Shown piece after piece: positions 1-64,000 of a stretch of DNA of 64,000 bases; the first letter of the stretch is position 1, and every line of letters begins with the position of its first letter. The notes below the pieces were generated by a model that did no database searches, was not told where the DNA came from, and saw nothing but the letters and a program-made list of their open reading frames with translations. The stretch covers positions 81,556,142-81,620,141 of the forward strand of contig CM049306.1 in assembly GCA_026874595.1 (NCBI GenBank), read 5' to 3'. This DNA is from Sipunculus nudus. Lineage: Eukaryota > Annelida > Sipuncula > Golfingiida > Sipunculidae. The translations under genes and the position numbers were made by a program.

Positions 1-1178
1 AATTCTCATAATAATTGTCTTAAATGGTTCCATATGAATGATTTTGGCTGAATTATGGAGACTGAATTGAGTCATTTTACCATATATGTTAGCTGTGTGA
101 AGCAGTTACATCTAGCCTGGCACTAGTTTATCAGCATCTATTACATCATGCCACTAGACATTTAGATTTCAGGTTAAATAGCTTGGCAGACTGCCACCTA
201 GTTCAGATTTTGCAACAGGCAAAAGGTCAGCCTGGATCTATTAATAGCTTTGGCAGACTGGCAACTGTTATAGATTAGGCAACAGGTCAAGAGTTCACTC
301 AGTGCAGCCAGGCATAGGTCAAGAGTTCACTCAGTGCAGTAGCTGCATTCTATTTATAGCTTTTTATAGCCAATTACTTCAGATTAGGCCCCAAAGGTCA
401 GTCTGGATCTATTTATAGCTTTGGCAGACTGTAAACTGTGTCAGATTAAGCAACAGGTCAAGAGTTCACTCAGTGCAGCCAGGTACATGTCAAAGGTTCA
501 CTCAGTCTAGCAAGGTGTAGGTCAAGAGTTCACTCAGTGCAGTGGCTTGAGCCAGCAATTTGTCACAATTCATTTGGGGCAACTGCCTTTCTTACCTAAG
601 CGTGGTCACCCCAGTGCATCAAACTCAAGGGAAGTTTGGTGTATTGCCAATTGGCCTGATGTTTTGACCCGTCTATGCGTCATTGATGGCATTCTCGTTC
701 ATAAGACAGGTGTTGCCACCTTCAATGACTTTTGCACAGTGTATGTACCTGCTTATTTCTACGGAGGAATTTGATATATCAGCCTGAAATTGGGCATATT
801 TATACATATCGGATAGCTTTATCGTGAACAAGACGGGTTGCGCCACCTAAAATAATTTTTGCACAGTGTATGTCCCTGCTTATTTCTCAGAAGGGGTTTG
901 ACATATAAGTCTGAAATTGGGCATATGTATATATCTCTGATAGCTTTGTTGTATACAGGATTGGTGATGCCAGCTACAAACATTTTTGTGTTGTAGGCAC
1001 CCATGCCAGAATTTCAGCAGTGATGTTTGTGTAATTGTTTCTTGTTCAAAATGTTTAGTACTTGCATTGTTCATATACATGTTACACATGTACTTGAAAA
1101 GGAATGGTCAAGCATTGAAGCATTATACCTGGTGTATATATCTGATTTCACAGGTTCGCATTTGGCCTGTAGGCCTTG
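1..1178 (+). mobile_element. Helentron/HINE-like element, family 2, copy A (5' part off window)
   Basis: Lies in the intron before the first visible transporter exon. It aligns over its whole length with the reverse complement of 23598-26369, except that it lacks the 1.3 kb insertion at 23791-25065. The 3' end carries CACAGGTTCGC (1149-1159), then the hairpin GGCCTGTAGGCC (1164-1175), then TTG|TT. The same inverted repeat opens copy B at its 5' end. Inside are several short repeats of GTCAAGAGTTCACTCAGTGC (about 288-545) and 140-160 bp units ending in imperfect GGTGGCGCCACC boxes (about 640-990). No transposase is encoded. It is inferred to be a non-autonomous rolling-circle element. Confidence 0.75.
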
Positions 1179-1552
1179 TTAAAGAATGAGCATACTGCAG
1201 GATATAGTTATGGTCAATTTAATGTTATATTATTTCCTTAACATTAAATAAGCCGGTCATTTGGGCTTCAATTTTGTTTACATTGCCCTGTTTACATGGT
1301 CAGCTATATAATATAATTGTTATCACTGAATATCTGATCATTTGTGTAACGATATTTTGTACAGGTTTAAATACGTAAATAGGTTTCTTAATTCTCCAAA
1401 GATGGCTCCACACACATTTATTGCGAGATTGATGGAGCTGGTCAGCCATGAGAGATTGAGGTGTTTCGATCGCTACGCTTTGGTCGCACGCATGGCACTA
1501 TGTTCTTGACTTTTTAACCTTGTTTCTTTTAATTTGTATATATCAATTACAG
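1179..1552. other. intron sequence before the first transporter exon
   Basis: AT-rich intron DNA between the 3' end of the mobile element and the acceptor AG at 1551-1552. I see no further element. Confidence 0.5.
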
Positions 1553-4500
1553 GTTACTGGTGGAATCTCCAAGGTGGTTAATGTCTCAGGGAAGATACGA
1601 TGAGGCCAAGAAAAATTTAGAACGCATGGCTAAGATGAATGGTACCAAAGTTCCTGACGACCTCGACTTAGAACGACTGCACAAAACAAGCGTATGTTTG
1701 GAATGCCTTTCCATCATAAACTATCACGATTTGCCTGTCGCCTCATGACCTTGTTTTGTTAGCTCAAAGGAGTAAAGCAACATTTTACGAATCCATTATC
1801 TAAAAATGTTAATTCTTACTCCCTCTTTCCAGATGTCACTATCTTCAAACGATGAAAGTCCAAAGAAAGGAACGCTCTTGGATCTGTTCAGAACACCTGG
1901 TTTACGTAAGAGGACTTTCATTCAATGTCTCAACTGGTAGGTGCCATTATTCTAAACGATGTACGTATCTGCGTCCATTTTCCCATACTTAAATAACCAT
2001 CTTTCAAAAGTACTGACACCATATTAAATTCATGAGGATTGTGTTGTTCGGTCATGAGCGAATTCCTTAGCCAAAACCAGTCCACCTGTATGAAACATTA
2101 AATAGCGTTCAGGAGCTGAGAGTCTTTTTCCTCTTCTATAACTGTTTCCCCTGAATTTGGACATATGACGTATAATTAATTTATTCTAAAGGATATGATA
2201 TGACATCCCAGACTACTTATACATATATATTCCTCTAGAACCTTTCATGAGGAATGGTTTCAGGAAGAACTCTTCTGTAGGTTCTTAGAAGCACCAATTA
2301 TCAGGGTTAAATATAGAACCCATAGGGTTCCCCAAAGAGGGTTCCATGAAGAACCCACGCTAGAGGGTTCTACCTGGAACCTCTAATGGTTCCCCACTGG
2401 CTCCACTCTGAAGAACACTTAAGGGTTCTTCATGTTACCCTTTTTTCTAAGAGTGTATGTTTATATATTTATGGGGTTAAATCACATGTTTAGATGAATT
2501 TCTATACTTAACATCATTTAACTGGCCGAGTAAACGTTTAAAAATGTATTCTGCAGTCTTCAATAGACACACCTTGAGTATTTAACGATGCCATCTCAAT
2601 CTTGGTTATAATGTTGATTACCTGTAATTGAATCAGATAATGATATAATTTTATTCAGCCCCAACAGATCTTGGACTATGAAGACTTTACTAAATGAAAA
2701 ACGGGTCCCCTTATCATTATTGTTTTTTTTTTAACCCATAGTCCTTACAAAGCCGGGTTACAGTCAAATAAACAGTTTACATCAATTATTTATGATGTCG
2801 GTTTCCTACCAGATACACAGCTTTGGAAAAAGCATTGCTTCCGTATCATTTTTTCTCCCATCAGGTTCGCCACCAGTCTCGGATACTACGGCCTCTCTCT
2901 GAGTGCCGGTAACCTCCCGGGTAGTGTTTTCATCAACTGCTTTATCATGGCGGTCGTCCAGTTTCCCGGCAATGTCGTCATCATATACTTTGTGTTCCGC
3001 TTTGGACGGAGGCCATCTCAGGCCGCTTCTCTTATATTGGCAGGGGCTTGTTTGTTGTTTGCAATTCCCTTTGCTGCAAATCCAGGTACGTCTATCATTG
3101 TCTACCTGTCACATAGTCATTCATTGTGACCGTTTCCCAAAATAAGAGATGACGCATTGTTTCCAAAATTAGAAGAAAAATAATTAGTTTCAAAATAGAA
3201 AATACCAGATGACATTACTGTATTGTACGCATGTCAGGTGATATTAACCAAAATGCTCCCACAAATGTCAGGTGATATTTACCCAAATGCTCCCACAACT
3301 ACACGCTATACGAATATATAACGGTATACATCATTCTTAACTCATAACATTGACAAAGGCTCACATAACCACAGCCGTATATCACAAAGGCGACTTTTGC
3401 AAGCGCAAGCAGTGGATCAGTAGAATGGGTTATGATTAAGAAATGTAAGGCGACCACTGCGTTAGGAGTGTACGCAAAAATTAGAAAAATGAGATATCTT
3501 AATTTGATTCGAGTATTCCTGTGCGTTCATAGTCGTAACGGTCAGGTTGGCGTTAGGAATGTTTTTTCTGAAATATGACATAGCTTGATTCTTCTTTCAG
3601 AACTACCTCAGTGGGTTATTACTGCCTCAGCTATGTTAGGAAAGATGTTCATCACTGCGTCTTTTGCAATGGTGTACTTGTACTCTGGAGAACTCTACCC
3701 AACCGTCATCCGAGCAAACGGTGTCGGTCTTTGCTCCATGTCAGCTCGAGCTGGAAGTATGATATCGCCACAATTAAAACTCGCTGTAAGTATCTATGAA
3801 CCAAGCGCACCGTATTACAGACGAGACTTATATGTATATAAAAGTCTATAAACGGGTAGTTATTTGTCTCTGTGTGGAAGGAATATGGAATTAACTAATA
3901 GTTAGCTGCACTAAGTCCCAGTCTGTCCATGAAGAGAACTTCTGATTTAAGGCTGAAAGAACGACCTAATAGCGCCACCAGTCACCGTCTAACTGAACCA
4001 ATGATACTTGTAAACTAGGAATGAAGCTGAGCTTCCAATCAAATTGTCTTGCCGTATGACTTTTGAATGACTTAAAAGTATGTAAATTTCAATGATTTGC
4101 CCGATTTTTAGACAGGACTGAGATAGTGTAGTATGTCTTAGTTCCGTCATCCCTATGAATTTTAGTGTTATATATAGTTCTATATCTATATCTATATATA
4201 GTTTATTTTTCAAACATTTTAATTAGATACCATAAGCATTCAGTTGTTCTTGTAAAAATGTATTCGCTTATTTTTTGTCTATATTCGTATACTTGTTTAC
4301 GCGAGGGCCTGTAAAAGTATCCATTAGGTTAAAAACATTATGTTGACTCAGATTACACACTCAATGCAATTTTATTGTTCAGCTGGTGTATTACTAACCC
4401 CCGGCATAGTACCATCAAAATCCGTCCTTGCATAACTACTAAAATTGCTAAAAAAAGAAATCCAATAACTGAGCAACGAGTGAATAAACAGGTAAACAAA

Positions 4501-4745
4501 CGCTCATTGCCGTCCAACACACCCACATTTCTCTAAAGAAAAATAATCGCTTCTGGCTTTCTGTCAGATATTTATCATAATTTTGTTTTCCAGGCTCTCG
4601 TGTGGCCCGGGTTACCCTTCCTCGTGTTTGGTGTTGTTCCTCTGGTTGCCGGCCTCTTGTCATTAAAACTCCCGGAGACCAGAGGCATCGTCCTGCTAGA
4701 GACGCTGGTGGAGGGTGAAAACCTAGGAAGGTAGGTATCGTTGTA

Positions 4746-4806
<61 letters not shown>

Positions 4807-5730
4807 TCTTATTTAAATCCCTAATATGATTGTAGTTTCAATTTAGTATATTTATATATTCATTTTATTTTTTTAATTGTATATATTTCAGTCAAATTTA
4901 ACTAAATCAAAGCTAGAATGTTTTATATTTTCACCGACAGATGTCACCTTCGGTCAGTTAGTCATTATATTTGCCACATTATAAACAACATTCAATGTCT
5001 CGACAAAAGACACTGAAGGACACGTGGCTGTATTTATTTTCCCTATATAACATCTATAAAACACACGAGGTTTGGGCCTCTTTTAAATAATTTTCAAAAT
5101 AAATTCTGATGTTAAACTTTTTTTTACCTGAGATTTGTTGTTTCTTCAATCAAACTAGACCAAGAAAAAGGGGGCTTGTGTTCCTTTTTCAACCATCCTG
5201 GTCCGAATGCAGTGAAGCCCAAAATACCCCACCGAGCAGTCCAAAACAAGCATTTGGACAACATCTCTTTGATTTGCCACAGATTAAAAAAAATACTGTC
5301 AATTTTATTTGAGATTATGCTTAACATACTTAAAAATCAAACAATGGGGTATTTTTGATGCTCCAACACATGATGGCTAGAGCCAACCAGAGAAAGCCAG
5401 ACCATTCACTACTCTTCTTTCAGGTTAGGGCTTGGTGACCCCAGGTCATGTAAACAAATAGGACCACGTGAGCTGAAGCAAGGATATACATGCTTTAGCT
5501 CATACCTATATTGTACCAGCAGGCAGATTTAGGCTACATCACACGCAGATGCTGCCATCTAGTGGCAAATATATCATTCATTGCCTAAGATCTTTTCTTA
5601 TACTTCCTCCCTTCCATTATTTATTCATTTATTTTTTTATTTTATTTAATTTTTTTTTTTTTTTTGCAGGAAGAAGGAACCGATGCTAACACCAGAGAAA
5701 GATCAGAAGGATGAAACAACCAAACTGTAA
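1553..5730 (+). CDS. SLC22-family organic ion transporter, last six coding exons (5' part off window)
   Basis: Plasma-membrane major-facilitator transporter of the SLC22 (organic cation/anion/carnitine) family. Coding exons with GT-AG borders and matching phases: 1553-1691, 1833-1936, 2865-3085, 3601-3785, 4594-4730, 5670-5730 (TAA at 5728-5730), about 281 residues. The first visible exon opens with the loop after TM6 (LLVESPRWLMSQGRYDEA), a hallmark of the family. The second and third give TM7-TM9 with FGRRPSQ between helices. The fourth gives TM10-TM11 with YSGELYPTVIR and the SARAGSMISPQ motif. The fifth gives TM12 ending in LPETRG and an ETLVEGENLG segment. The tail is short, charged and lysine-rich. 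TM1-TM6 and the large glycosylated extracellular loop must lie before position 1. The substrate cannot be told from this half. AATAAA follows at 6128. Family assignment is firm; subfamily is not. Confidence 0.93.
2235..2455. repeat. GAACC/GGTTC short inverted-repeat cluster (MITE-like)
   Basis: In the transporter intron 1937-2864. About ten alternating AGAACC and GGGTTCC words, many pairing as local hairpins (for example GAACCCATAGGGTTCC), over about 220 bp. This is a foldable dispersed-repeat pattern with no coding potential. Ends and class are not resolved. Confidence 0.5.
3086..3600 (+). other. transporter intron with a short duplicated segment
   Basis: Intron between the third and fourth visible exons. 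It holds two nearly identical stretches containing GTCAGGTGATATT and AATGCTCCCACAA (about 3234 and 3267). Otherwise unremarkable AT-rich sequence. Confidence 0.4.
4745..4802. repeat. (TA)n microsatellite
   Basis: Uninterrupted TA dinucleotides directly after the donor of the fifth visible transporter exon, in the intron 4731-5669. Confidence 0.95.
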
Positions 5731-6127
5731 AGATGAAGTTCTGCTGTATTTAACAGGAGGCATTTAACCTTTTAAAGTGGATATATAACATTCAATTATT
5801 TTAAATATCTGCTCAATCTGTTCAGGTATTTTTTTACAATTTTTTTACCGCCAATCTTTTTATACCTCAGAGAATAATACTTCATATTAGACATAGGGAT
5901 TTTTAAGAGTGTAGTGTATATAATGCGTGTATATATCTATCACAGAGCTCATTGTTCTTGTATATTGTAGATATTTTTCGTGTGTAGAGCACTGCTTTGT
6001 CCCCATTTTAGAGACATTTTTGTCTCTAAGAACAATATCGCACAAAGAATACTGATGATGGATCAAATTCTGTGTGATTTATACTTTACACGCCCATATT
6101 GGGTCATTTTATTGTCGGTTTATCATT

Positions 6128-6133
6128 AATAAA
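6128..6133 (+). promoter_or_regulatory. poly(A) signal of the SLC22-like gene
   Basis: AATAAA lies 398 bases after the stop codon of the transporter, in an AT-rich 3' UTR. It is the first canonical hexamer after the stop, so it is the likely cleavage signal; cleavage itself is not visible. Confidence 0.5.
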
Positions 6134-6195
6134 CTATAAAACTTATCTGTATTACACTTGGATATATTGACTCATACTTTGGTTATCACTTTTAA

Positions 6196-6203
6196 TATAT
6201 ATA

Positions 6204-6258
<55 letters not shown>
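6196..6258. repeat. (TA)n microsatellite
   Basis: TA tract with one TTT interruption, shortly after the transporter poly(A) signal. Confidence 0.95.
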
Positions 6259-6262
<4 letters not shown>

Positions 6263-7401
6263 ACCCTTTACTGCTCAGATAAAATTGAAAATTTGGATGA
6301 ACCCTGACATTCATTAGAGGTAATATCTCCCTTGATTACAATTTAACTTAACCAAATCGTCAATGGTTGCTACAGAGAGGAATGGCTTTAGGGTAATGTG
6401 AATCTTAAAACTATAAAAGTAAATATACAAATATGCTGGATCTAAGAAAATGTAGCTGTATAAAAGGGAATTCTGTTTGAAAAATTGGTCGATCCTATTT
6501 GGTCCGTGTACTGGCCTTCTGAGTAGTAAGGGATTAAGAATTCAATGTGTATTACAGTTATTTCCTGTTAAATTTACATCTTGAATACATTTTTCAATGA
6601 TGGATTAATAGATATTCATTCTTCGCTGATCTACATGTATACAAAAAAGAACATGAATTGAAAAAAAATACGAATTTTAAATATAAATCATAACAGCTGG
6701 CATCTGTGTGCTCAATTATAAGAGGATTCCTATGAAGTGCTTACCCTTTAGTGATTATGAGGCCCCTAGTTATGGAAAGTTAATTATTTGCATCCCCACG
6801 GAAGAAACCAATACATGAATTATAAAATAATCACCGAACATTAATAAATGTGATTAAAAATAACCAATAGTTATGTAATCTATTCCTCGACCTGTGGCAG
6901 GTCTACTGCTTTTTCCTCGGGAGGGATATGACAGATCAGCCTGAAATTACACATGTCGATACATCTTGGATAGTTTTGTTGTATACAATACTTTGTTGTG
7001 TACAATATACTGGTGTCCACTTTACAAAGTACTGATAGAGATATTCAATTGTACGAGATCAGAAACAGTATGCAGTAACTATTACCTCTTAAACCATCCT
7101 GTGATGGCTTATCACAGTTTATCTTTATTGCTGGCGAAGGGTAAACGACGGTAGATTATAGTGTGTTATCTGTTTAATAATGTCACCTCCCTAGCTCTTA
7201 CTATCAACGGTTACTGCCGCAAGCGTCACCCGAAGTTTGGTGTGGATATAGGACAAAAGCACCCCCCTCCCCCCCCATCAAAAGCCCCCTACCTACCTTC
7301 ATTATAAAGAGGACAAATGCCCCCCCCCCCCTGTCAAAAGGCCCCCTATACCTTCATGTTATAGAAGACAAAAGCACCCCTTCCCCAATATATATAATAT
7401 T

Positions 7402-7445
<44 letters not shown>

Positions 7446-7780
7446 ATACATATTAATATATTATCATGTTTAATACAACTACACTTAATGCAAATAACTC
7501 AAGATTTAAATTTACTATGTATTTTATATTTTTGGCAAAATATACAAACGCAATATCAACATATTTCACATAATTACATGGACTACAATGTACAGTTATG
7601 AAAATCCAAATAATCAGTATTTTGATATTCATGATTATACCTACTAAAACTTGAACAAGTGAAAACACAAATATCTCAATTATCTGATAATTAGGAAACC
7701 ACTCCCATCGGATAGTTTTACACGACCTGTTTCACCTGAATAATTATGGAAAGCATGGCTTCGTTTTTGTCATGGTTAAT
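6259..7780. other. intergenic DNA with a family-2-like repeat fragment and C-rich runs
   Basis: About 6890-7010 matches a unit of the family-2 element (segment with CAGCCTGAAATT, then TTGGATAG and TTTTGTTGTATACAA). About 7258-7380 holds a locally duplicated block with poly-C runs (AAAAGCACCCC / GACAAATGCCCCCCC), then a TA tract at about 7395-7440. No gene is supported. Confidence 0.5.
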
Positions 7781-7840
7781 GATCTAGCTCAGGTATTTTA
7801 ACATTATTAGATTTGAAATTTTCATATAAAATTGAGGAAA

Positions 7841-8560
7841 CTAGAAAACGGAGTCGACTAGCGACAACAGGTATACGCCAATTCAATAGGCATGGGTAAA
7901 GTAAGGCATTGAATGTTCCTGGCACGACATGAGTCATTTGTCGCATCAGATATGCCAAATAAATTTCTCATATATGTGAGCAGTTTTCACCTAAAACAGA
8001 TCAATAGATGGATACAAGATAAACTGATTGTATGTGGCCCAAGCAGTCTTAAATACAAGATAAACCATTTCAATCCTTAGACCACTGATGAGAAAAAGTG
8101 CATAAATGTATTCTATAAAAAGAGAATGACAGGAGGCGCCACCTGTCTAGTCTACAACAAAGCCATCCAAAACGGATAAACATGCAAAATATCAGGCTGA
8201 TACATCCATCCATTCCTGAGATATGAGCGATTTTCACCCAAAGCAAACAGACGGATGGAAGCCACGTAAAACATTAGCAGATGACGCCACCATTCTTAGA
8301 TGGAGGTATCTAAGATCTATGGACATGCACATTTTCAGAACGATACGGCAAGCCACTCCTTAGAAAAGGGCATCCATGTATTCTACGAAAACGGGAAGGC
8401 AGGCGGTACCACCTGTCTGTACTACTAGAAAATTCTCCAAGATGGATGGAAATGCCAAAATTCAGACCAATAATTTGAACCACTCCTGAGATATGAGTAA
8501 TTTTCACTTAAAGTAAACGCGCGGATGGACAGTTATGAAGATAACTGTACACATACCACA
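7841..8560 (-). mobile_element. degenerate family-4 Helentron/HINE-like element
   Basis: The low-coordinate end, read on the minus strand, runs GTATACCTGTTGTCGCTAG, then TCGACTCCG, then TTTTCTAG followed by TTT. This resembles the 3' tips of the family-4 copies at 23791 and 49718. Between 8100 and 8540 there are about three diverged 140-160 bp units, each with a version of GGTGGCGCCACC and a CTGAGATATGAG segment. The 5' end was not found, so the upper limit is approximate. Confidence 0.5.
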
Positions 8561-8764
8561 GCAGAGGAGTTCCCCAATGACCTGAAAAATCAGGTACCCT
8601 GGCACAGCTGACCTTCAATGACCAGAAGTGGGCTGGCTGGATTTCGCAATACCAGTGAATACAAAAAGTGACTCAACAACAAAATTCAACAAGGGCACCG
8701 CAAAGCGGAGCATCTCCTCGCACGGGGCATAATTAGAATGGGTGTATTACACTGTGGAAATAAG

Positions 8765-9425
8765 GAGGGCAACTCTCTGGCCTTGACCTTTGTTTCTGTG
8801 ACCTCAAACTAAATATAGGGTTCTTCATCCATGGGTTGGTAATTTTTATGAGCAAGATGACCCTGACAGGTGTTGGTCCAACTGTTTGGCTTAAAATGGG
8901 TCGACAAGCTTTCTCAAGAAGTGAGCGCTGTTGCCGTGACCTTTGACCCTGTGACCTCAAAATCAATAGGGTTCTTCATCCATGGTTGGATGGGCCATAT
9001 TTGCAAGATGAAAGGTTTTGGTCAAAGGGTTTAGCTTTAAATGGATCCACAAGCTTTTTCAAGGAGTGGGCCTTGTGGCCTTGACCTTTAATCCTGTGAC
9101 CTCAAGATCAACAGGGTTCTTCATCCATGGGTGGGTGAGCCATATTTGGAAGATGAAAAGTTTTGGTAAAACGGTTTGGCTTTAAATGGGTCCACAAGCT
9201 TTTTCAAGGAGTGGGCCTTGTGGCCATGACCTTTAACCTCGTGACCTCAAGATCAATAGGGTTCTTCATCCATGGGTGGGTGAGCCATATGTGGAAGGTG
9301 AAAAATTTTGGTGAAACGGTTTGGCTTTAAATGGGTCCTCAAGCTTTTTCAAGGAGTGGGCCTCATGGCCGTGACCTTTGTCCCTGTGACCTCAAAATCC
9401 ATAGGGTTTTTCAATCGATAGGTTG
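8765..9425. repeat. 145-bp tandem repeat, about five units
   Basis: The phrase GGGTTCTTCATCCATGG and its variants recur with GGG at 8818, 8969, 9114, 9259 and 9404: spacings 151, 145, 145 and 145. Each unit has GTGACCTCAA before it and AAGCTTTTTCAAGGAGTGGG after it. The units differ by point changes and small indels. The array is noncoding and lies between the transporter and the phosphatidyltransferase gene. Confidence 0.85.
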
Positions 9426-9889
9426 ATTGGCCATATTTGCACAGAGGCGTAACTATATCCTCTTCGCAACTTCCTTGCAAGGGGATAATAACTAGCCTAA
9501 TTTTCGAGCTTTTATTTAAAAAATATAAAGATTTTAACAGATTCAATCGTTATGTGTGTATGTTGTGAAAATTAAATCAAAAGAACTTACAGGAAAAAAC
9601 ATGCCATGGCCAAAAAAATTTAAGGCATAGTTGTATCCCTGATAAAAAGTCTCTAGCTTCAACAATTCTTATTTTATGTGAGCAAATATCTTTTCAGATT
9701 TATTCAATGAAAGGCATTATGTTTGGGCACATAACTTCAAGACACAACTCAATAATAACCTACTTTCAGGTATGTACATAAGAAATATATAGAGGAATGG
9801 TTATTTCAAATATGATCAATATCAGATCAGAGGTTTTGATATTATGCAGTCTTCAAGTAAAACAATGGGTTTTAATTGATTATTGATGT

Positions 9890-10089
9890 TTTTCCTTAAT
9901 ATCTCGAAGGAACGAAAACACAGTGACCCAATTTTTGGTATGGTAGGAGATTTTCGGGACATCTTACTCTTGTCAAATTTTGAATTCGTAGGTCCAACGG
10001 TTTCAAAAGCTGCCCTTTTAATGGACGTCCGGACAGACTGACGACGGACCTAACTTTGTTTAGATGACGTATAGTCAGCTGCGCTAAAA
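9890..10089 (-). mobile_element. family-1 Helentron/HINE-like element, 5' portion
   Basis: The minus strand from 10089 begins TTTTTAGCGCAGCTGACT, matching the 5' end of the family-1 copy at 46471, and continues with a GTCCGTCGTC-like segment. About 9890-10060 is the reverse complement of 56220-56380 with substitutions, including GTAGGTCCAACGGTTT and TTGGTATGGTAGGAGATTTT. No 3' hairpin GACCCATGGGTC was found below it, so the copy is truncated or decayed. Confidence 0.6.
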
Positions 10090-10472
10090 ACTTTTTTATG
10101 ACGTTAATTAACGGTGTAAATAACATGGTGTAACAAAAATTTGCTAACCCTGTTACTAAGGCTTCTTTTAATTCAGCCTATTTTTCACATGCCAGACTGG
10201 CTCGAAGCATTTTAATGGTCCGTTTTTCTTGTTTAAAAACCTCTAAATTATGCCATATTCTAAATTCAGAGTAGATAGCATGCCAATACTCGTCATATTG
10301 AACTATTAATGATTGTTCTGGCATAGCTTTCCCACATGGATTCATACACATCCATGGCTAAAACCTGATGAATAGTTCATCATTTAGGAGGTATGGTTTC
10401 TGCATTCACCTGTCTGTACCATCAATATTTGGCCTCAAATAAAACGCACACAATTACATGAATTAAAAAATG

Positions 10473-10478
10473 TTTATT
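10473..10478 (-). promoter_or_regulatory. poly(A) signal of the phosphatidyltransferase gene
   Basis: AATAAA on the minus strand (TTTATT on +), about 146 bases beyond the stop codon at 10624. No closer canonical hexamer was noted in the 3' UTR. Confidence 0.5.
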
Positions 10479-10623
10479 TGTCTTCAATATGAGACTGTTA
10501 GACAGGAGACAAAATATACATTGATAAATAAATGGGGTTTTGATAAATCTATAGACGCTCTCAGTCACGCTTCATGACACCTTTTTGATACAACATGAAA
10601 AATATTTCCGAATACACATTCTC

Positions 10624-12916
10624 TCAAGAGTTCATTTCAATATGGCGTAAGCAACAGGGATAGCACAAAAACCCTTGAATAAATAAAGCAGCAGTGATGT
10701 AGGTGAAATTGGACTCATTTAAATCTATGTGTAACTCCTCCAGCATAAAGTTTGACACCACAACAGTAAGTTGATAAACAACAGCTATTTTTAACCACCG
10801 ACCCCCATATACTGAAGTCCTTAACACCCGGGTGGCACAGCATAAACCCAGCACTGGTAACATCCACATTAGGGTGTTACAAAACACGTCTAGTGAAACA
10901 ACAGGAAGAGACAGACTCAAAATACCAATCAGCATCGCCGGAAATTCCGTGTTCATCCCAATGTAATACTGACCATCCTGCACCAGGCCATAATATGTCA
11001 CATAGGCCTGCCGGATGCTGATACATATAATATAAAACACTGCCACAAGGACTGCTAGAGGCTGCATTTGTCCCACTTTCATCAGCAGCAGCCCAGGAAC
11101 AACTCCTGCATTAATAAGGTCCACCAACGTGTCCAGTTCTGCTCCAAACTCCCCTACTGCTGGGTCCCTATTGGTAGTTCCTCTTGCTATGGCACCATCC
11201 AAGCAGTCCATGATGTTAGAAAGGGTAATGAATGCAGCTCCCATGTTATACCTGAAATATAATAGTTCAATAATTATGATGCTGTTCCTGAGAATGACTA
11301 AAATTCAGTTTGCTTTTTGTGCTCAAACAGCTATTATTATTTTGCTCCGAAATCAATTAGTTATTCTCCTTTAAATTAACATCAATTATTCATTTAATTA
11401 CCATTAATTCCAATAAATCAGCTTTCCTGAGTTTTAAACTACTCATATACATGTACATGTAATCTAAAGCTTTATGGTTCCCTTCTATGAATTGGCCCAA
11501 CATGAAAAGAAATAACTAATTTGTGTATATATATTTCATCTATTTCGACTTGAGAAACTGTTTCATATGGTTATCAATTATGTCCCTTGATCACACAAAA
11601 TGCATCCTGTAATGGCCTTGGTTACTGTGTTGTCAGCTACATGCCTCCCCCCCCCCCTTGGGTAGGCCTTGCTTGTGATTGTCTTGGCTGACCTCAGGGT
11701 CACTGGCTGATCTCTTGAACTTCAGCTTTTTACTTTATACAGAGGGGCTAGGCAGGGGATGGTCTTCAAACCCCCCCCCCCCCCCGCCCCCCTATGATGA
11801 CACAGAATGGTATTTAACTAAATTCATTAACAGTCAGAGCCTGGACAAAATTATAAACACTGTACATCTTTATCACAAAACTGCCATTCTTAATAATTTT
11901 CAATGAACTTCTGCTTAAGGATGGGCATCATGCATTTCTTTCAAATGATGTTTGTAATCCCTATATTATAATCTGATGCTTTCAATGGATTTCAGTGCTA
12001 TTAATGTGGAATGTTGTGATATATTGGTTTATTGATTTGAGATGGGTCCAGATGCAGATGCAATGTTTGTAGAGGTATGTGCTCAGTTAGTACTTTCTAG
12101 TTCAACTTTATCCACCTCCTAATTAGGTCCTCAAATGACTCTCACTCAAAGACTGTGGAGTTGGACTCACACCTCAAGGATTCTGACCTGGGCTTGGACT
12201 CATAAATATTCTGCCATCATATATATGTAGTGCCATGGACTTGAACTACAAGACTTTTGTTATCATACGTCTGTACTAAAATGGGTCAGCTACATTAATG
12301 TAATTAATTCTGAAGAACCTGTGCTGTACTTTTTAATTTTTTATTTTGTAAAGGTTAGGTGCAAAGCCTACAGGTGGCACTGTTTATTGAATGAAAATGA
12401 AGGTAACCAAACAATTCAATGTACCTCTGTTTTATGCCTTCTAGACACAGGTTCTATAACATGAGGTTATTAATAATCCTGAAATCATACCCTGTCATTA
12501 AGACATTTGAGCCTATCTTCCAGGTTCCATAAAGATTTCCAACCTTTGCCTTTAAGGCACTGGAGGAGAACCTTCCAATGGAGAACCTTCAGCTCTGAAT
12601 TTGGCTCTTTATTAATAGGCTACTGTACTTACTTTTCATTAGATATGAATGCCATGGCGATGCATGAGAACACTGCCCCAGTGATTGTGCAGACATTGGC
12701 CCAGTCTTGTAAATAGTACACTATTGGCTTGATCTCTTTCTTCCCTTTAGTCGTCTGCTGACAGGGTTCAGTAACTTCACTCGTCTCTTGTGACTGTGTC
12801 TCCGTTGTACTCTCCCTGTCATGGCTGGCTCCTAATGTAACCCTCTGCCTTGCTTCAGTCTCACTTTTATTCATTCCAGCTTCTAACTTGTATCCTCTTG
12901 CCATATTTTTTGTCAT
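10624..12916 (-). CDS. CDP-alcohol phosphatidyltransferase, PssA/Cho1-like (putative CDP-DAG:serine phosphatidyltransferase)
   Basis: Two coding exons, 12916-12633 and 11251-10624 (TGA), joined in phase 2; 303 residues. Residues 1-65 are polar, Ser/Thr/Glu-rich and probably disordered. The membrane domain begins near YYLQDWANVCTITGAV. The class motif is complete: D110-x2-D113-G114-x2-A117-R118, a 12-residue spacer, then G131-x3-D135-x3-D139. The spacer is about four residues longer than I expect for bacterial PssA. What follows D139 (LINAGVVPGLLL, then a YIGMNTEFPA segment) resembles PssA rather than phosphatidylinositol, cardiolipin or choline/ethanolamine enzymes. Several hydrophobic helices follow. 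The family transfers a phosphatidyl group from CDP-diacylglycerol in a membrane; serine as acceptor is inferred. Animals normally make phosphatidylserine by base exchange, so this is unusual. The ATG at 12916 lies just inside an acceptor at 12932-12933, so the 5' UTR is probably spliced. Confidence 0.85.
12330..12560 (-). repeat. SINE-like dispersed repeat, copy 1
   Basis: Homologous in the same orientation to 58960-59180. Shared landmarks are GGTGGCACT, GAATGAAAATGAAGGTA, ACCTGTCATT-AGACATT and AGGTTC-ATAAA. It lies in the intron of the phosphatidyltransferase gene. The other copy keeps a tRNA-like head at its far end on the minus strand; this copy has lost it. Confidence 0.5.
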
Positions 12917-13860
12917 GGATTATTTTTACATCTAAAACAATAAAACAGTGTATACCTTATCCAATATTCTCAACTGTCTACTATAACATTTGCAATAATA
13001 TTATTATGTGCATTATCTCACACTGTTAGGACATTTTGGGTGATTAAAGTTTCCTTGCAAAACCATCCTGACACATGGACTTACTGCCTCTTATCCACCC
13101 ATTTTACACATTGTTATGGTTCTGTGTGTGAGTAAACATAGTCCATGTGTGGCTGTTAGGACTTCGTGAAGAGAGGTCCTATCTTGCACATATGGGACAA
13201 TCCCCATACAAGGAGAAGTAACATGAAAGCAGAAACAAAGAGAAAGCAACAGTTTGAAGATTGAAAAATCATGATTTGTGAAGTTGCACAGTACAGCCAC
13301 ACCACCTTTATATTTTCCATAACTGATTGCACCAAGTGCAAGCTTTTTTCCACTTGTGTACAAGAGTAGACAAACAATTTTGGGACAAAATAATAGTAGA
13401 TACCACATTTTAAAAAGAATACACTAAATTTAACGTAGTTATATTTAACATACCTGGTATGTTCAAGTCAAATTGTAAAAATCATATTACATTAAATTTA
13501 ATCTGATTCATGCTATTTTTAATGACATTCAAATTCTAATAAGTTTCCAGGATTAGAACTGAATTAGTAAAAACAAAGTTGGCTTTTGGAAGTTATATGT
13601 GCATTTGGTTACCAATATCAATAAAATTTTGTTTACCTGTACATAACACTCCTCAATAAGAAGTCAAGGACATTTTTAAGCTAAGTTATAGGTTTATATA
13701 ATTTGATGCATCGCTTAAACCTTAATTACAAAGGTTAGGAAGTAGGGTAGTTGTCCCAAACTGGCCAAAGCTTCATTTGAGGGTTAAATTTCTAAATCTA
13801 GATAATGCACATGAATATATAAATTTAAATGTTCACTTGAGGAAATCTTGATTTCTCTCT

Positions 13861-13912
13861 CTGTAACCCCCCCCCCCCACACACACACACACACGCACAC
13901 ACACAAACATAT
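13861..13912. repeat. poly-C / (CA)n microsatellite
   Basis: A C run followed by CA dinucleotides with single G and A interruptions, in the predicted 5' UTR intron. Confidence 0.85.
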
Positions 13913-14003
13913 ACCCACACCCAACCCTTTGGTTTAGCTGACCTTTGACCTTCTGCTTTGATCAGGCGATATCACCTCATGTTGGTGTGTTTTTTTAACT
14001 TAC

Positions 14004-14500
14004 CTTAAATCTTCGTCATTAAATTTTAATCTTAAAAGAATTTAAAGTTAATAAAGCAGAAACCCGTGTCCGCTGGCCAGCGGCCTTCAGGAGAAACCGG
14101 TTAGCTGGTTAGTACACGTGTCATTGTGTACACATGATATGACATATACAACATTACAATCATGAAACACACTCAGATGGCCTTGTATATACCTTTATCA
14201 ATAACGCTGTAGAGAGTAGTACGTTGATGTTTACCCCGGCAGTGGCAACGAGCGAAAGAGGCCCAGATAACGAAATCATGGGCTTTAGTCCATGTTCAAT
14301 TTCCAGCTACCAACCTTTGACCTCTTGCCAAAGGTTCATCACATGTAAAAGCGGGAGAAATCGGACATTTCGCGGAGCCTTTTATCTTGCCGGTCAGAGT
14401 CTTTTTTTTTTTAGTCTCTTACACAGACACACGGTGGCGCTCCGCAAGCCCCCAGTGGTGCTCGGGGCGTGATCGGTCATGCGCACTCAGCGCATGATTT
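14004..14500 (-). promoter_or_regulatory. probable noncoding first exon and promoter region of the phosphatidyltransferase gene
   Basis: On the minus strand a strong donor (AAG|GTAAGT, exon edge at 14004) can pair with the acceptor at 12932-12933, just before the start codon. Upstream (14340-14570) the sequence is the most GC- and CpG-rich of this neighbourhood and contains TGATGTCACG, a CRE-like word. This suggests a spliced 5' UTR with a start site near 14.3-14.5 kb. LSM1 starts 1.5 kb away on the other strand, so the promoters may be close. Predicted from splice signals and composition only. Confidence 0.4.
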
Positions 14501-14642
14501 CGCTGATGTCACGAAGACTGCGTTCTCATGTGTGACTTAGTTCTCTGAAGAAACTCCACTGTTGCGTACGTGTGCATGGCGCCAAAAAAATAATATAAAG
14601 AATAACAATATTTGCCTCATATTAAGCAACTATTATATTGTC

Positions 14643-14686
<44 letters not shown>

Positions 14687-14700
14687 CAATACCTATTATA

Positions 14701-14733
<33 letters not shown>
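14643..14733. repeat. (AAT)n and (GA)n microsatellites
   Basis: About 13 AAT triplets (14643-14682) followed closely by about 14 GA dinucleotides (14706-14733). They sit between the divergent phosphatidyltransferase and LSM1 genes. An (ATT)n tract follows at 14884-14914. Confidence 0.95.
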
Positions 14734-14737
<4 letters not shown>

Positions 14738-14878
14738 GGGTGAAAGGGTGAAGCTTTACTTAGGATTAGTTTTTTAGGAGAGTGTGCATGCAAGTGTTCT
14801 GTACGTGCTACATATGCATGTGTGCAATATATTTAACTACTATTGTTTATTTTTATAATCATTAGTATTGATATTACT

Positions 14879-14914
<36 letters not shown>

Positions 14915-15367
14915 TTAATAATCCTTCAGCGAAGGACTAGACTTAGCTCGCAAACAATTGAATTTAAAATTTTAACCTTCTAAATATAACAAGGTGAACG
15001 ATGAGAATAAATTAATATGCAGTATAATATTAATCCAATTACTCCCTGTATATATTTAGATCTCATAAAATGAAAATTTGTTTACCAGGATGCCGATCAT
15101 GACATTACAAAGCGACTATGTATGTTACATACATTCAGATAATCGAATGCCAAATGATAATATTGTTGAGGTTGGCCTATTCTTTGTAATCTTATATACC
15201 TGGTAGTTTCAAATATAACATTTACGATATATATGTTTTTTTTTTAATGCGATGTTCTCCGTTTTCATTCAAGGTGCACCTTTAGAAATTATTTGTAATA
15301 CTGGAAAATATTCCAGAATAAACAACTAGGGCGTTTATTACGTTAAAATTGTGAATTTGTCACACGC

Positions 15368-15835
15368 GATTCAACGCAGGTGGCAGATTACTATCGCGAA
15401 TGGTGGCCTTGGGACACCGGATGGCCTGAGGCCACCAGCCCGCTGTGCATCATTCTCGATCTGTTTCCTGCCGCCTATAGGCCACCCGGATACACAGCAT
15501 TATACATGTGGTGTCCTCAGGCCACCAGGGTATACAGCATTATACCGGTGGCGTCCTTAAGCCACCAGGATACACAGCACCATACTTGTGGTGTCCTTAG
15601 GCCACGTACCAGTCTAGAGTATACAGAATGATGCATGTGGTGTTCTTGAGTGAAAGAAGTATACTAACAAAATATTATAGTCTGAATTCGTTGTTCTTTC
15701 ATGGAGCTTTTTACGATATTGACGGAAGGAAACAAATCGAGAAGGTGCAAAGCGGGCTGGTGGCCTAGCTGAGGCCACCCGGTGTCCCAAGGCCACGATT
15801 CGCGATAGTAATCTACCACCTGCCGATTCAACAGG
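15368..15835. mobile_element. foldback/TIR element just upstream of LSM1
   Basis: The left arm (about 15368-15480) and the reverse complement of the right arm (about 15720-15835) share about 100 bp, including GCAGGTGG-AGATTACTATCG, GTGGCCTTGGGACACCGG and GCCACCAGCCCGCT. The 240-bp loop holds three or four repeats of a 40-50 bp unit with GGTGTCCTNAGGCCACC and TACACAGCA. There is no long reading frame. It ends about 210 bp before the LSM1 start codon. It is a probable non-autonomous foldback or MITE; superfamily and target duplication are not resolved. Confidence 0.7.
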
Positions 15836-16045
15836 CCGAGTTGGTCATGCGGTCTAGTTCGAAGAGCCGTGTTGGTATCAGGTCGACTAGACATGAACTG
15901 ACGGGGATTCCCTTTCTCCACGGTTTCCCCAAACTGCGACTGTCGGGGTGGTGAAGCAGTTGTCCAGTGAATGAAAATGACGTTTTGTGGCAGTTTTGTT
16001 ATGACATAAACAACGTTCCTGCTACCTGACCTTACGCTTAGCAAA

Positions 16046-19000
16046 ATGTCGTCCAGTTATCTCCCTGGAACAGCTTCGCTTGTGGAGGAAATAGACAGTT
16101 GAGTACTGTTAATTAAGTGTTAGAAACTTCTTTTATTAACAATATGAATAATATTATTAATAATTGATATTTATTAAATTATACTTTATTTAAGTAAATA
16201 TTATAATTAAATCTAAATAAGAATTAATATTAACAACCCACAACACATCTTGTATAATGCAATGATAGGTTCTGGTGGAAAAGTGATGGTAAATAAACAT
16301 TCAATAATATAACTATTATGAGTAAAATATAAAAAGATATTTACTCACTAGGCTAGTAGGTAAATATTTTGTTTTTGTATTTAATATAAGCCAAGGTTTA
16401 AACTATACTGCCATTGGCATACTCTTGTCGGGATGTGATCAGATGGGCATGTACTAACTGCATGTATGCAGTAGGTAACCATGCAGGACCCTGGGTACCA
16501 CCACATAAAAAGCTTCAAAAACCCATTTTAAAAAAAACACATTTAAATATTGTGTTTCTGACAGGGAAACTTAGGTAATCTGGGGCGGATATAGTGAACT
16601 ATTTGAATGACCAAATAATTTAGCTAAATATTGCATCTAGGAATGAAAACAAGACTCCCTTTTGAAACTTTGCAACTCAGGCACTTGAAACTATCTCAGA
16701 ATCGAGAACAATAATCTGCATGACCTTTGGTCAGAGAGCCATACCACTGGCAGTTGATATATTGTCACAAATGTACCCACAAATTTACATTTTTTTTCAG
16801 AGAAACTCCTGGTGGTTCTGAGGGATGGACGTACTCTGATTGGTTTCCTGAGGAGCATTGACCAGTTTGGTAGGTATTATCACCTGGAATTATTAATATT
16901 TGCTCTCAATATCAATTAAGTCACAGACTTTCAGCATCATTTGTTCCTTAGTGTGATAGCATCCAAAGTTTTCATTGGATTCAGTTCTAGTATCGTGGAA
17001 AGCACTAGTGTTCGACTGTCTCTAATAAACCCTTGGTTGACTTTGGGTTTGCAGATTTGAGGAACACCTTTGCATTTTTACCTTGATTAATTTCACTGCT
17101 GTCAAGCTCATATCTCAGGCATGTAGGTCACTTATTCTGGTATATATCAGTACTGAAACATAGCAAGCCCACACCAGTTGCTGAAATTTGGTTGATATGG
17201 CCCAGAGTAGCTGTTGATCTTTATGAGCCTGTCATCTATATCATTATTTATGTTTATTAGGATTATACATTCTGCCAATTAATGTATATAAGTTAATTAT
17301 GTGATCTCTACCTTTGTTTTACTGTCACATTTCAGTAAATTCAGCCAGTATTAGCTCATTTTTGCAATACTGTGCAACATTTTATTTAGATATACTGGTA
17401 CCTTGAATGAAATGCTTAATGTATATGCTTCAGGTATAAGTCATTTGTGAATGCATATATACAAGTTCATCTAGTTGAAAACTTCTTTTTTATATGTAGA
17501 AATTTTAAATATTATATCACAAAATCCACCCTCAAAGAAAGCTAGATATCTGGAGAACTAATCCATAGCAGACAGTTGCATGATAAATTCTGATGATTTT
17601 ATTAATGTACATTATGTTTAACCAGGTCATCTGGTCTTCCAACATGATAACATATTTCCCTGATTTCTTCCTTGGTGTTTTACCAAAATTTAAGGATAAT
17701 TGTATTTTAACCCATTTTTATTTGATATATCTTCAGTGTGCTTGCAGTGAACAGTAGTTGCAGTGAACTGCACATGTTATGAAACTATGACACTGGGATG
17801 TATTGTATACATGATATGTACAGCAGTATGTAATGCAGTGGCGGATCCAGAGGGGGAGCTTTGGGGGCTGAAGCCCCCCCCCCCCTGCTGGAAACATTGT
17901 TTTCATTTTTTATCAGAGAACATTTTCTTTGCATTATTTTCAGTTGCCGTCTTACAAATATCACCCTTACAACTGAAAAAAAAGTTAAAAAAAAAACAAG
18001 GAATCGTTAGGAGAGACACATGTCAACACCGGGGTCAGGCATTTTTTTATTCCTCCGCCTTTTGGAGAGAGGACTACTAAAATGGTCCGCGTTTGTCAGT
18101 CCCTCCGTCCTTTCGTCTGTCTGTCCTTCAATCCGTCAGTCTGTCCCGCACCATCACTGATGCCACACTTTCCTAGTTAAACATATATGGCCGGGGACCA
18201 TTGTGGCCGTTGGTCCTTTTGTATTATTAAAGAATTAGTTGGGCATTTTCCAACATTGGTTATGGACGTTAAAAAATCGATCTACCAGATCTATCAACCG
18301 TGGCTCCCTTAAACCTTTCTCATGCAATGTTCTAGCTGTCCTTTTGCTAGCCACCAAGGGTGACTATAAAATGTTAGATATATCTGAGAGTACATTTTAT
18401 AGTCACCACCCCATGTATACACTTGGGTGGGATTCTAACCTCTGTGTGATCTGTGTCTATAAAAGGGAGAAAACCATTTTTTATAGACAAACTTCTTTTA
18501 TGATAAGCTAATTGCATTTATACCCTGCTTAATTAAGTATATAACTCTTATAAAACTGGACCAGTACACAAAACATTGTTGCCGCTACATATACATTCTA
18601 ACTGCTTCTGTCATGGCGGTTATGAGCAGTACGACCCGTGTCTTCTGAGACCAAAATGCACAATAACTAAAGTAAAATGCACTTACAGTTGCCAATATGT
18701 TGCAGTTGTATTGAATAAAAGATACTTTTGCCATAGTGAAGAAGTTTTAATGTCACCCCATCCGTGAAACTGAAAATAAAACAGCCTTTTCAGGAAAATA
18801 CGATCATATCGTGGTCATATACCACTTATCTCTATATAAGGGGAGGCGACGAAACAGTCGTCCGTTAACAGTGCAAGACGTTTCGTCGTCGCAGGCGGCT
18901 ATCCTTTGGCTTGGACATCTTGCTTGTGAACATGATTAAGCGTTAAAATAAAAGGCAAGCCTTTTTCACCTGTCTTTATCAAAGAAATAAAAATCATTTA

Positions 19001-20727
19001 TTCTGTTAAACAAAACGTCAAAATATTATTGTTCAAATAAAAAATAATAAACAGTGTCTGAATATACATACATAATAGCATTCTTTTATGATGGGCAGTG
19101 GAAATTTACTGCCACATCATAAATAACATGTATGGGGGATTGAGATTTTGGCTGTATGTGTCAGTTGGAATTCTCAATGGGGGATTGAGATTTTGGCTGT
19201 ATGTGTCAGTTGGAATTCTCAATGGGGGATTGAGATTTTGGCTGTATGTGTCAGTTGGAATTCTCAATGGGGAATCTGTTGTGAGATTATTTGTCCTTGT
19301 CGCTCTTTAAAAGAAAATGATGTACAAAACGGTACAAGAAACTTGAGTAAACTGACCATTTTAATTCCTATAGCATCGTTTTATGGAAGATTTATTATCG
19401 ATTACAAATGTATAAATTACCAAATATGTAAACGAAAACGCAAAAATATGTGAACGAAAGAAATGCATTTTATAATTCAGACATATATATATAAAAGATA
19501 TATGACATTTGAATGTATAAAAGCAAGATATAGACTAATGAAGCTACTACACACATGGAAAAGTAATTTAAGCTATACCAGTTATTCAAAATAAACACTG
19601 GTGAGTAATATCTTAAAAAGTAGTTAGAGAATAATATTCAGTCATGAGTTATTCATCTGCCTTTTTCAATTATGTTAAATGCACTTAAATGTTTATATGT
19701 ATAGTTGTGTCTATTTTATGACTGATCAGTTATTTGAGATTAAATAATGAATGAAATGTTTACATCGTTGGGTACTTGCGCTCATATGTCATGTTCATCT
19801 CTATACGATATCTTAAAAAGAGATTATTAATATACTCAAGTTTTATATTTATTTATAAATCAGTTGATAGAAAAAAAAATAATGTCCAGATCATTTATTC
19901 TTTTGCTATGAATTCCCCATTCTAACTGCTTGCTCCAGGGAAGTCTTTATTTGATGAGTTAATTATACTTCTGCAAAGCAAGATTTAGCATGTAATAATC
20001 AATTTTTATTGATTCGTCTGTTAGCAGCTGTTCTCAACAGTTATAGACGGACTTATGAGAAGAACCAGAAAAAAAATTCAAAATAATTTAGTGTTTACCT
20101 GGATCACCACAATATTTTTATTTAAAAGATGTTTTTCTGTTGTGAAAAAGGGCGATAAAAAGACCGTCTTTATTTTTTGGTTTTAGGGGAACCTTTAAAT
20201 GAATACAAATTTCCAAAAGGAGCGAGCAGACCGGTTATGCAAAATCGAGTTGGTGACCTTGCCCCACATTTCTCTTGAATTAATATAATCCTCGCACTTA
20301 AACTGTAAATTCACAAAATAAATAATACACATAATATGAATCGTCTGACTTAAAGTTCTGCATTAACGTTTTGTTTCAATTTTGTTCATGAGTTTCCAGT
20401 TGTAAACTATGTCTCAGGAAAATATTATAAGTTGCACATCTTTACCCATTTACAACAATTTCACAATTTACAAATTGTCAGATTGTATATCAAGTGGAAA
20501 AAATGCAAAAAGTATATTTTCATATCTATAAGTGTGGAGTCATGTTTTGTTAGTTTCTAGTCTGCAAATTATTTAATGTTTGGTTGAAACTACGAGTACA
20601 TGTTTACAATAGATTGAATGTGGTATACTGGCCATCTAATACCTCTTTCCCTCATCCATTAATAACAGTATATATTTTTAAATCATTATTCTGAAGTTTA
20701 AGTTTGGAAAAAGTTTACACTGTAATA

Positions 20728-20765
<38 letters not shown>

Positions 20766-21283
20766 ATATATATATGTGTGTATATATATATGTGTATATG
20801 ATTTTGCAAGGTATCTACGAGCCTCCCCACTTGCAATATCCTGGATCCGCCTCTGTAATGTAACACAACCACCTTCTAAGGCAATGTTTGTAATACACTA
20901 CTTGATCATGGAACAAAATAGAACCCAATGACCCTTTTCTTATTCAGACAAATTAAATTATATGCTTTTTCCTGATTTTCTTTTTCAAATTTCCCTTTCT
21001 GGAAAAAAGAACACTCATCAACCAGGTTTTCTCCTGATTTCCAGGAAAGCTGGCAACCTCTCATTTAAGCTTTGTGTGCCCAGGACAAAGTTTTTAGTGT
21101 TCATAATTTCAGTAAAATTGTCTTTTGCAGCAAATTTGGTGCTACACAAAACCATAGAGAGGATCCATGTAGGGCAGAAATACGGGGACATCCCGAGAGG
21201 GATATTTGTCGTGAGGGGTGAAAATGTGGTGCTCTTAGGAGAAATAGTAAGTATTAGAATCAAACTATCAGCCATTTAACCTC

Positions 21284-21348
<65 letters not shown>

Positions 21349-22895
21349 CCTCACACACACACAACTAAGGGGCACCCAAGATTCAGCCCATTGGGTAACA
21401 TATGGCCAGCATTTGTGTTGCTTACACATGTCCTTGCAATGCAAAGTCACTGAGAGGTCCAAGACTAAGCTCAGTGTCTCTGTTTTATGTATATGGGTTG
21501 CTGGGGGGTTGTGTGTGTTTGTTGAAAATTAAGATTATGGGCTGTTTACCACAACATAAAACAACATGTTGGAAGACCACTGTGCATGCTCTGTGATTAT
21601 TTGAGGATTTGGGCATGGTCTGAAAAAGCGTCATTCAATTCTCCACTGCCGATACATGCCCCTTTTCCGCTAGCTGTGAGAATCCGACTCAGTGGACCAT
21701 GATAATAGGTCTGGTAAGCCTACTTGAGTTGTGATACAAGCAATATTGAGGAATGCATCACAGTGGCCTTCCAACATGTTGCATTTATATTGTGGTAAAC
21801 AGCCCATAATCTTAACATTATGCTATAAATGATGAATTAACACAAGAGAATACATGTGAAATAACAACCCAAACTGAAACCACGCCTTTATGGTAACGAG
21901 TCATTTCCTGTATTGCCTGAAAGTTGGCTGTGTATGTAATCCGTGCGAGCCATGCCTTTATTCATGAGGTCAGAAATTCAATAAACATACGGAGGGGTTT
22001 ACCAATATGCTGAGTTAAAACAGAATTTTTCTTGCTCATATTTGGTGTTGTTAGAAAGTACACTAAAAATGCTAACGATTAGTCCGGTTTATGTCAATTG
22101 ACAGTGTACCTGTAGGCCATGAGGCCTTGTCAAAAATGATGAAAATATTTGCTTCCTCATGGGGCCTTATAATGCATTCCTCAGTCTTAGATTTAAAGGC
22201 ACTCTATCAGCCAGAAATCTGGTCTTAATGTCAGAGGGCTGATATGGTGCTACTTTCCCACCAAACCCTCTCTGCAGACAGATTCTTGCCTGGATGGTGT
22301 CCTCTAAAGTACTTTTGTGTCACATCCCCTCATCTTTGTTGAACCTTGCCAGATTTTTCTCTCAGTTTATCAGAACCTCTCATGGTAACTGCCATTTTGC
22401 ATGCAAACTAGAGGCCGAATGTCACTGGTCTCGTGTCAAAATTTAATGGATATATTGCTAGTATATGAACATTTTTAAACACACATAAACCCATCTGGGT
22501 TTAGTGCAGTCCTTGACACTTTCACATAGAATAACACAGTTAACAAAATAGTAAGTTAAAATAACACAAGGGTAATTCAACAGCAGTTCATGACAATTTG
22601 ACATTATATGGTATAGAGCACATGAAAAAAGTAGGCAAAAGCAGGAATTTCAAGATAAAGTAGCAGAAATAGGGCTGAGTAGGAAGTTGGATTGCTTTAC
22701 AGCCTGTATCTCTCCTCTTTACAGGATACAGAAATGGAAGGAACGGGGCTAGTAGAGGTGTCAATTGATGAGATTCTCGAGATGCAGAGATCAGAACAAA
22801 TGATCAAACAACAGGAAGAGGAGTTGAAAAGAAAAGCGTTATTGGAGCGAGGACTGACACCTCACACAGATGCAATTCAGGAGGATTTCTTCTGA
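16046..22895 (+). CDS. LSM1: LSM1, subunit of the cytoplasmic Lsm1-7 decapping-activator ring
   Basis: Complete gene of four coding exons: 16046-16097, 16801-16869, 21131-21246, 22725-22895 (TGA); phases agree and the product is 135 residues. LSM1 specifies the Lsm1-7 ring, which with Pat1 binds the 3' end of oligoadenylated mRNAs and promotes decapping in the cytoplasm; it also contributes to histone mRNA decay. The Sm fold is clear: strand segment [20 protein letters not shown] (Sm1) and then [20 protein letters not shown] (Sm2, with the RG signature). After it come [14 protein letters not shown] and a charged, helical, Glu/Gln/Lys-rich C-terminal tail, the LSM1-specific extension that crosses the ring. 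The start [12 protein letters not shown] fits the short N terminus of the family. Intron 2 (4.3 kb) and intron 3 (1.5 kb) both carry transposons. The length matches animal LSM1 closely. Confidence 0.98.
19132..19266. repeat. three exact 45-bp tandem repeats
   Basis: Units start at 19132, 19177 and 19222, each opening ATGGGGGATTGAGATTTTGG; a partial fourth starts at 19267. The copies are identical, so the expansion is recent. They lie inside the 3.0-kb element. Confidence 0.95.
20731..20800. repeat. (TA)n/(TG) microsatellite
   Basis: TA tract with TGTG interruptions at the right side of the 3.0-kb element. Confidence 0.9.
21285..21362. repeat. (TA)n then (CA)n microsatellite
   Basis: Tract of TA followed by CACACA, close to the third LSM1 exon, in intron 3. 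Confidence 0.95.
21533..21811. mobile_element. 279-bp MITE with about 60-bp inverted repeats and TTAA flanks
   Basis: The left arm begins GATTATGGGCTGTTTACCAC and the right arm is its reverse complement. Similarity continues through CAACATGTTGGAAG-CCACTGTG. Both ends abut TTAA (21529-21532 and 21812-21815), compatible with a TTAA target duplication as in piggyBac or Kolobok elements. It has no coding capacity and lies in LSM1 intron 3. Confidence 0.8.
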
Positions 22896-23098
22896 GAAAC
22901 GGCTTGTCATGAACAGAACTGGCAGCGAGTGGTGTTAGAGTATTGCCTGAGTCTGAGCATGAAGCGAGCATATCACTGGGGAGTGCACCGGTCACATTAT
23001 GATGTCATATTTATATAACAGACAGGTCATGACTTCACAAGTTTTTTATGTTAAGTGTCACTCTTTTGTGTTCAAGTATACAATTTTGTCAAAAACTT

Positions 23099-23147
23099 AA
23101 TAAATATTAAGTATACATAAAGAATTTTTGTCACAAAACTAAATAAA
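23099..23147 (+). promoter_or_regulatory. poly(A) signals of LSM1
   Basis: AATAAA at 23099-23104 and again at 23142-23147, 204 and 247 bases past the LSM1 stop. Which is used is not visible. Confidence 0.5.
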
Positions 23148-23790
23148 TAAATATGCATAAGGAAATTTGTTTTTGTATTTATTTAATACTGCGAGTTTTG
23201 AATACCCCTGCTGTTTTACAGCAAAAGGTTAAATTGTGAATGGCCAACAAGACAATATTGCTTCAGTGTATATATATATATATATAGAATTTGTGCAAGA
23301 GTATTTACATAAACCAAACAATTAAAAGAAAAAACAACTAGGTATCTAAATAAATTTAAACCTTTTATTTTTTTTTTGCCATTTATCAAGACTAAACTCA
23401 TATAGTACCAACTTTGTTCACTAGATGTCAGCTGCAGCTCATTGCTGTTAAATGTACAAACCACTTACATTGAATGCATGTATCCACAATTCCAATTTCA
23501 GGCCCAGATAAACTCCAAGGCACACCTCATGACAAGATTTTATAAAGTCATACATTTTGATGGGTAGTCTGTAAGTCAAAGATGAAATAATCTCTAACAA
23601 GGCCTACAGGCCTAATGCAAACCTGTGCAAAGAGATTACACCAGGTATAATTCTTCAATGCTAGACCATTACTTTTCAAGAACATGTGTAACATGTATAT
23701 GAACAATGCAAGTACTAAACACTTAGAACAAGAAACAATTAAACAAACATCACTGCTGCAATTCTGGCATGGGTTCACACAACACAAAAA

Positions 23791-25065
23791 CTAGAATATG
23801 GGTAGTCAACAAGCGACTACATGTATCCTCCAAAATCAGAGTGGGAAAGGTGAAGTGAGGCATGGATTGAGTGGCAAGGGGAAACAGAGTGAGGTGTGTT
23901 GCATAATTGCCTGGATGTCTGCAGCCAAAATGTGTATGTAGGTTGCGCCACTTACTACAAAATCCAGAAAGCTGTCCAAGATGTATAAACATGCAAAATT
24001 TTAGGCAGATAAGTCAAACCACTACTGAGATATGAGTGATTTTAGCCCATGGCAGACAAACAGATGGACACTGTGCAAAAATGGTGGCAGGTGGCACCAC
24101 CAATTTGTGTATGATTATGAGATATGTGAGATCTATACACATGCAAAATTTCAGGGGGATATGTCAAACCAGTCCTGATATATAAGCCTGAATGTGTGCA
24201 GTGTATACATAAATGTAGGTGGTGCCACCTGCCACAAAAGCAAAAAGCTATCCAAGATGTATAAACATGCAAATTTTAGGCAGATAAGTCAAACCACTAC
24301 TGAGATATGAGTGATTTTAGCCCACGGCAGACAAACAGACGGACACTGTGCAAAAATGGTGGCAGGTGGCACCACAAATTTTGTGTATGATTAAGAGCTA
24401 TGTGAGATCTATACACATGCAAAATTTCAGGGGGATATGTCAAACCAGTCTTGAGATATAAGCCTGAATGTCTGCAGCGTATACATAATTGCAGGTTGCA
24501 CCACCAGTTTCTCGTATGATAAAGAACTATGGGAGATCTATACACATGCAAATTTTGGCCCAACTGGTCAAAGGGTTCCCGATATATGAGCTTGGATGTC
24601 TGCAGCCTAAACGTCAATGTAGGTGGCACCACCTGTCATAAAATCAAGAAAGCTTTCCAGGATGTATACACATGCAAAATTTCAGATGGATAAGTCCAAC
24701 CAATGTAGAGATATGAGTGTTTTTATCTCAAGGCAGATGAACAGATGGACGCTGTGCAAAAATGGTTGCAGGTGGCGCCACCATTTTTAGTGTATGTTAT
24801 AAAGCTTTCCAAGGGCTTCATTTTATGCAAAACCTTTAGCCTTATCGGTCAAACGGTTCCCGAGATATGTGGGTTTATGTGTGGAAAAAGACGCACAAAT
24901 GGATGCTGGGCAGAGAGGAAAGGTCAGAGGTCAACCAAAAATGAGGGCGCAGCAGTTCACATGTGACCGAACATAATTCTAGATTTTTAAAAATTCTGCC
25001 CAGTGGTTATGTAGGAGTTCACCGGAAACCTATGCGGCAATGACGGCAGCGTCTGTTTTGGCGGA
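23791..25065 (-). mobile_element. family-4 Helentron/Helitron-like element nested in copy B
   Basis: On the minus strand the 5' end is TA|TCCGCCAAAAC and the 3' end carries the hairpin GTAGTC-GCTTGTT-GACTAC (23802-23820), then CCATATTCTAG followed by T. That is the Helitron arrangement of hairpin, about 11 nt, CTAG. Copy A of the host element at 935-1000 lacks it and reads straight from GCCAGCTACAAACA into TTTTTGTGTTGT, giving an empty site. Two tandem units of about 275 bp, each with two GGTGGCGCCACC-type boxes, fill the middle (GTGATTTTAGCCCA at 24036 and 24311). Noncoding. Confidence 0.8.
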
Positions 25066-26299
25066 TACAATGATTGTAGCTGGCACCACCAGTCTTATAT
25101 AAAACAAAGAGATATATAAATATGCCCAATGTCGGACTGATATGTCAAACCACTCCTGTGAAATAAGCAGGGACATACACTGTGCAAAAATTATTGTCAG
25201 TGGCACCACCAGTCTTGTACATTATAAAGCTACCCGATATGTATAAACATGCCCAATTTTAGGCTGATGTATCAAATTCCTCTGTAGAAATAAGCAGGCG
25301 CATACACTGCAAAAGTCAATGTAGGTGGTACCACCTGTCTTGTAAAGGAGAATACCATCAAAGACGCATAGACAGGTCAAAATATCAGTCCAATACATCA
25401 AGCTTCCCCAGAGTTTGATGCACTGGACTGACAAGGCTTAGGTGAGTAAGGCAGTTGCCCCCGAGTGACCTGTGACAAATTGCTGCCTCAAGCTACTGCA
25501 CTGAGTGAACTCTTGACCTGCACCTGGCTAGACTGAGTGAACTTTTGACCTGTACCTGGCTGCACTGAGTGAACTCTTGACCTGTTGCATAATCTGACAC
25601 AGTTGGCAGTCTGCCAAAGCTATAAATAGATTCAGGCTGAACTTTGGTGCCAAATATGATGCAGTGAGCAGTCTGGCAAAGCTATAAATAGAATGCAGCT
25701 ACTGCAATGAGTGAACTTCTATACCTGGCTGCACTTCTTCCAATCCTGGCACTGTGCCAAAACTATTTATAGAGCTCACATCATCTTGACTAAAGGCCAA
25801 CTTCAAGGCACTGGCAATCTGCCAGTGGTAAACCAAGTGCTGCCATCTGTACACAAAAGTGGTCCCTACTTGAAATAACTTTGAAATTTATTTTCCCAAT
25901 ACAATATGCTTTTCAGCTGACTTTTTATAAAAAAGAAATCAGGAATATATGTAAAATTATTACGGATGCATACTGGATGCAAAATTAAAATACAGATATA
26001 TCTCATTGATGGCGAATTCTTGAATTAAGTTGAGTAGGGATACCAATTATTTATAATCCACGTACAGTTGTCTTTATATAGCCACAGAGAGCTGAATATC
26101 CATGATTGTAAAATTGCCTGGTATGATGAATAACTTAAATAATAAATCTAAATATTTTAAAAGCTTTTAAAAAAAACTTTCTTGTCAATATTAACCAAAG
26201 ATACCCTGAAATCTAAATGTCTAGTGGCATGATGTAATAGATGCTGATAAACTAGTGCCAGGCTAGATGTAACACAGCTAACATATATGGTAAAATGAC

Positions 26300-27210
26300 T
26301 CAATTCAATCTCCATAATTCAGCCAAAAATCATTCATGTGGAACCATTAATGACAATTATTATAAGAATTATTGTAGGGATTATTCTTGTAAAATATTTA
26401 ACAAACTGGCTTCAGTGGCATCAGTCGAAAAACTTTACGCAGGTTTATAACTCATATAGGAAGATACAGCAAACTGGATAAGTTTAGCTTCCCGTAACTC
26501 AGCCAAAAAGCACAGAACCACAACCATTTGAACAAACTTGAATTATCAACATCTGAGGGTAATTAATGTGTGAGATTTAAGAATTTGGCCCAGTGATTTT
26601 TGTTGAGAAGATCTTTGTAGCCACTGAGCTAAAATGGGCTGTAATGGCACATGACTAAATTCAGCTCCCCATAACTTAGCCAAAAGTCACTGAAAAGATA
26701 CCATTTGAACAAACTTCAGAAAGCACTACCCTAGGATCATTTCTGTGCGATATTAAACATTTTGGCCATATGGTTTCAGAGAAGAAGTTTTTTGTAGCCC
26801 TCAGTGTGATACAGGCACTGATGACCCCATACAAAAAAGGCCGATGCAGATGGCGCCACCAATACCTCAATTTCAGATATGACCTATGTGACCAACATTG
26901 GCATAAAATTTGGTGATGATAGCTCCAGCCGTTTCTGAGATTTAAATTTTAATATGCTTTCTTGCACAGTTGACAAAGGTCAACCACCTGTAACTCGGCC
27001 AAAAATCTCCAAACTGGAACCATTCGAACTTGAGAAATATTGTTCCAGGGATCATTTCTGTGAAATATTGGACAATTTGGCTGTACATTTTCGGAGAAGA
27101 AGATTTTTAAAGCTTTTTTAGCTTTTTCCTTATAAAATCTAAGAAAATGCAGTTAGAAAATAAATAAACAAAATCCGATATAGTTTTAAGGATGACTGAT
27201 TATTTGCAAA
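26300..27210. repeat. diverged tandem array, unit about 175 bp
   Basis: The motif (C)CTCCCCATAACTTAGCCAAAA and its variants appear near 26315, 26490, 26662 and 26985, each followed by GAACCATTTGAAC-like sequence, a GATCATTTCTGTG-like segment and TTTTGTAGCC. Spacings are about 175, 172 and 2 x 160. It forms the 5' third of copy B of family 2. Confidence 0.65.
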
Positions 27211-27304
27211 AAATTTGGTGATGCTAGCTCCTGCCGTTTTTGAGATAGCTATGGTTAACATACAGACGACGCACCATCGCATAAGCTCACAGGTTCGCTA
27301 AAAA

Positions 27305-30185
27305 AAACATATGCCTAAAGATAGAGCTGGATGTAAAAAAGTCCCTCCCTCTGTTCCACTTTACTGTGTGGAGAAAATGAGGCTTCCATCAAGAATTCCA
27401 GTGGGCAACATTTTCAGGACAAATAACAAGATTTTGCATCTTTGTGGGAACACCAGTTTAATGGTATATATGTATACAGCTGTAAACATACACTGTTTCA
27501 ATGTGTTTCGAGATTCTTATATCTCTAGAGTTTAAGTAGTAGTTTAGGGTGCCGTGAATGTGTTATATAACATGCTAAAATTTAAAAGCACATCCCAAAG
27601 TCATATACTAATATACCCCACAAATGTATACAGCTTAACAAACAGATCAGATCTGATTTTTTGTACCTCTTTTTAAATAAAATTGTACATCATGCATTTC
27701 ATGCAAAAGATAATATGATATTATGACTAGTATTTATTGGACATAGCCAAAAATGTTTCTGCTTAAATTTACTACTCTTCTAAAACCTTATAATCCTCAT
27801 CATCATCATCATTAGATTTTGAGTCCTGATTCTGTTACCATATTTTCTCCAGCTTGATTTACAAAGATAGTGCTCTTAAACTTTCAACTTTTTGCAAAAC
27901 GTACACAGAAGCTTCAAATGGATGATTCTCTTGAATTCATCATTATGGTTTGGACACATATGGGCAATGACTGGATACTGAATGTTGTCCTTGAGAGGAA
28001 AAACCCCTAAAGAGGAAATATTTTTCATGTTTTTATGTGAAGCATTAAGGAATATAAGTACAATATGTTATTATATATAATCTTGACGGTAATAAATTTG
28101 GATAAGCATTACATGTAATAAAATTACCAAACTGCTTAGCCAGTGTGCATATTACATATATATCTAATCTATCAAGATTTTTTTTTGTTAGCTTTATCTC
28201 TACATGTCTGTCTATATAAGTTTAATATTATTATCCATATATATATATTAATTATATTACAACATAAGCTGTCAAATCTGATCCAGAGCACTGTATTTTC
28301 CCTTACATTCAAATCATCAAATGTTCTAGATAATATCACTGTTAACACCTATTAAACTGACTTTCAGAGAAGACACTTCAATCCAAGTAATCAATAACCT
28401 GTCAGATACCTGTTTGACTTTTTTCTTAACATAAAAACACAATAACCCATGCCCTGTCAGTCATAATTAAAAAAGTTCCACTTTTTATGTTGTGTGTTAA
28501 CAGCACCTTTCAGAAGCATAATTTACTGACTGTCTATTTCGAGCTGGTGTGTGATTCTTCTGTTAAGCTACAAACATTCTAGAATTCCATCTTATTCCCT
28601 GCTTTCTATAGCACTATTTAATCGGAATCACCACCAGTAAAGTTTGCACATAGTCTCAACCTGGAAACTGGTAATACCTTTCCTCAACTGGTTAGAACAT
28701 TCTTGGCCCTGATCTTTCTAGTACTTCCCTGGTGGCTAAAACCAGCAAACAGTACTATAGAAAGCAGTGGTTAAATGAAAAGAAATTAGTATGACCACTG
28801 CATATAGAGTATAGCCTTCTGTCATGTATACTGCTCAACTACAATTTTTTTTCTTTATGTAACTGCATGATCAATTAACCACACTAAAAGCATTCAACAA
28901 AGACCTCTTTTTGTGGGCAACACTATAAACTTTTGAGCCCATTCCATGAGAAGTTGACATAATAACCTCTATAATTCAGGCACATCCATTACCTGATAAT
29001 CTCAAAAATTGGTACAGGGCTTTCAATAGGAAGAAAATTTGAAGAGTCTGGGATGCTCAGACTAAAATTTTGGGAAGACCCATCTGAGTTTAGGGAGTCC
29101 CAAGGGGAGATGATATCTGTCCAATTTTGAAGGGTTTTGTAAAAATTGAATCTTTTTCATATTTTATGCAATTTTCATATCATTACATGATTAGCAATTG
29201 TGTCATTATATGAATATAAGGTTAAATTGAAATGTAAACCTCAGTTATCAGTGTGGTGTTTACACATGAAGGGTTTGGTTGTGGCAGCAGGTGATGTTCA
29301 TTGACTGCTACAAGATACTAAAGCCAGAAATTATCTATTCCCCCAGTGCCATATAATACTAACAAATACAAAAACCAAGTTGTAATGAAAACATCAGTCT
29401 TTTATCAAAATCTGCATAATTATGCGAAAAATGTTTAAAATTATATCCACCATGAGCCAGGTCTGTTGCCATGGTGAAGTCTGGACTGCACCTGGGTTTA
29501 ACAGTACATGGCATTAATAATATATGTGACATGTAATAATGAACTACATAAGTAATAATGTAACACATGTATTACAAATAATGTAGTCCATAACATGAGA
29601 AACAATTTCTCTCAGTGACTCAACTAAACAACTTGAATAAGTCATATTCAAATCCAATAGCAAATGACTGGAAATGCTTGGGTATTCTGTGATAATTTAC
29701 AATTTATCAGTATCAACTTATAATAATCTTCCAAAAATATGATGCAACAAATAAGGTTCCAGTAAACAGGAGTGATCATACTTGAAGACTAAACATTCAT
29801 GCAAAAACAATTTTGTACTCATGATACATAGCATGGAGGCATCATCAAATTGTCATCTATCATATCATGTTGATTAATAATACACTTTCATAAATTTCTA
29901 ATAACAACACATTACTACATCATTAAACATGTAACTCCTCTTCCCTAAATTTTATACACTTTTTCAGGGAGCAACAACATTGATTTAAAGTAAAAGAAAT
30001 TAAATGCTCAAAGCAGACTTATATCTCAGCTCTTCCCCTATACTATTTTGAGTTGTGGTTGTGCTAATTGCAATGGAAATGAATATAAACAATTACAAGA
30101 TCATTTTGAATATTTTCCATTTCTTGAACCTAAGTAGTTTCAACATTGAACATTTATGAATCTGGGAGTTAGGCACAAAAAAATA
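27305..30185. other. intergenic AT-rich DNA, no supported feature
   Basis: Between the family-2 element and a small MITE. A 74-codon open frame at 27311-27535 begins MPKDRAGCKKVPPS but has no recognisable homology or splice context. Nothing else is supported. Confidence 0.4.
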
Positions 30186-30423
30186 AAAGGTATGGTTCTC
30201 AGTCACTGCCCACATCAATTAAATTCCCTGCATCAAAAATTTTGATTTTGATTATTATCTTTCAAGAAGATAAATAATACAATTTATGCAAAAAAAATCG
30301 TAATATTCATGCTTTTCCCTGATCATATGACATTTTTATCTAAACATACAAAAAAGGTCAAAAATAAAATACTGCCCACCTGCACTAAATTCTGAAAAAA
30401 AGTGCCCGAGAACCATACCTTTT
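30186..30423. mobile_element. 238-bp MITE, family AAAGGTAYGGTTCTC, copy 1
   Basis: The inverted repeat AAAGGTATGGTTCTCAGTCA at the left matches the reverse complement of GTGCCCGAGAACCATACCTTT at the right. The interior shares ATCAAAAATTTTGATTTT, TTTCAAGAAGATAAA, TGCTTTTCCCT and GACATTTTTATC with the copy at 41726. Noncoding; no clear target duplication in the A/T-rich flanks. Confidence 0.8.
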
Positions 30424-32989
30424 TTTTTGCCTTATACCCCTGTAATACAAAGTGTTTGAATCTTGGATCCTGTATCTCACCTCTACAGCAATTCTAGAAT
30501 AAATGCCCAACATGTTTATCTGTTTAAACAGCACAGTCTTTTAAATGACAAAACATGAATTTTCCAAAAAATAATACTCTGTCAAATGCTTTAAAAGAAA
30601 TTCACATAATACTGACTTTGAGCAGTAAATAAACAAATAATGACAAAACATATTTATACCATCATTTCACCTGGTTTTACCAGTATTTACCTGTATGTGG
30701 CCTTTAAAAGACAGAACAAAAATTATCATCATTTATCCAATCAATGGAGAAATATTTTAAAACTTAGTTCTCTCACTCCAAGTGTCAATCAGCATAAAGG
30801 TCCCAGCAGATATAATATCATTTGATTTCATTCTTCAAGACCCTTATAGCACTTATTTTTACATATTTCTTTTATGACATAGTTTTAATTCTGAAAAAAA
30901 TTAAACAATGTCTCCAACATTCATAATCAGCTAACTTACCTTAATCCGGGGTCTGACAGTGTCTAATAACATCCCGTACTTGGTGGAAGATTAGAAATCA
31001 CCTTGAATCCTGGTATAGTCTCATTTATCTGAACGGAAACCTTGTCCCCCAAGTCTTCAGATAAACCATGCTCAACTGTATTTACCTTGACATCTTGTTA
31101 TGGCCTATGAAAGAACTTTACAATTCTTGGACAATAAATAGCAAATAAAGAAGGGTGTAGCAATTACACATTCTCTCAAAAACAGATGTGATTATGGATA
31201 GCAAAACACATTACCAGGTGTCAAAAATGACTATGTACACTGGTTCTTCATGTAGAATGTTTATGCCAGTGTTTATTAGTAAAGAAAGTATATATTCACC
31301 TTTTTAAATTTAATGAGAAACGTCTTCATAATAAAGCACAACATTAACAAGTTTAAATATATCTCAATTATAGGGCTAAATGATCATGGTTGGAATCTCT
31401 CCATTCAAGAAAATAAGTACTGATTTCAGCATTTTTTGGTAGCAAGATAATATTATACTGAAATACTGAGTGAATTATCAATTGCTCTGACAAGGAATCA
31501 ATTCCAGGCTGTCAAGTGATTCACTTTTTCTAATATTTTTGTCTCAGTCCTAATTTTCCTACATTTTCTTGAAAATCCCTTTTTCATTTTTTTTGCTGCA
31601 TGTTTGTTTTTCACATGCAGTGCCAAATTGCTGTGAAATTCAATGAAATAGTCCTTTTATTATTATAAAGAAAATTCTATGTTTGTAAACATGGGCACAT
31701 GTACCATGCTTACTCATAGCTTGTAGACAAACTTTAAGGTCATATGTCCATCACAGAGGTATTAGTAGAAGCATTCTTACAGGGATAACGTAAAGTTCAT
31801 TTATATGTATGCAGAGCAAGTCAGAAATCTCATATATTGACCTCACCACCAGTGCCCTTATGCCCTGACCTATTATTAAAATGAGCCCCCAAAACACTCC
31901 TACATAGAAGGTCTTCCTTGCGAAAGCTGTTTACATGGCAATTATGACATCACAATGGTCGATGACGTGATGTTGCAGTGACTGACGTAATCACCTGGAA
32001 TTGCTGCACTGATGAATATATCGCAGTCGTTCTGAACTGTCTTGCAATATTTTGGATTATTTGTCTCATATGAATTACGTGCTATGAAGATGAGACATTA
32101 TTCACTCAGTAGTCGGAGGAATGGCTCATGCAACCTTTGGCCTAGAACATTTAATACTGTCCCCTTTAATGCAAAAATATCCAGGAAAACATGCTGACAT
32201 GGGTACTGGTACAGATTACAGATGTTCTGTTTGGGAGAGCTCTCCAAAAATTATGCAGATGTTATTACTGTCAAGTGACTCACAGTTTACAGTAATATTG
32301 GCAACCAGATTGGCTGCATGGAGCAGTTATGCTCATGATAATTCATTAAATGAATATGCTATTAAGGTCACGTAAAGTTCATGAAGAGGTCAATTCTACA
32401 GACAAGGCAGGTATATAGCCGGCTTTAAATAAATTCATTTACTATCCTCTCATAAAAAAATATATATTTTTATCAATAATCTTGTGACATAAATCAACAT
32501 TTATATACACTATATACTTATCCCTAATTTCATTTCTATAAATGAATTACCAACTCCTAATGATAATATTAACATTTCCTGTGTTAACTAGCCCCTGATG
32601 GTGGTATCATGTTCTATAAGGACTACCGTACCTCTACCAAGCACTATTATACACCCTCTAGTTTAAAATCAAGGCCAAGACAATAAAGTTTTTTTGTAAT
32701 GACGAAAAAAGGGCCAATGTCACTTGCTGGTCCCTGGTGGCCAGATATTGAAATGAGCATAAAAAAGCAAAGCGTGCCGGAACAAAATGCAAAGAAATCA
32801 TGTAAAATATTATGTAGCCATCTCCCACCTGTCAAAATAAAAAGTAAGGCATCAACAGTCACTTAAAGCAGGTTGGTATAAAAGATATCTCAACATGTGT
32901 GTAAAATATACAACATAACAAAAATATTTCCAATCTTGTATAAATATTGAGACATTATATATATATGAACATGAATGAGATTTCTAACA
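30424..32989. other. intergenic / 3' flank of the Ly6-domain gene
   Basis: AT-rich sequence downstream of the minus-strand gene that ends at 32990. Part is presumably its 3' UTR; minus-strand AATAAA words occur only distantly (for example 31271-31276), so the 3' end is not placed. No other gene is supported. Confidence 0.4.
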
Positions 32990-35900
32990 TTATGCATAAA
33001 CTAAGCGGACGTCATCAGCATCATCAACAAAATCTGCTGTAATCTGCTGGTACTGAAGCTGTAACACACCACTGTTCTTTTTCCTCCATTTTTTTACCGC
33101 AATTCTGATAACAACTGCCAGCAGTAAAACCAATATAACTCCTGATACTGCACCAATCACAGTCCCTTTCACGCCGCCCGGCTTTCCTCCTTTTCGACTA
33201 GGCATGTGGAATTTGTTGTGCATCATATATAGACAGCCTAAGTTGTGGGCTTCGTCAAGAGTCCAGCTGTTACACTGACTTGAATTACAACAGCATATAC
33301 ATGCTGAGCTTCTGAATCCTAAATGCACCTGGAAGTAAGAGTTAATTCACATGACATTAAACTGAAATATAAAAAGCCTAGTTCTGTCAAGGTTGTAAAA
33401 GATTAAAAAGACTGATGTGATCTGAAAGTTATCTGATAAGTATTAGGAATAAAACTTATTGAATAGTTGCAAACAAGAGAACTGCAAGTGTGCCTTATTG
33501 CCTGATACACCCGTCACACTAAAATGTCAATCTGATGACTAATTTAGTCCACGCCATCTGAGTCCAAGTGCAACTCCCCATCTTGGCCACTTGAGTCCTA
33601 TTACAAGTCAAAATCATTTAAGGTTTGAGTCCAAGTCCACCGTCTTTAAGTCCAAGTCTTCTACAGCTCAAGTCCAAGTCCAAGAATAATAAAAATGTCT
33701 TTTTATATTGTCATGTAGATTTTTTATGGACCCGTCGGATCTCTGTACATGCTAGAAAGAACAAGTGACCCATGGGTCATGACGCTCAGCTGACTTGGAA
33801 GAGATTTGCAAAAGGAAATTTTATCATCTGAATGGTAGTATATAACCACTCAACTGAAGCATCAAACAGATTAACCAACAGGCTGAGATTGTGTCTGTAT
33901 TAATATATCTCAAAAATAGAGAAAAAATGAGTAAACTTTAAAACTAGATGTGTCGGAACGACACGAATGCCCCCCCCCCTTGGGCAAATTAGAAACATTT
34001 GTAAAATTTGGAAAATTTTTTAAGTTCAGGAGGTGTCGTATGGTCAAAAGTAGGTCAACAAGGGCAAAATGCAAACTTGATCTGTAACGGTTCATTATCA
34101 AGCAACACACCAAAAATCATGCCAGTATATGCAGGCATTTTGAAAAAAAGTCCATACATGTGCATTTTCCATAAAAATTTCTGTCTTTCATGAAATTTTC
34201 TATGTTTAAGAGCCGTAAAACAATCAAAAGTAGGTCAACCGGGACGAAACGCGAACTCGATCTGTAACTGTCATTATCTGCCCACACAAAAAAAATCAGG
34301 GTGGTATCTGCAGGCATTGAGGAAAAAAAGTCAGTACATATGCATTTGTTATGAAAATTTATATTTTTCATGAAACTTTCTATGTTCAGGAGCAGTCAAA
34401 TGGTCAAAAGTAGGTCAACTGAGACAAAACAAGAACTCGATCTGTAACTGGTCATTATCTGCCTACACACCAAAAATCAGGCCCGTATCTGCAGGCACTG
34501 CGAAAAAAAATCCATACATGTGCACCTTTTTATAAAATTTTCTATGTTAGAGCACAGTCAAACAGTCAAAAAAAGGTCAACTGGGACAAAACATGAACTT
34601 GATCTGTAACTGGTCATTATCTGCCCACACACCAAAAATCAGGCCAATATCTGCAGGTATTGTGAAGAAAGTCTGTACAAGTGTATTTGTCATGAAAATA
34701 TATATTTTATATGAAATTTTCTATGTTCAGGAGCCGTAAAACAGTCAAAAGTAGGTCAACCGGGATGAAATGCGAACTCCCTCTGTAACTGGTCAATATC
34801 TGCCGACACACCATAAATCAGGCCAATATCTGCAGGCATTGCGAAAAAAAGTCCGTACATGTGTATTTGTCATGAAATTTTTCATGAAATTTTCTATGTT
34901 CAGGAGCCGTAAAACGGTCAAAAGTAGGTCAACCGGGACAAAACACGAACTCGATCTGTAACTGGTCTATATCTGCCCACACACCAAAAATTAGGCCAAT
35001 ATCTGCAGGCATTGCGAAAAAAAGTCTGTACATGTGTATCTGTCATGAATATTTCTATTTTTCATGAAATTTTCTAAGTTTAGGAGCCGTAAAACAGTCA
35101 AAAGTAGGTCAACCGGGACGAAACGTGAACTCGATTTGTAACTGGTCTATATCTGCCCACACACCAAAAATCAGGCCAATATCTGCAGGCATTGCGAAAA
35201 AAAGTCCATACATGTGTATCTGTCATGAATATTTCTATTTTTCATGAAAATTTCTAAGTTTAGGAGCTGTAAAACAGTCAAAAGTAGGTCAACCAGGACG
35301 AAACGGGAACTCGATCTGTGGCGGGGGCATAAAAATACAGGTGGCTCCACCAGTCTGCAGAAACTAATAAAAACACTTAATGGTCAATATCCATGCAAAG
35401 AAACATGCTGGTCTCTGGATTATTTGTTCAGGTACTTCAGCTTTTGTATCAAATTTTCCATTATTCTGAGGGATACTTTGGAGTCCTATAGCTTGAAGGA
35501 TATGGGTAACAGAGACCTATTTTCAGGTTTCCATAGACACTTTTCATGGGCCTCCTTGCATGACAAGAATAAAGATTCTAGGTCCAGTTGTTACAATTTG
35601 TACCCTGTTGACAGATAACCACATCTTTAAAGGTCTCAAAATAGAGAAAATAATTCGTAAAAATTTGAAAAAAATAGAGGTGGCACACCCAGTCTGCTAA
35701 AACTGATGGAACATGTCATGATCAATATGTATGCCAAAAATCATGAGCATCAGTGTTGTAGTTATTGAGATACTTGAGTTTTTGTATCAAATTTTCCATT
35801 ATTTTTGGGGGGTATTTTGGAGCCATACAGCTTAATGGATATGGGTAACAGAGACCTAATTTCAGGTTTCCATGGGGATTTTTCATGGGTCTCCCTGTGT

Positions 35901-38900
35901 GTAAAGAAATGAAGATTCTAGGTCCAGTGGTTATGATTTGTGCCATGTTAACAGATGTTCATATCTTTAAAGGTCTCAAAAATAGAGAAAAAAATTAGTT
36001 AAAAATAAAAAAATAGAGGTGGCACACCCAGGCTGTGGAAACTCATGAAACACTCCATGATCAATATCCATGCACACAATTATGGTGATCTCTGCATTAG
36101 TTGTTCAGATACTTCAGCTTCTGTATCAAATGTTCCAGTATTCTGAGCTGTACTTTGGAGTGCCACAGCTCACAGGATATGGGTAACAGAGACCTAATTT
36201 CAGGTTTCCATGGAGACTTTTCATACCGTATTTATTCTAATTTGGCGACCACTTAAAAAAAATTAATTTTCTCAGAGGTCGAGACAATAGAGGATATTTG
36301 AAAATTATCTTCCTGCAGAATTTGCGGTGGTCGAGATTTAAGAGGCACGCGGTTTAATAACCTTCCCTAGAGCCTCAGAGCCGCTCTGACACTCGAACAG
36401 TCATATGAATTGAGTGATAATTTGGTCGTTTATAAGTTTGTTTTGTTAGCTAAACAGTATTTCCCACAAACGGGCTTCCAACCGTCACATGAATTACACA
36501 GTGTCCGCAAATGATTAATAAAACTAAGCTCAATCACTTAACAAAATGATCACTACTTCGCGATAGGTACGATGACATAGAAGGCAACTCATGCAACTAC
36601 CAGTTGTTTCAAGTTAACCCACCAGGCGGCGATATAAAGGGACAAGCAGCTGCACCAAGTTGGAAGAAGACTATAAACTAGATGTGTCGGAACGACACGA
36701 ATGCCCCCCCCCCTTGGGCAAATTAGAAACATTTGTAAAATTTGGAAAATTTTTTTAAGTTCAGGAAGTGTCGTATGGTCAAAAGTAGGTCAACAAGGGC
36801 AAAATGCAAACTCGATCTGTAACGGGTCATTATCAAGCAACACACCAAAAATCATGCCAGTATATGCAGGCATTGTGAAAAAAGTCCATACATGTGCATT
36901 TTCCATAAAAATTTCTGTCTTTCATGAAATTTTCTATGTTTAGGAGCCGTAAAACAATCAAAAGTAGGTCAACCGGGACGAAACGCGAACTCGATCTGTA
37001 ACTGTCATTATCTGCCCACACATGAAAAATCAGGGTGGTATCTGCAGGCATTGAGGAAAAAAGTCAGTACATATGCATTTGTTATAAAAATTTCTATTTT
37101 TCATGAAACTTTCTATGTTCAGGAGCAGTGAAATTGTCAAAAGTACGTCAACTGGGACAAAACAAGAACTCGATCTGTAACTGGTCATTATCTGCCTACA
37201 CACCAAAAATCAGCCCCGTATCTGCAGGCACTGCGAAAAAAAGTATATACATGTGCACTTTTTTATGAAATTTTCTATGTTAGAGCACCGTCAAATGGTC
37301 AAAAGTAAGTCAACTGGGACAAAACGTGAACTCGATCTGTAACTGGTCATTATCTGCCCACACACCAAAATTCAGGCCAATATCTGCAGGTATTGCGAAG
37401 AAAAGTCTGTACAAGTGTATTTGTCATGAAAATTTATATTTTACATGAAATTTGCTATGTTTAGGAGCCGTAAAACAATCAAAAGTAGGTCAACTGGGAC
37501 GAAACATGAACTCGATCTGTAACTGGTCAATATCTGCCCACACAACAAAAATCAGGCCAATATCTGCAGGCATTGTGAAAAAAAGTCTGTACATGTGCAC
37601 TTTTCATGAAAATTTATATTTTACATGAAATTTTCTATGTTCAGGAGCCGTAAAACGGTCAAAATTAGGTCAACCAGGACGAAACGCAAATCCCATCTGT
37701 AACTGGTCTATATCTGCCCACACACCAAAAATCAGGCCAATATCTGCAGGCATTGCGAAAAAAAGTCCCTACATGTGTTTTTGTCATGAAATTTCATATT
37801 TTTCATGAAATTTTCTATGTTCAGGAGCCGTAAAACTGTCAAAAGTAGGTCAACCAGGACGAAACGCGAACTCAATCTGTATCTGGTCTATATCTGCTCA
37901 CACAACAAAAATCAGGCCAATATCTGCAGGCACTGCGAAAAAAAGTCTGTACATGTGTATCTGTCATGAAATTTCATATTTTTCATAAAATTTTCTATGT
38001 TCAGGAGCCGTAAAATGGTCAAAATTAGGTCAACCGGGACAAAACGCAAACTCGATCTGTAACTGGTCTATATCTGCTCACACACCAAAAATCAGGCCAA
38101 TATCTGCAGGCATTGCGAAAAAAAGTCCGTACATGTGTATCTGTCATGAATATTTCTATTTTTCATGAAATTTTCTAAGTTAAGGAGGCGTAAAACGTTC
38201 AAAAGAAGGTCAACCGGGACGAAACGCAAACTCGATCTGTAACTGGTCATTATGTGCCCACACACAAAAAATTGGGCCAATATCTGCAGGCATTGCGAAA
38301 AAAAGTCTGTACATGTGTATTTGTCATGAAAATTTCTATTTTTCATGAAATTTTCTAAGTTTAGGAGCCGTAAAACGGTCAAAAGTAGGTCAACCGGGAC
38401 GAAACGCGAACTTGATCTGTAACTGGTCTATATCTGCCCACACTAAAAATCAGGCCAATATCTGCAGGCATTGCAAAAAAAATCCATACAACTGTTTGAT
38501 TTCGGAAGGACAGAAGGACGGACATGGGTAAAACTATATGCCCCGGGGGCATAAAAATAACTGCCAATTATCAGATAAATTTTATTTGCATAATACGTAA
38601 TAAATACAGGAAAGTAAAGGCACGTTAAAATATGTACGACCAGAAATGATCCTAGCTGGCGTGCCCTCGATTGGGCCCTGTTTTGTATACGCGGTCACCC
38701 ATCCAAAAACCAACCGGGGTCATTTAAACTTAACTAAGATGACCGGTCCAACTGTGTCACAGTTGTTCCACCACGCGTGCTTCCCCGTACTTGGTAAATA
38801 TTATTGCTAATTATCCCACGTGAATTGCAAACGCGACACGTGCGTACCATGAATGGTACACGAGTTTGCTTCGTCACGGACACCCATTTGGAACTTGAAC

Positions 38901-41900
38901 GCTTTATCATGTTTATATATTATAATCAACGCATCTTTGTATCTTCAAAAATTTTATTGCAAACAAGTTTGATGTGGATGCTCAGTGTAATAATAATCTA
39001 GTCAGATACAAATTGCGGTCCCCCATGAGAGACGGAGGCATTACACCTTAACATCGTCGACAGAAAACATCGTCGCCAGTCGCGAAATTAGAGTCATTTT
39101 AGAAATTATGCTTTCAAAATATTTTTTGGGGTCGAGAAATAAGAGGGATCACCAAATTGGAATAAATACGGTAGGTCTCCCCTAGTGTCTAGAATGGAGA
39201 TTATAGGTCCAATTTGAACCCTGTTGACAGATAACTACATCCTTAAAGGTCTCAAAAATAGAGAAAAAAAACTGTAAAAATTTGAAAAATAAAGGTGGTG
39301 CAACCAGTCTGCAGAAACTGATGAAACATCTCATAATCAATATGTATGCCAAAAAATCATGACCATCAGTGATATGGGTAACAGAGACCTAATTTCTGGT
39401 TTCCATGGAGACTTTTCATATGTCTCTCAGAATGTCAAAAAAGAAGATTCTAGGTCCAGTCTTTACGATTTGTGCCCTGTTAACAGATGTTCAGATTTTT
39501 AAAGGTCTCAAAAATTAAGAAAACAATTCGTAAAAAATAAAAAGATTCTACGTCCAGTCTTTATGATTTGTGCCCTGTTAACAAATGTCCACATTTTTAA
39601 AGGTCTCAAAAATAGAGAAAAATATTAGTTAAAAATAAAAAAAATAGAGGTGGCACACCCAGGCTGCGGAAACTCATGAAACACTCCATGATCAAAATCC
39701 ATGCACACAATTATGGTGATCTCTGCATTAGTTGTTCAGATACCTCAGCTTTTGTATCAAATTTTCTATTATTCTGAGCTGCACTTTGGAGTGCCACAGC
39801 TCAAAGGATATGGGTAACAGAAACCTAATTTCAGGTTTCCATGGAGACTTTTTATGGTTCACCCTGTGTGTCAAGGATGAAGATTCTAGGTCCAGTCGTT
39901 ACAATTTGAACCCTGTTGAAAGATAACTACATCCTCAAAGGTCTCAAAAATAGAAACATCTTATGATCAATATGTATGCCAAAAATCATGACCATCAGTG
40001 ATGTAGTTAATGAGATATTGAAGTTTTTGTATGAAATTTTTCACTATTCTGGGGGGTACTTTGGGGCCCCATAGCTCGAAGAATATGGGTAACAGAGACC
40101 TAAATTCTGGTTTCCAAGGAGACTTTACATAGGTCTCTCAGAATGTCAAGAATGAAGATTCTAGGTCCATTATTTATGATTTGTGCCCTGTTAACAGATG
40201 TCCATATTTTTAAAGGTCTCAAAAATAGAAAAAAAAATTCGTAAAAAATAAAAAAATACAGGTGGCGCCACCAGTCTGCAGAAACTAATGAAACATCTCA
40301 TGATCAATATGTATGCCAAAAATCATGACCATCTGTGATGTAGTTAATGAGATATTGAAGTTTTTGTATGAAATTTTTGACTATTCTGGGGGGTATTTTG
40401 GGGCCCCATAGCTCGAAGAATATGGGTAACAGAGACCTAAATTCTGGTTTCCAAGGAGACTTTACATAGGTCTCTCAGAATGTCAAGAATGAAGATTCTA
40501 GGTCCAGTATTTATGATTTGTGCCCTGTTAACAGATGCCCCATAGCTCGAAGGATATGGGTAACAGAGACCTAATTCCAGGTTTCCAAGGAGATTTTTCA
40601 TGGACCTCTCAGGATGTAAAGTAAGAAGATTCCAGGTCCAGTGGTTACGATTTGTGCCTTGTTAATGGACAGATGGCCGGATGGCCGGACGGCCGACGGA
40701 CAAAGAGTGATTGCTATAGCTCAGATGACTTACAGTCAGCTGAGCTAAAAAACTTCTAATGCATGCTGTTTTTTTTTTACATTATTGGTTCTGTTTCAAG
40801 AGCTGATAGACAAAGATGCCACCCAAGCCAAGTGCCAAAGGACCCTTTTTTGATATTTTGTTATTGTTTGCACAAGCTTTTCACGTTGATATTTAAATAT
40901 TCTGTCAGTAGTTAACATATATAATTCTCTATAGGGAATTCCTAAGTCTGAACTTTTAACTTTTCCCTTTTTCTTAGTACTCAAGTTGGACTTGGCCTGA
41001 CTTCCGACTCCAAGTATAAGTGCAACCTCAGGACCTTCGAGTCAAAGTCCCTGAAATGGTGGACTCAAGTTCAAGTCCGGGCTCAAGTCCTTCATGACTG
41101 TATTATCTAATCTGGAATAATCTGTAAATTCTAGTGCAAGAATGTGTTGTTTTACTAAACATGAATTTTATTTACATGTTATTCCTAATAAACTATGATT
41201 AAACCATAGGCTCATTTCAGCACATATGCTGGTATAATGCCTCAATTTCAAGGTTCTGTTCAAACTACACCAGAAAATGATGATTCCACTGAACACAGGC
41301 TTTTTGTTTGGTCTATATCCTCATATTTATAACATGTAGGGGCCAGACAAAATAATCCACAAGCATTCAGCAAGGACATCTGGTGGCAGAGCAGATGAAC
41401 CAGAAATTTGCAAAGGGCCATTTGCAACTAGTGACCTCTCAACTTCTGCATATGTGCAACCAACCACCTCAGGTAGCATGTTCTTCAAGTTTGTCAACAC
41501 TGTCGTATCAGGCATGGATCCAGGATTTTTTGCAGAGAAGGGTCAATGGCCTACATGCATAAGATTTGTCTTAAAAAAGGCTGTTGGTTAAGAGCAGGGG
41601 GTTTCCGGACCCGCAAAACACCCCCCCCCCCCAATCCACGCCTTTGTATGTACCATGTTTACTAACAGCTAATTGATGAACAAACTCTTCCATCTATCAC
41701 ACAGAGGTGTTATAAAGAACTTTTTAAAGGTACGGTTCTCAGGCACTGCCAGCATCAATTTTAAACTCCCGCATCAAAAATTTTTATTTTGATTTTCAAT
41801 AAAAACTTTCCAATTTTGAGCTGCTGCCGCCCCAACATTTCTTTCAAGAAGATAAAACCATACAATTTCCTTTGTTTTGTAGTGCTTTTACTTATTTAGC

Positions 41901-44180
41901 AAAATAAAACTGTTATTTTAATGCTTTTCCCTTATCATTTGACATTTTTATCAAAACATACCAAAAAATTTAAAATAAAAAAAGCACCCGCCCGCATTGA
42001 TTTCTGAAAAAAAGTGCCTGAGAACCATACCTTTTTTTATTTTGGCCTTACCTTTAGTTTATTTATGTGCACATAGTAAGCCAGAAACATGTACACTTTT
42101 AATCTATTTAACAGTGATAACCTAGCTGCGGACACCTATCCTGGGTGGACACACCATTATAACGAAAAAATTGCCCAGTCCTGTGACTGTCCGCAAAAGA
42201 GGGGTTTCGCTGTATTCAATTTTAACTTAAACAGTACAATCATCTACCATAATTTGCCACAGCTCACTGGTGAAACTCAACTTTTTTTTTTTCAAAAGAG
42301 AAAACAAGCCAATTTTCTTACCCTTTCACACCCATCTGTAATGTTATAAGTTCTACATAGGTTATTATCATCACACAGGTCCTGTGCAGAGTCCTTCACC
42401 TCGGCCGAGTCTGTGGCGTCGTTAAATATACTGCCACAGTAGCTGACCTTCTTTGCGCACAGTTTTCGGCCTGAAACACAACAGAAGTTTGAACAGCTAA
42501 AGAACTGCCCACCTGGTATGACTCTGTCATGTATGTTCAGGTATAAAATTTACTGAAACAGGTGTTTAAACAGTCAAGAAGTTTGAACAGCTAAAGAACT
42601 GCCCACCTGGTATGACTCTGTCATGTATGTTCAGGTATAAAATTTACTGAAACAGGTGTTTAAACAGTCAAGACCTCTAATGTATTCAGTCAAATTTTGG
42701 GTTAAGTATTTTGATGGGGTTTTTTTTCATTAAAAGCAATATCTTATGTTTTCAGGTTTACTTTAACTAACAGCAAACAAATACTCCTTTAATATACTAT
42801 GATTCTTCATTTAGGCTGAGGGCTTTGTTCTCTTGTATCTTATTCCGCTCCCATGACCCATTCCATCAACCAATAATGATAATATGGCAATTACAGGGTT
42901 TACAGAAAAAGGTATTAACATAGGCAAAGGATTTTTATACATGTACATAACAAATTTAACTGTTTTTATTTTACATGGACTGCACAAACAGTTATAATAA
43001 TTAATCAAATTACTCTCCATGGCTCGGAAGGTGGCACTGGGTAGCATCTAAGGGTTCGAAAAACCTGGAGAAAACCACTGGTCTTTGACAGGCAACTACA
43101 AGCCACTCACAAGGACACGCCCGTAATTGAACCTGGGTCGCAAGCGGAGAGAGAGAGCCAAACATTTTACCCCTCAACTGTCAAGGCCCTAAGATGAGTA
43201 AGACAAAAAATGAAGATAACCCACCTTTGCTCGAGGCACTTGAGCTCCTGACTCCAGAGTTACAGACGAGTTGTTTTGGTAGTAAATCATGTCCTCTCTC
43301 CCGAGTATTACAGTTGTCTTTAGTGCAACAGAAAATGTGGTACTCTGTCAATTTTACAGTCACCTGTAAAAGTAACCAAGAAATAATTTTAGTAAAAACT
43401 CTAGACTGAGGAACTTACATTTTTGAAGGCATTGCTTTCAACCATATCCCCCTGTCATCGTCAGTAGCCTGGCATGCTCGACCGGCTAACAAGAGTACAT
43501 CAATCAAGACCACAGGACAAAATGGAACTTTTCAAGAAATCAGGTGCCATATATGACATCCAATTTGGTGACTGTGGCAAGCACTACAAAAGTGAGGCAG
43601 CTCACCAGGAACATAAAAAACAAGAGATATCAGCCATTATGAACACAGCAGAAGTGTTGGACACCAGATTTTTTCAAGATCCAAAAGCAGATTCAGTTGA
43701 TATCAGGAGGAAAGTAAAGGGGCCCTTAACATCCAGGACGTGCCTCAAGTTACACCAATTTACAATCACAACTATGAGCTGTTGTCAAGCATGCTACACT
43801 TCTGATTATGATGGTAGGATACAGTATAAAAATACAGCTATAAAAATGTAGGTCCCTGTTTTGATTTTTTTAAATAACAACAGTCTCCAGGGGCAGGACC
43901 CAACGTACATTGTTTTAACCAAGAAATTTATCATTGAAACCAAATCACTTTTCTCTTGATTGCTTTTTCACTGGCTATAACTGCTACATTTTTTTTCTTA
44001 ACCAAGCATTTTTAACTTTATTCAAAATTGAGCACAATATTTGTGAACTTTTTTTTTAATACTTAATATGGATAGAATAGGTGTAAATTTATGATATACT
44101 TGGGCAATATGAGTACATCTCCAGAAAAAATGTCCAATGGACTAGGAGTTTGGTGCACATCTAACTATTTAAGTGCAATA

Positions 44181-44251
<71 letters not shown>

Positions 44252-46221
44252 AAGTTACTTTTTTCATAATGAACTATATACTAGCAGACAAAATTCAGCT
44301 GAATTGTAAGCCATGTTTACCTGCTGTAAGCTGTCTAATTTCTGTACACTATCACACATTCCCCCAGTATCACAGCCGAATGTCACTGAATCATCCCAGT
44401 ATTTTAAAGTGGTGGAATTGGTTGATTTGATGGACTTCATGATGACGCAGTAAGTGTGATGATTAGCCCCACTCTGTTCTATATTAGAAGCATTGTATGA
44501 GCTTGTGTTGTTGCTCGGGGCTGGGGTGGTCGTGACAGTGGGTGCTGCCGTCGTTGGGTTGACACATGAAACTGGAGTCAGCGATGATACCTGCTGAGAT
44601 GTGGCACTGCCTTTGTAGCACTGGAGTGCTATACAGGACACACTGAAAAGAAAATTTTAAGATCTCATTGATAGATCAAACACTAGATGACAACATCAGA
44701 CAAGGAGTCAGTACATTGTGGTTGGTTTTGTGATCTTACCATACAGTAAACTAAACAGATATATCCTTAATTGTATTAATTATTTAATATGATTGTAAAA
44801 ATCTTTACAATTTCATCTCAACCTCAGGGACAGCAAATCAGTGGAAACTCTTGTTCATTAATTATACATCTTTTCTTATTAATTCAAACTAAATAGTTTT
44901 TATTTAGCCACAGTGGTAAAAGAACAATACAACACTAACTGCTGGATAATACTGCAATAACACAGCAGTTCATATGATGAGAATCATTATTCGAGTAAGA
45001 GAGCAGTTAATTATTTTTAATTAAACTGCATATATGTTGTTATGTATACAGTTATCAATAGCCCAAATATTTAGTATTCATTCTTATCATTCATAGGAAT
45101 GGAGTCAAAATGTCACTCCTGTGATTTGTCCTGACCCTAGACAGAAATCTAAGACAAATTGATAGGGGGGATCTATGCAAATATGGGATATCGCTAATAC
45201 GGATACTCTCATGTGTGGAGGCAGTAAATGACAGCCTGCTTGAAATACTGCAGGCAAACAACTAGTGCCCCCTAGCCCATTCATTCAACACAGCTGTGTG
45301 GGCACTGGACATAATGTTTTAAACTAACGATCATCCTGAAATGTGTTATTTATCATATTTATTATGCTGTGTTAAAACATATATATTACATAAACATAAA
45401 AAGACATCAGAAATTGCTGCATTTGGCATGGTTTGCATTAGAATTTGATCTTGAATCAACTGCCTTGAAGGATGATGTATGGGAAATGTACACAGGGTCA
45501 TTGATAAACATAAAATTTTGCATGTTTCCTTGAATTTCTCACACATTCTGGTACGAAACAACTTGTATTTAATCGATGATCATATATTAATTAATTAGTC
45601 GATAGCATATGTAAGCTACTAAAGTGGGGTTTGTCAGTTTTGTCTGTGCTAATCAGTGTCCGGCTGAATCATGCTTGCCTGCACAAACTGGCTTCCTGCT
45701 GTGCCAGCAAGTCGTTTTACTCCTCCATTTTCACAAGAAGCTGCATTAGCGATATCCTGTATTACCTACCCACACTCAGGCTGTTCATTTAAATTTCATT
45801 GACTAATAAAACTTATTTGTCATTATTTGCAATGCATCTCTTATATATATTATAAACATCAATGAAATCATAAACAACATATACTATTCATTGGTATTTT
45901 AAGATGTATACATATAATAATGTATGTGTGTATGTGATCAATGCGTTTTAATATTGAAACAGGAAGATGTTACTCTTTGCATCATTTGTGAACATGAACA
46001 TGTTTAGAGAATGAAAACACACCATAACAGATGGTTATTACTTGAACACTCTGTGATTGTGAGAATTAGCATGTACAGTCTGTCCTACTGTCACTATTGT
46101 CAGTACTGACATTGTGACACTGTGACAGTGACAAGTATCTCTGTAAGACTACTCACTCAATAACAACCACCAAGAAGTATATCTGGAAAAGAATGGATGA
46201 CGAAGTGAGTGATGACAACAT
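32990..46221 (-). CDS. type I membrane protein with two Ly6/uPAR (three-finger) domains
   Basis: Five coding exons: 46221-46157, 44642-44321, 43363-43225, 42470-42322, 33328-32990 (TAA); phases agree, 337 residues. Residues 1-24 are a signal peptide (ILFQIYFLVVVIDVSC). LU domain 1 (about 26-148) has C30, C48, C87, C112, C118 and the closing FCCTKDNCN; a Thr/Pro/Asn-rich linker (51-82) with N-glycosylation sites is inserted in one finger. LU domain 2 (about 161-245) has C163, C180, C187, C208, C214, C223 and a closing CCCNSSQCN. A basic stalk, one TM helix (about 280-299, TVIGAVSGVILVLLLAVVI) and a 38-residue cytoplasmic tail with acidic DDADD follow. Most Ly6 proteins are GPI-anchored or secreted, so a TM anchor is notable. 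The ligand is unknown. Intron 4 is 9 kb, mostly nested transposons. I do not recognise an orthologue with a settled name. Confidence 0.88.
33540..33695. repeat. GAGTCCAAGT-rich repeat, left part
   Basis: Repeated words GAGTCCAAGT and CAAGTCCAAG. A related stretch (CTCAAGTTCAAGTCC) lies at 40975-41090, on the other side of the 7-kb family-1 insertion. The two may be halves of one older repeat split by it. A weaker relative sits at 12120-12260. Confidence 0.45.
33943..35337 (-). mobile_element. family-3 Helentron/HINE-like element, copy 1
   Basis: On the minus strand the 5' end reads TTTTTATGCCCCC. The 3' end has the partner GGGGGCATTCG, then the hairpin GTGTCG-TTC-CGACAC, then ATCTAG|TTT. It is inserted in an A/T run of a family-1 unit, which resumes as TACAGGTGG-CCACCAGTCTGC. 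The interior is about seven to eight units of 180 bp. It is very similar to 36677-38558 over its low-coordinate half. Confidence 0.75.
34040..35320. repeat. 180-bp tandem array, about 8 units
   Basis: The phrase TCAAAAGTAGGTCAAC recurs near 34045, 34219, 34403, 34567, 34745, 34918, 35098 and 35278; the last three spacings are 180. Each unit also has CTCGATCTGTAACTGGTC, ATCAGGCCAATATCTGCAGG and TTTCATGAAATTTTCTA. Being a multiple of three, the unit keeps spurious frames open. Confidence 0.9.
36677..38558 (-). mobile_element. family-3 Helentron/HINE-like element, copy 2
   Basis: Inside the TA-flanked element. On the minus strand the 5' end is TATTTTTATGCCCCCGGGG (38558 downwards) and the 3' end GTGTCG-TTC-CGACAC, then ATCTAG|TTTATAG. 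The ATGCCCCC/GGGGGCAT pair forms the asymmetric inverted repeat. This copy keeps the 5' unique part (about 38486-38558), which copy 1 has lost. The interior is ten 180-bp units. Confidence 0.78.
36770..38480. repeat. 180-bp tandem array, about 10 units
   Basis: Same unit as at 34040-35320. From 37479 to 38379 the marker phrase recurs every 180 bp almost exactly (37479, 37660, 37840, 38020, 38200, 38379), so the array is very regular. Confidence 0.92.
39180..40680. repeat. about 340-bp tandem units of family 1, minus orientation
   Basis: Repeats of TAGGTCCAGT, GTGCCCTGTTAACAGATG, AAAGGTCTCAAAAATAGAG and GGTGGCGCCACCAGTCTGC. Some units are internally deleted. They are the reverse complement of 46800-48540. 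Further units lie at 35335-36225. Confidence 0.85.
40751..41725. other. intron 4 sequence with a small WGGATCCAGG-ended element
   Basis: Around 41512-41643 a short segment begins GGCATGGATCCAGG and ends, on the minus strand, GGCGTGGATTGG, with a poly-C run beside the right end. It is a possible small TIR element related in its ends to the 3.0-kb element at 17836. The rest is intron DNA. Confidence 0.4.
41726..42034. mobile_element. 309-bp MITE, family AAAGGTAYGGTTCTC, copy 2
   Basis: The left end AAAGGTACGGTTCTCAGGCA and right end GTGCCTGAGAACCATACCTTT are inverted repeats. The interior aligns with 30186-30423 but has about 70 bp more in the middle. It lies in intron 4 of the Ly6-domain gene near exon 4. 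Confidence 0.85.
42483..42670. repeat. perfect 94-bp tandem duplication
   Basis: Units 42483-42576 and 42577-42670 look identical (AGAAGTTTGAACAGCTAAAG ... AAACAGTCA). It begins just before the exon 4 acceptor, in intron 3 of the Ly6-domain gene. Either a very recent duplication or an assembly artefact. Confidence 0.95.
43015..43195 (-). repeat. tRNA-derived SINE
   Basis: The minus strand has a tRNA-like head: TTGAGGGGTAAAATGTTTGGC (A-box region) and CCCAGGTTCAATTACGGG (B box close to GGTTCAANTCC), spaced as in tRNAs, followed by a TGGAGAAAACC-type tail. It lies about 30 nt past the donor of exon 3. Confidence 0.6.
43474..43851 (+). pseudogene. degraded retroelement endonuclease fragment (Penelope-like GIY-YIG type)
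   Basis: An open frame of 125 codons in intron 2 of the Ly6-domain gene, on the opposite strand. Residues about 20-40 read KKSGAIYDIQFGDCGKHY, the Y-x-I...C-x-x-C-x-x-x-Y start of the GIY-YIG-like endonuclease that follows reverse transcriptase in Penelope-like elements. The GET-R segment expected next is missing or scrambled. A later stretch (AEVLDTR...RRKVK) resembles the end of that domain, and the last part fits better in another frame, so it carries a frameshift. No reverse transcriptase is left. Homology is judged by eye. Confidence 0.45.
44181..44249. repeat. (TA)n microsatellite
   Basis: About 34 TA dinucleotides, 70 bp from the donor of exon 2 of the Ly6-domain gene. Confidence 0.97.
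44643..46156 (-). other. intron 1 of the Ly6-domain gene
   Basis: AT-rich intron between the signal-peptide exon and exon 2. I see no element that I can support. Confidence 0.5.
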
Positions 46222-46470
46222 CCTTCTGATATAAAGTGGTCACGAATCTGATCAAATCTACGTCCACACCGCCTTGGTCACCAGAACAAACTGTTGCAAG
46301 CTCTTTTTACGGTGAAGCAAACGGACCAACTCGGCGTCATCGCTCATCAATGGATGCTTGGTTTACTGGGAGTGTCAAGTGAATTCATTCCAATTTGCAA
46401 ATTCGCAGTCATAATATTTGCCTATTAATAAGGAAACTTCCTTGTTCTTTATTTATTGATTGGAGCATGG
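46222..46470 (-). promoter_or_regulatory. 5' UTR / promoter region of the Ly6-domain gene
   Basis: Only about 250 bp separates the start codon from a family-1 mobile element (46471-49901), so the 5' UTR and core promoter must be here, start within the element, or be spliced from further away. No TATA box is evident. Confidence 0.35.
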
Positions 46471-46820
46471 TTTTTAGCTCAGCTGACTGAAAGTCATCTG
46501 AGCTATAGCGATCACTCTTTGTCCGTCGTCCGTCTGTCCGTCTGTCTGTCTGTCCGTCTGTCCGTCCGTTAACCAGGCACAAATCGTAACCGCTGGACCT
46601 AGAACCTTGTAACTTGGGATTCTGAGAGGTCCATAAAAAATCTCCTTGGAAACCAGAAATTAGGTCTCTGTTACCCATATCCTTTGAGCTATGTGGCCCC
46701 AAAGTACCCCCCAGAAAAGTCAAAAATTCCATACAAAAACTTCAATATCTCATTAACTACTTGACTGATGGTCATGATTTTTGGCATACATATTGATCAT
46801 GAGATGTTACATCACTTCCT

Positions 46821-48540
46821 GCAGACTGGTGGCGCCACCTGTATTTTTCGATTTTTTACGAATTTTTTTCTCTATTTTTGAGACCTTTAAAAATGTGAAC
46901 ATCTGTTAACAAGGCACAAATCATAAAGACTGGACTTAGAATCTTAATTCTTGACACACTGAGAGGTCCATGAAAAATATCCTTGGAAACCAGAAATTAG
47001 GTCTCTGTTACCCATATCCTTCGAGCTATGGGGCCCCAAAGTACCCCCCCAGAATAGTAAAAAGTTTCATACAAAAACTTCAATATTTCAATAACTACAT
47101 CACTGATGGTCTTCATTTTTGGCATACATATTGATCATGAGATGTTCGATCAGTTCCTGCAGACTGGTGGCGCCACCTGTACTGTTTGATTTTTTACGAA
47201 TTTTTCCTCTATTTTTGAGACCTTTGAGGATGCTGTCATCTGTTAGCGTGGCACAAATCGTAACGACTGGACCTAGAATCTTCATTTTCGACACACTGAG
47301 AGACCTATGAAAAGTCTCCATAGAAACCAGAAATTAGGTCTCTGTTACCCATATCCTTCGAGCTATGGGGCCCAAAATTACCCCCCAGAATAGTCAAAAA
47401 TTTCATACAAAAACTTCAATATCTCATTAACTACATCACTGATGGTCATGATTTTCGACATACATATTGATCATGAGATGTTTCATCAGTTTGTGCAGAC
47501 TGGTGGCGCCACCTGTATTTTTCAATGTTCACGAATTGTTTTCTCCATTTTTGAGACCTTTAAGGATGTAGTTATCTGTCAACAGGGTACAAATCGTAAC
47601 GACTGGACCTAGAATCTTCGTTCTTGACACACAGGGAGACCCATGATAAGTCTCCATGGAAACCTGAAATTTGGTCTCTGTTACCCATACCCTTTGAGCT
47701 ATGGCACTCCAAAGTACAGCTCAGAATAATGGAAAATTTGATACAAAAGCTAAAGTATCTGAACAACTAATGCAGAGATAACCATAATTGTTTGCATGGA
47801 TATTGATCATGGAGTGTTTCATAAGTTTCTGCAGACTGGTGGCACCACCTGTATTTGTTCGTTTTTTTTTTACGAAATTTTTCTGTATTTTTGAGACCTT
47901 TAAAGATATGAACATCTGTTAACAGGGTACAAATCATAAAAACTGGACCAAGAATCTTCATTCTTGACACACAGGGAGACCCATGAAAAGTCTCCATGGA
48001 AACTTGAAATTAGGTCTCTGTTACCCATATTCTTTAAGGTGTATGGGTCCAAAATACCCCCCCCCCCCCCCAGAATAATGGAAAATTTGATACAAAAACT
48101 GCAGTATTTCAATAACTACAACACTGATGGTCATGATTTTTGGCATACATATTGATCATGAGCTGTTCCATCAGTTTCTGCAGACTGGGTGTGCCACCTC
48201 TATTTTTTTTCAAATTTTTACGAATTTTTTTCTTTTTTTTGAGACCTTTAAAGATGTTGTTATCTGTCAACAGGGTACAAATCGCAACAACTGGACCTAG
48301 AATCTTCATTCTTGTCATGCAAGGAGGCCCATGAAAGGTGCCTGTGGAAACTTGAAATTAGGTCTCTGTTACCCATATCCTTCAGGCTATAGGACTCCGA
48401 AGTATCCCTCAGAATAATGGACAATTTGATACAAAAACTGAAGTATCTGAACAACTAATGCAGAGATCACCATGATTTTTTGCATGGATATTGACCATTA
48501 AGTGTTTTTATTAGTTTCTGCAGACTGGTGGAGCCACCTG
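46821..48540. repeat. 340-bp tandem array with GGTGGCGCCACC
   Basis: GCAGACTGGTGGCGCCACCT and variants occur at 46821, 47159, 47495, 47831, 48180 and 48520: spacings 338, 336, 336, 349 and 340. Each unit also has TTTTTGAGACCTTTAA, CTGGACCTAGAATCTT, TTAGGTCTCTGTTACCCATA and GGTCATGATTTTTGGCATAC. Confidence 0.95.
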
Positions 48541-48550
48541 TATTTTTGTA

Positions 48551-49718
48551 TCTGCCAAAACGAAGTTTTGCGGATACTATGTTTTTGACCAAGTTCCTCC
48601 ACCGCGGCGGCGTTCGTTTCCAGAGAGCTCCTCGGAGACTAATGGACCGATTTTTCCCAAACTTACACCTATTATCGGGTCACATGTGAACTGGTGCCTA
48701 ACCAATTTGCGTTGACCTCTGACCTTTCCTCTCTATCCAGTGTCCATTTGTGGGTCTGTTTCCACTCATAAACCCTCATATCTCGGGAACCGTTTGACCG
48801 ATCAGGAAATAAAATTGATACAAATGTAGCCCTTGGATTGCTTTATAACATACACAAAAAATGGTGGCGCCACCTGTAACCATGTTTGCACAGTGTCCAT
48901 CTGTTCATCTGCCTTGGGTTAAAATCACTCATATCTCTGCAGTGAATTGACTAATTCACCTGAAATTCATCATGCGTATACATCCAGGATAGCTTTCTTG
49001 ATTTTATGACAGGTGGCGCCACCTACGTTCACGTTCACGCTGAAGACATTCAAGCTTATATCTTAGGAACCGTTTGACCGATCAGGAAATAAAATTTATA
49101 CAAATGTAGCCCTTTGATAGCTCTGTAACATACACAAAAAATGGTGGCGCCACCTGTAACAATGTTTGCACAGTGTCTGTCTGTTAGTCTGCCATGGCCT
49201 AAAATCACTCATTTCTCTGTAGTGGTTCGACATAACTGCCTAAAATTTTGCAGGTTTATACATCGTGGACAGCTTTCTTGATTTTATGACAGGTGGCGCC
49301 ACCTACATTCTAGTTAACGCTGCACACATCCAAGCTCATATCTCAGGAACCATTTGACCGATTGGGCCAAAATTGTGCATGTGTTTAGATCTCACATAGG
49401 TCTTTATCATACACAAAACTGGAGGGGTTACCTGCAAAGATTTTTGCACAGTGTTTGTCTGTTTGTCTGCCATGGGGAAAAATCGCTCATATACATGTAG
49501 TGGTTTGACTTTTCTGCCTAAAATTTTGCAGGTGTATACAACTTGGACAGCTTTCTGGATTTGTGGTAGGTGCCACAACCTACATACACATTTAGGCTGC
49601 AGACATCCATGCTAATATGCAACATACCTCACTCTATTTCCCCTTGCCACTCAATCCATGCCTCACTATCCGATTTTGGCAGATACATGTAGTCACTTGT
49701 CGGTTACCCGTATTCTAG
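48551..49718 (+). mobile_element. family-4 Helentron/Helitron-like element nested in family 1
   Basis: The 5' end is TA|TCTGCCAAAACGAAGTTTTG. The 3' end has GGCAGATACAT (partner of TATCTGCC), the hairpin GTAGTC-ACTTGTC-GGTTAC with two G-T pairs (49689-49707), then CCGTATTCTAG followed by T. It interrupts a 340-bp unit after GGTGGAGCCACCTGTATTTT. The interior holds two units of about 275 bp with GGTGGCGCCACC boxes near 48860, 49015, 49143 and 49288. It matches the reverse complement of 23791-25065. Confidence 0.82.
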
Positions 49719-49933
49719 TTTTCAAAAGTTTACACATTTTTCTCTATTTTTGAGATATATAAATACAGACTAAATCTTGGCCTGTTGGTTAATCTGTTTG
49801 ATGCTTCAGTTGAATGGGTATATACTACCATTCTAATGATAAAATTTCCTTTTGTGAATCTCTTCCCAGTCAGCTGAGCGTCATGACCCATGGGTCACTT
49901 GTTAATAATATGTTTGAACTTAGATGAAAAAAA

Positions 49934-49937
<4 letters not shown>

Positions 49938-49975
<38 letters not shown>
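49938..49975. repeat. (TA)n microsatellite
   Basis: TA dinucleotides just past the 3' end of the family-1 element. Confidence 0.95.
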
Positions 49976-49978
<3 letters not shown>

Positions 49979-50309
49979 CCAGACTAAATAAAACAAATTA
50001 AGAATAATGTAATAAGACTTATTGCATGTTATTCATGTTATTCTTCTTATTCTTATTCTTATTGATAGTGGTGGTCCTAATCTTGACTGATCTTTGAGGA
50101 ATGCCACCAAATAATTTGTACCTTTAAGAATAGACTCTTTTAAAATAAATCGTTGTTTTCTTCAAACAACTTGTTGATAAACAGGCTCATTCATCCCTCA
50201 CACAGGCGTTAAGAGAACTTTTTCAACAGGAATTACCTTTAGTTGGTTAATAAGTATAGAGAGGAAGCCAGAAATTTTTTTTAAAATATATTTTTTGGTA
50301 ACCGCCTCC

Positions 50310-50700
50310 ATTTTTTCTAATGTTAGCTTAACTATACATATGTTCATCTGCAGAATTCCAGTCCCGTTCCGGACTACTTAACAGGACAGTATCACACGCT
50401 TCCTATAATTTTATATCCCGGTGTTAACAAGGTCCAGTGTCCACTGCATCTATAGCTGCAGGCCCTGGGTGTGTAATCTTCCCCATTTCTAGGTCATACC
50501 ACCGAGAAACCCCGAAAGTCGCACTCATTTATGCGTGAAGCACGGCCGTTGGGCACGACTTTCACAATTAGCCTGCAGAGCGCTCATCCTGGCCGGGACC
50601 GACCGTGAAAAATCTCACCGCCATGGCTGAGAATCGAACTCACGATCTCCCAGCTTTGATTCCTGTGCTCTATATACCACTTAACCGCAAAAGACGGTCG
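50310..50700 (-). repeat. tRNA-derived SINE, copy 1
   Basis: The minus strand begins with a tRNA-like head: GGTTAAGTGGTATATAGAGC (A-box region) and GTGAGTTCGATTCTCAGCC (B box GTTCGATTC). A body follows with CACGGTCGG, TTTCGGGGTTTCTCGGTG and TCTGCAGATG. The body aligns with 52290-52640. About 380 bp; intergenic between the Ly6-domain gene and ERI1. Confidence 0.7.
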
Positions 50701-51667
50701 AGTGCGCAAGAAATCATTTAAATTCTACAGAAAATGTAGGTGAACAGCTGGCTTTAAGAAATTTATCGATCCATGTTAGTACAGGTGTAGTAATTCTGTA
50801 TTATTTTAACTTCTGTTTCTGTTTTAACCACAGCGGTTATGCGGGAATTATATCAAAAGCTTTCATAAAGTCAAAATACATGTATACAACATCTATATTA
50901 TACCTCCTTTACTGAGTATCTCAGTCTATTTTTCCATTACTTTTAATAACTGGTCAACTATTGGTCTGACAGACACAAACCCATATTATTGCTTTGTAAA
51001 TATGTCATTAAACTAAAGGTATTCCATCAGTGAGTCCCTTATAAGAGTTTCCATTACTTTGCATATTATGCTGGTTTAACTGATTGGTCTGTAGTTTACT
51101 GGAGTTGTCCTGCTTTCTTTTTCGTGAATGGCTGTAAGATTGGCACATTTCAAGTCATCGCATAGCTCGCCTTTCTGCAATAAGGATATGACAATTATGT
51201 TCAGTACGTTGCATGAGTTTTTTCAGAGTTCATAAAGAACCACAGGGTGTATGTCATCTACATGGCCAGAATTCGTTTGGGGACACTTTTTTTCAACCAG
51301 GGAGTACTAACCATGTTAAATCAGCCCACCATACCCACATTTGGTAATTAAATGAATGCAATTTTGCATTAAGTATCGGCTCTAATTGCAATAAGTAAAA
51401 AAGTTGTTGACAAAAATGAGTCACAGTGTCACAAAGTTTCTAAAATATCAATGAACTACGGTGTTTAAGAAATGAATAAAATAACGAAATGACTGATAAT
51501 ATGTCAGGATTCCCCCGTTTCAATGACATTGGTCGAGATACTCGGCCATTAAAAGTTCACATCGAAACAAATCATGCAGGATTTATAGATAGCTTTTATC
51601 CTGAAAAGATGTACATGTCCCCAACTCTCAGAACTGGATTCTTGATCATCACTGAATACATAATTGT
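50701..51667. other. intergenic DNA, no supported feature
   Basis: AT-rich sequence between a SINE and a family-4 element; no gene or element end recognised. Confidence 0.4.
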
Positions 51668-53296
51668 ATTCACCAAAACGATTTTGCGGATACTATAATT
51701 TCACGCGGGTACCATTGCACCTCCGCCGCTGCGTTCGTCAATGAATAACTCTTCTGAGACCCTTGGACAGGTCTTTCTGGATCCTTTCATAAATATTTGT
51801 CACATGGGAACCGGTGCTTTACATAGACTGATGGCGCAACATGAAATCCTTTCACGTGGTGTCCATCTGAATGTGCATCTTTTTCTAGTGAGAATAGCAC
51901 ATCTCAGGAGTGGATGAACGTATTTGGCTGATACTTTGCATGTCCATCCATCTTGGATAGATTTCTCGTACACATGACCGGTGGCTCCTGTTATAATCAC
52001 GTATCCGTCGAGTATATCCTTGCATTTATCTCAGGAGTGTTTTGACGAATCCGTTTGATATAGATCTTTGATACTTTAATCTTATACATAAGCCTGGTGG
52101 CGCCACCTAAAATCGTTCACACGAGGCGGCCATTCATAAATCTTGTTTTTGTGAAACTTGCACATATCCCAGAAGTTGATGAATTTATCAGTCTGAAATT
52201 TTGCATTTTTTGTCGTAGACAGACAGGCGGCGCAACCTTATGTCCCGGGGTTTTTTTTTAGATTTTTTTTTTGGTGGAGGTAACTGCCTTTATTTTTGAA
52301 GGCTTGCTTAACTACATTGTATGTAATATATATACATCTGCAGAGTTCCATTCCGGTTTCGGACTACGTGACAGGGGCTTATACTCGATTATCCTGGTGT
52401 CAACCAGTTTCGGTGTACATTTCCTGCGGGTCCTGCATGGATGTGTGTCATCCCCATTGCTGGGTTGTAACACCGAGGAACCCCCGAAAGGTGCACTCCT
52501 TATTATGAGTGAAACACGACATTTGAGTCACGTCTAACCATTAAGCCCGCAGAGCGTTTATCCAGGATGGGGGCCGACTGTGAAAAACCTAACCGCCTCG
52601 GAACATCTCCTATCTTTGCTCCACCCCTGAGCCACAGAAGTCCCGTTTTCTTGAATACAGTTTCTCAGAAATTTTACATGTTCATCAATCTTGGGTAGAT
52701 TTCCGATATTCCAGACTAGTGGCGCCACCTACAATTACGTACTTGTAAAATACATTCATGCATTTATCACAAGAGTGGCTAAATGTATCAGCCTGAAATG
52801 TTGCATGTCCGAAGATCTTGGATAACTGTCTTCAGGTCTGGTGGTGCCATCAACAATCAATTTCATCTGAAGTTCATCTGTAGACCTGTTTTCGGTAAAA
52901 AAAATCACAGTCACTTATCTCAGGAGTCGTTCAATATAAAATACCTGAAGTTTTACATGTCAATCAATCTTGAATAACTTTCCCATACACAAGACAGGTA
53001 GCACCACATACAATAATGTATTTTTTAAATATATTTATGCATTTATCTGAGGAGTAGTTTGACATATCCACCTGAGATTTACGTGTCCATAGATCTAGTG
53101 TGGCATTTTCTTGCACACATGACACAATTTTTTTAGTTTCGTCCACTCATGGGTATAGCTTGAGATACCTGGGCATCTCTGAATCCACAAATTTGGAGGG
53201 CTGTTATGTCAGGAGATATTCCATGCCTCACTTTATTCATCTCTCTGTGATTTTGCGGATACTTTTATAGTCGCTTGTCAACTGTCCATATCTTAG
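51668..53296 (+). mobile_element. family-4 Helentron/Helitron-like element, copy with inner SINE
   Basis: The 5' region CACCAAAACGATTTTGCGGA is matched near the 3' end by GATTTTGCGGATAC. Then a weaker hairpin (ATAGTC-GCTTGTC-AACTGT) and CCATATCTTAG|TT, a decayed version of the CTAG tip. The interior carries 130-160 bp units with GGTGGCGCCACC (about 52095) or near matches. A SINE occupies about 52270-52640. Confidence 0.65.
52270..52640 (-). repeat. tRNA-derived SINE, copy 2
   Basis: The minus-strand head TGGCTCAGGGGTGGAGC fits a tRNA A box. The body (GGTTTTTCACAGTCGG, CTTTCGGGGGTTCCTCGGTG, TCTGCAGATG) is shared with 50310-50700. Inserted in the family-4 element around it. Confidence 0.65.
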
Positions 53297-54640
53297 TTAT
53301 TATAATTATTATTACACTTTACTTTGAAAAATGGGAGGGGGATATGGTATACCCCGTTACAATTAAGGGCCTATATCCGGGGGGGGGGGGGGGGAGGGAT
53401 ACACGTGGTATACCCCGCCCCCGTCCTTCCCGCTCCAGTGCAAATGGAAATTGCTCTCCTGGCAATCTAGCATTGAGACTTTACTGTTTGATGACATTTT
53501 TCAACTGCATTTTCCTAAATGTTTATTCTAAGCTCTTCCTTTGTTTCTGTTTTGTCTGGTTAATTCCATGCATTCTCCTTTTGTTCCGTTATAAATACAG
53601 GACTGGAGAATTCCGCCGATACGTCTACCTTTTCCTGGTCTGTACGTGGGAGATCACCGTCGCCTTTTTAACACTTTTAGTAAGGTTTGGTACTCCTGAT
53701 CTGGTCTTTAATTTAGAATCATCATATTGCCAGGATCTCTTTGACCAGTTTGGCTCTGTGCCTTCATGGTTTTCTTGTGCTTATAGGTTATATCTGGTAA
53801 AATTACTCATTTGATTTCTAGCTTGACAGTATATTTTGTAAATATATATAGGGTGGATTCTTTAATTTGTATAATTTGACCACAGTCTGTTTTTTTGTTT
53901 CTGTTTTATATTTGATAGAATCTTTTTTATGTAGGATTAATATATGCCATGCTTTATTTCCTTTTTTTTTTTTACTTTCGTAAATATGAATTTTTGTTCT
54001 GTCTCTCTAAAGGAATTCATCCAAATGTAGGTTTACTTGTCCTTGGTGTTCTTTTATAGTAAAATGACCCAAAAATATCCAATTTTTATTTTACAATAAC
54101 CTTTATATATAGTTATATCTGTATTTTACATAATTATATCTGTTTTTTCTTTTTATAATTTGTGAATATTGTATCATGCATGAAGATGGTGTATCTTGGC
54201 CAACATGATAATATTAAGTCAGGTAACTGTCTCTGACCTATTACTATTATTATTATTATTAATATTATTATTATTATTATTATATAAATGTAATCAAGGT
54301 TGAATCAACATAGGTGGTCGGTGTTCATTTAGTCAAGGGGAATTTAGTTAAAAGCTTAATCACTATTGAGCATGCGTAACAATTGTGTGCTATTTTATAT
54401 AAAGAAAAATTATTTGTGACGACACCTTTTCCGGGCCGCTTATATCAACATGGAAGCAGCTTGACATTATTTTGAGCATCTTTTTGAAAGGAAAATGTAA
54501 CGCTGTACTTAATACCATATATAAGTAAGAAATTGACATATTCTTAGGTTCGATGAAAGAAAACAGACCAAAATTTCTGATTGAAGGTCGTGATTGAGTC
54601 AAATTTGAACGGTTGGTTCGAGCTCCGCTGTCCAACCAAC
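53297..54640. other. intergenic DNA with poly-G and (ATT)n tracts
   Basis: Contains a G run near 53382 and ATT repeats at 54239-54285. A long open frame at 53275-53814 is discussed under rejected items. No gene is supported. Confidence 0.4.
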
Positions 54641-54915
54641 GTTTTGATTGACAGATACAGATCTGCGGGCAGACTTGGTTCGGCGAAGCCGGGCGGTGGG
54701 TACCAGGACAGATGAAAACAAAGTTTTCAAACCTCCTTCACCGTTACTACTTGAAGACAGAGATTCGTGCTCATGATAACAACATTCTATGAAATAACAA
54801 GTTTGACCCTGAACTTGCAAGCCCTGTTCTGGGCTGCAGTAATCTTACTCCTTCTATTATCGCTCACAGCTGGCGTTTGACATTTCAAAACTCGGCTACC
54901 TTTCCAGACAGAAAC
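54641..54915 (+). promoter_or_regulatory. probable promoter and 5' UTR of ERI1
   Basis: Sequence before the ERI1 start is relatively CpG-rich (GGCGAAGCCGGGCGGTGGG at about 54682), unlike the AT-rich surroundings. This suggests a CpG-type promoter. The start site is not determined and no TATA box is evident. Confidence 0.4.
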
Positions 54916-57900
54916 ATGGCCGAGTGTTTGGAAAGTTGTGTATCAAGCAAAAAAGTAAGACAATTCCGTACTATTGTTTACCTTTGCAAACGTCGTAAAC
55001 CTAACTGAAAGCGATATAGATACATTTACCTTATGAAAATTATTCAGATCAGTTGCCAGAAATGTTTACTTGTAGTAAAATATAATATGATTATGTGAGC
55101 TATAATTTAATAAAAAATTCCATTTTTGAATCATTTCAGTTAATAATCATGTCTACTTTGACAGGCATAGTGTTATTGTATTTATTCCACATTTTATATT
55201 TGTAATTTCATGATTTTAGATTTTCGATAGTTACTAGTATACTATGGTAAAGGTTGAGCCTCTTATTCTACTGTTAGGTGCCTAAAGATTTCTTCATATG
55301 TAGCTTACAAATTAGATAAAAGTCTTTTTGATGTATTGACAGTTGCCCTTAATAGCTCCCCGTGTGCCATAATTTCCTAGTGTCAATAGAGCAGAAAACA
55401 AACAAAAAAATACAATATGACCAATGTAGGATGTATAAAACTTTTGTCTTTACATTTAATTCTCAGGGTTACTTATTTGATCGTATTAACATAGTTTGAC
55501 CAGAACAGGAAGACACTGATAGTAAGTTTTCTATATTTGACAAGCACAGTATTAAAAGGAGGAACATTATACCACAAACTTTAAAATGGAAATCTAGGTT
55601 AACATAATTAATTACATAGTGGTATGGATATTATAGTAAAATGAATGCATACTGCAGTGCATAGTGTAATTTTACATTTAAGTATATTATCATATACATT
55701 ATATGGTAAAACAAATACTGGTAATGCTATTATCATGGGGAATATAGGGGCCTGATGGATTTATTGTAGTGATCTCTGCATTCAACATTGCATCCTGAGT
55801 CCACCAAAATTACACTTTAAGGAGCACCTTTTTGTTGTATATTGTATGAGTGTTTTATGTTTATTCAGAACCCATATAACCTAGGCCAGAGACATAAGAA
55901 GGGGTGGTGGTTTCTCTCTTATGTGGCTGATGCTAGTGCAGTCCAATTAGGCACTTGATGTAATTAGCACCGCTGGTAATCTCTTCAGAGGTGATGCCCA
56001 TTAAGGCCATCAGATCAGCTCTATGCACTCTACACAGATTACACAGATGATAGCAACTGAAGTACAGCTGACACTAGACACCACAACAGAATCTATTGTG
56101 ACAATAAACAAAATGACTTTGCAGAGCATATCAAATAGTTTGATATATTGGGAATAATATAAACTTCAATTTTATTTCTGTAATCTCTGTTTTACTGTCA
56201 TCTGAGCTATAGTCGTGGTCCTTTGTCCGTCGTCCGTCCGTCCGTTAACAGGGCACGTTTTAAAACCGTTGGACCTACGAATCCAAAATTCTGCATACCA
56301 TTAGATGTCCCCAAAATCTCCTACCATACCGAAAATTGGGTCATTAGAACTTCGTTCCTTCGAGATATTAAGGAAAAACCTCCGTTTTCCATAAAAAAGC
56401 AATTGTTACACTTCAAGTCTGCCTAATATCAAAACCACTGATCTGTTTTTGATCATATTTAGTATTCATATTCTTCCATACATTTTCTGTGCACTTACCA
56501 AAAATTAAGTCAGTATTGGGTATTATTTTGAAGTTATAGGCCAAAATATAATGCAATTTTTTAAAAATCAGGAAATATATTTGCTCACTTAACATGAGAA
56601 TTGCTGAAGCTGAAGACTTTTTTTCAGGAATATAACTTTATTTAATCAAGATTCAATTGTTTGCCCAAAAATTAGATCTGAATTTTGCAAATTTTTCAAG
56701 TTTTTAGCATAAATAAAAAATTAATACTTTAAATTTTGTCCAACTTTGGCAGTGGCACGTTTTTTCCCTGTAAGCACTGTTGATTTAATTTTCACAGCAT
56801 ATATACATAAGGATTTAATCTTTTAAAATCTGAAATTTCAAAGAAATTGTTTGATAAGAGTAGCTTTTATTCAAGTTTTCATACACCATGTTAAGTGTTG
56901 TTTATATCTGGCCCACCTAGTAGTACAGCCTTCACTTGCATTATGTAACCCACCCCAGGCAGCTTGCCTTGACCCAGCTTGGCCACTACTAGCAGGCTTC
57001 TCCTCTGCCCTGCACTCAACCCCCCCCCCCCAACTGGTGCATAAACTAGATGAATGTTATAATTTTCTGTATTTTATTTTATTCTTGGACATGCTACATT
57101 TTAGATTTTGTATTGTACCACCAGGGTTACAATGATTAAAGTGCACATTTAATTGTGTCCACAAAGTGATGTATTGCTATGAAAGTATGGATGTTCATCA
57201 GATAAGTAATGCTTTACTTCAGAAGAGTAAAACTTCACCAGGTGTGAAATTGACTATTAATTCCAGTTATTAATTATAGCTGAGATTATAATTAGCATAA
57301 TGATATTGTTTGTCTCTCATTCAACCAACAGTGTGTATACTTTATTTGAAAAGATGTTTTTATTTTATCAAATTTATTGAATCTTTTATTTTATTTCGGT
57401 GAATAAAATAAAGCTTGTCCTGAAAACTCCAATGTGCAAAACTTTTTAATAGGAATTCAAGGAATAATTTTGTAGATGCCATGTTGTGGCATTATTTTCT
57501 TTTACATTCAGTTTAAACATTTGATTTAAAAATAATAAAATATATGTGTATGCATAATATGACCCAATGTGAGCTACAATCTGGATATAAATAGGCTTAT
57601 ATATAAACTTAAATGCATTATTCCTTTGAAAGTGAAATGAAGGTATTAGTCCATTCTGTCCACTTGCCTGTCCATCTGTAAATTTTTCATATGCATCACA
57701 GTATCTCAAAACTTTTACTGTTTTTCTTCATGACAGTCTTGTCAGAGTATTAGTTTGCAATCATATATTGAGAACTTTACTATAACCAAGTAGGAGGGCC
57801 CTTTCCTCTTAGCTTCTCATATGCTTATATAAATATAATACATTACAATAGAATATTTTTCATATTTTGCATTTGCAAAATTGTCAAACTTTTGTCGTGA

Positions 57901-60900
57901 CCCATGGGTCCTTTGTTTATATTCTGGATTCTCAACATCATTGTTTGGCTAAAACTGAATAAATACCAGACATGGTGCAAATACTTTGCAAATGTATATG
58001 AATATGAATATGAATATGTACTCCATTATAAAATTTCTTGCATAAGAATGGGAATTCAGGTAAAAATGAAAGTATTTGAATACCAGTGCAAATACTTTCA
58101 AAATGTATTCATGAATGCATATATTCTATAATATTATTTTAATAATTAGTTCAGTTAGATTTTATTAAAAAAATCATATGATTGTCTTATTATTTTTAAT
58201 AAAAATTATATTGGCACAATATTTGTTATTAAATTTTAATAAATAGTTAAACTCTTTTATTATATGTGCTGCTTATAAGTTATATGGCCAAGTCAAAATC
58301 TGTGTGACAATAGCACTCCATTTGTTAATAAAATAAATGAAATCAATCCTCTTCCCTGTCTCCAAAAATACTATCAAAATCATACATAAGCTAAACACCA
58401 ACAACTCATAATAAAGCTTATATTTATTACCACACAAAACCAGCATATGCCTGTTTCCCAAATCATATTTTTTATCCTATATAACAGCTGAGCGCCGTGA
58501 CCCATGGGTCCCTTGTTTTTTGTTTGAGAGGGTTTCAAATCTGCGATATTCATGAAAGAGAAATTATCATGAAAATAAAACTTTCATTAATAAAGAACCT
58601 CACCTCAGTTTAACATTCCTTGATGCTTTAGTCTCATTTTCAGAAGTAAAAGGGATTTGTACTTTGAATGATGATAAAAGTATATCATTTATATATCAAC
58701 TTCCAGTTATGAAAAGAATTTCCACTATTTACATGTTTGATTGGGTTTTCTTCAAATTGTCATTTTTACATATTAAATGATGAATAAAAGACAGATATAT
58801 TCTGTGTAAGGCACTCTTTGCTAGGACCATGAAAATGAAACACTTGTGAATCAGTGAAATAGTAAAAATTGGAAAAATAAACCTCACCTATTTGATGCCA
58901 ACCACAGTATTTCTATTAAAGCTGCCGAGTGTGAATATTTATTGTTTTTTTTTTTATAAAAGGATAGATTAATGGCCTGTTGGTGGCACTCACTGTACTG
59001 AATGAGGATGAAGGTATCCATATGATCAGAATGATATGATATTTTTAAGCCTTATGAATTTATATAAACCTTATAAGGTTTTATATGGATGGGGTAAGGA
59101 ATAATCCATAAGTCATAACCTGTCATTTAGACATTAGAGCGAATCTCTGAGGTTCTATAAATAGGTTTCACCATTATGCCAATTAGGCTCCAGCGGGGTA
59201 GAGCCAGGTACCTTTAGATCAAACTCCAATGCCTTAACCACTAGACTACATCCTACCCCTGTGTGTGCATAACTTTCAAATACAAAACTTTTACATCAAC
59301 ACGATTAGTCTGTAAGACTTATGTATAGGTGAATGATAACAAGCGTAATAGTACTGTTACATTGATGTTCTTTTTAATGTTCAAGAGTTTAAAGGATTGA
59401 TGATATGTCAGTGATGTTAATATTTATATAAAACAGTTTATTCATAGTTGATGTCATTAATAACAAATGAGTAGAGTTAATGACCAGACACTTCAAATAA
59501 TGAATTCACAATTATTTATGTTTGGCTACTTCCAAGTCAGCAGAGTTTGGCATTTATGGTAAATGTCTTACCTTAGGCAGGTTAAATTTGATGGAAATGA
59601 CAGATGGACAAACAAAAATTGTCTTTGAAGTCAAAACAACATTAACGTTTAATGTAATTTGCCTTTTAATTTCTCCAAGAGATAAGTCCATATATTAGTA
59701 ATAATACCACAATATCTTAAATTAACAGTAAATGGTGTTTCAAATACAAATAAAATGAGAAATGATACACAAACATTTACACATACTCATTATTCAACAC
59801 ACAATAAGCATGCAAAATAATCCTGTGAAAAACACTTTATAATCAAGGCACAGATTGTTGATTTTTTTAGACAACTAAAGATATATGCAGGGCAAGTGAA
59901 AGTTAGACATGTGGGGCAAGCAAAACGTAGCTCTGGTCATAATAAAAAAAACAGGTAGAGGAGCCGGTTCAATCATTCAGGTTTTACCTGTGTCACCATA
60001 ACAGACACCTCACCATAACAAATTAACAAATTATGATCTACCGGTCAACCTGCCTCAACTGTCAAGCCTGGACCAGTGATCAATCACTAATGAACACAGT
60101 TCAAGAGACTTAACACTGTCACCAATTGAGACAGGCAGAAAATCAAAATGATTTACAAACCTGAGAACTGCTTTCAGTTAATTTATAGTTTAATTAGTTC
60201 ATTTAAGAATTCATTGATTTGACATAATGCAACAATCTGACTGACTGATGTATATTAACAAATATATGATGATGGTGTACCAGTAAACAGGATGTTGTGA
60301 TTCTACTTATGTTGTATATACATGTAGGCAAACCAAGGAGCACCTGTTAAAAGTACAGTATAGGTGATCTGCTTCCTTACTGATGGTCAGTATACGTGAA
60401 TTTAGCTCAGTCACAGACAGTTCTTGGTGGTAGGCTTTGATAAAAATGATTTAAAAATTATACAGGGTTTTATAAGTAAAATGATAGATGAGTAATATAC
60501 TTTAAAGCCAGCTATTCACCTACTATTTCTATAGAATTTATAGTGATTTCTGGCTTACCCTGCATATATATTAATGAAATATAGGTAATTTCTGTTCTTA
60601 TAATGCTTTTTAATCAGTTCTATTAGCTCTTGTTTATCTACAAGCTGTTAGTAAACACAGCAATGTTGACAAACAGAGGTTGTTGCCCTCCTCACCTTGT
60701 GGACCTCATGTTTTCTCCTTGACTCTGCTAGCTGTGCTATCTCAGCATCTACTGCACCTCTGTGTGCAGCTGCATGCCACATTTAGGTATAAACAAAATG
60801 AACAGCCTATGTGCTGTTGATTTGGCATTTTTGGGCAAATTTTATAAAAGATTCAAGGGATAATCTTTAGTTAATAAATGTCAGGTATTGGAATAGGCAC

Positions 60901-62027
60901 CTTTAACCTCTACATTCTATGCGTAATGTACATTTGATATTGCAGAAGGTTCCACCACTAAGAGAGGACCAGCATTCGGGACCGTACAGTGACCCAGTTT
61001 ACAAGAAGATATCTCGTCTGAATGGAGAGATAAACAAAATGACCAAGGAAGCCATCAGGAATAAATTGTCTGACCTTGGCATGGACACTAGGTAATGAAA
61101 TTTTTCACAAAAAAACAGGGTTAACAGGTTTTAACCAACTCCAGGATAAAACATTTTGTTTTATTCACTGAATGTGTGTACAGCTTCTGCTAAGCAATCA
61201 GAAAGAAACTGGGCCTGGGTTCTGCTTGACCAAATGCAAACCTCTAAGAATCCACTAATGGATCCTGATCTTCTCTAATGAACATATAATTTTTAAGAAT
61301 TTAAATGAGTTATAGAAGGCTGATCAGAGGACAATTTATGTAGCACATACTTAAGATTAAGATAAGCTTTGCCATTACAGTATTTATAGGTTTGTTATTT
61401 TTTTGTAGTTACTGCATTCAGATAAGAGTCATCAGACAGATTTAAATTTAGTACTCTTAATATCTTAATGTGGCTGGCTGGGCATAAAATGAAAAATAAA
61501 TATGATGTTTTAAACAAATTAGTGTATTTATTTTTGTTTAAGTGATGATTTCTGTGAAAAGCTGAACTGATTGAAGAATAACAGACTTAGACAAACCACC
61601 TCTTATATTCTAATATGATGATTTATAAACTATGACAGTCACAATAAAATAACATCTGACATCTCATAAAAAGAATCAATATATTAATATTATCATGTTT
61701 TCATGAGTCAAGCAGTATCTGTTAATCCTAATATAACCATAATGCTTGTTATTTATTCCACAGCGTGTATGCAGGTTTTAAAAATATATAATGTTGATTA
61801 TTTACAGAGGAGTGAAAGAAGTACTCAAAAAGAGGCTGAAAAACTACTACAAAAAGCAGAAACTGACCAAAGCTCACATGGAGAAGCCAGGAGAGATTGA
61901 TCAGATATTTGACTACTTGATGGTGATAGATTTTGAAGCTACCTGTGAGGAACATAACCCTCACAACTTCAAATATGAAATCATAGAGTTTCCTGTGGTG
62001 CTGGTGGATGTCAACAAAAAGGCTGTG
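54916..62027 (+). CDS. ERI1: ERI1, 3'-5' exoribonuclease 1 (first three coding exons; continues off window)
   Basis: Exons 54916-54954, 60946-61091 and 61808-62027 join in phase (0, 2, 0) to give 135 residues. ERI1 trims the 3' end of 5.8S rRNA, degrades histone mRNA at its stem-loop with SLBP, and trims siRNA overhangs. Residues about 30-37 are SDPVYKKI. The SAP domain spans about 45-80 (MTKEAIRNKLSDLGMDTRGV, then KRLKNYYKK). The DEDDh nuclease starts at DYLMVIDFEATCEE with D103 and E105, the first two metal ligands, and then YEIIEFPVVLVDV. A likely next acceptor lies at the window edge (63992-63996). Exon 1 (MAECLESCVSSKK) is inferred from its ATG, strong donor and phase; intron 1 is 6 kb. 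The remaining nuclease domain is outside. Confidence 0.93.
54955..56189 (+). other. first part of ERI1 intron 1
   Basis: AT-rich intron DNA with no element end that I can recognise. Confidence 0.4.
56190..58515 (+). mobile_element. family-1 Helentron/HINE-like element with two successive 3' ends
   Basis: The 5' part reads TTTTACTGTCATCTGAGCTATAG followed by repeated GTCCGTC, as in the copy at 46471 but lacking the outer inverted repeat. A 3' hairpin GACCCATGGGTC with CTTTG|TT is at 57899-57915. A second, better 3' end (CAGCTGAGC, GACCCATGGGTC, CCTTG|TT) is at 58484-58515. The first 200 bp match 9890-10089 in reverse complement. It lies in ERI1 intron 1. Confidence 0.6.
58960..59265 (-). repeat. 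SINE-like repeat with tRNA-like head, copy 2
   Basis: The minus strand from about 59260 has GATGTAGTCTAGTGGTTAAGG, which contains a good A box; the B box is decayed. The remainder aligns with 12330-12560. In ERI1 intron 1. Confidence 0.55.
59266..60945 (+). other. last part of ERI1 intron 1
   Basis: AT-rich intron sequence; no element recognised. Confidence 0.4.
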
Positions 62028-63993
62028 GTAAGATGAATGTTCAATTATAGATGCCTTTTTCAGTGGTGGATCCAGATAACAGGGGGCGCTAATATACTGG
62101 GTCAGCGGTTGATAGGTATAAAGCATTATGTGTAATATTATATAAAAAAATAGGTATATATTTATATATATATATATATAAATTATTTTCAGCCTATGAA
62201 AATATAAATATTGTTATTATTTTATTTTGCCCATATTAATAAAATCTAAAGCCATGTTTATTTGGAAAGTTAATTTCAGGTTCACAGACACGGTTTGAGA
62301 GGGGATGTCTCCCATAATTACGGGTAGAACATTTTAAAATCTGCAATGTAAGGAGGATATTTTGAGACATCTTTCACCAAAAATATGAGGATTTTCTGTT
62401 CCTCATCTTCTGTTCTCTTAAATGTGTTTGCATAACTTAGTCACACTTCAGAGAATGGGGGTTCATGTTTTGCCAGCTATAATATTTCGGCTATTTCCTT
62501 CAAAATTTGAATATTAACTGGAAAACCAAAACATTCAATCATTTGTAGCATGTTGATATCTATATGGTGAAAATGCACATCTATGTTTATAACTTGCAAA
62601 ATATCAGTGTTTAAATGTAGTCCTCGTGGATAATATAATTTATATGTTCAAGTTGCTTATCAAACTTTGCATTTTACCGGCTTTTGTGGTCGAGGCAGCG
62701 CACAAGACTCAACATGAATAGAGCACAGGTCATGAACAAAACTGAATATCATATACACAGCAAACCGTGCCATAATAGTAATATTGTAATCTATATGTAA
62801 ATCACAAGATCTGGGTTTGACTTTAAATTGACAGCAGTGGAATATTTTGTGTTACTGTTCGGGGCATGTCTGTTGGAATATACTTGTAAACCAAATTGTG
62901 CAGGGTGAGGCCAGGTGATTCAAAGAACTTGCCCGGGCAGGGATGGATGCAGGTTGACATTAGCTGAATTGTGGTGTTTAAGTGCGATACTAAAATGTTC
63001 CAAGCAGAAATCAATTCTGCAGGAAAAACAACCCTAGGATCAATTGTGAAATATTTGGTAGTGACGATTATTGAATTGTTCCGGTTTTTGCCCTGTGTAC
63101 AAGTTAATAACAAAGAATTACCCTTTACTGTTACTCAGAGTTATATAATTATACCATTCCAGCTATACCATTGCTTTGAATATATTTTACTTAGCTAAAG
63201 ACTAAAATTCTTTCTTTGAGAGGTTAATTATAAATTGTTCACTACAAGAATTGTTGGTTGAAACTAAATCCATAAGTTGTCTGTTTAGCATTAACTTTGA
63301 AAAAATTAGGAGAGTGGGCTGGACTGGTCTGGTCCAAGGTTCAGTGATGAGGTGTTCCTGTTAGCAGTCCGGTATATATACATGTGCCCTAAAAACTGTG
63401 GGCAGGACCAGTCCCAATGGTCTGGATACCTCTAAAATGATGGATATACTCTGTGTGGGTTTATGTATGGTGAGATCATGAAAATTGAACCCCAACAAAA
63501 CAGTGAACAGATGAAAATATTTACATTCTTGTATGTGAAGCCAAACCACAGCAGTTTTTTTTTATTGATGTAATAAAATAATATTTGGTCTGTAAATTTA
63601 AAAATTTTTAGTTAAAAGGCACTTGATAATCAAATTTAGATTTAAATAAAAAATATTTTATATTTTGTTTGACTTATATACTAGTATATTACTTGAGGTG
63701 TTTTAATACAATTGTGATAGGTTTCTGGGGTCTGACCCAGATTGTTAATGAGAAAGAAAATTGTCAGATTTGCATGGTCATGATCTGGTAAATAAACTAA
63801 AGTATCAGAAATACAGTTACAAATCAATATTTCTGTATGTAAAATGACTGCCCTCTTTACAAGTGTTATTGGAGAAAAAATGTTATAATGCCATGGTTCC
63901 TTAGTATAAAAACTAACAAAAAACTTTTCATTAATTTATGTTAATAATGAAAATGATATAGTGAACTAATAGATTTTCTCTTTTTCTTTGTAG
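62028..63993 (+). other. ERI1 intron 3
   Basis: Begins with donor GTAAGA. CAGTGGTGGATCCAG at about 62061 resembles the end of the element at 17836, but no partner end was found. A short TA tract lies at about 62158-62180. A pyrimidine tract and AG close the intron at 63992-63993 (or 63995-63996). Confidence 0.5.
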
Positions 63994-64000
63994 GCAGCAG

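Follow-up and report, generated by a model that had tools for sequence, protein, structure and literature searches.

The four repeat families, F1 to F4, in the 64-kb stretch of the Sipunculus nudus genome analysed here (“the window”) are protein-less, satellite-DNA-carrying relatives of rolling-circle transposons. Very probably they are HINEs, that is, non-autonomous, satellite-carrying derivatives of Helentrons, with F1, F3 and probably F2 each tied to a Helentron lineage of its own. Helentrons are rolling-circle transposons with a Rep-helicase protein that ends in a C-terminal AP endonuclease. An earlier, sequence-only reading had proposed a Helentron/HINE architecture for all four families, and their membership is supported by subterminal inverted repeats, 3' hairpins, oligo-T targets and tandem arrays, and, for F1 to F3, by elements with Rep and endonuclease sequence that share their ends.

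Elements of the window and their ends

Seven elements in the window have both tips (two F1, one F2, two F3 and two F4; Table 1); no complete 5' end was found for the 3' tips at 57899 and 58499. The end motifs listed in the sequence-only reading do occur, and at the kind of place it stated: AGCTCAGC… at 5' and GACCCATGGGTC…CTTG at 3' in F1, AGCGAACC… and GGCCTGTAGGCCTTG in F2, ATGCCCCC… and GTGTCG-CGACAC…CTAG in F3, TATCYGCC… and …CTAG in F4. The 5' tip is matched by a subterminal 3' inverted repeat at 12/13 positions in F1, 10/12 and 11/12 in F2, 8/8 in F3, and 8/8 or 7/8 in F4 (the copy at 48.5 kb and the one nested in F2, respectively).

Table 1. Elements and element ends in the window, in positions of the 64-kb stretch.
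Feature	Position	Strand	Remarks
F1 HINE	46476..49901	+	5' subTIR AGCTCAGCTGACT, inverted repeat and GTCC microsatellite, ~336-bp array, nested F4, 3' subTIR, palindrome, CTTG followed by TT
F1 HINE, second copy	33762..40746	-	F3 nested near 3' end, another F3 within
F2 HINE	23598..27299	-	AGCGAACCTGTG ... CACAGGTTTGCATTAGGCCTGTAGGCCTTG followed by TT; contains nested F4
F2 3' part without F4	1..1180	+	second F2 3' end at 1178; empty site of nested F4 at about 980-990
F3 HINE, 1.39 kb, ~180-bp array	33944..35330	-	nested in F1 after GGAGCCACCTGTATTTTT, like F4 in the other F1
F3 HINE, second copy, 1.88 kb	36678..38552	-	
F4 element, 1.17 kb, ~280-bp array	48549..49718	+	nested in F1; part of amplified F1+F4 composite
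F4 element	23791..25067	-	within F2; 5' limit known to within 1-2 bases
F1-type 3' terminus, older variant	58485..58515	+	31/31 bases identical to terminus of Rep locus L041
F1-type palindrome relic	57899..57915	+	

A hairpin had been claimed for every 3' end. A palindrome or stem-loop does precede the tip in F1, F2 and F3, and is intact in the F4 nested in F2, but that of the F4 at 49.7 kb is degenerate, and most folds are weak: only F3 (z -3.5) and one F4 copy (z -1.3 and -2.3 for the two) have fold energies clearly better than shuffles, with F1 at 0.02 and F2 at -1.5. One pair of the F1 hairpin has changed on both sides, from A-T to G-C, in 7 of 15 distinct rows, which may be one inherited event; 383 of 500 shuffles reach this count of a single pair with a double change.

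Target duplications, said to be lacking, are indeed so: in all seven elements with both tips there are no direct repeats at the ends beyond 0-4 T's. The base directly 3' of the tip is T at all 18 F1-lineage loci (TT in 15) and in all 8 F2 copies. Among the F1, F2 and F3 copies compared, similarity does not run past the proposed tips. For F3, with the best 40 of 376 candidates scored, alignments end at the tip (query 368-377) at 31 of 39 non-self places, earlier at eight and beyond it at none; all eight F2 copies, the window's among them, and the F1 termini of Rep loci diverge after the tip, in both cases as judged by eye. Over 102 bp at the F1 3' end the best 40 of 1,277 candidates are 99-100% identical, and the best 39 non-self F2 matches are 95-98% identical to the window's copy.

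The exception is F4 within F1. A probe across the F1/F4 junction has both elements spanned in the best 40 of 827 matches, with similarity continuing past the F4 tip in 40/40, and all 40 best matches to an F2/F4 probe likewise span both. Each of the two F4 copies, and one F3, lies within an F1 or F2 element, and the F2 relative at the start of the window shows the empty site of the F4 that sits within F2. Having the same ends in three settings, F4 was once mobile, and it is now also carried, at least in part, as cargo inside F1 and F2.

Tandem arrays occupy much of each element, and a tblastn search (E up to 0.01) of the window with seven Rep, helicase and endonuclease pieces matched no coding remnant, both as the sequence-only reading had it; a plasmid search gave no match. 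Its description of the families as unrelated in sequence is too strong, since the arrays of F2 and F4 show homology (scores of 442-594, with shuffles reaching no more than 193) and the F1-F4 comparison is mixed (304 vs. 223 with one F4 array, 190 vs. 213 with the other). Homology of the F1 and F3 arrays was not accepted: the sense value of 376 is close to the antisense 325, though both exceed the shuffles' 308.

Rep-bearing elements with the same ends

The PF14214 profile has 143 matches in the window's own genome, where the analysis covered the 3' flanks of 33 Rep loci. Among the 21 flanks with endonuclease sequence that make up the F1-lineage set (only 27 aa of it at L067), the F1 terminus is present in sense at 18 and absent from three; it is found at none of seven flanks of other lineages, and occurs once in loci L001-L038 (136 kb) and three times in the window (64 kb). 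L056 and L061 are counted in this lineage because of their Reps; they match its endonuclease probe at 44% and 42%, near the 43.9% of L053, which belongs to the F2 lineage and whose addition would give 18/22. The distance from endonuclease to tip is constant within sub-lineages, at 1106-1108 bp (five loci), 604-608 bp (five) and 289 bp (three), in a set that leaves out L057, L058 and L071, where the loose endonuclease motif made wrong matches.

Rep, PIF1 helicase and C-terminal AP endonuclease lie in one ORF of 2342 aa at the C17 locus (L045+L042), Rep and PIF1 above the Pfam cut-off and Exo_endo_phos below it (21.4 vs. 24.5 bits). A 5' end of the F1 lineage came to light at a single locus, L045, where it lies within an F1 array and is accompanied by a nested F4; none was present in 10 kb at L044. 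The Helentron L056 lies in an F1 array too. What the F1 HINE has in common with the Helentrons found is 31-35 bp at the 3' end, and outside the tip the HINEs are not close copies of these Helentrons.

The F3 terminus closes both F3-lineage flanks read, 388 bp from the endonuclease in each, and the two loci agree at 99% as far as the tip and diverge beyond it. Their Rep is 34% identical to that of the F1 lineage, and in a tree of 15 Reps the five with F1 tips form one group (96/91) and the two with F3 tips another (100/99). At the C3 locus, TTTTT is followed directly by ATGCCCCC and then by the F3 array (84% over 1,244 bp); both F3 tips flank this Rep locus, about 12.0 kb apart (the 3,235 bp that separate Rep from endonuclease unread), with an open Rep frame of 964 aa and a stop within the endonuclease stretch. 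The Pfam scan in the F3 and F2 lineages covered the Rep part.

The F2 terminus is found at one Rep locus, of a third lineage that is sister to F1's. A nested F4 is present there as well, and the 7 kb of upstream sequence covered, a nest of F1 pieces, has no F2 5' end in sense orientation; the two closer relatives of this Rep are interrupted by stops. Rep-bearing elements with the same ends, which the sequence-only reading had asked for, are seen for F1 and F3 (the helicase stretch of F3 unread), and at a single locus for F2; none of the 33 flanks read carries an F4 partner.

Another set of Helentrons, Group A, forms one cluster that takes in 23 of the initial 30 Rep loci; some of its ORFs exceed 2,200 aa, and L039 has PIF1 and Exo_endo_phos above the Pfam cut-off. 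Group A is disfavoured as a common helper because the four flanks read (L039, L040, L069, L074) carry none of the four tips. Group A's own 3' end was not found, since L039 and L074 keep 99% identity throughout the 2.5 kb that were aligned.

One helper or several

The F1 and F3 families are each linked to a Rep lineage by shared ends, orientation, boundaries, oligo-T flanks, domains in the scanned loci, and a match of end type to lineage; the Helentrons found here may have been the actual helpers of these HINEs. The sequence-only reading had instead suggested that the families are all mobilised in trans by a single Rep/helicase system. The overall architecture and the oligo-T targets are common to the families, and F2 has highly similar copies yet its closer Rep relatives are broken by stops, while F4 has no partner at all; F2 and F4 could be mobilised by another lineage. 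However, the termini of F1 and those of F3 are found on separate Rep lineages (18/21 for F1 against 0/7 outside it, 2/2 for F3), these Reps are 34% identical, and apart from a hairpin and a TTG/TAG tip the two terminators have, by eye, no common sequence. Two or more of the four families therefore share ends with different gene-carrying lineages, which does not look like one shared system: such a system is unlikely overall, and finds no support for F1 and F3.

Another possibility is that Helentron genes merely landed beside or inside HINEs, so that the adjoining ends are not theirs. Nesting is common here and speaks for it (L056 inside an F1 array, the L045 5' end likewise, the F2-lineage locus in its nest), but against it stand 18 of 21 flanks in sense, 22 sense tips to one antisense, fixed endonuclease-to-tip spacing within sub-lineages, two F3 loci 99% identical from endonuclease to tip and different beyond, and both F3 tips flanking C3. 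It is already disfavoured for F1 and F3, and very improbable in general. A third reading, in which these are plain satellites or MITE-like DNA transposons whose end hairpins arose by chance, can practically be dismissed: arrays do fill much of the elements, and in F1, F2 and one F4 copy the hairpins have hardly any or no advantage over shuffles, but boundaries are sharp in unrelated flanks, target duplications are absent, the inverted repeats are asymmetric, and the same terminators stand on Rep-bearing elements.

Known HINEs and a possible mechanism

Cg_HINE of the Pacific oyster (PMC7492417) resembles the elements described here in its left module (subTIR, complementary inverted repeat, GTCC-type microsatellite), central satellite-like array, right module with subTIR and palindrome, and oligo-T targets without TSD, and in having several unrelated families per genome. 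According to that paper, none of 10 autonomous oyster Helentrons could be related to its HINEs; in S. nudus, in contrast, such a link is seen, with the ends on Rep-bearing elements, as are nested composites amplifying as units. Pearl/CvA elements of bivalves, as described in PMC7492417 and PMC11136912, also have central repeats of ~160 bp between end modules. The HINE/DINE-1 elements of mite, Culex and Drosophila and their Helentron partners (PMC4067079) share subTIRs, 3' stem-loop, TT targets, tandem repeats and a Rep/helicase/endonuclease partner. HINE-partner identity is given there as over 95% (Culex) and 98% (Drosophila), whereas the partners found here have in common with the HINEs only the 3' terminator of 31-35 bp, plus, for F3, the 5' tip and the array at 84%. 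The figure of >95% is a report on a named species (Culex) rather than a definition of the family, and identity does not reach it here.

F1, F3 and probably F2 would each keep the ~31-bp 3' terminator of their own lineage, which that lineage's Rep should recognise; F3 would also keep its lineage's 5' tip and array. Following the published model, the cognate Rep would nick the 5' junction between T and A, the helicase would then peel the strand off as far as the 3' hairpin, and the peeled strand would enter an oligo-T target without duplicating it. Rolling-circle transposition of the partner elements is itself presumed by analogy with the family. A broader scenario, for and against which we hold the balance to be even, is that several Helentron lineages in the genome each have a private 3' end code of ~31 bp (inverted-repeat half, hairpin and tip). 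HINEs would retain little beyond this code and a 5' module, so that lineages could exchange satellite arrays and whole nested elements while their ends and helpers evolve together; F4, spreading as cargo of F1 and F2, would be a late step.

HINEs spread satellite DNA in bivalve genomes, and their helpers in the oyster have been reported as unresolved. Assigning end types to Rep lineages turns the question of HINE helpers into a testable one, for which the short 3' terminators could be used to assay Rep specificity, and suggests that several Helentron lineages exist side by side in one genome.

Ends and anatomy of the four families

The window (contig C1 of a 1.43-Gb genome; GC 36%) holds 45 tandem-repeat rows and two ORFs of at least 150 aa. 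The sequence-only reading had placed an end pair for each of four repeat families, F1 to F4, and the motifs are found at those positions. Read 5' to 3', F1 begins after TTTTT with AGCTCAGCTGACTGAAAGTCATCTGAGCT and a GTCC microsatellite and closes with AGTCAGCTGAGCGTCATGACCCATGGGTCACTTG before TT; F2 runs from AGCGAACCTGTG (after TTTT) to CACAGGTTTGCATTAGGCCTGTAGGCCTTG (before TT), F3 from ATGCCCCC (after TTTTT) to GGGGGCATTCGTGTCGTTCCGACACATCTAG (before TTT), and F4 from TATCYGCC (after T(G)) through GGCAGATACATGTAGTC to CTAG (before TTTT). In F1, F3 and F4 the 5' inverted repeat is complementary to a subterminal inverted repeat, as described for oyster HINEs, the protein-less Helentron relatives (defined in PMC4067079); none was found in F2 on inspection by eye. 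No target duplication beyond 0-4 T's occurs in the seven window elements with both tips.

The tips behave as boundaries for F2, whose sequences diverge by eye after the tip in 8/8 copies (the window's included), and for F3: with a 390-bp probe from Rep locus L050, reaching 20 bases beyond the tip (CTAG ends at query 370), 31 of 39 non-self places end at query 368-377, eight end earlier and none extends beyond the tip region. The F1 hairpin was compared in 22 termini (three from the window, 19 from Rep loci; 15 distinct rows): the palindrome is GACCC…GGGTC or GGCCC…GGGCC, plus a few broken copies, and one pair is A-T in eight and G-C in seven of the distinct rows, which are related. The percentage paired and the number of double-change cells were each reached by none of 500 shuffles; the count of pairs showing a double change, which is one, was reached by 383. 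The evidence supports identification of all four families as HINEs.

Helentron lineages carrying the same ends

A genome search with PF14214, the Helitron Rep domain, found 143 matches, including cases where a single locus is split into two pieces. The 3' flanks of 33 Rep loci were read, chosen by long frames and then for variety rather than as a random sample. Endonuclease similarity placed 21 in the F1 lineage and seven elsewhere (L039, L040, L069 and L074 of group A, a large Helentron cluster; L050 and L052; L053 with L073), with five unplaced (L046, L062, L063, L064, L066). The endonuclease region of L053 shares 43.9% identity with the F1-lineage probe, those of L056 and L061 44% and 42%; L053 was set apart by its Rep, 56% identical to the rest of the F1 lineage vs. 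73% for the L056/L061 type.

Using one regular expression per family on both strands of all flanks, an F1 terminus in sense was found in 18 of the 21 F1-lineage flanks (missing from L043, L059 and L070), in one of the five unplaced (L046) and in none of the seven others. Fisher's test gives 0.0001 for 18/21 vs. 0/7 and 0.0006 for 18/22 vs. 0/6, which are not true probabilities because the loci are related. The 18 loci hold 22 sense tips and one antisense (L051); the background is one in loci L001-L038 (136 kb) and three in the window (64 kb). Endonuclease-to-tip spacing is constant within sub-lineages: 1106-1108 bp (five loci), 604-608 bp (five) and 289 bp (three). On contig C17, F1 ends 14.2 kb apart surround a 2,342-aa frame, a candidate F1 Helentron; its 5' end is weaker evidence than the 3' ends, being the only F1-lineage 5' end seen and sitting within an F1 array. 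An ORF of this Helentron encodes, upstream of Rep, a Herpes_teg_N (herpesvirus tegument N-terminus-like) domain (E 3.9e-12); deubiquitinase domains of this type are already published in Helentrons (PMC9741609).

In both L050 and L052 the F3 terminus lies 388 bp 3' of the endonuclease. Upstream of the L050 locus is the F3 5' tip (ATGCCCCCGCCACA after TTTTT), with the F3 array directly behind it (84% over 1,244 bp); the tips are 12.0 kb apart, the span read except for 3,235 bp. The Rep-bearing frame is 964 aa and the L050 endonuclease stretch contains a stop; this is an element of the right structure and a candidate, rather than a proven, working copy. The F2 terminus occurs at one Rep locus, 1.8 kb past the endonuclease and preceded by repeats of F2 type and the start of an F4; the 7 kb upstream show pieces of F1 but no F2 5' end in sense. 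Two closer genomic relatives of this Rep (74% and 79-84% identical) are both stop-broken, and the rest among the matches listed are at most 63% identical.

The Rep of the F3 lineage shares 47.5% identity with group A and 34.0% with the F1 lineage; for the F2-lineage Rep the values are 56.3% with the F1 lineage and 36.4% with group A. In a 15-row Rep tree, with three of five F1 rows nearly identical and a long-branch warning (L035 and L075 included), the five Reps with F1 tips cluster together (96/91) beside the F2-tip Rep (joint group 100/100), and the two with F3 tips form a separate group (100/99). Separate cognate Helentron lineages are thus supported for F1 and F3 and weakly suggested for F2; none is shown for F4 among the 33 flanks. 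The oyster study describes 11 HINE families and reports that autonomous partners could not be related to them (PMC7492417; further literature: PMC10294476, PMC11136912). Among the titles and abstract openings of the matches listed, outside subscription journals, no report of partners of bivalve HINEs was found, although this does not prove absence.

Nested elements and homologous arrays

F4 in one window F1 copy and F3 in the other share an identical insertion point, directly after GGAGCCACCTGTATTTTT, the F1 array end. An F4 start occupies the same point in L065, and in L045 an F1-type 5' end lies a few bases and one T-run past it. Within F1 array units, nested elements seem to have landed repeatedly at the T-run behind GCCACCTGTATTTTT. 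F4 is also nested in F2, and another F2 copy in the window shows the empty site.

Coordinates of features in the window and Rep loci (rc, reverse complement)
Feature	Sequence	Position	Detail
F2 copy	window	1-1180	empty site for F4
F1-like 5' end relic	window	10073	minus; no matching near 3' end seen
F1-like 5' end relic	window	56197	plus; no matching near 3' end seen
Tandem duplication	window	19132-19272	45 bp x 3.1; 100% match
Tandem duplication	window	42483-42673	94 bp x 2; 100% match
Nest site after GCCACCTGTATTTTT T-run	window	35330/33945	
Nest site after GCCACCTGTATTTTT T-run	window	48549/49718	
Nest site after GCCACCTGTATTTTT T-run	L065	1729	
Nest site after GCCACCTGTATTTTT T-run	L045	rc 516	
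Paired F1-type 3' termini	window	57899-58515	600 bp apart
Paired F1-type 3' termini	L047	rc 1398-1461	45 bp apart
Helentron within F1 array	L056	520-760	289-bp spacing type, in sense
Herpes_teg_N ORF	L045	rc 6626-9998	
F3-tipped element (L050)	C3	41766495-41778497	minus

The two tandem duplications are probably recent, since their units match completely.

The 40 best matches of each junction search were scored, the window's copy included, which is uninformative on copies lacking the nest: the F4/F1 probe matches at 99-100% over all 201 bp (827 first-look candidates), and the 603-bp F2/F4 probe matches through the F4 tip with no less than 95% identity (6,108 candidates). Both nests have been copied. 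The sequence-only reading had named similarity past the tips as a refuting result, and such similarity is seen for F4 in the F1 context; the F4 tips are nonetheless kept as real, since the same ends recur in three settings (F1, F2 and L045).

The paired F1-type 3' termini may stem from read-through of a terminator or from an element inserted next to an older tip. In L056, where a Helentron lies within an F1 array, an F1 HINE terminus then follows the gene, a possible route to end exchange. The F2 and F4 arrays are homologous; arrays thus cross the lineage lines, and cargo and ends differ in their histories.
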